Source: Sulfuritalea sp. (GTDB lineage Bacteria > Pseudomonadota > Gammaproteobacteria > Burkholderiales > Rhodocyclaceae). Taken from it: DNA of 51,991 nucleotides. The position numbers and the translations under genes are program-made. Shown one piece after another: positions 1 through 51,991 of this stretch (position 1 is the stretch's first letter; every line of letters begins with the position of its first letter). The DNA lies in the NCBI RefSeq assembly GCF_017302275.1, contig NZ_JAFLDR010000028.1:1-51991 (forward strand), given 5' to 3'. The notes under the pieces were generated by a model, which saw only the letters and a program-made list of their open reading frames with translations, was not told the DNA's origin and searched no databases.

Positions 1-134
1 CTCCGCTGAGCCCGGCCTTGGGCGGCGCGCTGCTCGCCGGGGGCTGGCTGGCGGCGCCGCTGATTGCCTGCGGCGTGCTCAAGATCGCCTACGACCTCGC
101 CTTGTGGCGGAGCTTCCGGCAACACCGGATCTGA
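1..134 (+). CDS. MFS-type transporter, C-terminal end only
   Basis: The reading frame is open from the window edge and ends at TGA 132-134. The visible 43 residues contain a hydrophobic helix (GGALLAGGWLAAPLIACGVL) followed by KIAYDLALWRSFR. This helix plus basic tail is common at the C-terminus of major facilitator transporters, so I call it an inner-membrane transporter fragment. The substrate cannot be told from this piece. The gene is cut by the window edge, not broken. It precedes the hydrogenase operon by about 180 bp and is probably transcribed independently of it, since a sigma-54 promoter lies in between. Confidence 0.5.
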   Translation, partial: PLSPALGGALLAGGWLAAPLIACGVLKIAYDLALWRSFRQHRI

Positions 135-139
135 GTTGT

Positions 140-166
140 GGTTAGCAGGGTGAATACAAGCTAACC
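140..166. promoter_or_regulatory. Perfect dyad, candidate HoxA (EBP) binding site
   Basis: GGTTAGC (140-146) and GCTAACC (160-166) form a perfect 7-bp inverted repeat with a 13-nt centre. It lies about 80 bp upstream of the -24 element of the sigma-54 promoter, where enhancer-binding proteins normally bind. The only enhancer-binding protein gene in the window is hoxA. No T-run follows, so a terminator for the upstream transporter is less likely. The binding claim is an inference. Confidence 0.4.
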
Positions 167-187
167 GAAGAAATTACTTTAAGTGGA

Positions 188-200
188 AATCAAATCTTCG
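188..200 (+). promoter_or_regulatory. Candidate IHF site
   Basis: AATCAAATCTTCG matches the IHF consensus WATCAANNNNTTR at all but one position. It lies between the upstream dyad and the sigma-54 promoter, where IHF-induced bending usually brings the activator to the polymerase. The position adds support, but the motif is short. Confidence 0.4.
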
Positions 201-242
201 CAAGCCATTGAATGCGCATGGTGCTGAAGAAAAAGCCCAATA

Positions 243-258
243 TGGCCCGGGACTTGCG
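243..258 (+). promoter_or_regulatory. Sigma-54 (-24/-12) promoter of the hydrogenase operon
   Basis: TGGCCCGGGACTTGCG fits the -24/-12 consensus TGGCAC-N5-TTGCW. The invariant GG (244-245) and GC (256-257) are separated by exactly 10 nt. It lies 60 bp upstream of the hybO start. The locus encodes HoxA, an NtrC-family activator with an intact GAFTGA loop that contacts sigma-54, so promoter and activator fit each other. Transcription should start around 269-270. Confidence 0.75.
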
Positions 259-317
259 TTTGTCTCTCCTTAAATACGGGCCGGGGTGCGGCCCGGCACA
301 CCAGGGGGACAGCAGAC

Positions 318-1523
318 ATGGGCAATCTCAACGAATTTTTCGACACCGGCCGCAACGCGCTCGATGATGTCGAGCGGCGCCTCGACATGCCGCGCCGCGA
401 ATTCCTGCAGTTCTGCGCCACGGTCGCCGCCACGCTGGGCCTGCCGGCCGGCGCCGAGGCGGCGGTGGCCCAGGCGGTGGAAGCCGCCAAGCGGCCCTCG
501 GTGATCTGGTTGCACTTCCAGGAATGCACGGGCTGTTCAGAGTCGCTGCTGCGCGCCGAACACCCGACCCTGGAAAAGCTGATCCTCGACGTCATCTCGC
601 TCGACTACCACGAGACCCTGATGGCCGCCGCCGGGCACCAGGCCGAAGCCGCGCGCAAGGCCGCCATGAAGGCCAACAAGGGCAAGTACGTGTTGGTGGT
701 GGAAGGTGCGATCCCGACCAAGGCCAATGGCATCTACTGCAAGATCGGCGGCCAGACCGCGATCGACCTGCTCAAGGAATGCGCGGCCGATGCCGCCGCC
801 GTGATCGCCATCGGTTCCTGCGCCTCCTGGGGCGGCATGCCCTCGACGATTCCCTCGATCTCGGGCGCCGACTCCAGCCCGACCGGTTCCGAGGGTGTTG
901 CGAAAATCCTCGGCAAGGATGTGATGACCATCCCCGGTTGTCCGCCCAACCCCTACAACTTCCTTGCCGCCGTGGTGCATTTCCTCACTTTCGGCAAGCT
1001 GCCGGAACTCGACAAGTTGGGCCGGCCGAAGTTCGCCTACTCGCGCCTGATCCACGAAAACTGCGAACGCCGCGCCCACTTCGACGCCGGCCGCTTCGCC
1101 ATGGAATTCGGCGACAGCGGCCACCGCCAGGGCTACTGCCTCTACAAGCTGGGCTGCAAGGGTCCGGAAACCTATGCCAACTGCTCGACGCTGGGCTTTG
1201 GCGACGCCGGCGAGAACAACTGGCCGGTCGGCTGCGGCCATCCCTGCATCGGCTGCACCGAAAAGGGTGTCGGCTTCACCAAGCCGATCCACCAGGTCGC
1301 CAAAATGCTCAACGTGACGCCGCCGCTGCAATATCCGCGCATCGTCGAAGAGCAGGGCAAGGCCGCTTCCTTCGCATCCGCCGCCGCAGTGGCGGCGGTA
1401 GCCGGCGCCGCCGCCGGTGCCGCCGTGATGCTGACCCGCAACCTGGGCCTGTCGCACGCCGCCGAGGAGGCCGAGCGTGCCAAGTCCGCCGCCAAGCAAT
1501 CCGACGACAAGGCCGGAGCCTGA
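318..1523 (+). CDS. hybO: [NiFe]-hydrogenase small subunit, Hyb type
   Basis: This is the electron-transfer subunit of a membrane-bound, periplasm-facing uptake hydrogenase (401 aa). A Tat signal is present (PRREFLQF, Arg-Arg at residues 26-27). The FeS ligands are visible: ECTGC (Cys70, Cys73) and GSC for the proximal cluster, PGCPPNP, then HENC, GYCLYKLGC, YANC and GCGHPCIGC for the distal and medial clusters. A hydrophobic Ala-rich helix near residues 349-372 anchors the C-terminus. The proximal motif reads C-T-G-C, without the extra cysteines of oxygen-tolerant group 1d enzymes, so a standard 4Fe-4S cluster and oxygen sensitivity are expected. First gene of the operon; hybA starts 2 bp after its stop. 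Confidence 0.95.
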   Translation: MGNLNEFFDTGRNALDDVERRLDMPRREFLQFCATVAATLGLPAGAEAAVAQAVEAAKRPSVIWLHFQECTGCSESLLRAEHPTLEKLILDVISLDYHETLMAAAGHQAEAARKAAMKANKGKYVLVVEGAIPTKANGIYCKIGGQTAIDLLKECAADAAAVIAIGSCASWGGMPSTIPSISGADSSPTGSEGVAKILGKDVMTIPGCPPNPYNFLAAVVHFLTFGKLPELDKLGRPKFAYSRLIHENCERRAHFDAGRFAMEFGDSGHRQGYCLYKLGCKGPETYANCSTLGFGDAGENNWPVGCGHPCIGCTEKGVGFTKPIHQVAKMLNVTPPLQYPRIVEEQGKAASFASAAAVAAVAGAAAGAAVMLTRNLGLSHAAEEAERAKSAAKQSDDKAGA

Positions 1524-1525
1524 TC

Positions 1526-2581
1526 ATGGGTACCCGGCGCGACTTTCTGAAAGGTGTGCTGGCGGGTAGCGCGGCGGCCACCGCCGGCGCCGTGGCGAGT
1601 CCTGCCCTGGCGCGCGAAACCCGCCCGCGTCCGCCCGAAGCACTGGGCCTGCTCTACGACAGTACCCTCTGCGTCGGCTGCAAGGCCTGTGTCGCGGCCT
1701 GCAAGACGGCCAACGAAAACCCGGCCGAGTTCTCTACCCTCGACCACCTGTGGGATACGCCGCTCGACACCTCGGGCTATACCTTCAACCTGATCAAGAT
1801 GTACCGCAACGGCACCATGGATGCCAAGGACCAGGAGACCAACGGCTTCGCTTTCATGAAGACGTCCTGCATGCACTGCGGCGACCCGTCCTGCGTCTCG
1901 GCCTGCCCGGTGTCGGCGATGACCAAGGACCCGGTGACCGGGGTGGTCGGCTACAACCCCGACAAGTGCATCGGCTGCCGCTACTGCGTCGCCGCCTGCC
2001 CCTTCGGCATTCCCAAGTACCAGTACGATTCCCCCACCGGCCGCATTGGCAAGTGCGAGCTGTGCCGCCATCGCCACAAGGACGGCCACTATTCGGCTTG
2101 CGCCGAGGTCTGTCCCACCGGGGCCACGCTCTTCGGCCGCACCGAGGACCTGCTGGCCGAGGCCAAGCGCCGGCTGGCCATGAAGCCGGGCGAGATGAAC
2201 CGTTTTCCGCGCGGGCACCTGCGCCACGCCCAGGAAAAGGCTCTGCAGGGCAAGCCGGACGGCAAGGGCGTGATGATGCGCGCCGGCTGGCGCGACGAGC
2301 CGGACCAGAGCTATGAAACCCAGGCCGGCAAGTACCTGCAGCATGTCTATGGCGAGAAGGAATACGGCGGCACCCAGGTGCTCAAACTGTCGGGAGTGAA
2401 TTTCCAGAAGCTGGGCATGCCCGACCTGCCGCCCGATGCCGCGGCGGCGATGTCGGAAACCATCCAGCACACGCTGTATGGCGGGCTGCTGATGCCCTTC
2501 GCCGTGCTCGGTGCGATGACGTTCGTCGCCAAGCGCAATGTAAAGCCGGAGGATGATGAATCCGGCAAGGAGGGGACCTGA
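1526..2581 (+). CDS. hybA: Hydrogenase-2 type ferredoxin-like subunit HybA
   Basis: Periplasmic four-cluster iron-sulfur protein that relays electrons from HybO to the membrane partner HybB (351 aa). It has a Tat signal (MGTRRDFLKG). The cysteine runs are CVGCKACVAAC (Cys49-Cys59), CMHCGDPSCVSACP, CIGCRYCVAACP and CELCRHRHKDGHYSACAEVCP, giving sixteen cluster ligands. A C-terminal hydrophobic helix (LLMPFAVLGAMTFVA) anchors the protein, as in E. coli HybA. This gene together with hybB separates Hyb-type (group 1c) enzymes from the cytochrome b-linked HyaABC/HoxKGZ type. The gene lies 2 bp from each neighbour, which implies translational coupling. Confidence 0.95.
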   Translation: MGTRRDFLKGVLAGSAAATAGAVASPALARETRPRPPEALGLLYDSTLCVGCKACVAACKTANENPAEFSTLDHLWDTPLDTSGYTFNLIKMYRNGTMDAKDQETNGFAFMKTSCMHCGDPSCVSACPVSAMTKDPVTGVVGYNPDKCIGCRYCVAACPFGIPKYQYDSPTGRIGKCELCRHRHKDGHYSACAEVCPTGATLFGRTEDLLAEAKRRLAMKPGEMNRFPRGHLRHAQEKALQGKPDGKGVMMRAGWRDEPDQSYETQAGKYLQHVYGEKEYGGTQVLKLSGVNFQKLGMPDLPPDAAAAMSETIQHTLYGGLLMPFAVLGAMTFVAKRNVKPEDDESGKEGT

Positions 2582-2583
2582 TC

Positions 2584-3750
2584 ATGGCCAACCACAATCA
2601 TGCGGCGCCCGCGCCGGTCGGCGGCAGCCTGGTCAATGCGCTTACCCTGACCTGCGGCGTGCTGATCGCCCTGATGGTGGCGATCCTGATGGTGCGCTTC
2701 CTGTTCGGCCTCGGCTCCGTCACCGCCCTCAACGATGGCTATCCCTGGGGCATCTGGGTGGTGGTCGATGTCGTCATCGGCTCGGCCTTCGCCTGCGGCG
2801 GCTTCTCGGTGGCGATGCTGGTCTACATCTTCAACAAGGGTGAATATCACCCGCTGGTGCGACCGGCGCTCCTGGCCAGTCTGTTCGGCTATACCCTGGC
2901 CGGTGCCGGCGTCATCTTCGACCTGGGGCGTCCCTGGAACGTCTGGCACATGTTCAATCCCTGGTCCATCAACCTGAATTCGGTGATGTTCGAGGTGGCG
3001 GTGTGCATCTCGCTTTACATCATCGTGATGTGGATCGAGTTCTCGCCGGTGATCCTCGAGCAGCAGGGCAAGCTCGAGCTGAAGAAGAAGGTAGGCAGGG
3101 CGATGTTCTTCATCATCGCGCTGGGCACGCTGCTGCCGATGATGCACCAATCGTCGCTGGGCACGCTGCTGGTGGTGCTCGGGGTGCAGATCCATCCGCT
3201 GTGGCAGACGCCGATCCAGCCCGCGCTCTACCTGTTGAGCGCCATCACCATGGGTTATGCGGTGGTGCTGTTCGAGTCCTGCCTGACGTCGACCGCCTAC
3301 CGGCGCAAGATCGAAGGCCACCTGCTGACGCCGCTGGCGAAGATCATGCTCGGCTTCCTCGCCGTGTACCTGGTGATACGCATCGCCGACCTGGTGGTCC
3401 GCGGCGCGCTGCCCAGGGCCTTCGTGCCTTCGATCGAGGCGCTGTGCTTCTGGATCGAAATGCTGAGTTTCATTGTGCCGCTGATCCTGATCGGCGCCGA
3501 GGACAACCGCCGCAATCCGGCGCGGCTGTTCCTTGCCGGCGTGCTGCTGATGCTGGGCGGCGCCATGCTGCGCCTTAACGGCTTCCTGATCGGCTACGAG
3601 ACCATCGTCGGCGATTCCGGCGGTTTCAGCTACTTCCCGACCCTGGCGGAGGTGCTGGTCACGGCCGGCATGTTCGCCCTCGAGGTTCTCGGTTACATCA
3701 TCATCACCCGTCGCTTCCCGGTGCTGCCCCGGGAAGCCGCTACCCACTGA
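2584..3750 (+). CDS. hybB: HybB/NrfD-like integral membrane quinone subunit
   Basis: A 388-aa polytopic protein of the NrfD/PsrC family. It passes electrons between the HybA iron-sulfur chain and the quinone pool and carries no haem. Long hydrophobic segments are seen throughout, for example LTCGVLIALMVAILMVRFLF and GYAVVLFESCL; about 8-10 membrane helices are expected. The length matches HybB. It starts 2 bp after the hybA stop, behind an AAGGAGGGG Shine-Dalgarno region inside the end of hybA. With this gene the operon encodes a full quinone-reducing hydrogenase, and no hyaC/hoxZ cytochrome b gene is present in the window. Confidence 0.93.
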   Translation: MANHNHAAPAPVGGSLVNALTLTCGVLIALMVAILMVRFLFGLGSVTALNDGYPWGIWVVVDVVIGSAFACGGFSVAMLVYIFNKGEYHPLVRPALLASLFGYTLAGAGVIFDLGRPWNVWHMFNPWSINLNSVMFEVAVCISLYIIVMWIEFSPVILEQQGKLELKKKVGRAMFFIIALGTLLPMMHQSSLGTLLVVLGVQIHPLWQTPIQPALYLLSAITMGYAVVLFESCLTSTAYRRKIEGHLLTPLAKIMLGFLAVYLVIRIADLVVRGALPRAFVPSIEALCFWIEMLSFIVPLILIGAEDNRRNPARLFLAGVLLMLGGAMLRLNGFLIGYETIVGDSGGFSYFPTLAEVLVTAGMFALEVLGYIIITRRFPVLPREAATH

Positions 3751-3765
3751 AGCACGGAGACAACC

Positions 3766-5472
3766 ATGTCCAAGCGCGTAACGATTGATCCCATCACCCG
3801 CATCGAAGGCCACCTGCGCATCGACGTCGATGTCGATGGCGGTCGCGTCAAGAAGGCGTGGTCTTCCGGCCAGATGTGGCGTGGCGTCGAACTCATCCTG
3901 CTCGGCCGCGACCCGCGCGACGCCTGGGCCATCACCCAGCGTATCTGCGGCGTGTGCACCACGGTGCATGCGATCACCTCGGTGCGCGCGGTGGAGAATG
4001 CCCTGAACATGGAAGTGCCGCTCAATGCGCAGTACATTCGCAACCTGATCATCCTGGCCCACGCGGTGCATGACCAGATCGTGCATTTCTACCATCTCTC
4101 GGCGCTCGACTGGGTCGACGTCACCTCGGCGCTGAAGGCCGATCCGGACAAGGCCGCCGCGCTGGGCGAGAGCCTGTCCTCCTGGAGCCTCAACAACAAG
4201 CACGAAATGCGCAAGACCCATGAGCGGCTCAAGCATTTCGTCAATGGCGGCCAACTGGGGATCTTCACCAACGGCTACTGGGGCCACCCGGCGATGAAGC
4301 TTTCGCCCGAGGTCAACCTGATGGCCGTGGCCCACTACCTGCAGGCACTGGAAGTGCAGCGCAAGGCCAACAAGATCGTCTCCATCCTCGGCGCCAAGAC
4401 CCCGCACATCCAGAACGTGGCCGTCGGCGGTGTGGCCAACCCGATCGCCACCGATTCGCAATCCGTGCTCACCGTCGAGCGCCTGATGGCGATCAAGGGT
4501 TTCATCGACGAGCTTTCCGACTTCGTCAAGAACGTGTACCTGATCGACGTCGCCGCCGTCGGCGCCTTCTATGCCGACTGGACGGCGATCGGCAAGGGCG
4601 TCACCAACTACCTGGCCGTGCCCGACATTCCGATGGACACCAAGGGCACGCAGTTCGCCATGCCCGGCGGCTTCATCGAGGGCGGCAACCTTTCCAGCTA
4701 CAAGCCGATCAAGACTTTCGGCGACGAGTATTTCACCAAGGGCGTCGAGGAGTCGGTCAAGCATTCCTGGTACGACTATTCCAAGGGCGGCGCGCTGCAC
4801 CCCTACAAGGGCGAGACCAAGCCCAACTACACCGACTTCAAGGACGACGCCAAGTATTCCTGGCTCAAGTCGCCGACCTTCTACGGCAAGGTGGCCCAGG
4901 TCGGCCCCCTGGCGCGCGTGCTCAACATGCTCGCCGCGGGCCACGAGCCGACCAAGAAATACGCCACCGCCGCGCTCGATACCGTCTCGGCGCTGGCCAA
5001 GACCAAGGTAGGCCTCGACGCCATGCACTCGACCATCGGCCGCCACGCCGCCCGCGCCGTGACGGCCGCGGTGCAGGTCGACATGCTGGCCGGGCAGTGG
5101 TCCGCGCTGGTCGAGAATATCGGCAAGGGCGATACCAAGACCTTCAACGCGCCCAAGTTCCCGAAGGACGAGGTCATGGGCGTGGGTTTCCACGAGGCCC
5201 CGCGCGGCGCGCTGTCGCACTGGGTGGTGATCGACAACGGCAAGATCAAGAACTACCAGTGCGTCGTGCCCTCGACCTGGAACGCCTGCCCGCGCAACGA
5301 GAAGGACGAGCCCGGCCCCTACGAGGCCTCGCTGCTCAACACCCCGATCGCCGACGCCGAGAAGCCGCTGGAGGTCTTGCGCACCATCCATTCCTTCGAC
5401 CCCTGCATCGCCTGCGCCATCCACCTGACCGACAAGGAAAGCAATACCGCGATCAGCGTGAGGGCGGTTTGA
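3766..5472 (+). CDS. hybC: [NiFe]-hydrogenase large (catalytic) subunit
   Basis: Catalytic subunit that splits H2 at a NiFe(CN)2CO site (568 aa). The N-terminal ligand motif is RICGVCTTVH (RxCGxCxxxH) and the C-terminal motif is DPCIACAIH. After the final motif His about 15 residues follow (LTDKESNTAISVRAV). This is the assembly peptide that the endopeptidase removes after nickel insertion. The gene is preceded by GGAG 8 nt upstream of the ATG. The protease gene hybD starts 2 bp after the stop. The length is normal for the family and no key residue is missing. Confidence 0.96.
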   Translation: MSKRVTIDPITRIEGHLRIDVDVDGGRVKKAWSSGQMWRGVELILLGRDPRDAWAITQRICGVCTTVHAITSVRAVENALNMEVPLNAQYIRNLIILAHAVHDQIVHFYHLSALDWVDVTSALKADPDKAAALGESLSSWSLNNKHEMRKTHERLKHFVNGGQLGIFTNGYWGHPAMKLSPEVNLMAVAHYLQALEVQRKANKIVSILGAKTPHIQNVAVGGVANPIATDSQSVLTVERLMAIKGFIDELSDFVKNVYLIDVAAVGAFYADWTAIGKGVTNYLAVPDIPMDTKGTQFAMPGGFIEGGNLSSYKPIKTFGDEYFTKGVEESVKHSWYDYSKGGALHPYKGETKPNYTDFKDDAKYSWLKSPTFYGKVAQVGPLARVLNMLAAGHEPTKKYATAALDTVSALAKTKVGLDAMHSTIGRHAARAVTAAVQVDMLAGQWSALVENIGKGDTKTFNAPKFPKDEVMGVGFHEAPRGALSHWVVIDNGKIKNYQCVVPSTWNACPRNEKDEPGPYEASLLNTPIADAEKPLEVLRTIHSFDPCIACAIHLTDKESNTAISVRAV

Positions 5473-5474
5473 CC

Positions 5475-5963
5475 ATGCGCGCGGTCGTCCTCGGCGTCGG
5501 CAACATCATCCTCAGCGACGAGGCCGCCGGCGTGCGCGCGGTCGAGGAGTTGCAGGCCGCCTGGTCGCTGCCGGAAAGCGTGCTGGCGATCGATGGCGGC
5601 ACCTCGGGCATGGAGATGATCGAGGATTTGTCGGATCTCGATTTCCTGATCGTGCTCGACGTGGTCAAGACCGGGGCGCCGCCCGGTACCCTGGTGAAGA
5701 TCGCCGGAGACGAAATCCCCGTGTTCTTCCGCCACAAGCTTTCGCCGCACCAGATCGCGCTGCCCGATGTGCTGGCCAGCCTGGAACTGCTCGACGCCAT
5801 GCCGAAGGAAATCGTCGTCCTGGGCGTCGAATTCAGCTCGCTCGAACTGGGCCTGGAAATGACGCCGGCGATTGCACGCATGGTGCCGCGCCTGGCCGAC
5901 CTTGCGGCCGAGGAGTTGCTTACCCGCGGTTACGGCCTGATGCCGGTGAGGAAGGTCGCCTGA
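5475..5963 (+). CDS. hybD: Hydrogenase maturation endopeptidase
   Basis: A 162-aa HybD/HyaD-type protease. It trims the C-terminal extension of HybC once nickel is in place. Opening GVGNIILSDEAAGV is typical. The nickel-recognising residues of E. coli HybD have counterparts at Glu16, Asp62 and His92. Its position directly after the large-subunit gene supports specificity for HybC. The regulatory large subunit HoxC in this window lacks the cleavable tail and would not need it. Confidence 0.93.
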   Translation: MRAVVLGVGNIILSDEAAGVRAVEELQAAWSLPESVLAIDGGTSGMEMIEDLSDLDFLIVLDVVKTGAPPGTLVKIAGDEIPVFFRHKLSPHQIALPDVLASLELLDAMPKEIVVLGVEFSSLELGLEMTPAIARMVPRLADLAAEELLTRGYGLMPVRKVA

Positions 5964-5964
5964 A

Positions 5965-6228
5965 ATGTGCCTCGCTGCCCCCTCGCGAGTAGTGGAGGTG
6001 CGTAACGGCGTGGCCGTCACGGAGTGCTTCGGCCAGCAGCGCGAAGTCAGCCTGTTGCTGATGGACGAGGAGATTGCCATCGGCGACTACCTGTTGATAC
6101 AGGCCGGCGGTTTTGCTTTCGAACGGGTCGAAGCGACGCGAGCCGAAGAGGCCCTGGCCCTGATGCGCGAAGTGATGGAACAGGGAGGCGACGCCCGCAA
6201 TTGGGGTGATGGTCTGGCGGCGGCATGA
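5965..6228 (+). CDS. hybG: Hydrogenase-specific HypC-family chaperone (HybG-like)
   Basis: An 87-aa HypC/HybG chaperone starting MCLAAPSRVVEV. The essential Cys2 is kept. HypC proteins hold the Fe(CN)2CO unit with HypD and escort the large-subunit precursor. This copy sits inside the structural gene block, as HybG or HupF does, while a second HypC is encoded beside hypD at 10038. It probably serves HybC specifically. The ATG lies 1 bp after the hybD stop, and its own stop overlaps the hybE start. Confidence 0.85.
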   Translation: MCLAAPSRVVEVRNGVAVTECFGQQREVSLLLMDEEIAIGDYLLIQAGGFAFERVEATRAEEALALMREVMEQGGDARNWGDGLAAA

Positions 6229-6710
6229 GTTTCCGGATCCATGAAGCCAGTCCCGCCGATGCGGTGGAGAATGCCTTCTTCCGCATCCAGCGCGAGCAGA
6301 TGGCCGACGTGCCCATCCTCAATCCTGCCCTGTCCGTGGAAGCCGTCGATTTCCAGCGCTGGCAGGGGCACTGGCTGGGCATCGTGGTCACGCCCTGGTG
6401 CATGAGCCTCCTGCTGGTGCCGGGCAGCGCCGAAACCTGGGTTTCGACGGGTGACAACAAGCGGCGTTTCGTCAAGTTCCCGGCGGGCGATTTTGCCTTT
6501 CTCGGCAGCGCGGAAGCGGAACTCGGCGAGTACCAGAGCTGTCCCCTGTTTTCGCCGATGGGGCAATTTGCCACACAGTATGAGGCGACCATGACCGCGC
6601 GCGCCTCGCTGGTCGCGCTGCTGACCGATGCAGCCGCCGGGGAAGCGACGGTGCCTCCCCCCGCCGGACAGCCGTCGCTTTCGCGTCGACGCTTTCTGGC
6701 GATGCGTTAA
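6225..6710 (+). CDS. hybE: Hydrogenase assembly chaperone HybE/HupJ
   Basis: A 161-aa protein of the HybE (HupJ/HoxT) family. These proteins are thought to bind the small-subunit precursor and coordinate its assembly and Tat export. The family signature VVTPWCMSLLLVPG is present, as is the conserved C-terminal SRRRFLAMR. The ATGA overlap with the preceding hypC-like gene (6225-6228) implies translational coupling. No unusual features. Confidence 0.87.
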   Translation: MSFRIHEASPADAVENAFFRIQREQMADVPILNPALSVEAVDFQRWQGHWLGIVVTPWCMSLLLVPGSAETWVSTGDNKRRFVKFPAGDFAFLGSAEAELGEYQSCPLFSPMGQFATQYEATMTARASLVALLTDAAAGEATVPPPAGQPSLSRRRFLAMR

Positions 6711-6758
6711 GCTTGTCCTCCCACGGCAGGATCTCCGATTTCAGGAAAGGGCAGGGCA

Positions 6759-7154
6759 ATGTCTGGCATGGCTGAATTCAATTCCGCATCCAACGCGGAT
6801 ACCGAGCGTGAACACGAGGTCCAGACCGGGTTGTTGCGCGAACTGTGCAAGGCTGCCGGCGCCAACGGCGACCCTGCCGTCGTCGGCGAGATACTGGCGC
6901 GACTGATTGACTACAGCCAGGCGCACTTCGCCTCGGAAGAACTGCTGATGCGCATGAAGAGCTACGACGACTACGAGGAGCACGTCGAAGACCACGCGCA
7001 GATGCTTGATGCCCTGCGCGGCATCGCCGCCGAGCACGCCCGCGGCGAAACGGCGCTGGTGGCCGGACGTGCCACGGAGACGCTGGATTTCATTGGCAAG
7101 CACATCGCCACGCGCGACCGGCGTTTCGCCGACAGCGTGCGCAATGGGCTTTGA
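6759..7154 (+). CDS. Bacteriohemerythrin
   Basis: A 131-aa single-domain bacterial hemerythrin, a di-iron O2-binding protein. All seven expected ligands can be placed: His19, His56 and Glu60 (HFASEE), His75 and His79 (HVEDH), His115 and Asp120 (HIATRD). It has no signal peptide, so it is cytoplasmic. It is embedded between hybE and hypA, with an AGGGCAGG Shine-Dalgarno just upstream. Hemerythrin is not a standard maturation factor. An O2 buffering or delivery role for the oxygen-sensitive hydrogenase, or for O2-dependent HoxX, is my inference. Confidence 0.88.
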   Translation: MSGMAEFNSASNADTEREHEVQTGLLRELCKAAGANGDPAVVGEILARLIDYSQAHFASEELLMRMKSYDDYEEHVEDHAQMLDALRGIAAEHARGETALVAGRATETLDFIGKHIATRDRRFADSVRNGL

Positions 7155-7169
7155 CGGCGAACGCGGGTA

Positions 7170-7511
7170 ATGCATGAAATGGCGCTTGCCGAGGGGGTCC
7201 TGCAACTGATCGAGGATGCCGCCCGCGAACAAAACTTTGGACGGGTGACCACGGTCTGGCTGGAGATCGGGCAACTGTCAGGGGTCGAGGTCGAAGCGAT
7301 GAAGTTCTGCTTCGACGCGGTGATGCGCGACAGCATCGCCGACGGCGCGACGCTGGAGATCGTCGACACGCCGGGTACCGGCTGGTGCATGGAGTGCTCG
7401 ATGGCGGTGCCGATGAGCGAAGTGTTCGGCGAATGTCCGCAGTGCGGCAGCCACCAGATGCAGGTCACGGGTGGCACCGAGATGCGGGTCAAGGAACTTG
7501 AAGTCGCGTAG
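7170..7511 (+). CDS. hypA: Nickel metallochaperone HypA
   Basis: A 113-aa HypA. It delivers nickel to the hydrogenase large subunit together with HypB. The N-terminal MHEMAL contains the nickel ligand His2. The structural zinc site is the pair CMEC and CPQC (the second followed by GS). It starts 15 bp after the hemerythrin gene and is followed by hypB, the usual hyp order. Confidence 0.95.
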
Positions 7512-7527
7512 GCGATCGGAGAATTCA

Positions 7528-8547
7528 ATGTGTACGACATGCGGCTGCGCCGCGGGCGAAGTGAAAATTGACGGTGACGATCCCCACCACGGGCACGAGC
7601 ATGTGCATGCCGACGGTACGCGCCACAGCCACGGCCATGAGCACGAAGGCGAGCATGGCCCCGACCATCCGCACACCCATGAACACGTCCATGCCGACGG
7701 CACTCGCCACAGTCACGACCACGGCCATGAAGGCGAACATGCCCATGACCACGGCCACCGCTATGCGCCGGCGCATTCCCACGCGGTGGCCCATTCCCAC
7801 GCCCCCGGCGTCAGCCAGAAGCGCATGGTGCAGATCGAGCAGGACATCCTGGCCAAGAACAACGCCTATGCCAAGCAGAACCGCGAGCGCCTGGCCGAGC
7901 GCGGCATTTTCACGCTGAACCTGGTGTCCAGCCCAGGCTCGGGCAAGACCACGCTGCTGTGCAAGACCATCGAGATGCTCAGGGGCAAGGCGTCGGTCGC
8001 CGTGATCGAAGGCGACCAGCAGACCGACCAGGATGCCGAACGCATTCGCGCCACGGGGGCGCCGGCGATCCAGATCAACACCGGCAAGGGCTGCCACCTC
8101 GACGCCCACATGGTCGGCCACGCCATGGAGAAGCTCGACCTGCGCGAGGATTCGCTGCTGATGGTGGAAAACGTCGGCAACCTGGTCTGCCCGGCGGCCT
8201 TCGACCTCGGTGAAGCGCACAAGGTGGTGATCCTCTCGGTCACCGAGGGCGAGGACAAGCCGATCAAGTACCCGGACATGTTCCGCGCTGCGACGCTGAT
8301 GCTGCTCAACAAGTGCGACCTGCTGCCCTATCTCAGCTTCAAGGTCGACGCCGCGATCGAATTCGCCCGCCGCGTCAATCCGGCCATCGAGGTGATCCAG
8401 GTCTCGGCGACCACGGGGCAGGGCATGGACGAGTGGCTGAAGTGGCTGGAAGTCGGCGCCCGCGACACGGCGACGAAGAAGCTGGCGACCGTCGATGCGC
8501 TGAAGCGGCGCGTGGCCGAACTCGAAGCCAGGCTCGGCGCCCGATGA
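7528..8547 (+). CDS. hypB: Nickel-binding GTPase HypB with His-rich N-terminus
   Basis: A 339-aa SIMIBI-class GTPase that drives nickel insertion. It begins MCTTCGC, the high-affinity CxxCGC nickel motif. A histidine-rich nickel-storage stretch follows (about residues 20-93). The GTPase core shows [11 protein letters not shown] (P-loop), [16 protein letters not shown] and NKCDLLP. I chose the ATG at 7528 because it restores the CxxCGC start. The C-terminal tail [10 protein letters not shown] encodes one copy of the interspersed motif described elsewhere. The stop overlaps the hypF start (ATGA). Confidence 0.95.
7597..7764 (+). repeat. Tandem 84-bp duplication in the HypB His-rich region
   Basis: Two adjacent 28-codon units (7597-7680 and 7681-7764) both begin [12 protein letters not shown] and continue with similar HEGEH blocks. 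The synonymous third positions differ (gagcatgtgcat against gaacacgtccat). The duplication is therefore not very recent, or the protein sequence is kept by selection. It doubles the histidine content of the metal-storage region. Confidence 0.85.
8450..8473 (+). repeat. Interspersed motif copy 1 (in hypB)
   Basis: AAGTCGGCGCC followed by CGCGA and CACGGCGA. In the hypB frame it reads VGARDTAT, beyond the GTPase core. This frame is shared with three other genic copies. Confidence 0.7.
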
Positions 8548-9662
8548 CCGAGGCGGTAATTCCGCTGACTGCGCACTTCGCCGGCGCCGTGCCGGTGCTG
8601 GCGGCTGGCGCCTGGTTCAAGAACGCCTTGTGCGGCGTCAAGGGCGGTGAGGCCCGCATGTCGCGCGTGGTTGGCGACCTGAATACTCCGGAAGCCTGCA
8701 TAGCCCATGAACAGGAAGCCGAGACTCTGTTGGTTTGGCTCGGCGAGCCGGTGGCGATTGCCCACGACCTGCATCCCGATTTCCATTCCTCGCGCCATGC
8801 GGCCGGCATTGCGGCGCGGCTAGGCATCACCGCCGTCCCGGTGCAGCACCACCATGCACACATCGCCGCGGTCTGCGCCGAGCATGGTGAATGCGGCCCG
8901 GTGATTGGCCTCGCGCTGGACGGCGTTGGTCTCGGCACCGACAGCACGCCCTGGGGCGGTGAACTGCTGAAGGTCGAGGGCGCGCATTTCGAGCGCCTCG
9001 GCCATCTCGCGCCCCTGGCGCTGCCCGGCGGCGATCGCGCCGCGCGCGAACCCTGGCGAATGGCGGCTGCCGTGCTGCACGACCTCGGTCGCGGCCACGA
9101 GGTGGCGGCGCGCTATCCGGGCGAACCGGGCGTCCCCACGGTGCTGGCGATGCTGGAAAAGAAGCTGAACTGCCCGCGCACCTCGAGCGCCGGCCGCCTG
9201 TTCGACGCCGCTTCCGGCCTGCTCGGGCTTTGCCTGAAAATGGACATGGACGCCGAAGCGGCGATCAAGCTGGAGCAGGCGGCCACGCGGCGCATCGAGG
9301 CCGAAGGCTGGCCGCAAGCGATGGCCGATGGCTGGCGTCTCGACGATGGCGTGCTCGACCTGCGCCCGCTGCTGGGTGAACTCGCCGGCCAGCGCGATGC
9401 GGAGCAGGGCGCGGCCCTGTTCCATGCGACGCTGGTGGCGGCGCTCAGCGAGTGGACGCAGCGTGCCTGTGTATCGGCGGGAATCGAAACCGTGGCGCTT
9501 GGCGGGGGCTGCTTCTTCAACCGTCTGTTGTCGGCCGGCCTGCGTCGCGATTTGGAAGCTCTTGGACTGCGCATGCTGGCGCCGATCAAGCTGGTGCCCG
9601 GTGATGCGGGGCTGGCGCTGGGGCAGGCGTGGGTTGCGCTTCACTCGCTGGAGAGCCGATGA
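8544..9662 (+). CDS. hypF: Short HypF (HypF1-like), Kae1-type carbamoyltransferase domain only
   Basis: A 372-aa protein matching only the C-terminal part of full-length HypF (about 750 aa). The Kae1-like domain is intact: [34 protein letters not shown] and [11 protein letters not shown]. The acylphosphatase, zinc-finger and YrdC-like domains are missing. They are not hidden upstream, because that DNA is hypB. From memory, Ralstonia eutropha also has a short HypF1 of about this size next to hoxX-type genes, so this is probably a functional short form and not a broken gene. The source of the carbamoyl adenylate for cyanide synthesis is then unclear: a full HypF elsewhere, or another supplier. 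The start overlaps the hypB stop. Confidence 0.85.
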
Positions 9663-9690
9663 AAACATTCGCGGATTTGGCGCTGGCGCG

Positions 9691-9870
9691 GGATCTGGAG
9701 GGTGGGGTGTTCTACTCCGCTCATGTCATCCGTCGTCGCCCTTCGGGCTCCTCGCCCCACGGCTTGCCCTGCATGGCAAGCCGGCTGCGGCAGCGCGGAG
9801 CAGTGCTCCGCGAAACCCTGCCTACGCCCTTCTTTACTTCGCTGCGCAGAACACCCCACCCTCCAGATCC
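9691..9870. repeat. 180-bp element bounded by 23-bp perfect inverted repeats
   Basis: Positions 9691-9713 and 9848-9870 are perfect reverse complements over 23 bp, beginning GGATCTGGAGGGTGG. They enclose smaller hairpins: GCCC-TTC-GGGC at 9738-9748 and the two-stem unit at 9760-9812. A short frame overlapping the hypF stop runs through the element ([16 protein letters not shown]) but resembles nothing and is rejected as a gene. No target-site duplication is visible. Possible roles are a nonautonomous mobile element, an mRNA-stabilising structure or an attenuator within the hyp operon. Confidence 0.75.
9760..9812 (+). repeat. Two-hairpin repeat unit, copy A
   Basis: Stem 1 is CGGCTTGCC / GGCAAGCCG (9760-9768 / 9775-9783) with a 6-nt loop. 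The linker contains GGCTGCGGC. Stem 2 is CGCGGAGCA / TGCTCCGCG (9794-9802 / 9804-9812). A second copy on the other strand at 26997-27048 has the same layout with compensatory stem changes. Confidence 0.75.
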
Positions 9871-9915
9871 GGTGACGTTGTTGCTGTGCGACGGTTGCAC
9901 GGCAAGGGCGTATTC

Positions 9916-10019
9916 CGCCAAGGGGGATGGGTGGCCGACGCAGCGAGGTAAAGGGGGAGAGTCGGGCGAAGCCCGGCTCGGAGGACACGAGCAGCGGCGG
10001 TCACCCATCCCCCTTGGCG
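9916..10019. repeat. 104-bp palindromic element before hypC
   Basis: Arms 9916-9936 and 9999-10019 are reverse complements with one mismatch in 21 bp (CGCCAAGGGGGATGGGTG on the left). An inner hairpin GAGTCGGGC-GAA-GCCCGGCTC occupies 9959-9979. The right arm ends 18 bp before the hypC start codon, so in the mRNA this structure would sit at the ribosome-binding region of hypC. Confidence 0.7.
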
Positions 10020-10037
10020 TGCTCTGAGGAAACTAAT

Positions 10038-10271
10038 ATGTGTTTGGCACTTCCAGTAAAAGTAATAGAAGTCGGCGCCAATGACACGGCGATAGTGGAC
10101 CTGGGCGGTGTACGGAAAGAAATTTCACTGGCGTTACTGTCAGACGTGCAGGTTGGCGACTACGTGATCCTGCATGTCGGCTATGCGCTGACCAAACTCG
10201 ATCCTGAAGAGGCCGAGAAGACCCTGGCGCTGTTTGCCGAAATGAACGCGGAAGCCGGCGCGGCCTCGTGA
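10038..10271 (+). CDS. hypC: Hydrogenase maturation chaperone HypC
   Basis: A 77-aa HypC starting MCLALPVKVIEVG, with the essential Cys2. It partners HypD in building and carrying the Fe(CN)2CO unit. Second HypC-family gene of the locus (the other is at 5965). Its place directly before hypD suggests the general HypC. The ATG was chosen to give the obligatory MCL start. Immediately upstream lie the palindromic elements. The stop overlaps the hypD GTG start. Confidence 0.9.
   Translation: MCLALPVKVIEVGANDTAIVDLGGVRKEISLALLSDVQVGDYVILHVGYALTKLDPEEAEKTLALFAEMNAEAGAAS
10069..10092 (+). repeat. Interspersed motif copy 2 (in hypC)
   Basis: AAGTCGGCGCCAATGA then CACGGCGA, read as VGANDTAI in HypC. 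HypC proteins usually tolerate variation in this strand region. Confidence 0.65.
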
Positions 10272-11395
10272 AATACATCGACGAATTTCGCGATGGCGAA
10301 CTGGCGAGGAATCTCGGTGCCAGTATTGCCGCCACGGTCCAGCCCGGGCGCAACTACAGCTTCATGGAATTCTGCGGCGGACATACCCATGCGATTTCGC
10401 GTTATGGCTTGAGCGACCTGCTGCCGCCCACGGTGCGCATGGTGCATGGTCCCGGCTGCCCGGTCTGCGTGCTGCCCATCGGTCGCGTCGACCTGGCGAT
10501 CCGGCTGGCGCTGGAGCGGGGCGTGATCCTGTGCACCTACGGCGATACGCTGCGCGTACCGGCTTCCGACGGGCTTTCGCTGATGAAGGCGAAAGCGCGC
10601 GGCGGCGATATCCGCATGGTGTATTCGACCATCGACGCGCTGCAGATCGCCCGCGACAATCCGGATTGCGAAGTGGTGTTCTTCGCCATCGGCTTCGAGA
10701 CCACCACGCCGCCGACGGCGGTGGCGATCCAGCAGGCCGATGCCGAAGGGCTGAAGAATTTCAGCGTGCTCTGCTGCCACGTGCTGACGCCTTCGGCGAT
10801 CAGCAACATCCTCGAATCGCCGGAAGTGCGGCAATGGGGCACGGTGCCGCTCGACGGCTTCATCGGCCCGGCCCATGTGTCCACCGTGATCGGCAGCCGG
10901 CCCTACGAATTCTTCGCCGAGGAATACCGCAAGCCCGTGGTCATCGCCGGCTTCGAGCCGCTGGACGTGATGCAGGCCATCCTGATGCTGGTGCGCCAGG
11001 TCAATGAAGGGCGCGCCGCGGTCGAGAACGAGTTCGCCCGCGCCGTGACGCGCGACGGCAACCTCAAGGCGCAGGACCGCGTCGCCGATGTCTTCGAACT
11101 GCGCCGCGAATTCGAGTGGCGCGGCTTGTCGGTCGTGCCCTATTCGGCGCTGCGCATCCGCCAGCGTTACGCTGCCTTCGACGCGGAGCGCCGCTTCAAT
11201 CTGGACTACCGCTCGGTGCCGGACAACAAGGCCTGCGAATGTGGCGCGATACTCCGTGGCGTCAAGCGCCCGCAGGACTGCAAGATATTTGGCACCGTGT
11301 GCACGCCCGAGAATCCGATCGGCTCCTGCATGGTGAGCTCGGAGGGCGCCTGCGCCGCGCACTACAGCTACGGACGATACAAGGACATGCACTGA
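10268..11395 (+). CDS. hypD: Hydrogenase maturation scaffold HypD
   Basis: A 375-aa iron-sulfur protein that, with HypC, reduces thiocarboxamide from HypE to cyanide and assembles Fe(CN)2CO. Motifs seen: FCGGHTHAISRYG, HGPGCPVC and CTYGD. The C-terminal 4Fe-4S cysteines lie in ECGAILRG, DCKIFGTVC and GSCMVSSEGACAAHYSYGR. It starts with GTG 10268, overlapping the hypC stop (GTGA). The stop overlaps the hypE ATG. Confidence 0.95.
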   Translation: MKYIDEFRDGELARNLGASIAATVQPGRNYSFMEFCGGHTHAISRYGLSDLLPPTVRMVHGPGCPVCVLPIGRVDLAIRLALERGVILCTYGDTLRVPASDGLSLMKAKARGGDIRMVYSTIDALQIARDNPDCEVVFFAIGFETTTPPTAVAIQQADAEGLKNFSVLCCHVLTPSAISNILESPEVRQWGTVPLDGFIGPAHVSTVIGSRPYEFFAEEYRKPVVIAGFEPLDVMQAILMLVRQVNEGRAAVENEFARAVTRDGNLKAQDRVADVFELRREFEWRGLSVVPYSALRIRQRYAAFDAERRFNLDYRSVPDNKACECGAILRGVKRPQDCKIFGTVCTPENPIGSCMVSSEGACAAHYSYGRYKDMH

Positions 11396-12459
11396 TGGGC
11401 GAGGTCAAGAGGGGCTACGTGCGGCCACTGGACTTGAAGCACGGCTGCGTCGACCTGACGCACGGCTCGGGTGGGCGCTCGATGGTGCAGCTAATTTCCG
11501 AGCTCTTCGCCAAACACCTCGGCAACGAATACCTTGGACAGGGCAACGACGGCGCCGTGCTGCCGGCGCCGACTTTCAGGGGGCGCCCCGGACGCCTGGT
11601 GATGTCCACCGATTCGCATGTCGTCTCGCCGCTGTTTTTCCCCGGCGGCGACATCGGCTGCCTCTCGGTGCATGGCACGGTGAACGACGTGGCCGTGATG
11701 GGTGCCACGCCGCTCTACCTGTCGGCCGGATTCATCCTCGAGGAGGGCTTTCCGCTGGGCGACCTGGCGCGCATCGTCGAGTCCATGGCCGCCGCCGCGA
11801 AAGAGGCCGGCATGCCGGTGGTGACCGGCGACACCAAGGTGGTCGAGCGCGGCAAGGGCGACGGCGTCTTCATCACCACCACGGGCGTTGGCGTGCTGCC
11901 CGACGGCCTCGAGCTCGGTGGCAGCCGCGCGCGGCCGGGCGACGTGATCCTGGTTTCCGGCTCGCTGGGCGACCACGGCGTCGCCATCATGAGCAAGCGC
12001 GAGAACCTGACCTTCGAAGCGACCATCGAATCCGACACCGCGGCCCTGAACGGTCTGATCGCCGCGATGTTGGCCACCGGCGCCGGCCTGCGCTGCCTGC
12101 GCGATCCCACGCGCGGCGGGCTGGCGGCGACGCTCAACGAAATCGCCGGGCAGTCGGGCGTCGGCATGATGCTCTACGAGAAGGCGATCCCGGTGAAACC
12201 GGTGGTCGCCGCGGCCTGCGAATTCCTCGGCCTCGACCCGCTCTATGTCGCCAACGAAGGCAAGTTGGTGGTGATCTGCGATGCGCCCGATGCCGAACTG
12301 CTGCTCAACGCCATGCGCGCCCATCCGCTGGGGCGCGACGCCTGCTACATTGGCGACGTGATCGCCGACGACCACCATTTCGTGCAGATGACAACCACGT
12401 TTGGCGGCAAACGCATCGTCGATTGGCTGGCGGGCGACCAGTTGCCCCGCATTTGCTGA
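11395..12459 (+). CDS. hypE: Carbamoyl dehydratase HypE
   Basis: A 354-aa PurM/ThiL-fold ATPase. It dehydrates the carbamoyl group that HypF places on its C-terminal cysteine into thiocyanate, the cyanide donor for the active site. The protein ends in PRIC, so the acceptor cysteine is present. Other motifs: HGSGG, GNDGAVL, STDSHVVSPLFFPGGDIG, DPTRGGLAATLNE. The ATG at 11395 overlaps the hypD stop. An antisense copy of the interspersed motif lies at 11551-11576 in the LPAPTF coding stretch. Confidence 0.95.
   Translation: MGEVKRGYVRPLDLKHGCVDLTHGSGGRSMVQLISELFAKHLGNEYLGQGNDGAVLPAPTFRGRPGRLVMSTDSHVVSPLFFPGGDIGCLSVHGTVNDVAVMGATPLYLSAGFILEEGFPLGDLARIVESMAAAAKEAGMPVVTGDTKVVERGKGDGVFITTTGVGVLPDGLELGGSRARPGDVILVSGSLGDHGVAIMSKRENLTFEATIESDTAALNGLIAAMLATGAGLRCLRDPTRGGLAATLNEIAGQSGVGMMLYEKAIPVKPVVAAACEFLGLDPLYVANEGKLVVICDAPDAELLLNAMRAHPLGRDACYIGDVIADDHHFVQMTTTFGGKRIVDWLAGDQLPRIC
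11551..11576 (-). repeat. Interspersed motif copy 3 (antisense in hypE)
   Basis: On the minus strand: AAAGTCGGCGCCGGC, two bases, CACGGCGCC. The hypE product reads AVLPAPTF here, so the protein meaning differs from the sense-strand copies. Confidence 0.65.
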
Positions 12460-12470
12460 GTGGCCTGCCG

Positions 12471-14203
12471 ATGCGCATCCTGCTCCTGACCCACGCCTTC
12501 AACAGCCTGACGCAGCGGCTGGGTGCGGCATTGCAGGGGTGTGGACACGAGATATCGATCGAGTTCGACATCGCCGACAGCGTCGCCGAGGAGGCCGTGG
12601 CGCTGTTCAGACCCGACCTGATCGTCGCGCCCTACCTGCGCCGCGCGATCCCCGCTTCGATCTGGCGGCGGCATGTGTGCCTGGTCGTGCATCCCGGCAT
12701 CGTCGGCGATCGCGGTCCATCTGCGCTTGACTGGGCCTTGCTGGAAGGCGCGGCGGAGTGGGGCGTGACAGTGCTGCAGGCGGAAGCCGAGATGGATGCC
12801 GGGCCGGTCTGGGCCACGGCGAAGTTTTCGCTGCGCGCGGCGAAGAAATCCAGCATCTATCGCAACGAGGTGACGCAGGCGGCGGTGACGGCCGTGCTGC
12901 AGGCCGTCGAGCGTTACGCGGCGCACGAACTGCCGACGCCGCTGGCCGACTGGCCCGGCGCGCGCGGCCGCCTGCGGCCGCTGATGACGCAGACTGAGCG
13001 CGCTATCGACTGGCAGCAGGACGACAGCGCCACCGTGCTGCGCAAGATCGACGCCGCCGACGGCTTTCCCGGCGTCGCCGACAGCCTTTTCGGCATTCCC
13101 TGCCAGATCTTCGATGCCTGGCCGGAGGCGCGTTTGCATGGTGGGCCGGACGCCGCCCCGGGCGATGTCGTGGCCCGGCGCGAGACGGCGCTGTTGCGGC
13201 GCACCCGCGACGGTGCGATCTGGATCGGCCATGCCAGACGCGAAGGAGATTTCAAGCTGCCGGCGACGCTGGCCTTTGCCGCCGAGGCCGCGCAGTTGCC
13301 CGACGCGCCGCTGGCCGGCTGGGCACGCGCCGACCACGCCACCTGGCAGGACATCGCCTGGGAAGAATCGGGTAGTGACGAAAATGCGGTGGGCTTCCTG
13401 CATTTCGAGTTCTATAACGGCGCGATGTCCACCGCGCAGTGCCGTCGCTTGCGCGAAGCCCTGGCCTGGGCCAAGGCGCGCCCGGTGCGCGTGATCGTCT
13501 TGCAGGGCGGTGCCGACTTCTGGTCCAATGGCATCCACCTCAACGTGATCGAGGCGGCGAGCCTCAACGACGGATCGCCGGCCGACGAATCCTGGCACAA
13601 CATCAACGCGATGAACGACCTGGCCCTGGAACTCATCGACAGCGGCAAACAGATCACCATCGCCGCGCTGGGGGGCAATGCCGGCGCCGGCGGCTGCTTC
13701 CTGGCGCGTGCCGCCGACCTGGTGTGGGCGCGCGACGGCGTGATGCTGAACCCGCACTACAAGAACATGGGCAACCTCTACGGCTCGGAATACTGGACCT
13801 ACCTGCTGCCGCGCCGCGTCGGCGACCAGGGCGCGCGCGACATCATGCGCAACCGCCAGCCGCTGACCGCGCAGGCCGCGGTCGGGACCGGCTTCAGCGA
13901 TGCCTGCCTGGCCGGCGATGCCGCGGCCTTCCGCACCGACGTGGCGCGGCGCGCCATGGAGATCGCATCGGCCCCGGACCTGAACGAACGCCTTGCCGCG
14001 AAGCGCGAGCGCCGCGCCAGGGACGAAGCGGAAAAGCCACTCGCCGCCTACCGCGCGGAGGAACTGGCGCAGATGCGGCGCAACTTCTACGGCTTCGACC
14101 CGAGCTACCATGTCGCGCGCCACCATTTCGTGCGCAAGTCGCTGGCATCTTGGACCCCGCGCCATCTGGCGCGGCACCGCGACCTCGGCTGGACCGTTCC
14201 CGA

Positions 14204-14207
<4 letters not shown>
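12471..14207 (+). CDS. hoxX: HoxX/HypX, O2-dependent CO-forming hydrogenase maturation enzyme
   Basis: A 578-aa two-domain protein. The N-terminal half resembles formyl-tetrahydrofolate transferases (HPGIVGDRGPSALDWALLEG). The C-terminal half resembles enoyl-CoA hydratases (FWSNGIHLNVIEAA, LGGNAGAGGCFLARAAD). HypX family members convert the formyl group of N10-formyl-THF, via formyl-CoA, to CO for the active-site iron and are tied to aerobic hydrogenase use. I chose ATG 12471, which gives the family start MRILLLTHAFNSL, 11 bp after hypE. The stop overlaps hoxA. Its pairing with a Hyb-type (usually anaerobic) enzyme is notable. Confidence 0.92.
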
Positions 14208-15636
<1,429 letters not shown>

Positions 15637-15640
<4 letters not shown>

Positions 15641-16629
15641 ATCTGCTCTGGCTCCAGTCGGGCGGTTGCGGCGGTTGCACCCTGTCCTGGCTGGGCAGCG
15701 AGCAGGGCCCGCTGTTCCGCCTGCTGGCGGACGAGGGCATCGAGATCCTGTGGCATCCGAGCCTGTCCGAGGCCTGCCTGGATGACGCGCGCGAACTGAT
15801 CGCGCGCTGTGCCGACGGCAGGGAATCGGTCGATGTGCTGTGCGTTGAAGGCTCCCTGCTGCGCGGGCCGCGCGGCAGCGGCGGCTTTCATCGCTTCGGC
15901 GGTGGCGCCAGACCGATGATCGACTGGATCAAGCAGATCGCCGGGCGCGCGAAGCATGTCGTCGCCATCGGCAGTTGCTCGGCCTGGGGCGGCATTACCG
16001 CGGCGGGCATGAACCCGACCGATGCCTGCGGCCTGCAGTACGACGGCGAAATGGCCGGCGGCCTGCTCGGGCCCGAGTTTCGCGACCCGAGCGGCCTGCC
16101 GGTGATCAACGTCGCCGGTTGTCCGCCGCATCCGGACTGGATGACAGAGACGCTGGCGGCACTGGCACATGGGCGTCTCGGCGCGGCCCAGCTCGATGAC
16201 TACGGCCGGCCGCGCTTCTATGCCGACCAACTGGTGCACCACGGCTGTCCTCGCAACGAGTACTACGAATTCAAGGCCAGCGCCCAGAAACATTCCGACC
16301 AGGGCTGCCTCATGGAGCATCTGGGGTGTGCCGGTACCCAGGCCCATGCCGATTGCAACCAGCGGCTGTGGAACGGCGAAGGTTCCTGCCTGCGCGGCGG
16401 CTACGCCTGCATCCGCTGCACCGAGCCGGGCTTCGAGGAACCTGGCCACGCCTTCGAAACCACGCCCAAGGTAGCCGGCATCCCCATCGGCCTGCCGGCC
16501 GACATGCCCAAGGCCTGGTTCATCGCGCTCGCCGCCCTGTCGAAATCGGCAACGCCGGCGCGTGTGCGCGAGAACGCCACGGCCGACCACCAGCTGCGCG
16601 CGCCGTCGGTCAAGCGCAATAAAAAATGA
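15637..16629 (+). CDS. hoxB: Regulatory (H2-sensing) hydrogenase small subunit
   Basis: A 330-aa cytoplasmic small subunit of the HoxB/HupU type (group 2b). There is no Tat signal; it starts directly MNLLWLQSGGCGGC, with Cys11 and Cys14 binding the proximal cluster. Further ligands: GSCSAWGG, AGCPPHPDW, HHGC, GCLMEHLGC, GSCLRGGYACIRC. With HoxC it senses H2 and signals to HoxJ. The C-terminal tail is basic. It overlaps hoxA and hoxC by 4 bp each, so the sensor is co-transcribed with its response regulator. Confidence 0.94.
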
Positions 16630-18068
16630 CCCGTCGCATTGTCGGCCCCTTCAATCGCGTCGAGGGCGACCTTGAGGTCACGCTCGACATCGACGCCGGG
16701 CAGGTAGCAGCGGCCTATGTCAATTCGCCGCTGTATCGCGGCTTCGAACAAATCCTGCAAGGCAAGCTGCCGGCCGATGCGCTGGTGCTGGTGCCGCGCA
16801 TCTGCGGCATCTGCTCGGTGGCGCAATCGGCCGCCGCCGCGCTGGCGCTGGCCGATGCGGCGGGCATCGCGCCGCCGGCCAACGGCCGCCTGTCCGCAAA
16901 CCTGACGCTGGCGGCGGAAAACATGGCCGACCACTTCACGCATTTCTACCTGTTCTTCATGCCTGACTTCGCCCGTGCGGAATATAAAAGTCGGCGCTGG
17001 CACCACGGCGCCGCGGAGCGCTTCCGCGCCACGGTCGGCACCGCGGTCAACGAAGTGCTGCCGGGGCGCGCCCGCTTCATGCAGGCGATGGGCCTCCTCG
17101 CCGGCAAGTGGCCTCACACGCTGGCGGTGCAGCCGGGCGGCTCGACGCGGCCGCTGCAGAGTTCCGAGGTCTTCCGCCTGCATCGCATCGTCCGCGAATT
17201 CCGCGCCTTCCTCGAAAGCGTCACCTTCGGCGCCCGTCTGGAGGTGATCGCGGCGATTTCGAGCCGTGGCGAACTCGAATCCTGGGCCGCATCCGGTCAG
17301 GGCGGCGACTTGCGAAGCTTCCTCGCGATCGCCGCCGACCTCGACCTCTGGCGACTCGGGCGCGGTACCGACCGCTACATGAGTTACGGTTGCTACGACG
17401 AAGGCGGTCGTCGGTTGTTCCCGGCCGGCGTGTGGCACGGCGCGCCATGTGCGCTGGATGCCGCCCTGATCGACGAGGACACCAGCCACGCCTGGTACGC
17501 CGCCACCGGACAGGCCCAGCCACCAGCCGAGGGCAGCACGCTGCCGGTGGCCGAGAAGGAGGGAGCCTATTCGTGGTGCAAGGCACCGCGCCTGGGCGGC
17601 CAGGTGGTGGAAACCGGCGCACTGGCGCGGCAGATGGTGGCGGGGCATCCGCTGGCGCGCGACATGGTCGCCCGCGACGGCGGCAGCGTCGCCGCCCGCG
17701 TTGTCGCCCGCCTGCTGGAGCTGGCCCTGGTGCTGCCGGCGATGGAACGCTGGCTCGGTGAATTGGTGCCCGGTGAACCCTGGTGCATCACGGCGGGGCT
17801 GGCGGACGAAACCTCCGGCACAGGCCTCGTCGAGGCTGCGCGAGGTTCGCTGGGTCACTGGCTGACGGTGCGCCGCGGCCGCATCCACAATTACCAGATC
17901 ATCGCCCCGACCACCTGGAATTTCTCGCCGCGCGACTCGGGGGGCCAGCCCGGCGCTCTCGAACAGGCGCTGGCCGGCCTGCCGGCCGATCCAGCCGCGC
18001 CGCTGCCGGCGGCCATTCACCACGTGGTTCGCAGCTTCGATCCGTGCATGGTCTGCACGGTGCATTGA
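16626..18068 (+). CDS. hoxC: Regulatory hydrogenase large subunit
   Basis: A 480-aa catalytic-type subunit of the H2 sensor. The active-site motifs are RICGICSVAQS and the very C-terminal DPCMVCTVH. The protein ends exactly at that His, so it lacks the cleavable peptide found in HybC. This is the hallmark of HoxC/HupV, and no protease step is needed. It follows hoxB with a 4-bp overlap. Its stop lies 4 bp from the end of the convergent GGDEF/EAL gene, and no terminator is visible in between. Confidence 0.94.
   Translation: MTRRIVGPFNRVEGDLEVTLDIDAGQVAAAYVNSPLYRGFEQILQGKLPADALVLVPRICGICSVAQSAAAALALADAAGIAPPANGRLSANLTLAAENMADHFTHFYLFFMPDFARAEYKSRRWHHGAAERFRATVGTAVNEVLPGRARFMQAMGLLAGKWPHTLAVQPGGSTRPLQSSEVFRLHRIVREFRAFLESVTFGARLEVIAAISSRGELESWAASGQGGDLRSFLAIAADLDLWRLGRGTDRYMSYGCYDEGGRRLFPAGVWHGAPCALDAALIDEDTSHAWYAATGQAQPPAEGSTLPVAEKEGAYSWCKAPRLGGQVVETGALARQMVAGHPLARDMVARDGGSVAARVVARLLELALVLPAMERWLGELVPGEPWCITAGLADETSGTGLVEAARGSLGHWLTVRRGRIHNYQIIAPTTWNFSPRDSGGQPGALEQALAGLPADPAAPLPAAIHHVVRSFDPCMVCTVH
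16986..17010 (+). repeat. Interspersed motif copy 5 (in hoxC)
   Basis: AAAAGTCGGCGCTGGC, AC, CACGGCG, preceded by AATAT. The AT-rich 5' flank stands out in this GC-rich gene. In the hoxC frame it encodes KSRRWHHGAA. Confidence 0.7.
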
Positions 18069-18072
18069 TCCG

Positions 18073-21000
18073 CTATACGCGGCCCGACTGGACTTCCTCA
18101 CGCAAGCGCGCCAGCGCCTGCAGCAGTTCGTCGCGCGGAGCGTACAGATCTGAAAACTGCCTGCGTGCCGCTTCCCTGTCCTCGCGCGCGAGTCGATCGA
18201 TCTCGCAACCCACCGCATGCACACGCTCGTGAGCCTGCTCGACGTGTTGAAAACTGGCGTAGCTGCCATAGCGATCGCGGCCGGACAGGTCCAGCCAGTG
18301 CCCGAAACGGCAAGCGTGCGGGTCCAATGGTGGCGACGGGGCGGTGTGGCCCGGGGGTGACTTGATCGTGGCCTCCAGTTGCGAGGTCCAGCACAGGTGA
18401 TCGATTTCGACGGTCAGCAACGGCAGATCCTCGCGCGGCCATATCGGTACGTCGCGCCATTCCGGCGGTTGCCGCCAGGCGGCGATCCAGGACGGAAGTT
18501 CTCCCGCCGGCATGGGGCGGGCGATGGCATAGCCCTGGGCCAGCTCGCAGCCGAGCTGCAACAGGAGGCGGCCATGGCGAATCGACTCGACGCCCTCGGC
18601 AATGACGTTGCGCCTGAAGGCGGCGGCGAGGCCGACGATGCTATCGACGATGGAGAGGTCGTCCGGGTCGGCCAGCATGTCGCGGATGAAGGACTGGTCG
18701 ATTTTCAGGGTATCGGCACGCAGCTGCTTCAGGTAGGAGAGTGACGAGTAGCCGGTGCCGAAGTCGTCGATGGCAAAGCTGATACCCAGTGCCCTGCAAT
18801 CCTCGATCACGCGCGACACCTTGGCGAGGTCATCGAGTGCGGTTGTCTCGAGGACTTCCAGTTCCAGTCGATGCGCTGCGACGGCCGGGTGGCGCGCAAG
18901 AAGTTCGCGCAGGTTTTCCACGAAGCCATCGGTGTGCAACTGCTCGGCGGCGATGTTTACGCTGAGCTTCAGGTCGCGGTTGCCCATGCTCCAGGCTTCG
19001 TACTGGCGTATCGCATTGCTCAGTATCCACCCTCCCAGCGGCGCATGCAGGCCCACCAGTTCAACCGTCGACATGAATTCGCCCGGATCGAGCAAGCCGC
19101 GCTCCGGGTGCTGCCAGCGGACAAGTGCTTCCGCGCCGACGACCTGCCCGCTGCGCATGTTGACCTGAGGCTGGAAGTACAGGACCAACTGGTCTTTGCC
19201 CATGGCATCCTGCACGGCCCTGCGCGATTCGCGCCGCATTTCGGAAATGCGGTCGTGCTCGGCGTCGAACAGGGTAAACCGATTCCTGCCTCCCTGCTTG
19301 GCCAGGTACATGGCCTGGTCGGCATGGCGCAGCAGCATGTCCGGATCGTCGCCGTCCAGCGGATACAGGGTGACACCCATGCTGCAAGAGACGCGTGCCT
19401 CGCCCTCTCTGAGGAAAAAGGGACGTACCATGGCGTCGCGTATGCGTTCGAGCGCGATTTCGCATTCCTCGAAACTGGTCAGGCTGCCCAGCAGCAGCAC
19501 GAATTCGTCGCCGCCCATTCGGCTGACCGTGTCGCCGGCCCTGACGCGGGCCTGCAGGCGGCGGGAGGCTTCGACCAGCAAGGTGTCGCCGGCGGCGTGG
19601 CCCCAGGTGTCGTTGATCGCCTTGAATTCATCCAGGTCCAGATAGCAGACCGCCAGCAGCTTTTCGGAACGGCGGGCCTGGGCGATTGCCTGGTACAGCC
19701 GATCGGACAGCATGCGCCGGTTGGGCAAGCCGGTCAGTGTATCGAAGTAGGCCATTTGCTCGAGGCGCTTCTGCGATTCGCGCAGCGCGCTGACGTCGCT
19801 CGACAAGCCGATGAAATGCCGGATTCTTCCGCGCCTGTCGCGCACGGCGGAAATGCTGGTCTGCTGCACGTATAGCGACCCGTCCTTGCGGCGATTGACC
19901 AGTTCGCCGCGCCAGAAACCGGTTCGCAGGAGGTTATCCCACATCTCCCGATAGAACTCCGGACGCTGCTCTCCGGAAGAAAGGAAGCGCGGATTGCGTC
20001 CCAGCACCTCGTCTCGGGAGTATCCGGTCAAGGCGAGGAAGGTGTCGTTGGCATCGATCACCGCGCCGCTCGAATCGGTGATCATGATGCCCTCCTGCGC
20101 GTGTTCGAAGACGCCGGCGGCAAGTTGCAGGCGCTCCTTGCTGCGACGCAAGGCGGTATTGCTGACCGCGATGTACCAGAGCGCGGCCAGCAGTAGCGAG
20201 ATGATCGACGCGGCGGCGAGGAACAGCGGCTTGCCGTAACGCGCAATGGCGTCGGACAGTTCGACTGGCAGGTCGGCATACGGCTCGAGGCGGAATTCGA
20301 GGAACAGGTCGTGGATGCTCTGGTAATTCTGCGGCAGGGTCCAGCCGTGGATGCCGGCGGCGCGCGCCGCCGGATGTTCAGGGCGCATGTCGAGCAGCGC
20401 TATCAGCAGGTCGCGCGCGAGTTCCTCGGAAACATGATCGAGTCGTGCAAATGGCCACTGCGGATAGAGTTGGGTACTGTGCTGGTAGGGAAAATTGGCG
20501 GTCTGGCGGGGGCTGATCACCTGCAATCGGGACGGATCCAGCGCTCCGGCCGCGGTCAGGTTCTCGATCAGGTCGGAGCGGATGAATCCGGCGTCCGCCG
20601 TTCCGTCGAGCACGCTTTCGATGACATTGTCTTGGCTCCGCAACTCGATTACGCCGCCCAGGTCGCGTGCCAGTTCGATGCCGGCATGGCGGGCTTCGCG
20701 CAGGTGCACCTGCCAGCCGCCGAAGCCCTTGACGTCCGGCACCGCGACCCGCTTGCCGCGCAGGTCGGCATAGGTCTTCAGGTCGTCGCGACCGGCACGG
20801 GCTATGGCCACGCCGCCGAAGCGGCCCACCGGCCCTTGCGGCCCGGCGGTGCGCATGGTCGCGATGTGCGAGATGCGACCACCGGATTCGAGTGCGACAT
20901 AGTGACCGCTGTTGGTGATGGCGAGGTCGATCCGACGCTGCGCGATGGCCGGACCGAATTCGTCCAAGGTCAGCGGCACGATGCTGAAGCGGCGAGGCGC

Positions 21001-21210
21001 CAGCTTGCTTTCAAGGAATTCGGCGTGGGCCTGCCACTCCGCGCGCGCGCGTTCCGGGCCGCGAAATGCCAGTACCCCGATGCGCAGGGGTTCGGCGGCA
21101 ACAGGCGCTCCCCCGGGCTGCGCGGCGAATGCAGGTCCGGCCTGCTGCAAGATGCAGAATACCAGCCCCAGGCGACGCAGGCTGGTGGTCAGGACAGGGA
21201 AATCAGGCAT
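18073..21210 (-). CDS. PhnD-like sensor, PAS-GGDEF-EAL-CZB c-di-GMP protein
   Basis: A 1045-aa membrane protein. It has a signal peptide (to about residue 29) and a periplasmic PhnD-like solute-binding domain (about 40-300; LRIGVLAFRG, DLAITNSGHYVAL). A membrane helix follows near 333-352, then PAS (about 365-480), GGDEF with intact MGGDEF, EAL with intact EALVRW and DDFGTGYSS. The C-terminus carries a zinc-binding CZB-like domain (HLCWTSQLEA, ACRFGHWL, and His residues in HVEQAHERVH). Both cyclase and phosphodiesterase motifs look catalytic. It converges on hoxC. A link between a periplasmic ligand, zinc or redox state and c-di-GMP is inferred. Confidence 0.88.
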   Translation of the reverse strand: MPDFPVLTTSLRRLGLVFCILQQAGPAFAAQPGGAPVAAEPLRIGVLAFRGPERARAEWQAHAEFLESKLAPRRFSIVPLTLDEFGPAIAQRRIDLAITNSGHYVALESGGRISHIATMRTAGPQGPVGRFGGVAIARAGRDDLKTYADLRGKRVAVPDVKGFGGWQVHLREARHAGIELARDLGGVIELRSQDNVIESVLDGTADAGFIRSDLIENLTAAGALDPSRLQVISPRQTANFPYQHSTQLYPQWPFARLDHVSEELARDLLIALLDMRPEHPAARAAGIHGWTLPQNYQSIHDLFLEFRLEPYADLPVELSDAIARYGKPLFLAAASIISLLLAALWYIAVSNTALRRSKERLQLAAGVFEHAQEGIMITDSSGAVIDANDTFLALTGYSRDEVLGRNPRFLSSGEQRPEFYREMWDNLLRTGFWRGELVNRRKDGSLYVQQTSISAVRDRRGRIRHFIGLSSDVSALRESQKRLEQMAYFDTLTGLPNRRMLSDRLYQAIAQARRSEKLLAVCYLDLDEFKAINDTWGHAAGDTLLVEASRRLQARVRAGDTVSRMGGDEFVLLLGSLTSFEECEIALERIRDAMVRPFFLREGEARVSCSMGVTLYPLDGDDPDMLLRHADQAMYLAKQGGRNRFTLFDAEHDRISEMRRESRRAVQDAMGKDQLVLYFQPQVNMRSGQVVGAEALVRWQHPERGLLDPGEFMSTVELVGLHAPLGGWILSNAIRQYEAWSMGNRDLKLSVNIAAEQLHTDGFVENLRELLARHPAVAAHRLELEVLETTALDDLAKVSRVIEDCRALGISFAIDDFGTGYSSLSYLKQLRADTLKIDQSFIRDMLADPDDLSIVDSIVGLAAAFRRNVIAEGVESIRHGRLLLQLGCELAQGYAIARPMPAGELPSWIAAWRQPPEWRDVPIWPREDLPLLTVEIDHLCWTSQLEATIKSPPGHTAPSPPLDPHACRFGHWLDLSGRDRYGSYASFQHVEQAHERVHAVGCEIDRLAREDREAARRQFSDLYAPRDELLQALARLREEVQSGRV

Positions 21211-21333
21211 TGCGCCATCCTACCCGATCGGAATGGCGCCGCACCAGCCCGACGATGCCGAACCTGCTCCCGCTGGCGACCGTGATGCGCGGATCGTGTA
21301 CACTGACGGCGGACTTCATGCTTCAATAATTCA

Positions 21334-22050
21334 TTGCAAAAGAACAAGAATCCCTTGCGCGCTCCAATTTTCCTCATTCCGACAGGCTTGCTGGCGATCA
21401 TTGCGGGGTGGATCGCCCATGGCGGCGGACTGCCGGATCCCGCGCAGGCGGTCGCGACCGTCGGGGATATCGTTGGCCTGCATCGTACCCATCCATTCGC
21501 TGTGACTTGCCTGCTGTTCTGCGCGCAGGTGCTGATGGCCGCGTTCGCGGTGCCCGGTAGTTCGCTCCTGTTGCTGGCCGCGGGTGCTGCCTGCGGATTG
21601 CTGGGCGGCACGTTGTTGAGCCTGTCGGCCTGCACGCTGGGTGCGGTGCTGACCATGCTTGGCTCGCGCCGTTTCCTGAGGGCGGCGGTGGTGCGGCGCC
21701 ACGGCGCCAGGTTGCGCGAACTGGATGCCGGCTTTGCCCGGGACGGTGCCTTCTACCTGTTCAGCCTGCGCATGCTGCCGATGATTCCGTTCGTGGTCGT
21801 CAATCTGGCCGCCGGCCTCACCGGCATGCGCTTGTGGACCTTCGCCTGGGTCAGTTTTGTCGGCATGTTCGCCAGCACCCTGGCCTACGCCCATGCCGGG
21901 GTCGAACTGGCCCGCGTCGGCTCCCCGCAGGGCCTGTTGTCGCCGGGCCTGCTGCTGGCGCTGGCCGCGATCGGCCTCGTGCCGCTGGTGAGCGGAAAGT
22001 TGCTGGAACGGCGCGGCGTGTTCGTCATGGCCGGCGCACGCGACCGATGA
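21334..22050 (+). CDS. VTT/TVP38-family membrane protein
   Basis: A 238-aa polytopic protein of the VTT (DedA/TVP38/SNARE-associated) type. The core PGSSLLLLAAGAACGLLGG and SLRMLPMIPFVVVNLAAG is typical. The family is linked to membrane lipid transport. The start is uncertain: the frame opens with TTG at 21334, another TTG lies at 21355, no ATG fits, and neither has a clear Shine-Dalgarno. The gene is coupled to the next one by an ATGA overlap (22047-22050). Confidence 0.8.
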   Translation: MQKNKNPLRAPIFLIPTGLLAIIAGWIAHGGGLPDPAQAVATVGDIVGLHRTHPFAVTCLLFCAQVLMAAFAVPGSSLLLLAAGAACGLLGGTLLSLSACTLGAVLTMLGSRRFLRAAVVRRHGARLRELDAGFARDGAFYLFSLRMLPMIPFVVVNLAAGLTGMRLWTFAWVSFVGMFASTLAYAHAGVELARVGSPQGLLSPGLLLALAAIGLVPLVSGKLLERRGVFVMAGARDR

Positions 22051-23405
22051 GCGCTTCGCTGCCGGCGCGCAACCTGGTCCTGTTCAATTACGACTGGGAT
22101 CGCATCGGGTTCGGGCGCTGGTTTGATGGATTTCCGCAGGATTCGATAGGGTTCGACCTGTTCAGCTTTCCGAGCAATGCCCATCTGGCGTTTTTCGACA
22201 TGGAACGCATGGTGGAACGCCTTGCCGCCCGTGCCGGCCGCGCCGGCTGGCGGGCGGTGATTTCCAACCACGAGCAGTTCGGCGCGCTCGCCGCCGCCTT
22301 GCTGGCGGAACGCATGGGCTGGCCCGGCACGCCGGTCGATGCCGTGCTGGCCTGCCAGCACAAGCTGCATGCGCGTGAAGTCCTGCAGCGGGTCGCCCCC
22401 GAAGCCAATGCGTCTTTCGCCCCGCTGGCTGCCCGCTACGGCGACCCGGCGCCCGACGGGCTCGACTACCCGCTGTTCGTCAAGCCGGTGAAGGCGGCGT
22501 TCTCCGTCCTCGCGCGCCGCGTTGAAAGCCGCGCCGAGTTGCACGCCCTGACGCGTTTCGGGGTCGGTGAACTGTGGGTCATACGCCACCTGGTCGAGCC
22601 CTTCGAACGCGTCGCGCGCAAGCGCCTGCCGCAGGCAGGCACGGCCCACCGCATGCTGATCGAGCGGCCCGTTGACGGGCAACAGTACAACCTCGACGGC
22701 TACGTCTTCGGCGGCGAACTGCGCGATCTGGGCATCGTCGAATCGGTGATGTATCCCGGCACGCAGGCCTTCATGCGTTTCGACTACCCGAGCCGGATCG
22801 ATGCACGGGTGCGACTGCAGGCGCTGGATGTGGCGCGACGCTTCCTGGCCGCCGTGGGTTACAGCCACGGCATGTTCAACATGGAGTTCTTCCACGATCC
22901 CGCCAGCGGCAAGCTCACGGTGATCGAATTCAATCCGCGCATGGCGGCCCAGTTTTCCGACCTGTACCTGCGGGTCGAGGGCGTCGACCTGCATCGCGTC
23001 GCACTGGAACTGGCCCACGGGCGCGATCCGGCGCTGCTGCCGCGCACGGTGCCGGTCGCCGGCGCCGCTTCCAGTTTGGTTTATCGCCTGTTCGATCCGA
23101 CGCTGCGCCCGCCAATGCCGCAACCCGAAAGGCAGCGGGAATTCGCCCGGCGCTTTCCCGACGCGCTGCTGTTCACCTTTCCCAAGCCGCGCGGCTCGAT
23201 GGCGCGGGATTACAAGTGGCTGGGCAGTTACCGCTACGGAATCGTGCACCTCGGCGGCCGCGATGCATACGACCTGCGGCGACGCTGCGAGGAGGCGAGC
23301 CGCTTGCTGGGCTGGCCGGCACCTTATGCCAGTTGCGACAGCGTGGTGCCGAACGGGTGGAAAGGCCCGCGGCCGGTTCCCCAACTCTCGATGGATACGA
23401 CGTGA
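22047..23405 (+). CDS. ATP-grasp domain protein
   Basis: A 452-aa cytoplasmic protein with an ATP-grasp core (about residues 110-310): YPLFVKPVKAAFSVL holds a nucleotide-binding lysine, MLIERPVDGQQYNLDGYV matches the family's middle section, and FNMEFFHD with VIEFNPRMA gives the metal-binding Glu/Asn set. Such enzymes ligate a carboxylate to an amine or thiol; the substrate is unknown. It sits between a VTT membrane protein and a YHS lipoprotein, overlapping both by a few bases, so the three are probably one operon. Confidence 0.8.
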   Translation: MSASLPARNLVLFNYDWDRIGFGRWFDGFPQDSIGFDLFSFPSNAHLAFFDMERMVERLAARAGRAGWRAVISNHEQFGALAAALLAERMGWPGTPVDAVLACQHKLHAREVLQRVAPEANASFAPLAARYGDPAPDGLDYPLFVKPVKAAFSVLARRVESRAELHALTRFGVGELWVIRHLVEPFERVARKRLPQAGTAHRMLIERPVDGQQYNLDGYVFGGELRDLGIVESVMYPGTQAFMRFDYPSRIDARVRLQALDVARRFLAAVGYSHGMFNMEFFHDPASGKLTVIEFNPRMAAQFSDLYLRVEGVDLHRVALELAHGRDPALLPRTVPVAGAASSLVYRLFDPTLRPPMPQPERQREFARRFPDALLFTFPKPRGSMARDYKWLGSYRYGIVHLGGRDAYDLRRRCEEASRLLGWPAPYASCDSVVPNGWKGPRPVPQLSMDTT

Positions 23406-24001
23406 TGAAGTTGCACTTCGGCGGCATGGTCCTCGCGCTGCTGCTTGCGCTTGCCCTATCCGGCTGCGGTTCCATGCTGGCGCAGAACCCAAGAGGCAAG
23501 CTGAAGCCGGTCAACGCGGTGGCTGAGGGCGCTGACGGCAGCGTCATGCTCAAGGGCGCGGATGTGGTGGCCTATTTCCAGCAGGGCAAGTACGTGCAGG
23601 GCAACCCGCGCTTGACCAGCACCTACGAGGAGGTCACCTTCCGTTTTGCCAGCCCCGAGCACAAGGCCATGTTCGATCGCGACCCGACCCGCTACCTGCC
23701 CCAGTACGGTGGCTATTGCGCCAACGGCATCGCCTATGGCATCCCCTGGGGCGGCGACGCCGATACCTGGAAGATCATCGGTGGCCGGCTTTTTATTTTC
23801 GGCGGGCAGGCTTCGAAGGATGCTTTCGGACTCGACGAAAAGCGCAACCTGGAGCTCGCGGACAAGTACTGGAAGGATGAAGTCGCCGGCAGCAACAGCT
23901 TCCTCCGGCGCATTTGGCGGCTGGTGGTCAAGGTGCCGCATTACCAGACCGGAGAGGAACTGGCCAGGGCCGTGGCCGACTCCCGGGCCAGGGCGCAGTA
24001 G
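23405..24001 (+). CDS. YHS-domain lipoprotein
   Basis: A 198-aa protein with a lipoprotein signal (LALALSGCGS, lipobox Cys near residue 21). The YHS-type module reads LKGADVVAYFQQGKYVQG, YEEVTFRFASPEHKAMFDRDP and YLPQYGGYCA. YHS domains occur in metal-handling and copper-related proteins. The TGATG overlap with the ATP-grasp gene (stop 23403-23405, start 23405) indicates coupled translation. The function is unknown. Confidence 0.8.
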   Translation: MKLHFGGMVLALLLALALSGCGSMLAQNPRGKLKPVNAVAEGADGSVMLKGADVVAYFQQGKYVQGNPRLTSTYEEVTFRFASPEHKAMFDRDPTRYLPQYGGYCANGIAYGIPWGGDADTWKIIGGRLFIFGGQASKDAFGLDEKRNLELADKYWKDEVAGSNSFLRRIWRLVVKVPHYQTGEELARAVADSRARAQ

Positions 24002-24019
24002 TTTGCCGCAGGTGTTTTC

Positions 24020-24457
24020 GTGCGCGAACTGATGAATGTCGATCTTGCCGGCGATCCGGCAGCCGACTGGTTCGCCAAGGACGAAATCGTCGCGGTCGTC
24101 TTTGCCCGGACGGACGGTGAACTGGCTAGCCGCGAAGGCCCCAATCGCTATTCCGCCGGTGACGCGTTGATCACCGGCTCCACCGGCGACCGCTGGAGCG
24201 TGTCGCGCGCCCGCTTCGAAGCCAGGTACCTGCCCGTCGCTCCGCTGCGAGCCGGGGAGGATGGCGGCTATCGCTCCCGACCGATACCGGTGCGGGCGAA
24301 ACAGATGGCCGCATCGTTCGCCGTTGCCCGCTCGGCCGGGGGCGACCTGCTGCACGGCGCGGCACGAGACTGGCTGCTGCAATATGCCCCGGGTGATTTC
24401 GGCATCGTCGAAGAGGCCCGCTTCCGAAAGGTCTATCGGCCGCTGCCGACTGCCTGA
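24020..24457 (+). CDS. PGDYG-domain protein
   Basis: A 145-aa soluble protein. The C-terminal stretch LLQYAPGDFGIVEEARFRKVYR matches the small PGDYG family named for this motif. The start is taken as GTG 24020, giving MRELMNVDL; ATG 24032 is an alternative. It lies 18 bp after the YHS lipoprotein gene and likely belongs to the same run. The biochemical role is unknown. It precedes hoxJ by about 60 bp, where a separate promoter may exist. Confidence 0.6.
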   Translation: MRELMNVDLAGDPAADWFAKDEIVAVVFARTDGELASREGPNRYSAGDALITGSTGDRWSVSRARFEARYLPVAPLRAGEDGGYRSRPIPVRAKQMAASFAVARSAGGDLLHGAARDWLLQYAPGDFGIVEEARFRKVYRPLPTA

Positions 24458-24516
24458 CGACGGGCGGGCGCGGCACGGTCCTCACAGCAGAGTGCCGGCT
24501 GAGGTACATTTCGCCC

Positions 24517-25911
24517 ATGAGCGCAAAGCCCCCATCGAATCCAGGCGCATTGCCCGAGCCGCAGATCGACGAGCCGCGTTCGGCCCTGACCGTCGAAATG
24601 CTCGCCGCCGCCGCCGGTGCCTCGGCGGAGGACGGAATCTGGCTCGACGTGATACGCAAGATGGACGAGGTCTATAACGACCTGCTGCAATACGAAGTGG
24701 CTCTGGAGGAGAAGAACGCGACGCTGGAGGACACCCAGCAGTTCATATCCTCGGTGCTGACCTCGATGTCCGACTTGCTGATCGTCTGCAGCCGGGCCGG
24801 GGTGATCGAAAGCGTGAATGCCGCGCTGGCCTCCCTGCTCGGCGTCGATGCCGATTCGCTGCACGGCTGCACGGTGTTCGATCTGTTTGCCGACGAGGAG
24901 TCGCGGCAGCGGGCCGGGCGCCTGTTCGGCGATCCCGACGGTCATGCCGTCGAGGACTGCGAGATGCTGCTGAAGGCGGCCAACGGCAGCGCGATTCCGG
25001 TCTCGCTCAACTGCACGCCACGCTATAACGGCGTCGGCAAGATGCTGGGCCTGGTCATTACCGGGCGCCCCGTGGGTGAATTGCGGCGCGCCTACCAGGC
25101 CTTGCGCCGCGCCCACGAGGACCTCAAGACCACCCAGCAGCAACTGGTCCACTCCGAGAAAATGGCCTCGCTGGGTCGATTGGTGGCGGGGGTCGCGCAT
25201 GAGCTGAACAATCCGATCAGCTTCGTCTACGGCAATACCGTGGCGCTGAAGAAATATGCGCTGCGCCTGGCGCGTTACCTCGCGGCGGTGCATGGCGAAT
25301 TGCCTTTGGATGAACGCGAGGCGCTGCGCGCCGAGCTGCGCATCGACCACATGCTGGACGACCTGCCGTCGCTGATCGACGGCACGGTGGAGGGGGCCGA
25401 GCGCACGCGCGACATCGTCGATGCGCTGAAGCGGTTTTCCGCGACGGATCGCGACGAGCGGCGCGCCTTCGACCTGGTCGAGGTGGTCGGGCGTGCCGTG
25501 CAGTGGGTGTGCAAGGCCACGGCGAACCAGTTCGAGGTCAAGCTCGATCTGCCGCCGACGATCGAGGTCACGGGCTCGCCGGGACAGTTGCAGCAGGTGG
25601 TGATGAATCTGGTCCAGAACGCGGCGGATGCCACCGAGAACGCCCGCGAGCGGCGGTTGGAAATTTCCGGGCGCGTCGAGGGCGGCATCGGCGTGATCGG
25701 GTTTCGCGACAGCGGGCCCGGCATTCCGACCGAGAACCTGCACAAGCTTTTCGATCCCTTCTTCACCACCAAGCCGGTCGGGCGCGGCACCGGCCTCGGC
25801 CTCGCCATCAGCTACGGCATCGTGGAACGGCATGGCGGCACCCTGTCGGCCGAAAACCATCCCAAAGGGGGCGCGCTGTTCGTGCTGCGCCTGCCGCTGG
25901 CCGGGGAATGA
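24517..25911 (+). CDS. hoxJ: HoxJ/HupT-type hydrogenase sensor histidine kinase
   Basis: A 464-aa soluble kinase without membrane segments. A coiled N-terminal region (YEVALEEKNATLEDTQQFI) is followed by PAS (about residues 85-190), the phospho-acceptor box EKMASLGRLVAGVAHELNNPISFVYGN and an HATPase domain with NLVQNAADAT, DSGPGIP and GRGTGLGLAIS. The HELNNPISFVYGN form is characteristic of HoxJ/HupT. In the known system H2-bound HoxBC blocks this kinase and frees HoxA. It lies 6.4 kb from hoxC, separated by unrelated genes. Its stop overlaps hoxV (ATGA). Confidence 0.88.
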   Translation: MSAKPPSNPGALPEPQIDEPRSALTVEMLAAAAGASAEDGIWLDVIRKMDEVYNDLLQYEVALEEKNATLEDTQQFISSVLTSMSDLLIVCSRAGVIESVNAALASLLGVDADSLHGCTVFDLFADEESRQRAGRLFGDPDGHAVEDCEMLLKAANGSAIPVSLNCTPRYNGVGKMLGLVITGRPVGELRRAYQALRRAHEDLKTTQQQLVHSEKMASLGRLVAGVAHELNNPISFVYGNTVALKKYALRLARYLAAVHGELPLDEREALRAELRIDHMLDDLPSLIDGTVEGAERTRDIVDALKRFSATDRDERRAFDLVEVVGRAVQWVCKATANQFEVKLDLPPTIEVTGSPGQLQQVVMNLVQNAADATENARERRLEISGRVEGGIGVIGFRDSGPGIPTENLHKLFDPFFTTKPVGRGTGLGLAISYGIVERHGGTLSAENHPKGGALFVLRLPLAGE

Positions 25912-26876
25912 GCGCCGGCATCGATCCGGGCTGCGTGCGCCTGACGCTGGGCAGCGCCCATGGCCGGATCAATGCGGTCGAGGTTTGCAGCGAGCGCCCG
26001 GCGGTGGCGCAGGCTTTGCGCGGGCGAAACGCCGGGCAGGCCGTGAGCCTGGTGCCCCTGCTGTTCGCGCTCTGCGGCAAGGCGCAGGGACACGCCGCGC
26101 GACTCGCGCTGGCCGCGGCGCGCGGCACCGCTTGCGCGGCGCACGTCGATCCCGGTATTGAGCACGAGGCGCTGCGCGAGCACCTGTGGCGCTGGCTGCT
26201 GGACCTGCCGCCGCTGCTGGGCGCGCCGACGATGCAGTTCGAGTTCGTCGAGGCGATGCGCTGGCTGAGCGGCGGGCACCGTGCCGAACTGGCGGCCTTC
26301 CTCGCCGGCCCACGCATCGAGGATCTGGGCTGGCGCCTGCGGGAGATCGAGGACGCCGGCGACGCGAAGCTGCATCTGTTGCCTGGGTTCGATGCGCACG
26401 GGTCGCTGGCGCACGTTCCCCGACTCGACGCCGGCTTTTGCAAGCGTCCGCAATGGCAAGGCGCGGCGGCCGAGACCGGTGCGTTTGCCCGGCGTGGATG
26501 CGGCGACGGCATGGCCGCGGGCGCGCTGGCCATGCGCTGGCTGGCGCGCCTGGCGGAACTGCGCGACTGGGCCGCGGGAAATCAAAAAGTCGGCGCCGGC
26601 GGCACGGCGAGCGCGGTTCCGGTGGAAGCGGGCTGCGGGCGCGCACTGGTGGAAACGGCACGCGGCTTGCTGATGCACGAGATCGTGCTGGAGGGCGAGC
26701 GCATCGCCGACTATTTCATCGTCGCGCCGACCGAATGGAACTTCCATCCGCAGGGCCCGCTGGCCGGCTGGCTGCTCGGGCGCGACGCGAGCGATCGCGA
26801 TGCCTTGGCGGGGTTCGCGGCGCGCGCGGTGGCCGCGCTGGATCCCTGCGTACGTTGGGAAATGGATTGGCTATGA
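25908..26876 (+). CDS. hoxV: HoxV/HupK large-subunit-like scaffold
   Basis: A 322-aa protein related to hydrogenase large subunits but catalytically altered. LVPLLFALCGKAQGHAARLA replaces the RxCGxCxxxH motif with a single CGxAQ. The C-terminal end reads LDPCVRWEM instead of DPCxxCxxH. HupK/HoxV is proposed to carry Fe(CN)2CO to the large subunit under aerobic conditions. AGCGRALVETARGLLMHEIVLEGERIADYFIVAPTEWNF matches the large-subunit C-terminal fold. It overlaps hoxJ by 4 bp. The C-terminal region includes the KVGAGGTAS copy of the interspersed motif. Confidence 0.82.
   Translation: MSAGIDPGCVRLTLGSAHGRINAVEVCSERPAVAQALRGRNAGQAVSLVPLLFALCGKAQGHAARLALAAARGTACAAHVDPGIEHEALREHLWRWLLDLPPLLGAPTMQFEFVEAMRWLSGGHRAELAAFLAGPRIEDLGWRLREIEDAGDAKLHLLPGFDAHGSLAHVPRLDAGFCKRPQWQGAAAETGAFARRGCGDGMAAGALAMRWLARLAELRDWAAGNQKVGAGGTASAVPVEAGCGRALVETARGLLMHEIVLEGERIADYFIVAPTEWNFHPQGPLAGWLLGRDASDRDALAGFAARAVAALDPCVRWEMDWL
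26584..26610 (+). repeat. Interspersed motif copy 6 (in hoxV)
   Basis: AAAAAGTCGGCGCCGGC, GG, CACGGCGA, again after an AT-rich flank (AATC). Reads KVGAGGTAS, a glycine-rich insert between two conserved helices. Confidence 0.7.
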
Positions 26877-26996
26877 GCTCCGACGATTTGCCTCGGCCAC
26901 CCGGCTCAACGTGAAGTGCCTTGTTCGAAGGTTCCCGTGATAGCCGCGCGCAGCGCGCCTGCCAATACCCCCCCCGCGAGGGGCGAGGCGGGAATT

Positions 26997-27048
26997 CGCG
27001 ACGCATGCGTCGCGCCGCCGCAGCCGGTTGGCTGTGCAAAGCCAACCG
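26997..27048 (-). repeat. Two-hairpin repeat unit, copy B
   Basis: On the minus strand: stem 1 CGGTTGGCT / AGCCAACCG (27048-27040 / 27033-27025), then the GGCTGCGGC linker, then the perfect 18-bp palindrome CGCGACGCATGCGTCGCG (26997-27014). The order and the linker equal copy A, while both stems changed on both sides. It lies in the 221-bp gap between the convergent hoxV and FAD oxidoreductase genes, flanked by a C8 run (26968-26975) and a G6 run near 27066; no gene was found in the gap. Confidence 0.75.
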
Positions 27049-27097
27049 TGGGCCGCGCAGCGGAAGGGGGGCGGGCAAATTAAGGTTTTCGCGTGTT

Positions 27098-28726
27098 TCA
27101 TCTTCCGCCGACGGCACTCGGGGTCATGAGCGTTAATGCCACCGCCTCGGCTACCCGGATGCCGTCGACCGCCGCCGACAGGATGCCGCCCGCGTAGCCG
27201 GCGCCTTCGCCGGCCGGAAAGAGGCCGCGCGTGTTGAGGCTCTGGAAGCCTTCGTCGCGGGTGATGCGGATCGGCGACGAAGTGCGGGTTTCGACTCCGG
27301 TCAGCAGGGCGTCCTCCATGGCGAAACCGGCGATTTCGCGAGCGAATGCGGGCAGCGACTCGCGCAGCGCGGCAACCACGTAGTCGGGCAGGCAGCGCGC
27401 CAGGTCGGTGGGCCGGACACCTGGGGTGTAGGAGGGCAGCACCGAGCCCAGGGTGGTCGATGCCCGTCCGGCCAGGAAGTCGCCGACGCGCTGCACCGGA
27501 GCCTTGTAGTCGCCGCCGCCGGCCTCGAAGGCGAGGCGTTCCCAGTGGCGCTGGAAGGCGATGCCGGCCAGCGGGTCGCTGCCGTCACCGGGAAAGTCGG
27601 CGGGAGTGACGCCGACCACGAGCGCGCTGTTGGCGTTGCGCTCGTTGCGCGAATACTGGCTCATGCCGTTGGTGACCACTCCGCCGGGCTCGGAGGTGGC
27701 GGCCACCACCGTGCCGCCGGGACACATGCAGAAACTGTAGGCCGAGCGGCCATTGGCGCAGTGGTGTACCAGCTTGTAGTCGGCCGCGCCGAGCAGCGGG
27801 TTGCCGGCATTCTTTCCGAGGCGGGCGCGGTCGATCAGGGATTGCGGATGCTCGATGCGCAGTCCGATCGAAAACGGCTTCGCCTCGACATGCACGCCGC
27901 GCGCATGGAGCATGGCGAAGGTATCGCGCGCGCTGTGGCCGACCGCCAGCACGACATGGGTGGCCACGAGAAATTCGCCATTGGCCAGGCGCAGGCCGCG
28001 CACCTGGCCATGATCGATGTCGATGTCCTCGACCCGGCTGCCGAAGCGGACTTCGCCGCCCAGCGACTCGATTTCGGCGCGCATGTTCTCGACCATGCCG
28101 ACCAGCTTGAAGGTGCCGATGTGCGGCTTGGCGACGTAGAGGATTTCCGCCGGCGCCCCGGCCTTGACGAATTCCGTGAGCACCTTGCGCCCGCGAAACC
28201 GCGGGTCCTTGATCTGGCTGTAGAGCTTGCCGTCGGAGAAGGTGCCGGCGCCCCCCTCGCCGAACTGCACGTTCGACTCGGAGTTGAGCTGCCCCTTGCG
28301 CCACAGCCCCCAGGTGTCCTGGGTGCGTTCGCGCACCGCCTTGCCGCGCTCCAGGATCAGTGGACGAAAGCCCATCTGCGCCAGGATCAGGCCGGCAAAG
28401 AGGCCGCAGGGCCCGGTGCCGATCACCACCGGACGCGGGGTCGGCGGCGTTGCCGGTGGCGCGGTGACGAAACGGTAGGCGGTGTCCGGCGTCGGTCCGA
28501 CGTGACGGTCGCCACGCAGGCGCGCCAGCACGGATTCTTCGTTGCGCAACTCGATATCGAGGGTGTAGATGAAGGTGATCGCCGAGGGCTTGCGCGCGTC
28601 GTGGCTGCGGCGAAAGATCGAGTAGCCGACCAGGTCGCCATCGGCGATGCCCAAGCGTGCAAGCACGGCCGAGCGCAGGTCGGCGTCGGTGTGGTCAAGG
28701 GGCAGCTTGAGTTCGGTCAGGCGCAT
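27098..28726 (-). CDS. FAD-dependent oxidoreductase (COG2509-like)
   Basis: A 542-aa cytoplasmic flavoprotein. An N-terminal domain (about residues 1-95) precedes the Rossmann FAD site PVVIGTGPCGLFAGLILAQMG. FGEGGAGTFSDGKLYSQIKD and the C-terminal GLFPAGEGAGYAGGILSAAVDGI are characteristic of this large, poorly characterised dehydrogenase family. The substrate is unknown. It converges with hoxV and appears to be an ordinary chromosomal gene unrelated to hydrogenase. Confidence 0.88.
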   Translation of the reverse strand: MRLTELKLPLDHTDADLRSAVLARLGIADGDLVGYSIFRRSHDARKPSAITFIYTLDIELRNEESVLARLRGDRHVGPTPDTAYRFVTAPPATPPTPRPVVIGTGPCGLFAGLILAQMGFRPLILERGKAVRERTQDTWGLWRKGQLNSESNVQFGEGGAGTFSDGKLYSQIKDPRFRGRKVLTEFVKAGAPAEILYVAKPHIGTFKLVGMVENMRAEIESLGGEVRFGSRVEDIDIDHGQVRGLRLANGEFLVATHVVLAVGHSARDTFAMLHARGVHVEAKPFSIGLRIEHPQSLIDRARLGKNAGNPLLGAADYKLVHHCANGRSAYSFCMCPGGTVVAATSEPGGVVTNGMSQYSRNERNANSALVVGVTPADFPGDGSDPLAGIAFQRHWERLAFEAGGGDYKAPVQRVGDFLAGRASTTLGSVLPSYTPGVRPTDLARCLPDYVVAALRESLPAFAREIAGFAMEDALLTGVETRTSSPIRITRDEGFQSLNTRGLFPAGEGAGYAGGILSAAVDGIRVAEAVALTLMTPSAVGGR

Positions 28727-29046
28727 GGCGTGGTCGCCACGGTCGGCGGCTAAATCGACATTCTATCCATGACGCCGGGCGGCTACGCCGGCGATCCGGG
28801 TTGCGAGCTTTGGCCGGGTGAGGTCGCAGCCGGCATTTTCATGGATAACCGGATCGTCTGTCCCTGACCGAGCTCGAATACTCGCCGGCACCGTTCCCGT
28901 GGAAGGCTTCGTGATCGCCGGAAACCCCGAATCCGCAGACGCTTCGACCACGCACCGACTCAGTGTCATTGCCGGGCTCGCGATCGTCTCGCTCGCCGTG
29001 CCGGACGCTGCCTGACGTGCCGCGCCGGCAATAGTCGGCGCTGGCG
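28727..29046. other. Intergenic stretch without a recognisable gene
   Basis: About 320 bp between the FAD oxidoreductase start and the yhhN end. Frames on both strands give Arg/Ser-rich shadow peptides with no family likeness. It contains interspersed motif copy 7 at its right end. The promoter for the FAD gene must lie at the left end, but no clear box was seen. Confidence 0.6.
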
Positions 29047-29054
29047 CTACGGCA
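29031..29054 (+). repeat. Interspersed motif copy 7 (intergenic)
   Basis: ATAGTCGGCGCTGGC, GC, then TACGGCA. An intergenic copy immediately downstream of the minus-strand yhhN gene. Confidence 0.65.
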
Positions 29055-29706
29055 CTCTGGCGTTCCGATCCACGCCGCGCCGGATCGCAGCCGCGGCAAT
29101 CAGCGCCTGGGCCATCCAGTAAGTGACGATGATGACGAAGGCTGCGGCGGGAAGCGATTGGTGGAAGCGGTGGATGCCGATCAGGAAATCCGACAGCCCG
29201 AACAGCAGCGCTCCGGCAAGGGCACTCCAGCGTGCGAGGATATCGCCATCCGGCTCCAGCGCACAGGCGGCGGCGCGCCAGATCATGGCGCCGATCGCCA
29301 CCACGTAGATCGCCAGCGGCACGGCAAGCGCGCCGGCGCCTGGCAGCATCAGGCCCAAGCCGATGGCGCAGAACAGCGTCACCGGAACCAGCAGCGCCAG
29401 TGCCGGTTCGCGGTTCCAGCGCAGGAAGGCGGTGATGTACAGGCCATGGCCGATGGCGAAGGCGATCATGCCGGGCAGGAAGGCGTTGGGCAGCGCGAGG
29501 CAGGTATCGCCGACGGCGCCGAAGAACAGGCCCCAGGCGATCAGGCGGCCGGCGCGTGGTTCGCCCGATTGCCACACCGCGAGCCCGAGGACCAGCACCG
29601 GCCATGGCTTGGTCAGCAGTTTGAGCCAGAACATGTCGAGCGCAAGGCCGACCAGATACAGGCAAGCCGCCAGCGTGCCGACGACGACGAGCAGGACGGC
29701 TTTCAT
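29047..29706 (-). CDS. YhhN family membrane protein
   Basis: A 219-aa inner-membrane protein with about eight hydrophobic helices. The motifs GLFFGAVGDTCLALPNAF, FAIGHGLYITAF and SDFLIGIHRF fit the YhhN/TMEM86 family. Animal members are lysoplasmalogenases; the bacterial role is largely undefined. It lies 16 bp downstream of the DUF2189 gene on the same strand, so it is probably co-transcribed with it. The 3' end touches interspersed motif copy 7. Confidence 0.85.
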   Translation of the reverse strand: MKAVLLVVVGTLAACLYLVGLALDMFWLKLLTKPWPVLVLGLAVWQSGEPRAGRLIAWGLFFGAVGDTCLALPNAFLPGMIAFAIGHGLYITAFLRWNREPALALLVPVTLFCAIGLGLMLPGAGALAVPLAIYVVAIGAMIWRAAACALEPDGDILARWSALAGALLFGLSDFLIGIHRFHQSLPAAAFVIIVTYWMAQALIAAAAIRRGVDRNARVP

Positions 29707-29722
29707 TTCGCCGCGACGGGGA

Positions 29723-30487
29723 TCATGCCGGTTCGATCAATGCCCGGTAGGCATGCCATGTGGCATGGCCGACCAGCGGCATGGTGACGACCAGGCCGGC
29801 CAGCGCGGTGGCGATGCCGATTGCGGTAAGGAACACGATCAGCGCGCCCCAGACCAGCATCACGGGCAGGTTGCGCACCAGCGCGAGGAAGCTGCCCAGC
29901 ATCGCCGTGACGGTGTCCTGGTTGCGATCCAGCATCATGGGGATCGAGACCACCGAAAACGCGAACACCAGACCCGCAAAAAAACCGCCGACGGCGACAT
30001 AGGCGAGCAGGAACTCGATATTGTCGAATTTCGATATCTGGGCGATGAAACTTTCCAGGGTCGGCATGCCGCCATGGTAGAACAGCGCGAACATCACCAG
30101 CGAGGCGCGCGCCCAGACCAGGTAGATGACGATCAGGATCAGGGAATAGATGCCCATGCCGGCGAGGTTCCTGCGCCAGATCGTAAGGGTCGGCAGCAGG
30201 TCGGGCGCTTCACCCGCCTCGCGCCGGCGCGAGAGTTCGTACAGGCCGATGGCGAAGAAGGGGCCGACCAGCATGAAGCCGGTGGTGATGGCCGTCACCA
30301 GTTGCACGGCATGGCGGAAAGCCAGCCAGAGCAGGGCGCCACCCAGCGCAAAGGAAACGCCGTAGAACAGGCTGGCGATGCCGCAGGCCCGGAGGTCTTC
30401 GGCGCCGCGGCGCAGCCACTCGAAGGGTGCCGACAGCGGCAAGCCGCTGCGGACCACGGGAAAGGGGGCGTGCTGCGGCGTGTTCAA
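29723..30487 (-). CDS. DUF2189 membrane protein
   Basis: A 254-aa polytopic protein with about six hydrophobic segments (SLFYGVSFALGGALLWLAF, LLAYVAVGGFFAGLVFAFSV, LVWGALIVFLTAIGIATAL). GPFFAIGLYELSRRREAGE and VTMPLVGHATWHAYRALI are typical of the DUF2189 family, of unknown function. Its start overlaps the stop of the upstream hydrolase gene by 4 bp. Confidence 0.85.
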   Translation of the reverse strand: MNTPQHAPFPVVRSGLPLSAPFEWLRRGAEDLRACGIASLFYGVSFALGGALLWLAFRHAVQLVTAITTGFMLVGPFFAIGLYELSRRREAGEAPDLLPTLTIWRRNLAGMGIYSLILIVIYLVWARASLVMFALFYHGGMPTLESFIAQISKFDNIEFLLAYVAVGGFFAGLVFAFSVVSIPMMLDRNQDTVTAMLGSFLALVRNLPVMLVWGALIVFLTAIGIATALAGLVVTMPLVGHATWHAYRALIEPA

Positions 30488-31287
30488 GCGGCGATGAAGG
30501 AACGCAGGGCATCGAGCATGGCGTCGGGCTGCTCCGAGATGACGTGGCCGGCGCCTTCGAGGCTGACCGTGCGCACGTCACGCAGCGCGGCGGCCAGCCT
30601 GGCCGCCGCCTTGGGATGGGTCATCATGTCCCGGCTGCCGCTGATGATCAGGACCGGGCAGGCAACCTCCGCCGCTGCCGCCATGCCGTGCCCATAGGCA
30701 TTGCAGGCCGCCAGGTCGTTGTGCAGCACGCCGGGCTTCTGGCGCTCGGCCAGGCGCAGCGCCGCGCCGAAATGCCAGATTCCCGGCACGGCGTAACCGC
30801 CCATGGCGGCACGCGGTGAATGCGACCAGGTGTTGATCATGGAAATCGCCCTGGGTTCGTCGTTCTTCGCCGCGTCGAGCAGGGCCTCCGACACCGGCAT
30901 CGGTACCGCGGTGCCGAACAGCGCGATGCGCGCGATGCGCGCCGGGTGGCGTGCGGCGCATTCGAGGGCGGCCAGCGAGCCCATGCTGTGGCCGACCAGC
31001 GCCACGGTTTTCACCGTGTCGCCAGCGCCGACTTCTTCGAGCAGCAATTCGATCCAGTCCGCGATGTCCTCGATCGACGGTAGCGGCTTGCCCTTGCTGC
31101 GGCCGTGGCCGGGCAGGTCGACGGCCAGCACGCCGAAGCCATGGTGGGCGAACCAGCGGCTTTGCAGCAGCCAGACGCTATGGTCGTTCTGCGCGCCGTG
31201 GATGAAGACGACGGTCGGCAGTGATGCGTCGAACGCCTTGCCGCCGGTGTAGGCGTAGGCCGGCTGGCCGTTGATCTCGAGTTCCAT
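30484..31287 (-). CDS. Alpha/beta hydrolase
   Basis: A 267-aa alpha/beta-hydrolase-fold enzyme. The nucleophile elbow is GHSMGS (Ser). The acid is in ISGSRDMMT (Asp) and the catalytic His in LEGAGHVISEQP. The oxyanion motif is VFIHGAQND. Esterase or lactonase activity is likely and the substrate is unknown. The EVGAGDTVKT stretch just before the nucleophile strand is encoded by an interspersed motif copy. The gene is coupled to the DUF2189 gene downstream. Confidence 0.88.
   Translation of the reverse strand: MELEINGQPAYAYTGGKAFDASLPTVVFIHGAQNDHSVWLLQSRWFAHHGFGVLAVDLPGHGRSKGKPLPSIEDIADWIELLLEEVGAGDTVKTVALVGHSMGSLAALECAARHPARIARIALFGTAVPMPVSEALLDAAKNDEPRAISMINTWSHSPRAAMGGYAVPGIWHFGAALRLAERQKPGVLHNDLAACNAYGHGMAAAAEVACPVLIISGSRDMMTHPKAAARLAAALRDVRTVSLEGAGHVISEQPDAMLDALRSFIAA
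31011..31037 (-). repeat. Interspersed motif copy 8 (sense in hydrolase gene)
   Basis: Minus strand: AAGAAGTCGGCGCTGGC, GA, CACGGTGA; read as EVGAGDTVK. It shares the reading frame of the hypB, hypC and hoxV copies. Confidence 0.65.
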
Positions 31288-31300
31288 GTCAGGCCCGCAT

Positions 31301-32584
31301 CTAAGCTTTGAGGGCGGCAGCGAGGCCGCGGTTCAGGTCTTCGATCAGGTCGCCGGCATCCTCCAGCCCGATCGAAAGGCGGATGGTGCCCGGATGGATG
31401 CCGGCGGCGACCAATGCGTCATCGGACATGCGGAAGTGCGTGGTCGATGCTGGATGGATCACCAGGGACTTGGCATCGCCGACGTTGGCCAGGTGCGAAA
31501 ACACCCGCAAGGCCTCGATGAACTTGCGGCCGGCGGCGCGACCGCCCTTGAGGTTGAAGCTGAATACCGATCCCGCGCCGCGCGGCAGCAGCTTTTGCGC
31601 CAGTGCGTGGTCCGGGTGGCTTTCGAGTTCCGGGTAGGCTATCGGGCCGACGGCTTCACTCTTGACGAGATGGGCGACGGCCTGCCGGGTATTGGCGACG
31701 TGGCGCTCCATGCGCAGCGGCAGGGTTTCGACGCCCTGCAGCAACTGGAAGGCGGTCATCGGGCTCATGCAGGCGCCGAAGTCGCGCAGGCCCTCGCGCC
31801 GAGCGCGTAGCAGGAACGCGGCGATCGGGGATTCCTCGCTGAAATCCATGCCGTGAAAACCCGCGTAGGGTTCGGTCAGGGTCGGAAATTTTCCCGATCT
31901 GTCCCAGTCGAAGGTGCCGCCATCGACCAAGAGGCCGCCGATGGCGACGCCGTGGCCGCCGAGGAACTTGGTGGCGGAGTGGAAGATCAGGTCGGCGCCG
32001 TGATCGAAGGGGCGCATCAGCCAGGGCGTGGTGAAGGTGCTGTCCACCATCAGTGGCAGGCCGTGTTCGTGGGCCAATGCCGATACGGCTGGGACATCCA
32101 GTACGTCGAGGCCGGGATTGCCCAGCGTCTCGCCGAACAGCAGCCGCGTTTCCGGGCGGATCGCGGCGCGCCACGCATCGAGGTCGCGCGGGTCGACGAA
32201 GGTGGTCTGGATGCCGAAGCGGGGCAGGGTGAAATCGAGCAGGTTGTGCGAGCCGCCATAAAGGGAGCGGCTGGCGACGATGTGGGCACCGGCGCCCATC
32301 AGCGTGGCGATGGCCAGGTGCAGCGCCGCCTGCCCCGATGCCACGGCGATCGCGCCGACACCGCCCTCCAGCGCGGCGATGCGCTCTTCGAGCACCGCGT
32401 TGGTCGGATTCGAGATGCGCGAATAGACGTGGCCGGCGCGTTCCATGTTGAACAGCGCGGCGGCCTGGTCCGAATCCTTGAAGACGAAGGAGGTGGTCAG
32501 GTAGATCGGCGTGGCCCGCGCGCCGAAGCGCTCGTCCGGCACTTGCCCCGCGTGCAGGGCGAGAGTGTCAAAGTTGTAGGTCAT
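31301..32584 (-). CDS. metY: O-acetylhomoserine sulfhydrylase MetY
   Basis: A 427-aa PLP-dependent Cys/Met-metabolism enzyme. It converts O-acetylhomoserine and sulfide to homocysteine, or uses methanethiol. The start YNFDTLALHAGQVPDE is typical. PLP-site features include YSRISNPTN, SGQAALHLA, VDSTFTTPWLMRPFDHGADL and the Schiff-base lysine in FHSATKFLGGHG. The length matches MetY. Followed by the alpha/beta hydrolase gene 13 bp downstream, which may share its transcript. Confidence 0.93.
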   Translation of the reverse strand: MTYNFDTLALHAGQVPDERFGARATPIYLTTSFVFKDSDQAAALFNMERAGHVYSRISNPTNAVLEERIAALEGGVGAIAVASGQAALHLAIATLMGAGAHIVASRSLYGGSHNLLDFTLPRFGIQTTFVDPRDLDAWRAAIRPETRLLFGETLGNPGLDVLDVPAVSALAHEHGLPLMVDSTFTTPWLMRPFDHGADLIFHSATKFLGGHGVAIGGLLVDGGTFDWDRSGKFPTLTEPYAGFHGMDFSEESPIAAFLLRARREGLRDFGACMSPMTAFQLLQGVETLPLRMERHVANTRQAVAHLVKSEAVGPIAYPELESHPDHALAQKLLPRGAGSVFSFNLKGGRAAGRKFIEALRVFSHLANVGDAKSLVIHPASTTHFRMSDDALVAAGIHPGTIRLSIGLEDAGDLIEDLNRGLAAALKA

Positions 32585-32593
32585 GCCAAAGGC

Positions 32594-32812
32594 CTATGCA
32601 TATTCATCGGGATCCAGCAGGCGCTCAAGTGCCGAGATGCGGTCCTTGATCATCAGCTTGCGCTTTTTCAGGCGCCGCACCAAAAGGTCGTCGTCGGGTG
32701 GCGTCGCCGTCAGCCGTTCGATCGCCTCGTCGAGGTCCCGATGCTCGACGCGCAGTTCTACAAGGCTTTCCCGCAGGGCTTCGGGTGTCTCCGGCGCGTC
32801 GTTGGCGGCCAT
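32594..32812 (-). CDS. YdcH/DUF465 small protein
   Basis: A 72-aa helical protein of the DUF465 (YdcH) family. VELRVEHRDLDEAIERL and RRLKKRKLMIKDRISALE are recognisable. It probably forms a coiled coil. The function is unknown. It lies 9 bp upstream of metY on the same strand. Confidence 0.82.
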   Translation of the reverse strand: MAANDAPETPEALRESLVELRVEHRDLDEAIERLTATPPDDDLLVRRLKKRKLMIKDRISALERLLDPDEYA

Positions 32813-32828
32813 CGCGTCAGGGTCCGGG

Positions 32829-33260
32829 TCAACTGGCGATGTACTGTTCCAGTTGCCGGATCAGGAAGGCCTGCTCGGAAATGGTTTCCTTGACCAGGTC
32901 GCCGATCGATACCATGCCGACGAGCCGCTTGCCGCCATCGAGCACGGGCAGGTGGCGAAAGTGCTTCTCGGTCATCAGCGCCATGGCCTGTGCGACGGTA
33001 TGCTCGGGCAGGGCATGCAGCACTTTCTCGGTCATGATTTCCTTGACCGACAATTCCTTGGAAGACTTGCCGAGCAGGATCACCTTGCGCGCATAGTCGC
33101 GTTCGCTGAAGATGCCGACGAGTTCGTCATCACGCATCACCAGGAGGGCGCCGACGTCGTGCCTGGCCATGAGTTCGAGGGCCGTGAATACCGAATCGTC
33201 CGGGCCTACCGACAGCGGTGTACGCGGTTTCTCGCCGAGCAGTTGTTTCAGGGTTTTCAT
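32829..33260 (-). CDS. CBS-pair domain protein
   Basis: A 143-aa protein made of two CBS motifs (about residues 12-65 and 80-130), for example GALLVMRDDELVGIFSERDYARKV and FRHLPVLDGGKRLVGMVSIGDLVK. Such single-pair proteins bind adenine nucleotides and regulate partners. No catalytic domain is present. The 150-bp gap upstream contains the palindrome GGCCGGTGACCGGCC near 33286 and no gene. Confidence 0.88.
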   Translation of the reverse strand: MKTLKQLLGEKPRTPLSVGPDDSVFTALELMARHDVGALLVMRDDELVGIFSERDYARKVILLGKSSKELSVKEIMTEKVLHALPEHTVAQAMALMTEKHFRHLPVLDGGKRLVGMVSIGDLVKETISEQAFLIRQLEQYIAS

Positions 33261-33412
33261 GGTGTTTCATCCTCTCGCGTCGGGTGGCCGGTGACCGGCC
33301 GGTTGTTGTCTGTGGCGGCTGCCGGTGCGCAGCACCGTGGTGCGGCTATTTTGCAGCAGTTTGCGTGCTTGGTGTGGTCCGCATCGGGCAATGATCCCCC
33401 ACCGTCACGGCC

Positions 33413-34054
33413 TCATTCGGCGAGGCCGTGTTCGAGCCCGTAGCGGATAAGCTCGGCGGTGCTTTTCAGGCCCATCTTTTCCAGAAGGCGCGCGCGATAA
33501 GTACTGACGGTAGCGACGCCGAGGTTGAGCGCTTCGGCGATCTGCGTCAGCGTCTTGCCACCCGCGATCAAGACCAGTACCTGATATTCGCGATCGGTGA
33601 TGCGCTCGTGAGGCGACTTGTCGGAACTGTCGGAGATGGCGTCGGCCAACTGCTGGGCAACGGCCGGGCTGAGGTACTTCTTCCCGGCGGCGACCTGGCG
33701 GATCGCGGTGACCAGCAACTCGGGCGCGCTTTGTTTGGTCAGGTAGCCGGAGGCGCCTGCCTTCAGGGCGCGCACCGCGTATTGCTCTTCCGGATGCATG
33801 CTGAGTATCAGGACCGGCAGCCGCGGAAACTCCTTCTTGAGCTGCTTCAGCGTATCTATGCCGTTGCGGTTTGGCATCGAAACGTCGAGCAGGAACACAT
33901 CCCAGGGTTGTTGCCGCGCCAGGTTCAGTGCCTCGACGCCATCGTCGGCTTCGCCCGTCACCAGGAGGTCTTCCGTATCGGAAAGGATCTGCTTGAGACC
34001 CTGCCGCACAATGGCGTGGTCATCGGCAATCAGGACGTGGATCTTGTCGGCCAT
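33413..34054 (-). CDS. NarL/FixJ-type response regulator
   Basis: A 213-aa regulator. The receiver domain carries the phospho-acceptor in VFLLDVSMPN (about Asp57). The C-terminal LuxR-type helix-turn-helix (about 148-205) reads ITDREYQVLVLIAGGKTLTQIAEALNLGVATVSTYRARLLEKM. It lies 47 bp downstream of a HisKA_3 kinase gene and forms a two-component pair with it. The target genes are unknown. Confidence 0.92.
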   Translation of the reverse strand: MADKIHVLIADDHAIVRQGLKQILSDTEDLLVTGEADDGVEALNLARQQPWDVFLLDVSMPNRNGIDTLKQLKKEFPRLPVLILSMHPEEQYAVRALKAGASGYLTKQSAPELLVTAIRQVAAGKKYLSPAVAQQLADAISDSSDKSPHERITDREYQVLVLIAGGKTLTQIAEALNLGVATVSTYRARLLEKMGLKSTAELIRYGLEHGLAE

Positions 34055-34101
34055 GGTCAGGAAGCTTGGTTTCTCGGTGAAGGCACGGCGTCAGGCCATG
34101 A

Positions 34102-35628
34102 CTAGAACAGGTTGCGTTGCACGTCTTCTTCGCCCGGGGTTTCGACGCCGCGACGTTCCGGGACACGCAGGATGATATGGGTGCCACCATGCTCCGCCGG
34201 CCTGATGGAAAAGTCGCCGGCCAGGCTCAGAACCCGCTCCCGAATCCCGCGCAGGCCAAAGGATCTGGGCTTCTGCATGTCCTGCTCGGAAATCCCGCGT
34301 CCGTTGTCCCGAATCTCGAGCAGGATGTTACCGCGTTCGCGCCGCAAGCGCATCACGACCAGGGAAGCATGAGCATGCTTGGCGACATTGGTCAGTGCCT
34401 CCTGCGCGATCCGGAACAGCGCCAGCGACGTGTCCGGGTCGGGTTCGATGGCGTCTTCGTCGCATTGCACGCGGCAGGGAATCGCGAAGCGCTGGGTGAA
34501 GTCCTCGGCCTGGCATTCGATGGCGGCCGGCAGGCCGAATTCCTTCAGTATTCCCGGGCGCAGTTCGCGAGCCACGCGACTGGCCGTGCTCATCGCCTGG
34601 TCGAGCAGGTTTTCGATCGAATGGGCCTTTTCGCGCAGGCGTTCGGCGCCTTCGGGCAGCTTGCTTGCCAGCTGCGCCGCCTCGATCTTGAGGAAGACCA
34701 GAATGGATCCAAGTTCGTCGTGGATGTCGCGCGAGATCCGTTCCCGCTCCTCTTCCTTGGCGGCTTCGAGGTGGGTGGAAAGCTCGGCAAGCTGCTGGCG
34801 CGAGCCACGCAACTCGGCCTCGCTTTCCTTGCTTTCGGTGATGTTGCTGGCAATGCCGCGCCATTCCACCACTCCGGAATCGAAACGATGCGGCGTGGAC
34901 CTCAGATTGATCCATTTCTGCCGGCTGCGGCCCCGCGTGTGGCCCTCCCAATTGAGCAGCGTTCCGCGCGCGGCCGATTCGCGCAAGGCCTCTTCCAGGC
35001 TCCGGCGCTTTTCGGCATCGAAAGCGTCGAACAGTTTGTCGGCGGAAGTCAGAAGGTGTTGCTGCTTGAAGCCGAAGAGCTTTTGGCAGCCCTCGCTGAC
35101 GAACAGGAAGCGATATCCGCCCTCCGCACATCGTCGCAAATGGAACAGCATGCCTGGCAAGTTGGAAGCCAGCGCGTCGAAGCGCGCCTGGCTTTCATTG
35201 AGCATTTCCAGTGCGGCCCGATGGTCGGCACGATGGCGCGCTTCGCGCACCTCGCGCTCTACCGCGGGAATCAGGCGTTCCAGGCGATCCGCCTCGATCA
35301 CGTCGCGCGCACCCGCTTTCATCGCCGGCTGCAACGGACAATCGTCGCCGGGGCCGGCGACCAGGATCAGGGGCAGGTCCACGCCGCTCGACTCGATTTC
35401 GCGCAGCGCCGCGTGCAAGGAAAAGGTCGGCGGTCCGGGCAGGTAGAGGGCCGCGTCCCAGAGTTGCTCGCTTAGCGCGTTGAGCAATTCCGCCGCGCTG
35501 CCGACGCGATGCAATTCGCCGCTTCTGCCCGCCGCGGCGAGCACCGGCGGCAGGTGTGCCGCCGCGTCGTCGTTGTCGGCAATGATCAGCAAGTTCAGGG
35601 GCTGTCGGGAGTGCGAAGGAGTCATCAT
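34102..35628 (-). CDS. NarX-like histidine kinase with pseudo-receiver and PAS
   Basis: A 508-aa soluble kinase. The N-terminal receiver-like domain (about 12-125) has no phospho-acceptor Asp at the expected strand end (AALYLPGPP), so it is a pseudo-receiver. A PAS domain follows (about 145-270). The HisKA_3 box is RERISRDIHDELGSIL. The HATPase domain shows IAQEALTNVAKHA, DNGRGI and FGLRGIRERV. Its partner is the NarL-type regulator immediately downstream. There are no membrane helices, so the signal is cytoplasmic. Confidence 0.9.
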   Translation of the reverse strand: MMTPSHSRQPLNLLIIADNDDAAAHLPPVLAAAGRSGELHRVGSAAELLNALSEQLWDAALYLPGPPTFSLHAALREIESSGVDLPLILVAGPGDDCPLQPAMKAGARDVIEADRLERLIPAVEREVREARHRADHRAALEMLNESQARFDALASNLPGMLFHLRRCAEGGYRFLFVSEGCQKLFGFKQQHLLTSADKLFDAFDAEKRRSLEEALRESAARGTLLNWEGHTRGRSRQKWINLRSTPHRFDSGVVEWRGIASNITESKESEAELRGSRQQLAELSTHLEAAKEEERERISRDIHDELGSILVFLKIEAAQLASKLPEGAERLREKAHSIENLLDQAMSTASRVARELRPGILKEFGLPAAIECQAEDFTQRFAIPCRVQCDEDAIEPDPDTSLALFRIAQEALTNVAKHAHASLVVMRLRRERGNILLEIRDNGRGISEQDMQKPRSFGLRGIRERVLSLAGDFSIRPAEHGGTHIILRVPERRGVETPGEEDVQRNLF

Positions 35629-35678
35629 GGACGACGGCGGATGGGGTGGTGGCGGAGTTTAATGCGGATCGGCTCCGC

Positions 35679-35684
35679 TATAAT
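35679..35684 (+). promoter_or_regulatory. -10 box of the tRNA-Thr promoter
   Basis: A perfect TATAAT ends 9 bp before the first tRNA base. The -35 region is weak (TTTAAT at 35658-35663, with short spacing). Confidence 0.55.
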
Positions 35685-35693
35685 TCGGCCCGA

Positions 35694-35769
35694 GCCGGCA
35701 TAGCTCAGATGGTAGAGCAACCGCCTTGTAAGCGGTAGGTCACCAGTTCGATTCCGGTTGCCGGCACCA
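35694..35769 (+). tRNA. thrT: tRNA-Thr (anticodon TGT)
   Basis: A 76-nt cloverleaf with encoded CCA. The acceptor GCCGGCA pairs with TGCCGGC. The D-loop contains AGCTCAGATGGTAGAGCA. The anticodon stem ACCGC/GCGGT frames loop CTTGTAA, giving anticodon TGT. The T-arm contains GGTTCGATTCC-like sequence (AGTTCGATTCC). The gene is complete and marks the last clearly ancestral feature before the island. Confidence 0.95.
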
Positions 35770-35774
35770 GTCAA

Positions 35775-35798
35775 AGCGCCTCCCGAACGGGAGGCGCT
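35775..35798 (+). terminator. Rho-independent terminator after tRNA-Thr
   Basis: AGCGCCTCCCG and CGGGAGGCGCT form an 11-bp stem with an AA tip, followed by TGTGTCTT. It begins 6 bp after the tRNA. Confidence 0.8.
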
Positions 35799-35821
35799 GT
35801 GTCTTCATGGAATCTGGGTCG

Positions 35822-35850
35822 AAAAAAAGGACCGGAGGTGAATCCGGTCC
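35822..35850 (-). terminator. Minus-strand terminator, possibly the original ssrA terminator
   Basis: Read on the minus strand, GGACCGGA and TCCGGTCC (35850-35843 / 35836-35829) form an 8-bp stem followed by seven T. No minus-strand gene lies just upstream of it now. If the island inserted at the 3' end of ssrA, this would be the terminator that tmRNA used before the insertion. Confidence 0.6.
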
Positions 35851-35852
35851 CG

Positions 35853-35868
35853 ATTAAGTGGGGCGGCG
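35853..35868. other. Candidate left attachment site of the island (degenerate)
   Basis: ATTAAGTGGGGCGGCG resembles the sequence at the ssrA 3' end (ATTAAATGGTGGAGGCGGCG, 49600-49619), with a gap of four bases and one substitution. It lies just inside the minus-strand terminator and 62 bp from GTTACCCC repeats that also occur near the right end. The match is short and imperfect. Confidence 0.3.
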
Positions 35869-35929
35869 TCAACCGAATAGCTCGCCGAAAGCCATATGAA
35901 TAGGCGTTCTACGCTTTTCTATTCTGCGA

Positions 35930-35949
35930 GTTACCCCCATAGTTACCCC
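35930..35949 (+). repeat. GTTACCCC arm-type repeats, left end
   Basis: Two direct GTTACCCC boxes at 35930-35937 and 35942-35949, start-to-start 12 bp. The same octamer occurs three times in the same orientation, plus once inverted, between the integrase gene and ssrA. This suggests integrase arm-binding sites at both island ends. Confidence 0.5.
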
Positions 35950-35971
35950 TTCCAGGCGGCTGCTGCCCTTC

Positions 35972-35998
35972 TTTCGCCGTGCCGCCACCGCCGACTTT
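35972..35998 (-). repeat. Interspersed motif copy 9 (intergenic, island)
   Basis: Minus strand: AAAGTCGGCGGTGGC, GG, CACGGCGAAA. In inverted orientation to copy 10, 487 bp away. Confidence 0.65.
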
Positions 35999-36139
35999 CA
36001 CTACCAACTGACCACCGGCAACGCCGGCAAGCAAGCGCGCCCGTCGGCGCGGAAGCGGCCCACACCACCCAGCGCGCAGCGCCCGAATAACCCAACGCCG
36101 CGATGGCGACGCCGATATAGCCTTTGTCCGGGTTGGGGC

Positions 36140-36156
36140 GCAAGACATAACCGACC
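36140..36156 (+). repeat. 17-bp direct repeat, first copy
   Basis: GCAAGACATAACCGACC, identical to 36769-36785. The first copy forms the left edge of the attC-like palindrome. Confidence 0.7.
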
Positions 36157-36247
36157 ATTACCCGAACCCGCAGGGCGCGGCAGCGGCAGGCCACCAAGCG
36201 CAGCCTCGCGCAGCGACTGGCCTGCTTTGGGTAATGCGCGGTTATGT
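36145..36247. repeat. 103-nt attC-like imperfect palindrome
   Basis: Nested complementary boxes: ACATAACC (36145-36152) with GGTTATGT (36240-36247); ATTACCC (36157-36163) with GGGTAAT (36229-36235); GCAGGCCA (36186-36193) with TGGCCTGC (36218-36225). The two outer pairs are separated by 4-nt unpaired spacers, and one arm has an extra 19 nt. This R-spacer-L layout resembles integron attC sites. However, ACATAAC/GTTATGT deviates from RYYYAAC/GTTRRRY, and no integron integrase gene is in the window. Confidence 0.5.
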
Positions 36248-36484
36248 TGAATCGCTTGCGATTTACCCCTGCCCGGCGACGTGCAGTTGAGCGAAGCGAA
36301 CTGACTGGTTCTGCATGGCCGACACAACCCGGCATCGCAGCCGTCCGCTTCAACGCAGTTAAGCGGCTGCGGGCCACGAAGTGCGAACGTCGAGCAGCCC
36401 CCCAGCGTAGCTGCCGAAGCCGTGGGCAGTTTTATCGCCGACGGCGCAGGCAGCGGGCAGTACGGGACAAGGCCAGCCAAGGGC

Positions 36485-36510
36485 AAAAGTCGGCGCTGGC
36501 GGGACGGCGA
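36485..36510 (+). repeat. Interspersed motif copy 10 (intergenic, island)
   Basis: AAAAGTCGGCGCTGGC, GG, GACGGCGA; followed by TAAAGAG. Confidence 0.7.
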
Positions 36511-36768
36511 TAAAGAGGGCGACAAAGCCGTGGCGCGCAGCGCGACGGCGCGGTGAAACACGCGACACGGTAGCCGCCTGCAAGCCGCAAGCCGGCGAGC
36601 AGACTTTCCGCTGGCCGGCGCAGTGGCGCAGCGGTGGCGGTGCCGGAGGGGACGGCGGCAATCGGAGGCACGAAGCCAGGGCGCGGCTTCATGCGCGCTG
36701 GCGGGCGTCCAGTCCGCGACGCGGTAGTCCGGCGGGCTGCTTGCGGCCCCCTGATGACCGCATGGGAT

Positions 36769-36785
36769 GCAAGACATAACCGACC
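36769..36785 (+). repeat. 17-bp direct repeat, second copy
   Basis: GCAAGACATAACCGACC again, followed by CTTA where the first copy has ATTA. No GGTTATGT partner follows, so this copy is a half-element. It lies 85 bp before the small gene at 36870. Confidence 0.7.
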
Positions 36786-36869
36786 CTTATCGTGGCTGGG
36801 TACGACCGCTGACCGGTCGCCCTTTGCATTACACTGAGAATCGTATTTGAGATTCCTGGAGGTGGTTCG

Positions 36870-37070
36870 ATGGCGTGGGACGAGAAAGCCTGGATAGACA
36901 GGGTGAATCAGGCGACAACAGGTCAGGAACTGATCGATCTGGCAATGGAAATCCCGGACGATTTGCCCTCGATAGTTCCGGACGACCCCGTAACTATTAC
37001 CATGGAACAGCAGACGAATTTCATGAATTCGACCTCGAACACGCCAACCGAAAAGACACCGGCTGGCTAG
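36870..37070 (+). CDS. Small hypothetical protein (66 aa)
   Basis: A short frame with a strong Shine-Dalgarno (GGAGGTGG) about 8 nt upstream of ATG. The product MAWDEKAWIDRVNQATTGQE continues as an acidic helical N-terminus and a Ser/Thr/Pro-rich tail. I do not recognise the family. The ribosome-binding site and the non-shadow composition (Asp, Ile and Thr rich, unlike nearby Arg-rich frames) suggest a real gene. It faces the kinase gene, with 113 bp between the two stops. It could be a small regulator or a toxin-antitoxin-like component; nothing shows which. Confidence 0.5.
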   Translation: MAWDEKAWIDRVNQATTGQELIDLAMEIPDDLPSIVPDDPVTITMEQQTNFMNSTSNTPTEKTPAG

Positions 37071-37183
37071 GTGTAGGCTGAGTGCTGCCTGGAGCAATCT
37101 ACTTGACTGGCGTGCGGGTAGTGACCCGGACCAGGCATGATCCGCTCAAGCGCCGATGCCTATAGGAACCATACCGCTTTCTC

Positions 37184-38914
37184 TTAAACCAGCAATCCGT
37201 CGTCGGTCACCACATTGATCGACCTCGTTCCGATCTTCAGTCCATGAACGCCATCGAGGAACGCCTTGCCAGACACATGCACGCCATCGACGGCGATGCC
37301 CGTCATGCTCCCCATGTCGTATATCCAGACATCGCCGGGAAAATTGACGATCACCGCATGCCGACGACTGATGCCATTCTGGCTGAACGGTATGTCGTTC
37401 GAGGCGTAGCGGCCAAGCGTAACGAGTGGCGTCTGAAAGGTATAGGTATAGCCATCACCACAATCGAAGACCAGCGTATGGGGCTTGCGGCGTTTCTCAG
37501 GAGTTCCGAATCGGTAATCCTGAAACAGCAGTTTTGATTTCAGCGGCGGCCGGTCGTCGGGCGTCCAACTCGCGGGGGATTCCGTGGCGATGTCAAGATT
37601 CATCCGCATGAAAGGATTGGTCAGCTTGTCCTTTTCATGATCGGCCAAGAAGCCGGGCGAGCATTCCTCCAACAACAGCCGGCACAGGAATTGGTTATTC
37701 TCAAAACAGTCGTTGGCCACCTTCTGCGCCATGATTGCGTCCGCCAACCGCGCGCCAAGCTCGTAGCGGCTAGTTTCGTAGAAGCACTGGATCAGCAGGT
37801 TGCTTGCCTCGTAATCGGCCGCCTCCCGTTGCAAGTGGTCGGTCAGCATGGAAATCGCTTGGGCATGATTGCCTTCTTCCAAGGCGATCCAGCCGAGTTC
37901 CTTCTGTAGATTGACGCGCGGACTGATGCGAACCGCCTCGGAGAAAAAATTCTTGGCATACGCCGTGCGCCGCATCAACAGTTCGAGGCGCCCGCCAACC
38001 ACCAGCGCCGAAATGCAGTCGGGTGCCAGCAGCAGGGCATGCTCGATGTAGCTCTTCGCGGTCACCCATTTCCTGCGCGCGATCATGTTGCCGGCTTTCT
38101 CGGCAAGGCCATGCGCTTTCAGTCTGTTGCGATCAATGATGTACGGGACGTGACGCGATTCAATGGCCTGCGAGAAATCCGCCATCGACTGGAATCGCTG
38201 CTCCGGCGTGGGATGAGTGGCCTTCAGCAGGATCTCCTGAATCCAGCGGTCTAGGGTTGTTGGGATGAACTCGTGCAGGATTTTTGCCCGCAACAATTCT
38301 TTGTCGGGAATGTCGCGCAAGGGATTGCGGCCGAGCAGCAGTTCCAGCATGGTGACAGCCAGGGCATAGACATCGATGCGGGCGTCGTCGCTGGACGCTT
38401 CGCCCAGTGAAAGTTCCGGCGCCATATAGGCTCGCGTGCCCCAATTGCGGTTGGCCACGCCGAAATCGGCAACCTTCAGCCGGCCGTCTTCGGTAAGCAA
38501 CAGGTTTTGCGGCTTGATGTCGTGATGGACGATACTATGCCGATGAACTTCGGCCAGGGTATCGGTCAGGGTCTTGCCCCAGGCGAACACCTTGTCCGGT
38601 GCCAGCGCGCGCCTGCGCGCGAACGCATCGAGGCTGCCGCCCGCGCAATACTCCATGACCAGAAACAGATTCTCGTCATCTTGAAAATGGTGCAGGAACT
38701 TGACGACGTGCGGATGATCGAGCGAGGACAAATGGTGCATTTCCTCGATCAGCAACTCGGCATTGCCAAGCGAATCGCTTCGGAGCTGTTTGATCGCGAC
38801 CTGCCGCCCGGCAATCAACACGTCCTCCGCGAGCCATACTCGCCCGAAACCGCCTTCGCCAAGCGACCGGACAACCTGATACTTGTCGTCGAGAGGAAGA
38901 AGTGGAAGCTGCAC
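37184..38914 (-). CDS. Ser/Thr protein kinase with helical-repeat and FHA domains
   Basis: A 576-aa cytoplasmic Hanks-type kinase. The P-loop is GEGGFGRV (residues 19-26). The lysine is in VAIKQL (Lys42). The catalytic loop is HHDIKPQN (130-137), with HRD changed to HHD but Asp132, Lys134 and Asn137 present. DFG lies at 150-152 and APE follows. Residues about 275-420 look like helical TPR-type repeats (TAKSYIEHALLLAPDCISAL). The C-terminus is an FHA phosphothreonine-binding domain (LGRYASNDIPFSQNGISRRHAVI). There is no membrane segment. It lies at the end of a minus-strand run beginning with the restriction-modification genes. A role in defence or stress signalling is inferred. Confidence 0.88.
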   Translation of the reverse strand: MQLPLLPLDDKYQVVRSLGEGGFGRVWLAEDVLIAGRQVAIKQLRSDSLGNAELLIEEMHHLSSLDHPHVVKFLHHFQDDENLFLVMEYCAGGSLDAFARRRALAPDKVFAWGKTLTDTLAEVHRHSIVHHDIKPQNLLLTEDGRLKVADFGVANRNWGTRAYMAPELSLGEASSDDARIDVYALAVTMLELLLGRNPLRDIPDKELLRAKILHEFIPTTLDRWIQEILLKATHPTPEQRFQSMADFSQAIESRHVPYIIDRNRLKAHGLAEKAGNMIARRKWVTAKSYIEHALLLAPDCISALVVGGRLELLMRRTAYAKNFFSEAVRISPRVNLQKELGWIALEEGNHAQAISMLTDHLQREAADYEASNLLIQCFYETSRYELGARLADAIMAQKVANDCFENNQFLCRLLLEECSPGFLADHEKDKLTNPFMRMNLDIATESPASWTPDDRPPLKSKLLFQDYRFGTPEKRRKPHTLVFDCGDGYTYTFQTPLVTLGRYASNDIPFSQNGISRRHAVIVNFPGDVWIYDMGSMTGIAVDGVHVSGKAFLDGVHGLKIGTRSINVVTDDGLLV

Positions 38915-38921
38915 GGCGCGG

Positions 38922-39626
38922 CTAATCCGAGCGGATGAAGAAATGCATGGCGTCCTTGGTCAGCAGCTTGTGCCCCTGCGGACAACGCCAGACGTTATAG
39001 GCCCAGCCCGATGTCACCATGTTCGTCGGCCCGGTATCGAGGGAAATCCGGTCCTGCGGAATGACCTCTCGGCATTTGCCGCAGGTGACCTGCCCGAGCG
39101 CGCGATTCATCATGCCGACGGCGACATTGAGGAACCAGCCATTCCACGGCGCAGGAACTTCAACGGGATCGAGTCGGGCGGAATCGCGCCCGCGCAGCCA
39201 GTCGAGTATTCCCGGATAGCGGCCATGCTCCGTGGCCGGCAATTCGGCCAGGCGCTTTTCCATGATCGCCAGCACTTCAGCGGCATCAAAAACGAACCTG
39301 CTGTCGCACTTCCCGGATTCGTCGTGCTCAGGCGCGTAGCGAATGAAGGCGCCGCAAGGTGGCAGATTGGCCTCCAGCCGATCCAACTCACGCTCGGCGT
39401 CGGCGCGACCTTCGTTCCAGATGTTTGGCGCGAACGTCGGATGAAGCAGCCCATCGAGTCTCAGCAGAAACAGCGGCCAGAGGATCACATTGAACCGGAA
39501 CGTAGAGCCGACATTGCCGAATCGCCGGTCGTACTTGTCCAGCCGGTAGCGGATATGCCAGCCCATGCGCAGCGCCACCAGCGCGGCACCGGCAAGGTAG
39601 AGATACAGGAATGTCCAGGCGGTCAT
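38922..39626 (-). CDS. Hypothetical membrane protein with C-terminal CxxC motif
   Basis: A 234-aa protein, taking ATG 39626 (MTAWTFLYLYLAGAALVALR). A longer TTG-initiated frame to 39677 would read through interspersed motif copy 11 and is less likely. Two hydrophobic segments are seen near residues 3-20 and 47-62 (FNVILWPLFLLRL). The cytoplasmic part ends with CGKC and a later RCPQGHKLL, a possible zinc site. No known family is recognised. It lies 7 bp upstream of the kinase gene, which implies co-translation and a possible role as kinase anchor or substrate. Confidence 0.65.
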   Translation of the reverse strand: MTAWTFLYLYLAGAALVALRMGWHIRYRLDKYDRRFGNVGSTFRFNVILWPLFLLRLDGLLHPTFAPNIWNEGRADAERELDRLEANLPPCGAFIRYAPEHDESGKCDSRFVFDAAEVLAIMEKRLAELPATEHGRYPGILDWLRGRDSARLDPVEVPAPWNGWFLNVAVGMMNRALGQVTCGKCREVIPQDRISLDTGPTNMVTSGWAYNVWRCPQGHKLLTKDAMHFFIRSD

Positions 39627-39648
39627 GGCGTCAGTCTTTTCTGGTTGG

Positions 39649-39673
39649 ATAGTCGGCGCTCGCGGCACGGCGA
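39649..39673 (+). repeat. Interspersed motif copy 11 (intergenic, island)
   Basis: ATAGTCGGCGCTCGC, GG, CACGGCGA. It sits between two minus-strand genes, just upstream of the preferred start at 39626. Confidence 0.65.
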
Positions 39674-39732
39674 TCAAGTCAGGTTCTGCCGCAACGGAAT
39701 CATGATCCCAGCCGGCAGGCTCATGGGGTGAG

Positions 39733-40029
39733 CTATCCCTCGTCGCCCGCTGAACCGTCGTAGAGAATCTTCCCCGATTGCCGGCCGATTACGATCACGC
39801 GGCTGCTGCGAAGAACGGGCTGGCCGCTGTCGTCGTTCCAAGGCACCTGAACCCACCAGCAGGGCTCCCGAAAGCCGGCATAGATGTTGAAGTCCGCCGG
39901 CTTTCTGGGGTGGCAGATCAGCGGCTCAGACGCCACCGACTGCGCGAGCGCCTGCCGTGCAATGTCCAGCGCCATGCGCCGCGTGACGGGCGGAAACAGA
40001 AGTACCTTCACTTGCTCAAACCAATTCAT
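39733..40029 (-). CDS. Small hypothetical protein (98 aa)
   Basis: MNWFEQVKVLLFPPVTRRMA begins an amphipathic N-terminus. The rest reads like one compact alpha/beta domain (CWWVQVPWNDDSG, SSRVIVIGRQSGKILYDGSAGDEG), a strand-turn-strand end reminiscent of PepSY-like or immunity-type small domains. I cannot assign a family. It lies 41 bp after the 91-aa gene and 106 bp before the membrane-protein gene on the same strand. Confidence 0.6.
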   Translation of the reverse strand: MNWFEQVKVLLFPPVTRRMALDIARQALAQSVASEPLICHPRKPADFNIYAGFREPCWWVQVPWNDDSGQPVLRSSRVIVIGRQSGKILYDGSAGDEG

Positions 40030-40070
40030 GCCGACCTCGAATCGTTTGCCTCATGACGCTTCATCGCCGA

Positions 40071-40346
40071 TCACTGGCGCAAGGGACGAGCCTGTGGAAC
40101 AATGTTCTCGGTTTCCTCCGGCAGATCGAGCGCGAAGCCCAACTGCGCGCGGCGATGTGCATTGCCTTCCACGTCCGCTACGTAATCACCCAGCCGCTCC
40201 AGTCGCGGGATGATCATGCGCTCGACCGCTTCGTCATCGAACTCGTTCAGGTTATCTTCCAGCACCTTGGCAAGGCAGTCGCGAATAGTGGCGACGATCT
40301 CCGCGTCGTCCGTCCGCTGGTAGGCAACAAGAAACTCAAAAATCAT
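40071..40346 (-). CDS. Small acidic protein coupled to hsdS (91 aa)
   Basis: MIFEFLVAYQRTDDAEIVAT, then acidic helices (CLAKVLEDNLNEFDDEAVERMI). The start overlaps the specificity-subunit stop by 4 bp (ATGA), a sign of translational coupling to the restriction-modification operon. No recognised domain. It might modulate the R-M enzyme, but nothing in the sequence proves it. Confidence 0.65.
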   Translation of the reverse strand: MIFEFLVAYQRTDDAEIVATIRDCLAKVLEDNLNEFDDEAVERMIIPRLERLGDYVADVEGNAHRRAQLGFALDLPEETENIVPQARPLRQ

Positions 40347-41767
40347 GGCTGCGCCGGCCCCAGCAATTGTTCCTCGAACCAGAGTTTCGCGGCCTGCCAG
40401 CCGGAATCAGCCTCGGCACGCAGACGGCGGGCTTCGTCGCGACGGCGGCGGGCTTCGGCGGCGATGGCTTCTTGCACGACAGGCTTTGGCACCGGAATCA
40501 CGAGGGTCACAACATCCTCGTTAGTGAGGCGTGGATGGGTGTTGCCGGTCATCATGTGCCGGGTTTGGGCAAGGGTAAGGCGACTGCGAAGGATGGCGGC
40601 GAGGTAATCAGGCCGAAGAGTTTCATTGTTCTTGGCGCGCAGAACGTGAAACTCTGGCGAGCAACACCCATCGCTCTCTGTTACATGAACCTTGTTGAGA
40701 TATGGCCGAAGGCGCGCAAACAGCACGTCGCCGCGCTGGAATACGGAACATGCCCCGGTTACGTCTTCATCCGTTGCCACAAGTTCGCCGGTGTTGCTTT
40801 GTACATTGGCGAGGCTGAGGTAGTTGGGGCCAGGTGCTCGTATCTGGTCACGGATGAAATCGACGACCTGCTCCAGTCGTGGGCAATTCAGTTGTTGCGT
40901 AGTGTCTGCAAGGGCGCGGATTGCCAGAATCCGTTCCGGGTGGAAGTAGTCGGCATTGAGCCGCGCCTGAGTGCCAAGGTCAATCAATGGAACTGCAAAA
41001 ACCTTGCGCTCATCCTTGGGCGGACGGGTCAAGCCGAGGGTGGCGAGGAGGTAGTCGTCGAGACCGGCGAGCAGTGCGTCGGCTTGTGCCAATTTGGTCA
41101 ACCGCGCTGCTCGCGCCGTGTCCATCGCTGCAACCAAATCGTTCTGCAATCTAGCCGTCGCAGGTATTGGTATGAGGACGTTTGCTAACTCGTCTTCGGT
41201 AATGGCCGGATAGTTGCCGCCACTACTCCGCATGAGCATCTGGCCGAGTCCGATAGACGAACTAAGCGCAAGCATGACGTACTTCTTCGATACCCGCGTA
41301 TCTTGGAGATGCCGCAGCACGCAAAAGCCGGTGGACGCTATCGCGCCATCATCGACAGCACGGACACCAGCGATTGCGCCTCTATGTGGCCGGGTTAGCG
41401 AAACCAAAATATCGTCAGCACGAACAACTTGACGTGCGCGGCTTGGGGCTTTATTCGTCTCCACTACTGCTATCGAATATTCGTCGTTACCCAAACCAAC
41501 CGCCGATATTTCGATGTAAGGAAATTCGGTCTGGAATCGGCCATCCTTCTGATCCCACACTTCACCAGATCGATCTATCAATCTCCCGAGTCTTGAAGCA
41601 CCAAGCTTCTCCAGCCTGTGCAATAGGTGGCTGAACCGAGGGCGATGGAAGTGGGGATCAAGTCGCCATTTAACTTCGCCCCGTTGCAGCGCGAACCATT
41701 CCGGTTCGCCGTCAGCCACGGGGCTCAGACGAAAAAAGGCGTCGGGTCCTCTTGGAATGCGCGCCAC
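40343..41767 (-). CDS. hsdS: Restriction-modification specificity subunit (HsdS-like)
   Basis: A 474-aa DNA-recognition subunit with two target-recognition halves. The first half ends with the conserved region LANVLIPIPATARLQNDLVAAMD. The second starts near LGTQARLNADYFHPERI and ends with EDVVTLVIPVPKPVVQEAIAAEARRRRDEARRLRAEA, a coiled coil. This is the usual half-repeat plan of bipartite recognition. It overlaps the end of the fused methylase gene by 43 bp, so the start may be further in. The two subunits probably form the working enzyme. Confidence 0.88.
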   Translation of the reverse strand: MARIPRGPDAFFRLSPVADGEPEWFALQRGEVKWRLDPHFHRPRFSHLLHRLEKLGASRLGRLIDRSGEVWDQKDGRFQTEFPYIEISAVGLGNDEYSIAVVETNKAPSRARQVVRADDILVSLTRPHRGAIAGVRAVDDGAIASTGFCVLRHLQDTRVSKKYVMLALSSSIGLGQMLMRSSGGNYPAITEDELANVLIPIPATARLQNDLVAAMDTARAARLTKLAQADALLAGLDDYLLATLGLTRPPKDERKVFAVPLIDLGTQARLNADYFHPERILAIRALADTTQQLNCPRLEQVVDFIRDQIRAPGPNYLSLANVQSNTGELVATDEDVTGACSVFQRGDVLFARLRPYLNKVHVTESDGCCSPEFHVLRAKNNETLRPDYLAAILRSRLTLAQTRHMMTGNTHPRLTNEDVVTLVIPVPKPVVQEAIAAEARRRRDEARRLRAEADSGWQAAKLWFEEQLLGPAQP

Positions 41768-43851
41768 TGCGCGACGAGTCCGGTGTCAGGGATGATCTCG
41801 CGGTGTCGCTCGCTCCAGCCCGGTTTCTTCGGATTGGTCGTGCTCCATTCATAAGTGACACGGTAATCGAACAGGTCGCTACTCAGGATTTCGATCTTTT
41901 CCTTCTCCGGCGTTTCGCTTACTGGCGTAACCGCAAAGGTATTGCGCCCGGTGGCGTCGTAACCGATGTTTTCGGCCAGTGCCATGAAAATAGGCGCGTC
42001 GTCGGGGACGATTTCGCCCTCGGCCAGGCGGCGCATGAAAACGATACTGGCCTTTACCCCGGCGTCGTAGTGGGAGAAGGCGAACTGCGGCAGGGAAACC
42101 ACGGCCAATAGTTGAAAGTGCGCCAGCAGCCAGTCGCGCACTCCTTGCAGCGAGGAATTGGTGAGGATGCCGTCGGGCAGGACGATGGCGACGCGTCCCG
42201 TACCGGGCTTGAGGAAGGAATGCACCCGCTCCAGAAACAGGATTTCGGTCTTGATGCTGGTGCGGTCTTTTACCGCTTTGGCGCCGCGCTTGGCGTCCTG
42301 CTCGCCTTGACTCGATTCGTCGGGTTCGCTGCCGGTGGCGCTCTTGGAAAGGAAATTTCGCAGCTCGAATTGTTCGAGGTAGCCTTCCGCTTTTTCAGTG
42401 CGCTTGATCACGGAACCAAAAGGCGGATTGGTGAAAACGAGGTCGAAGCTGCCGGGCTTGAGACCCTTATTCTTGTCGAGAATGTAGTCGCGGTTCGGCC
42501 CCAACGGCTTGCCGTCGGCGGACATGGGCCGCTCGAAGAAGTCCAGCGCGTCGTGGCCGACGATGTTGGTATGGCCGTCGTCGTGGATGATCATGTTCAT
42601 CTTGGCGACGCGCGCAAGTTCTTCATTGATCTCCAGACCGAACAGGTTTTTCTCGGCGAAGTCGTGCCAGAAGCGGAAGTGTTCAATGGTGCCGCGCTTC
42701 TTCTTGCGGTTGGCCTCGCGGCGCACATGGTCGAGAGCGTAAAGCAGGAAGCCGCCTGATCCGCAGGCCGGGTCGAGCGTCAGATGTTTACGGTCGGGGT
42801 TGAGCACTTCAATCGAGAAAGCAATGAGTTCGCGCGGCGTGAAGAACTGGCCGAAATCTCCCTTGAAGAAGCCGCCCATGAATTCCTCGAAGGCGACGCC
42901 CTTGGTGTCCAGTTCGGTTCGATCCAGCGAGATGCCTTGCAGGTGCTCCACGCACTGCGCGAGGATGGGCGGATCGATATTGATCTTGCCCTCGAATACG
43001 GTCGGGTCGGCGCTTTTCTCGTCGTCGTAGAGCCGATGAATGCGCGCCGCGAGTTGTTCGTCGGTTTCATCGCCGCGCTGGAAGGCGTAGGGGTTGCCGT
43101 CCTCGCGGTCGGGGTTTTTCTCGTCGCGATGCTTAACGAAGATGAGCTTGCAGAATTCGCCGAAAGCGGCAATGGGGCTACGCCGCCCGCCCTCCCACAG
43201 GGATTGGTGGCACTTGCGAATGGCGGAGCGGAGTTCTTCACGCGGAATCGCGGGCAGATCGGAAGCGGGAACGTGCGCGCCCTTCTCGATGCGGAAACCA
43301 CCCTTGTAGAAACGCCATTCGGGCGGCTTGCCGTAGCGCACGGGAATATCGGCGATATGGTTCTTGTTGCGCTCGCCCGCCGGAAATTTGTCGAAGCGCA
43401 AAAGACGGCGGGTCAGGCCGGCGACGGTGCCGGCATAGGTCGCTCCCAAGCTGGCGCGATTGCCGCAGGCTTGTTCGATGGCCTGGGCAAACTCGGCGTC
43501 GCTCACGTCGGCGCGCTTGCACTCGAAGACAAACCAAGGCGATTTCAGTTCGTCGTCCTTGTCTGCATAGATCACGATGTCGGCAAGATCATGCGGCGTG
43601 CGGCGCGGCACCTTCACCTCGAAACGCATGCGCTCGGGCTTGTATTCGTACTTGTAGATCAGTTCGGCCCAGAACTCGGCGCGAACCTTTTCCTCGGGGT
43701 CGGAATACCGCTCGGAGTGACTTGCCTCGATGTAATGAATGCGCTGGGTCTTGCCATCGCCGGTAATCTTGGCATGGCCGTCTTCAAGCGCTCGTTCAAG
43801 ATAGGACTTGGTAGTCGTTTGCCCCACTCGTGCTTCCACCACACCTGACAT
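41725..43851 (-). CDS. Fused nuclease-methyltransferase of a BcgI-like R-M system
   Basis: A 708-aa protein. An HsdR-N-type PD-(D/E)xK nuclease domain comes first (Asp91 in ADIVIY; Glu110 and Lys112 in FECK). An N6-adenine methyltransferase follows: FGQFFTP (333-339), SAM motif DPACGSGGFL (360-369) and catalytic NPPF (475-478). No helicase/translocase domain or separate hsdR is present. Nuclease and methylase in one chain with a separate S subunit is the BcgI (type IIB) plan. I chose ATG 43851, preceded by AGGGAG; the frame extends upstream to 43959 across the promoter. Confidence 0.85.
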   Translation of the reverse strand: MSGVVEARVGQTTTKSYLERALEDGHAKITGDGKTQRIHYIEASHSERYSDPEEKVRAEFWAELIYKYEYKPERMRFEVKVPRRTPHDLADIVIYADKDDELKSPWFVFECKRADVSDAEFAQAIEQACGNRASLGATYAGTVAGLTRRLLRFDKFPAGERNKNHIADIPVRYGKPPEWRFYKGGFRIEKGAHVPASDLPAIPREELRSAIRKCHQSLWEGGRRSPIAAFGEFCKLIFVKHRDEKNPDREDGNPYAFQRGDETDEQLAARIHRLYDDEKSADPTVFEGKINIDPPILAQCVEHLQGISLDRTELDTKGVAFEEFMGGFFKGDFGQFFTPRELIAFSIEVLNPDRKHLTLDPACGSGGFLLYALDHVRREANRKKKRGTIEHFRFWHDFAEKNLFGLEINEELARVAKMNMIIHDDGHTNIVGHDALDFFERPMSADGKPLGPNRDYILDKNKGLKPGSFDLVFTNPPFGSVIKRTEKAEGYLEQFELRNFLSKSATGSEPDESSQGEQDAKRGAKAVKDRTSIKTEILFLERVHSFLKPGTGRVAIVLPDGILTNSSLQGVRDWLLAHFQLLAVVSLPQFAFSHYDAGVKASIVFMRRLAEGEIVPDDAPIFMALAENIGYDATGRNTFAVTPVSETPEKEKIEILSSDLFDYRVTYEWSTTNPKKPGWSERHREIIPDTGLVAQWRAFQEDPTPFFV

Positions 43852-43873
43852 TGGCTGACTCCCTGTTGGATTT

Positions 43874-43937
43874 CTAACAATGACGCCAGCCATACATGAC
43901 AAAGACTTGACGTGTGGAGTCATTCTAATTGACGTGT
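43874..43937. promoter_or_regulatory. R-M promoter and direct-repeat operators
   Basis: Minus strand: TTGTCA (43902-43897), 17 bp, TGTTAG (43879-43874) is a plausible promoter for the R-M gene. Just upstream lie two direct copies of TTGACGTGT (43907-43915 and 43929-43937), spaced 22 bp start to start, two helical turns. They separate the R-M gene from the divergent HTH regulator and are likely binding sites for it. Confidence 0.5.
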
Positions 43938-43958
43938 CGCGCTTTGCGCGAGGCGTCA

Positions 43959-44339
43959 ATGCATACCAACATTCAGCTCATGCACATTGGGCAAGTCATC
44001 CGAGAGATCAGGGAAGCGCGCAACGCCACGCTGGAGGAAGTCGCCTTCGCCGCCGATACGAACGCCAGCAATCTCTCTCGCATCGAGCGGGGAACTCAGG
44101 GCTACTCGCCAGAAACTCTGGAAAGCATCGCTTCAGCTCTGGGGGTAACCGTGTCTGAATTGCATCTGCGCGCCGAAACCGCTACTGATACTGCTGGGAA
44201 GACAGCAGGCAGGAAGCGTCAATTGCAGCCGGCCACACTTGCAGCGAGCAAGTACTCGAAACTAACGCCAGAACACCGCGAACTTGCTGACGAGTTCATG
44301 GCGTTGCTGCTCAGGCGACAGCGGCCAAGCAAGCCGTAA
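43959..44339 (+). CDS. XRE-family HTH regulator, possible R-M controller
   Basis: A 126-aa protein. The N-terminal helix-turn-helix (about residues 8-70) reads IGQVIREIREARNATLEEVAFAA, NASNLSRIERGTQGYSPETL and IASALGVTVSEL. A basic C-terminal tail with a helix follows (LTPEHRELADEFMALL). It is divergent from the R-M gene with about 107 bp between the starts, the layout of an R-M control gene, though it is larger than classic C proteins. ATG 43959 (MHTNIQL) was chosen over an earlier in-frame start; ATG 43980 is also possible. Confidence 0.8.
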   Translation: MHTNIQLMHIGQVIREIREARNATLEEVAFAADTNASNLSRIERGTQGYSPETLESIASALGVTVSELHLRAETATDTAGKTAGRKRQLQPATLAASKYSKLTPEHRELADEFMALLLRRQRPSKP

Positions 44340-44376
44340 TCCGGTTCAAGTCGAAAAACGAATTCGGGAAAACTTT

Positions 44377-44402
44377 CGCACCGTATTGCCAGCGCCGACT
44401 TT
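44377..44402 (-). repeat. Interspersed motif copy 12 (intergenic, island)
   Basis: Minus strand: AAAGTCGGCGCTGGC, AA, TACGGTGCG. It lies in the 195-bp gap after the HTH regulator gene; no other feature was seen in that gap. Confidence 0.65.
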
Positions 44403-44534
44403 CCAATTGCTGAGAGGCGGACTGTCTGGCCATTGAGCGCCTATCGATTGGGCAGCGTATCGAGATGCTTGTTGAATGTTCATCGGCTCGGCGGGCATGA
44501 TCGCCCCACGGCCGAAATACGGTAACGTACTGCA

Positions 44535-46085
44535 ATGTCTGATGCAGTCAAACCAAGCTTTCGCGAATACTGGCCTTACTTCAACGTTACCGACGACGGC
44601 TTTCTCTGGTGGCCGCTGAAAGACGCTATTCGTCTGGCAGCCGGGTATCAGCTTTACGTCGACGATGATCAGGCGCTGGAACCGGAGTTGCGCGCCACCA
44701 GCAAACGGGTTCTGGCCAATGAGCGCACCTTGATTGGCGCCTTTGGAGACGCCCGGTTGAGTATTGCGAAGCCGATCACGTTCGAGCGCGACGGCTTTCG
44801 CTATGTGGATGCCGCCGGCTTCCTGACCTGGCTTTCGCAGTACATCAGCCTGAAGCAACCCAAGATCGAGTTCCCCGACGCCCTCGCCGACGAAGTGAGA
44901 ATCGCGTTGGCGAAGGCTGCGGCTGAGCGACCGCACAAGACCACGAGCGGGCCGTTCGAGAGCCTGACGCTTGCGCTGGAACCGTGGTTCGAGCAGGCGC
45001 TGGTTGAACTCCCCGACGCGCTGCGCTACCGCGTGGATCGGGAAATCCTGGTGCCGTGGGACTCGCTTGCACCTGCGCAACGGCGCGCTGCTGCGCTCCA
45101 GCGGGACTATCGGCACGATCCGGCAATGGAGCAGGATCGCCGGTCCTGGTGGGAATTTTTGGTGCGGAAACGTACCGTCAGAGCGCAGATCGCTACATGG
45201 GAAGCGACCGCTACCCCTGCGGCAAATGATCTGGCGCTGAAAGAGGGTCGGCTGAAAGAAATGCGGGAGGAACTAGCCCGTATGGATGAAAGGCAGCGGC
45301 AGGCATCCGGGAGCTATTCCCCGGCGCGAAAGCCGTCCGCCGCCGCGAATGAGGCACCCGCCATGGGCGCGGACTATATCGCCTACCCCAAGGCCATGGC
45401 GATGCTGGCCGGCCAACTGGATGCGACACCGGAAGAGCTGGCGGCCTGGGTTTGGATGGGGCCGAAGGATAGCGGGATCGCAGCCTACCTGAACGCCAAT
45501 GAACTCGATCCGCCGCCGCGATTCCACTATGACCTCGGCAACGGCGACGATTTTGACTACGTGTCGCCGCTGATGGCCTGCTGGTTCAACGCGGAAGACA
45601 TTGCCCAATTCGAGCCGACGGATCGCTACATCACAGGCCAAACGCTGATAGAACGTTGGAGCCGGCAACCGGGTTTGCAGGCAGAAGCCTTCATTCGCGC
45701 CAAGATTGCCGAATCGAGGTTGCTGGATGCGCACCCGATATTCGGAAGCACTCAAGGCACCTGCCCGGAGCAATCCGGTTTTCCGCCCCTGGCAAGCGGG
45801 CTGTTCCTGCTGGCACATGTTGAGGCGATTGAGGCAGAAGACTTTGCAAACGTCGAGGAAGGTAAGTCTAGAAAAGGTCAGAGCACTGTTCCGCCCGCTG
45901 CTCCAAAATCCAAAGGGCATCTGAATCATGACTTGCAGATGCAGGAACGAGCAAACCAGATCGCTGCTCAGAAAATGGAAGAGACAAAGCGGCCAGTCAC
46001 ACGGGATAAGGTGGCCAAGCTCTTGGCTGCCGAGCTTGGGATGACTATTGACACAGTCCTCCGCAGGATTCGTAAGCAGTGGTAA
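44535..46085 (+). CDS. Hypothetical protein with C-terminal HTH-like segment (516 aa)
   Basis: A long soluble protein. The N-terminus is rich in aromatic residues (YWPYFNVTDDGFLWWPLKDA). A central charged linker (about residues 225-275; KEGRLKEMREELARMDERQR) looks coiled. The C-terminus ends VTRDKVAKLLAAELGMTIDTVLRRIRKQW, which resembles a helix-turn-helix. I do not recognise a characterised family. Its place between a regulator and an AlpA/recombinase module suggests a mobile-element accessory gene. The codon pattern looks coding, and no frameshift is visible. The 191 bp downstream hold nothing recognised. Confidence 0.65.
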   Translation: MSDAVKPSFREYWPYFNVTDDGFLWWPLKDAIRLAAGYQLYVDDDQALEPELRATSKRVLANERTLIGAFGDARLSIAKPITFERDGFRYVDAAGFLTWLSQYISLKQPKIEFPDALADEVRIALAKAAAERPHKTTSGPFESLTLALEPWFEQALVELPDALRYRVDREILVPWDSLAPAQRRAAALQRDYRHDPAMEQDRRSWWEFLVRKRTVRAQIATWEATATPAANDLALKEGRLKEMREELARMDERQRQASGSYSPARKPSAAANEAPAMGADYIAYPKAMAMLAGQLDATPEELAAWVWMGPKDSGIAAYLNANELDPPPRFHYDLGNGDDFDYVSPLMACWFNAEDIAQFEPTDRYITGQTLIERWSRQPGLQAEAFIRAKIAESRLLDAHPIFGSTQGTCPEQSGFPPLASGLFLLAHVEAIEAEDFANVEEGKSRKGQSTVPPAAPKSKGHLNHDLQMQERANQIAAQKMEETKRPVTRDKVAKLLAAELGMTIDTVLRRIRKQW

Positions 46086-46276
46086 GTGGCCGGTTGCCCA
46101 AGTACCTAAAACTGCCCAAATAACTCATTGATTCGACGGACGTAAAGCGACCCGCCAAAAGCTTCCGCCTAAATTTTTGCCCACGCAAAGTGCCTGCCAG
46201 GTGATCCGCTGCAATCCTCAATTGCACGGACAAGGCCACCAAGCAACGCGGAGCACCCGGCCTTGTTCGTAGGGAA

Positions 46277-46531
46277 ATGAACATGGCTGAGCAACTTCGA
46301 TCGTTTTTGCGCCTCAAGCAGGTCAAGGCCGTCACCGGCATGTCCCGTAGCTGGATTTACGAGGCGATACGGCGGGGCGAGTTTCCGGCCCCCGTCACTC
46401 TTGGCGCGCGGGCTGTGGCGTGGGATTCGATTTCCGTGGCGGCTTGGCAGGAACGGCGCATTCGGGAAAGCGCAAGTCAGCGACAGGAGAACGCCAGCGC
46501 TGCGCCGGCTCGCGCCAAACACGGCGGCTGA
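46277..46531 (+). CDS. AlpA-family excisionase-like regulator
   Basis: An 84-aa protein of the AlpA/MerR-like winged-helix type. FLRLKQVKAVTGMSRSWIYEAIRRGEFPAPVTLGARAVAWDSISV is the family core. AlpA-type proteins activate integrase genes or act as excisionases in P4-like elements. First gene of a three-gene module with the next HTH protein and a tyrosine recombinase. Confidence 0.85.
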   Translation: MNMAEQLRSFLRLKQVKAVTGMSRSWIYEAIRRGEFPAPVTLGARAVAWDSISVAAWQERRIRESASQRQENASAAPARAKHGG

Positions 46532-46551
46532 GTTTCGGGACGCGCTGATCC

Positions 46552-47022
46552 ATGGGCAAGCGCCACCCAAACCCACGCCTCGCCAAAATCCATCGCAATT
46601 ACACCGTGGACGAGGTCGCCAGCCTGTATTCCATCCACAGGAACACGGTGCGCGAGTGGATCAAGCGGGGGCTCCCGACAAGTGATGATCGACGACCGAT
46701 GCTGATCCTCGGCCGGGATCTGCTTGCCTTCCTTCAGGCACGGCGGATGAGGAACAAGCGCCCATGCCAGGCAGGCGAAATCTACTGCGTCCGCTGCCGA
46801 GTGCCGAGAGCGCCGGCCGGGAACATGGCCGACTACTCGGCCATTACCGAGACGACAGGGAACCTGGTCGCGATCTGTCCGGATTGCCAGACGATCATTT
46901 ACCGGCGTGTCAGCCTGGCCAGACTGGACCAGATTTGCGGCGATTTGGACATCGCGTTTCCGCAGGCACTGCGACACATAGACGATAGCGCCAACCTCTC
47001 CGTGAACCGTGACTTCAGATAG
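46552..47022 (+). CDS. HTH protein with CxxC pairs, recombinase accessory
   Basis: A 156-aa protein. The N-terminal helix-turn-helix reads YTVDEVASLYSIHRNTVREWIKRGLP (about residues 15-42). The C-terminal half holds two CxxC pairs, YCVRC and ICPDC, probably a zinc knuckle. It is located between the AlpA gene (20 bp upstream) and the recombinase gene. It is likely a DNA-binding partner of the recombinase, by position only. Confidence 0.7.
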   Translation: MGKRHPNPRLAKIHRNYTVDEVASLYSIHRNTVREWIKRGLPTSDDRRPMLILGRDLLAFLQARRMRNKRPCQAGEIYCVRCRVPRAPAGNMADYSAITETTGNLVAICPDCQTIIYRRVSLARLDQICGDLDIAFPQALRHIDDSANLSVNRDFR

Positions 47023-47076
47023 GGAGCCGCGGACCATGACAATTCACAACGACGACGACGACGGGAAGTTCAGGCC

Positions 47077-48195
47077 ATGACGACGCACAACCCCGACAAC
47101 GAGCGAATCAAGCGCAGGTACTTTGCCTATTTGAAGGAAGCCCGACGCCATAGCGAACCGACGGTCGACGCGGTAGCGAAAGCGCTGGCCCGCTTCGAGG
47201 CCGATAGCAAATACCGCGACTTCAGGAAGTTTCATTCCGAACTGGCGATTGCGTTCAAGAAGCATTTGGCCGACCAGCGGAACCAGCAGACCGGCGAGAA
47301 GCTGAGCAAGGCAACCCTGCATGCCACCCTTGCGCATTTGAAAGCCTTCTTCCACTGGCTCGCCGGGCAACCCGGCTACAAGTCACGCCTTCAGTATTCC
47401 GACGCCGACTATTTCAACCTGTCGGAAAAGGATGTGCGCATTGCCACGGCAAGGCGGGAACAAACCGGGCCGACGCTGGACCAGGTGAAACACGTCATCG
47501 CCATGATGCCGGGCGGCAGCGAGATCGAGCGGCGGAACCGTGCGCTGATCGCGTTCACGATTGCGACCGGCGCACGCGACAGCGCCATCGCGTCATTGAA
47601 ACTGAAGCACGTCGATCTGGCTGCTGGCTGCGTCAATCAGGATGCGCGCGAGGTGCGGACAAAGTTCAGCAAGACATTCACGACCTACTTTTTCCCGGTC
47701 GGAGACGAAATTCTGCGAATCGTCGAGGAATGGGTGACGTTTCTGCGGGAGGAAATGCTTTGGGGCAATGACGATCCATTGTTTCCGGCGACACGTATTG
47801 CCTTGGGGGAATCGCGCCAGTTCGAGGTGGTCGGCCTGGAACGGTCCCATTGGAGCAGCGCCGCCAGAATCCGCGAGATATTCCGCAGCGCCTTCAATAG
47901 CGCTGGCCTGCCTTACTTCAACCCGCACAGCTTTCGGAACACGCTTGTCCGGCTTGGCCAGTCGGTCTGCAAGACGCCTGAAGAGTTCAAGGCATGGAGC
48001 CAGAACCTGGGGCATGAAAAGGTGCTGACGACTTTCTTGAGTTACGGGCAGGTCGAGAGCGCGCGCCAAGGCGCGATCATTCGTGGGTTGGCAACGCCAA
48101 AGCTCGCCGCGCAGACGGACATGAGAGTGCTCGCGAAGGCGCTGATGCGTGAATTGCGCGAGTCCAGCGCGGACGTGCATAGATTCGTTGAGTAG
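47077..48195 (+). CDS. Tyrosine recombinase/integrase
   Basis: A 372-aa tyrosine recombinase. An N-terminal SAM-like core-binding domain (about 1-105) is followed by the catalytic domain. The catalytic residues are Arg in TGARDSAI, HxxR in NPHSFRNTL, His in LGHEKVL and the nucleophile Tyr in FLSYGQV. It belongs to the AlpA-linked module. The window holds a second integrase of the P4 type convergent to it (30 bp gap), so two elements may be nested, or this one may perform another recombination. Confidence 0.88.
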   Translation: MTTHNPDNERIKRRYFAYLKEARRHSEPTVDAVAKALARFEADSKYRDFRKFHSELAIAFKKHLADQRNQQTGEKLSKATLHATLAHLKAFFHWLAGQPGYKSRLQYSDADYFNLSEKDVRIATARREQTGPTLDQVKHVIAMMPGGSEIERRNRALIAFTIATGARDSAIASLKLKHVDLAAGCVNQDAREVRTKFSKTFTTYFFPVGDEILRIVEEWVTFLREEMLWGNDDPLFPATRIALGESRQFEVVGLERSHWSSAARIREIFRSAFNSAGLPYFNPHSFRNTLVRLGQSVCKTPEEFKAWSQNLGHEKVLTTFLSYGQVESARQGAIIRGLATPKLAAQTDMRVLAKALMRELRESSADVHRFVE

Positions 48196-48196
48196 C

Positions 48197-48221
48197 AAGA
48201 GTCGGCGCTGGCAACACGGCG
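48197..48221 (+). repeat. Interspersed motif copy 13 (between the integrase genes)
   Basis: AAGAGTCGGCGCTGGC, AA, CACGGCG. Extended by CCGACT it forms a 9-bp hairpin (AGTCGGCGC / GCGCCGACT, 48200-48227) between two convergent genes, so this copy could act as a terminator stem, although no T-run follows. Confidence 0.7.
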
Positions 48222-48225
48222 CCGA

Positions 48226-49440
48226 CTACGCCGCGTTACCGTGGAGCGGGATCACTTCGGCCCCAGCCTTCAGCTTGTCGAGATAGTCCGCCCATTGCTG
48301 CATCATCTTCTTCCGTTCGGGAAGGTGAGCGGTGCGGTTGTAGGCGCGTCCGTTCGGGTCTTTCACGGCATGGGCTAACTGGTGCTCGATCAGGTCAGGG
48401 CGCACGCCCAGCACTTCGTCGAGAATGGTCCGCGCCATCGCCCGGAAGCCGTGCCCGCTCATTTCATCCTTGGCGATACCCAGGCGCCGCATGGCAGCGA
48501 GGATCGCGTTATCGCTCATAGGTCGGCCGTTGGTTCGCGCGCCGGGAAAGACATAGGTTCCGGTGCCAGTCAGTGCATGGAGTTCCCGCAGGATCGCGAC
48601 GGCTTGCGTCGCCAGCGGGACGATATGCTCGCTGTCGGTTTTCGTGACGTGATACCGCCATTCGGCGGCGTCGAGATCAATATCGGCCCATACCGCTTTG
48701 CGCAGTTCGCCGGGGCGCACGAATACCAAGGGCGCAAGACGCAGGGCGCAGGCGACTGTCAGGGTGCCCTGGTAGCCGTCAAGGGTGCGCAGCAGTTCTG
48801 CTGCCTTTGACGGATCAGTCACTGCCGCGAAGTTTTCGGCTTTGACCGGGGGCAGGGCGCCGCGCAGGTCCGGTGCAATGTCCCGTTCCGCGCGCCCGGT
48901 TGCGATGGCATAGCGGAATACCTGCCCGCAGTTGGCCAGCGCCCGGTGCGCGGTTTCGAGCGCCCCCCGGTTCTCGATTCGGCGCACCACGGCCAGCAGT
49001 TCCGGGGCCTTGATTTCGGCAATGGGTCGGCCACCGATCCACGGAAAAATATCGCGCTCGAAGCGCCGCAGGATGCGGTCGCCGTGATGTTCTGCCCAGT
49101 TGGGGGAATACTTCCCGTACCACTCCCGCGCTACGACTTCAAAACTGTTCGCGGCGCGTTCCACCTTGGTCGCCTTGGTGGCCTTCCGGTGTTCGCCGGG
49201 GTCGATGTCATCGGCCAGCAGTTTCCGGGCATCGTCGCGCCGGGTTCTGGCGTCCTTCAATCCGACATCCGGATAGACGCCGAGGGAGAGCAGCTTTTCC
49301 TTGCCGTCGAATTTGTAGCGAAGTCGCCACCACTTACCCCCGGCAGGGGTAACCAGAAGGAACAGGCCGCGCTCGTCAAACAGCTTGACTGGCTTCGCGC
49401 CGGGCTTGGTGTTGCGGACTGCGGTATCGGTCAGGGCCAT
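48226..49440 (-). CDS. P4-type integrase
   Basis: A 404-aa tyrosine integrase with the P4/Arm-DNA-binding N-terminus (LTDTAVRNTKPGAKPVKLFDERGLFLLVTPAG and WRLRYKFDGKEKLLSLGVYPDV). The catalytic domain has Arg in VRPGELRKAVW, HxxR in HGFRAMARTIL, and H...Y in LAHAVKDPNGRAYNRT. Such integrases often use the 3' end of tRNA or tmRNA genes, and this one lies 165 bp from the ssrA 3' end, reading away from it. Its upstream region holds repeated GTTACCCC boxes. Confidence 0.92.
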   Translation of the reverse strand: MALTDTAVRNTKPGAKPVKLFDERGLFLLVTPAGGKWWRLRYKFDGKEKLLSLGVYPDVGLKDARTRRDDARKLLADDIDPGEHRKATKATKVERAANSFEVVAREWYGKYSPNWAEHHGDRILRRFERDIFPWIGGRPIAEIKAPELLAVVRRIENRGALETAHRALANCGQVFRYAIATGRAERDIAPDLRGALPPVKAENFAAVTDPSKAAELLRTLDGYQGTLTVACALRLAPLVFVRPGELRKAVWADIDLDAAEWRYHVTKTDSEHIVPLATQAVAILRELHALTGTGTYVFPGARTNGRPMSDNAILAAMRRLGIAKDEMSGHGFRAMARTILDEVLGVRPDLIEHQLAHAVKDPNGRAYNRTAHLPERKKMMQQWADYLDKLKAGAEVIPLHGNAA

Positions 49441-49443
49441 TGT

Positions 49444-49526
49444 GGGGTAACTCCATCTGAGGTTTCGGGGTTACCCCTAAGAGTTACCCCTGTCTAAAGC
49501 TGGATGCTACGGGACAATGTTACCCC
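49444..49526. repeat. GTTACCCC arm-type repeats, right end
   Basis: GTTACCCC at 49470-49477, 49483-49490 and 49519-49526, with an inverted copy at 49444-49451. The 13-bp step between two of them is close to the 12-bp step of the left-end pair. They lie between the integrase start and ssrA, where arm sites are expected; they could also regulate the integrase promoter. Confidence 0.55.
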
Positions 49527-49550
49527 TTGCTGGACGCTAAAGTCAATAAA

Positions 49551-49571
49551 AAACCCGCACTTGGCGGGTTT
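49551..49571 (-). terminator. Present-day ssrA terminator (bidirectional)
   Basis: AAACCCGC and GCGGGTTT form an 8-bp stem with a 5-nt loop; on the minus strand it is followed by a T-run (TTTTTTATT overlapping the stem end). It lies 35 bp beyond the tmRNA 3' end, probably on the island side. Confidence 0.8.
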
Positions 49572-49605
49572 TAAGGATGTTGCTGGATTGCTTTGTATCA
49601 TTAAA

Positions 49606-49967
49606 TGGTGGAGGCGGCGGGAATTGAACCCGCGTCCATAAGCGCGCCACAGGCAGTTCTACATACTTAGTCTCGCCGTTTGATTTAACCCGCTACCCGC
49701 CGACGGACAGGCTGGCTTCAGGCGATTCGCTGGATTTTCGAACCGTGCATCGCGACCCTGCACAGCCTTAGCATCTGTTAATGATCCTGATGCAACTTGC
49801 GTTGCCTGGTCCAGATGCAAACCAGTTCAGGAGCCAGCCGCAATTAAGCGGCTAGAGCGAAACGCTCGTCGTTGGCAGTTAGTGCTTTCCAGATGGATTT
49901 ACGAGGTACCCGGATCCTCGGTATGCCCTGCATGCTTTGTCACCCATGTCGAAGCCATGTCGCCCCC
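49606..49967 (-). ncRNA. ssrA: tmRNA
   Basis: The 5' end GGGGGCGACATGGCTTCGAC and the 3' end ...CGCCTCCACCA pair into a tRNA-like acceptor. The T-arm GGGTTCAATTCCC is visible near the 3' end. The tag reading frame GCCAACGACGAG... encodes ANDERFALAA followed by TAA. About 362 nt, a normal size. It rescues stalled ribosomes with SmpB. Its 3' end is the likely integration target of the adjacent island; the mature 3' sequence is intact. Confidence 0.95.
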
Positions 49968-50017
49968 TGGATGTTGCGTATCAGATGAGGCCGGACACGC
50001 GTGTTGCAAGCGCGATT

Positions 50018-50677
50018 CTAACGCGTCACGGCGGTGAGGCCGAGAATTTCGCCGGGTGTTCGGGCTATCGCGTCGGCTCCCCAGTCTGCCGGCGGCTTGC
50101 CGTCGCCAAGATAGCCCCATCCGGCGACCACGGTGGTCATGCCCGCCGCGCGTCCCGAGGCGACATCGCGCTCGTCGTCGCCCACGTAGACGCATCGGGA
50201 TGCTGAAATTCCCATCACGGCGCTGGCCAGGTGCATCGGGTGGGCATGAGGCTTGGCGCGCCGGGCGCTGTCGCCACAGACGACGCAGATGCAGCGCTGG
50301 CGCAAGCCGAGGCCTTCGATGAGCGGGATTGCGAACCGCTGCGACTTGTTGGTCACGATGCCCCAGGGGATCGCACGGGCATCGAGTTCGTCGAGATGCT
50401 CCGCCATGCCGTCGAACAGGCGGGTACCGACGCAGAGCGCCTCCTGGTAAATCCCCAGGAAACGCTGCTGCAGATCGGAGTAGCCGGGATCGGTCGGTGC
50501 AATTCCCAAACCGGCGCCGATCATGCCGCGTGCGCCGGAGGATACGTGCGGCCGAAGCTTTTCCATCGATAGCGGCGGGTGTCCCTGTTCGTGCAACAGC
50601 TGGTTTAGCGCTCCGCCAAGGTCGGGAGCGGTGTCCGCCAGCGTCCCGTCAAGGTCGAAGAGTACGGCTTCAAGCAC
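50018..50677 (-). CDS. gph: Phosphoglycolate phosphatase
   Basis: A 219-aa HAD-superfamily phosphatase. Motif I is [10 protein letters not shown], motif II is IVTNKS, then KPHAHPMHL (lysine) and GDDERDV. It hydrolyses 2-phosphoglycolate. I take GTG 50677 ([13 protein letters not shown]), which overlaps the ubiG stop by 8 bp; the frame extends further up inside ubiG but this is not conserved. The ubiG-gph order is common in betaproteobacteria. Confidence 0.92.
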
Positions 50678-51377
50678 TGCGCCGCGCCCGTATGAGGTAA
50701 TTGATGTCGGTATCGCCACCGATCACGCCTTGGCGGCTGAAGGGGTTGTAGCGCAGGCCGGTGATATCCAGTACTTCCAGTCCTGCATTCCGACACAGGC
50801 GTGCCAATTCGCCGGGCTTGAGGAATCGGGTGTAGTCGTGGGTGCCGCGCGGAATCAGGTTGAACACATACTCGGCGCCGATTACAGCGAACAAATAGGC
50901 CTTGGTATTGCGGTTGAGCGTGGACAGGAATACCTGTCCACCAGGCTTCACCAGGCGGGCGCAGGCGCTCACGGTACTGGCAGGATCCGGCACATGCTCC
51001 AGCATTTCGAGGCAGGTGACGACATCGAAACCGGCCGGATTCTCGTCAGCCATGGTTTCGGCGGCGATCAGGCAGTAATCGACCGCATGCCCGCTTTCGT
51101 AGAGGTGCAGGCGGGCGATTCCTAGCGCCTTTTCCGACAGGTCGATCCCGGTGACCTGGGCCCCCAGCGCTGCCATGCCTTCACTGAGGAGTCCGCCGCC
51201 GCATCCGACATCGAGCACGCGCTTGCCTTTGAGGTTGGCATGCCCGTCGATCCACGCCACGCGCGCCGGATTGATGTCGTGCAGGGGGCGGAACTCCGAG
51301 TTCGGATCCCACCAGCGATGGGCGGTTTCACTGAACTTGTCGATTTCACGTGGATCGGCGTTGCTGGCTGTGCTCAT
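50670..51377 (-). CDS. ubiG: Ubiquinone biosynthesis O-methyltransferase
   Basis: A 235-aa SAM-dependent methyltransferase carrying out both O-methylations of ubiquinone synthesis. [31 protein letters not shown] is the UbiG N-terminal signature. The SAM motif is [34 protein letters not shown] and [17 protein letters not shown] complete the family pattern. It supplies the quinone that HybB may reduce. Separated from ompA by a terminator. Confidence 0.95.
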
Positions 51378-51415
51378 GTCCGGGTATGCGATGTTCGGAT
51401 GGCGTGGGCAAAATG

Positions 51416-51442
51416 AAAAAGCCCTGCAGGGCAGGGCTTTTT
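51416..51442 (-). terminator. Terminator after ompA
   Basis: AAAAAGCCCTGC and GCAGGGCTTTTT form a perfect 12-bp stem with an AGG loop; on the minus strand it ends in T5. It lies 17 bp past the ompA stop. Confidence 0.9.
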
Positions 51443-51458
51443 CGGGAGCTGCTCGGTA

Positions 51459-51991
51459 TTACTTGGTACCGATGACTTCGATCTCGACGCGACGATCGGG
51501 TTGCAGGCAGTCAACGACCTTCTTGCTCTTCGGCCCCTTGCACTGGTCGGCCTTGGTGATCGGCTGCTTCTTGCCCTTGCCTTCGGTATAGACCCGGTTC
51601 GGTTCGACGCCCTTGCTCACCAGATAGGCCTTGACCGCTTCCGCGCGTTTCTCGGAGAGCTTCAGGTTGTAGGCATCGGTGCCGAAGCGGTCGGCGTGAC
51701 CGACGGCGATGATGACTTCAAGCTTGATGCCCTTGATATCGGCGGAGAGCTTGTCCAGCTTGGCCTTGCCTTCGGCGCGCAGATCGGCCTTGTTGAAGTC
51801 GAACAGGGCGTCGGCGGCAACGGTGATCTTTTCACCGGTGGGCTTCGGTCCGGCGACCGGGGCAGGAGCCGGCGGTTCGCAGACTTCCTTCGGCAGCAGG
51901 TCCTTGTCGCACTGGCAGCCGGCCGGATCCTTGGCGGCAGCCGCCGGGGTCCAGTAGCCGGTCCGCCAGCACAGGCCGAAGCCGCTCAGGG
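51459..51991 (-). CDS. ompA: OmpA-family outer membrane protein (5' end outside window)
   Basis: The C-terminal 176 residues are visible. They include the peptidoglycan-binding OmpA domain: ALFDFNKADLRAEGKAKLDKL, VGHADRFGTDAYNLKLSEKRAEAVKAYLV and LQPDRRVEIEVIGTK. The region before it is a Pro/Ala linker with several Cys (CQCDKDLLPKEVCEPPAPAP). The N-terminal barrel or signal lies beyond the window. A strong terminator follows the stop. Confidence 0.93.
   Translation of the reverse strand, partial: LSGFGLCWRTGYWTPAAAAKDPAGCQCDKDLLPKEVCEPPAPAPVAGPKPTGEKITVAADALFDFNKADLRAEGKAKLDKLSADIKGIKLEVIIAVGHADRFGTDAYNLKLSEKRAEAVKAYLVSKGVEPNRVYTEGKGKKQPITKADQCKGPKSKKVVDCLQPDRRVEIEVIGTK

What the first reader, a model, noticed from the sequence alone, without database searches (positions are those of the whole stretch)
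8450..48221. Interspersed motif of about 25 bp, 13 copies in 52 kb, in genes and spacers on both strands
The core AGTCGGCGCTGGC occurs exactly at 15264, 16988, 29032, 36487, 48200 and, on the minus strand, around 31020 and 44390. Six further copies differ by few bases (8450, 10069, 11551, 26584, 35972, 39649). The wider consensus is AAA(A/G)GTCGGCGCTGGC, two variable bases, CACGGCGA, often with an AT-rich 5' flank. Nine copies are on plus and four on minus. Copies lie in hypB, hypC, hypE (antisense), hoxA, hoxC, hoxV and a hydrolase gene, and also in island spacers. A 13-mer seen seven times exactly in 52 kb is not expected by chance. Selection at the DNA level is implied: an uptake signal, a Chi- or KOPS-like polar motif, a protein-binding site, or a spreading mini-element.
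Basis: seen in the sequence. Interest (0 to 1): 0.78.

Follow-up and report, generated by a model that had tools for sequence, protein, structure and literature searches.

The report
Genome-wide uptake-signal-like motif in Rhodocyclaceae
A DNA word of about 26 letters is scattered roughly every five to six thousand letters through the genomes of one group of environmental bacteria, in the manner of the self-recognition tags that a few bacteria use when they take up DNA, although uptake itself has not been tested here.

Summary
The window holds 13 copies (9 plus, 4 minus). Its genome has 346 exact 13-mers (reversed control 1) and 754 copies of the wider motif at up to 2 mismatches (control 9). 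The motif is about 26 bp and 30 bits, RARAGTCGGCGCYGGCGRNACGGCGA. In the sampled Rhodocyclaceae, 37 of 297 genomes have 272-778 copies (12 of 13 of the own genus, 25 of 26 of five other genera); 291 genomes outside the family have 0-10, like the control. Coding copies arose by substitution, not insertion. Copies show no replication polarity, favour one reading frame and convergent gaps, are missing from a ~140-kb stretch with conjugation genes, and differ by genus. These are genomic hallmarks of DNA uptake sequences, which a 2025 paper limits to Neisseriaceae and Pasteurellaceae. I read it as a third, independent, unusually long uptake-signal-like label. Function is inferred: no receptor stood out, and canonical ComEA was found in 2 of 19 motif-rich genomes tested. 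The mini-element reading is refuted for coding copies; a chromosome-architecture site is not excluded.

The parts
8448..8473 (+). motif copy inside hypB, residues EVGARDTA
   Evidence: PWM 28.7 bits; HypB by TIGR00073
10067..10092 (+). motif copy inside hypC, residues EVGANDTA
   Evidence: PWM 25.6 bits; HypC family by TIGR00074
11552..11577 (-). motif copy antisense inside hypE (AVLPAPTF); position shared by 6 of the 9 other regions fetched from motif-bearing genomes
   Evidence: PWM 33.7 bits; HypE by TIGR02124; orthologous sites in L191, L192, L193, L194, L198, L199
15261..15286 (+). motif copy inside a sigma-54 response-regulator gene (HoxA-like), residues KESALAGRR
   Evidence: PWM 32.8 bits; Sigma54_activat and Response_reg
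16986..17011 (+). motif copy inside a nickel hydrogenase large-subunit-like gene (HoxC-like), residues YKSRRWHHG
26585..26610 (+). motif copy inside a hydrogenase-large-subunit-like gene (HoxV-like), residues QKVGAGGTA
29030..29055 (+). motif copy overlapping the 3' end of a YhhN-family gene on minus (29047-29706)
   Evidence: PWM 34.5 bits; PF07947
31011..31036 (-). motif copy inside an alpha/beta hydrolase gene (30484-31287, minus), sense strand
   Evidence: PWM 34.5 bits; PF00561
35974..35999 (-). motif copy just beyond the 3' end of an unassigned ORF (36001-36777, minus)
   Evidence: PWM 32.7 bits; no family at E 1e-5 for that ORF
36485..36510 (+). motif copy overlapping an unassigned ORF; best-scoring copy in the window
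   Evidence: PWM 39.1 bits; no family
39648..39673 (+). motif copy overlapping an unassigned ORF (38883-39731)
   Evidence: PWM 30.5 bits; no family
44378..44403 (-). motif copy overlapping an unassigned ORF (44346-45116)
   Evidence: PWM 33.8 bits; no family
48197..48222 (+). motif copy directly downstream of a tyrosine-recombinase-like gene (47077-48195)
   Evidence: PWM 35.1 bits; PF00589

Best explanation
The motif is a self-DNA label of the DNA-uptake-sequence kind. A sequence-specific DNA receptor, most likely a type IV minor pilin or a periplasmic DNA-binding protein, prefers fragments carrying RARAGTCGGCGCYGGCGRNACGGCGA during natural transformation. Fragments with a better match enter and recombine more often, so matches build up by point substitution wherever gene products and regulation tolerate them. 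SHOWN: genome-wide excess on both strands without replication polarity, origin by substitution in coding sequence, partial retention at orthologous places, preference for one reading frame and for convergent gaps, near absence from one conjugative-element-like region, genus dialects, restriction to one part of Rhodocyclaceae, presence of ComEC and minor pilins. Neither was tested.
For: Count and contrast: 346 exact 13-mers against 1. In 852 kb sampled, 129 sites at 20 bits or more against 0 in the reversed control, about 30 bits. Not insertions: of 384 coding comparisons with targets lacking the motif, 147 are gap-free and 2 have the target shorter by 8-9 residues; this is the kind of test by which Redfield et al. 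showed that H. influenzae USS are substitutions (PMC1626085, passages). Retention: 94 of 191 comparisons among motif-rich genomes keep a motif at the orthologous place. Places: 44 of 90 intragenic sites in the KVGAGDTA frame, all six frames of the consensus free of stops; 43 of 139 sites intergenic against 14.6% expected (P about 9e-7), 19 of 48 non-intragenic sites in convergent gaps against 18% (P about 4e-4). Foreign DNA: contig C1 at 70-205 kb, with conjugation genes and an integrase, has 1 site against 28 expected; reduced DUS density marks islands in Neisseriaceae (PMC7371117, passages). Dialects: G132 has A at 78% where six other genomes have G at 58-93% (ACGGCA); G061 has T at 54% in TCGGtGC; G099 has C at 42% in ACGcC. 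Both strands equally used in total, 379/375 and 355/354. ComEC domain in 37 of 37 genomes; ComP_DUS-family pilin in 30 of 30.
Against: No uptake or binding was tested. ComP_DUS-family pilins and ComEC occur in motif-free relatives just as well, and ComEC also in 10 of 14 control genomes; the minor-pilin cluster did not separate the groups. ComEA over the curated cut-off was found in 6 of 35 genomes: 2 of 19 motif-rich (G199, G117), 4 of 12 motif-free, none of the four poor or intermediate ones; not in the window's own genome (one search agrees). G017 and G293 have few copies yet keep ComEC. Density is about one site per 5-6 kb, against one per 0.4-1.1 kb for DUS (passage). The motif is about 26 bp, against 9-12 nt for known motifs (passage). 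In 237 of the 384 comparisons there are gaps, mostly 1-4 residues (139 target shorter, 98 longer), so many sites lie in length-variable loops. The hypE synonymous-site test was only modest (29 of 348 windows as high). One element only was examined for depletion.
Confidence: 0.6

Rival explanations
1. Binding site of an abundant intracellular DNA-binding protein (chromosome organisation, segregation or nucleoid structure), kept by selection across the chromosome.
For: A sharp ~30-bit consensus, wide distribution, dialects that suggest a co-evolving reader, no discriminating uptake receptor and ComEA in only 2 of 19 motif-rich genomes.
Against: No link to GC skew in six genomes; spacing close to random (CV 0.87, random 0.97, 8% of shuffles as even); a stretch of about 140 kb goes without sites. 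None of these is decisive.
Confidence: 0.22
2. Recombination or repair signal (Chi-like) or FtsK-orienting signal (KOPS-like).
For: Genome-wide over-representation and asymmetry of the motif. Some contigs are lopsided (C2: 5 plus, 19 minus).
Against: G-rich against C-rich strand 57/50 (G000), 17/18 (G132), 13/15 (G002), 13/12 (G061), 17/12 (G091), 17/14 (G165); plus/minus 11/11 in sampled stretches of the first half of G002's single contig and 11/14 in G132's. Equal whole-genome strand totals do not bear on this, since two replichores would cancel. Chi and KOPS are about 5-8 bp (recalled), far below 30 bits.
Confidence: 0.05
3. Spreading mini-element (MITE/REP-like, mobilised by a transposase) of about 25 bp.
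For: Strong consensus and clear separation of copies from background.
Against: Of 384 comparisons, 147 gap-free and 2 with the target shorter by 8-9 residues, against 6 with the target longer by 9; HoxC-like, HypB and HypC sites align gap-free with most motif-free homologues whose alignment runs through the site.
Confidence: 0.03
4. Label used by another transfer route (gene transfer agent, vesicles, generalised transduction) that favours motif-bearing DNA, with the same population dynamics as uptake sequences.
For: Same genomic signature; ComEA lacking in most motif-rich genomes tested; 32 stretches of viral contigs carry the motif.
Against: No such system was looked for here; whether the viral stretches are phage genes or host flanks was not determined.
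Confidence: 0.08

Closest known systems
Neisseriaceae DNA uptake sequence (DUS), read by minor pilin ComP
   Same: Genome-wide, in genes and spacers, clade dialects, permissive places, reduced density in islands (PMC3630211, and PMC7371117; passages)
   Different: About 26 bp rather than 9-12; all six frames free of stops, while all DUS dialects but one carry a UGA in one frame (passage); roughly 4-12 times sparser; close inverted pairs rare (1 opposite-strand pair under 100 bp among 130 adjacent pairs); no receptor identified; no sequence likeness seen
Pasteurellaceae uptake signal sequence (USS; AAGTGCGGT and ACAAGCGGT)
   Same: Strong consensus, origin by substitution in coding sequence, conserved positions beyond a core, subclade variants (PMC1626085, passages)
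   Different: No 3' AT-rich segments; GC-rich except a 5' A tract; sparser; no sequence likeness seen
Cyanobacterial HIP1 (recalled, no call)
   Same: Highly over-represented motif in and between genes
   Different: HIP1 is a short palindrome; this motif is long and asymmetric

Membership tests
DNA uptake sequences (DUS/USS) | Short motif present at hundreds to thousands of copies, far above expectation | tested here: met
   346 against 1 exact; 754 against 9
DNA uptake sequences (DUS/USS) | Copies on both strands, in genes and spacers | tested here: met
   379/375; 90 intragenic, 43 intergenic, 6 at gene ends, of 139, by a home-made gene caller
DNA uptake sequences (DUS/USS) | Copies arise by substitution, not insertion | tested here: met
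   2 of 384 with the target shorter by 8-9 residues; 147 of 384 gap-free; coding copies only
DNA uptake sequences (DUS/USS) | Clade-specific dialects | tested here: met
   Matrices of 7 motif-rich genomes, 24-142 sites each; the eighth, G017, gave 5 sites and no usable matrix
DNA uptake sequences (DUS/USS) | Scarce in recently acquired mobile DNA | tested here: met
   1 site against 28 expected in one conjugative-element-like region; a single region examined
DNA uptake sequences (DUS/USS) | Motif of about 9-12 nt at about one per kb | tested here: not met
   About 26 bp, one per 5-6 kb
DNA uptake sequences (DUS/USS) | Natural competence machinery present | tested here: inconclusive
   ComEC 37 of 37 and ComP_DUS-family pilin 30 of 30, but ComEA over cut-off in 2 of 19 motif-rich genomes; DprA, PilQ and others not tested
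DNA uptake sequences (DUS/USS) | Cognate surface receptor (ComP; ComN proposed) | tested here: inconclusive
   Pilins found in carriers and non-carriers alike
DNA uptake sequences (DUS/USS) | Motif raises uptake and transformation | not testable with these tools
   Needs an experiment
Mobile mini-element (MITE/REP) | Inserts into sites that are empty in relatives | tested here: not met
   coding copies
KOPS/Chi-type polar motif | Strand bias along replichores | tested here: not met
   G-rich/C-rich strand counts in six genomes, on sampled stretches; no complete map made

The most novel reading that the evidence does not exclude
A third bacterial family has independently evolved sequence-specific self-DNA uptake, with a recognition motif more than twice as long as the known ones, perhaps read as three YGGCG-type modules by a receptor unrelated to ComP, in bacteria that mostly lack a canonical ComEA. 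This would be a new reader and perhaps a new entry route.
Probability: 0.3. Interest if true: 0.9.

Novelty: new variant of a known kind. Interest (0 to 1): 0.8.

Why it matters
Self-DNA labels are known in two bacterial families only, according to a 2025 paper (PMC12616744, passage), and how they begin and how receptors read them are open questions. A third, unrelated lineage with its own dialects, near-losses (G017, G293) and motif-free sister genera gives a comparative system in which a receptor can be sought by matching its variation to the dialects. It would also mark these environmental bacteria as genetically exchanging populations, offer a way to make them transformable, and give a way to spot recently acquired islands in their genomes.

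Tried and rejected
Mini-element: rejected for coding copies by the gap test. Polar motif: rejected on GC-skew strand counts. Hairpin: no fold was run; the consensus has a weak GTCG...CGAC pairing that the dialects do not keep (by eye); the copy at 48200 can pair GTCGGCGC with GCGCCGAC in its own flank (by eye). ComP_DUS pilin, GspH/FimT pilin, ComEC and ComEA as markers of motif-bearing genomes: none separates the groups. The comparison with named loci was set aside because those loci had been chosen for carrying the motif. The first synonymous-site run was spoiled by an insertion in one sequence; the rerun dropped G153, G099, G177 and G063 and gave a modest signal. The strict pattern under-counted dialect genomes; counts come. 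Paper searches: ('DNA uptake sequence' with Accumulibacter; 'uptake sequence' with Rhodocyclaceae; four forms of the core letters) returned no papers; among the listed titles and abstract starts I saw none on this motif, but only 20 of 346, 12 of 2,451, 10 of 44 and 6 of 6 papers were listed. Most subscription papers are not in that library. Of four papers I saw passages only (PMC12616744, PMC3630211, PMC7371117, PMC1626085); the rest as search listings.
Full report
CHECK. Over the whole genome there are 346 exact 13-mers against 1 for the reversed pattern.

THE MOTIF. In the 852-kb sample, 142 sites pass the threshold (7 in the reversed control) and 129 have at least 20 bits (0 in the control). 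Real sites are thus nearly separate from background. The consensus is RARAGTCGGCGCYGGCGRNACGGCGA, about 30 bits, with sharp edges; outside it no column exceeds 0.15 bits. Three similar blocks can be seen in it (TCGGCG, CTGGCG, ACGGCG); whether this matters is unknown.

WHO HAS IT. Among 31 genomes of the same genus, own included, all carry the 13-mer (12-438 copies); six genomes of other genera of the family had 0-6 and 24 genomes of other families 0-5. With 2 mismatches of the wider motif allowed, 37 of 297 Rhodocyclaceae have 272-778 copies: 12 of 13 in g1 (own genus), 1 of 1 in g32, 10 of 11 in g43, 1 of 1 in g62, 4 of 4 in g70, 9 of 9 in g88. Three are intermediate: G098 (g69) 99, G017 (g1) 59, G076 (g47) 45. 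The other 257 have 26 or fewer, one of them G293 in g43 with 1. In 300 genomes of the order, the 291 outside the family have 0-10, the level of the reversed control. That the family is Rhodocyclaceae and g1 is Sulfuritalea is inferred from these titles.

DIALECTS. Matrices made separately for each genome, all started from the G000 matrix, differ at fixed positions. G132 prefers A (78%) where six others have G (58-93%), giving ACGGCA, and is looser at the G of AGTC (47%). G061 has T at 54% in TCGGtGC. G099 has C at 42%, and G165 C at 27%, in ACGcC. Samples are 24-51 sites except G000 (142). The exact pattern found 3 copies in G132, against 535 with mismatches. G017 gave 5 sites and no usable matrix. 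Two motif-free genomes, G034 and G071, have no site at 18 bits or more in 120 kb each, and 11 of 11 hypE-centred regions of motif-free genomes have none at 14 bits.

HOW COPIES ARISE. In hypB, hypC and the hoxC-like gene the motif-coded residues align without gaps to most motif-free homologues whose alignment runs through the site; in hypE and the hoxA-like gene they sit in loops of variable length. Over 327 sites from stretches of 11 motif-rich genomes, 384 comparisons reached a target without the motif: 26 in G017, 261 in motif-free genera, 97 in other motif-rich genomes. Of these 147 were gap-free; 139 had a shorter and 98 a longer target, mostly by 1-4 residues. Only 2 targets were shorter by the 8-9 residues of an in-frame whole-unit insertion, while 6 were longer by 9. 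Comparisons are not independent: genes such as hypE recur. Redfield et al. used this kind of test to show that USS are not insertions (PMC1626085, passages). Among motif-rich genomes 94 of 191 comparisons keep a motif in place. In hypE the motif segment shows above-average synonymous identity in 7 carriers (0.757; 29 of 348 windows as high) and low identity in 10 non-carriers (0.448; 331 of 345 as high): suggestive only.

WHERE COPIES LIE. With genes called by a simple coding-potential script, which will have missed some, 90 of 139 sites are inside genes, 43 between and 6 at gene ends, against 82%, 15% and 3% for random places. Inside genes 54 are on the gene's strand and 36 on the other (P 0.07). 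The KVGAGDTA frame dominates (44 of 90). Of the 49 other sites, 48 have neighbours on both sides: 19 lie in convergent gaps (18% expected) and 7 in divergent ones (24% expected). Spacing is close to random (CV 0.87; 0.97 expected; 8% of shuffles as even). G-rich against C-rich strand: 57/50 in G000, 17/18, 13/15, 13/12, 17/12 and 17/14 in G132, G002, G061, G091 and G165. Single contigs can be lopsided (C2: 5 plus, 19 minus).

FOREIGN DNA. Contig C1 has no site between 60.3 and 202.0 kb. Of ten large proteins of that region scanned, three are conjugation proteins (TraC, TrwB/TraG-like, TraI_2), one is a phage-type integrase, one a Wadjet JetA and one a DNA methylase; others are an SbcC-like ATPase, a helicase, an exchanger and a carboxylase-domain protein. 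Its GC is 0.56-0.60, against mostly 0.63-0.67 elsewhere in the sample. In 70-205 kb there is 1 site where 28 are expected. The element's ends were not mapped. Neisseriaceae conjugative elements were found by their atypical DUS distribution (PMC7371117, passages).

MACHINERY. ComEC domains are in 37 of 37 genomes tested, but also in 10 of 14 control genomes; ComP_DUS-family pilins in 30 of 30; GspH/FimT-type pilins in 18 of 20, usually in a cluster beside the ComP_DUS-family pilin in carriers and non-carriers. None separates carriers from others. ComEA above its cut-off is in 6 of 35: G071, G164, G115 and G034 without the motif, G199 and G117 with it, that is 4 of 12 motif-free and 2 of 19 motif-rich. 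The lack of ComEA in most carriers is the strongest point against the uptake reading, or a hint of another periplasmic receptor.

KNOWN AND NEW. [quoted passage not shown] No paper in the held library joins 'uptake sequence' with Rhodocyclaceae, or holds the core letters searched. By its features this works like an uptake sequence; membership is not claimed, since uptake was not tested, and length and density differ. Verdict: a real, clade-wide, probably uptake-signal-like label; new variant of a known kind.

Noticed in passing
G034 stretches L236-L240 and L207: This motif-free relative has its own dense interspersed repeat, around CTGTGGGAGCGGCGG, with about 43 copies in 120 kb; it looks REP-like (recalled likeness).
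   Followed up: no
G071 stretches L241-L245 and L205: Several 10-mers at 23-50 copies in 120 kb; other repeat families, not this motif.
   Followed up: no
G000 contig C1, about 60-202 kb (L006-L013): Region with conjugation genes, integrase, Wadjet JetA and a DNA methylase, an integrative conjugative element by its look.
   Followed up: partly
L076, L084, L089, L100, L115, L122: A MAG titled Gammaproteobacteria (JAHJEO01) carries the motif; one contig has the same length as a contig of G153, placed in the same family as the window, so the title is probably wrong.
   Followed up: partly
G395 (another family of the order): 9 copies at up to 2 mismatches against 1 in the control, two of them exact: slight excess outside the family, perhaps transferred DNA.
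   Followed up: no
G109:C104, G135:C1 1.46-1.50 Mb, G076:C1 560-585 kb: In motif-poor relatives the few strict copies lie close together, as if brought in on transferred DNA.
   Followed up: no
window 9691-9870 and 9916-10019: Two strong inverted repeats (30 and 29 nt arms, 90% complementary) just upstream of hypC.
   Followed up: no
window 7594-7761: Head-to-tail pair of 84-bp units (74% alike) coding a histidine-rich stretch of HypB.
   Followed up: no
L159-L190: 32 stretches of IMG/VR viral contigs carry the motif, a few contigs twice; not determined whether in phage genes or host flanks.
   Followed up: no
G017 and G293: A same-genus genome with 59 copies and a g43 genome with 1 copy, among motif-rich relatives: possible losses of the label.
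   Followed up: partly
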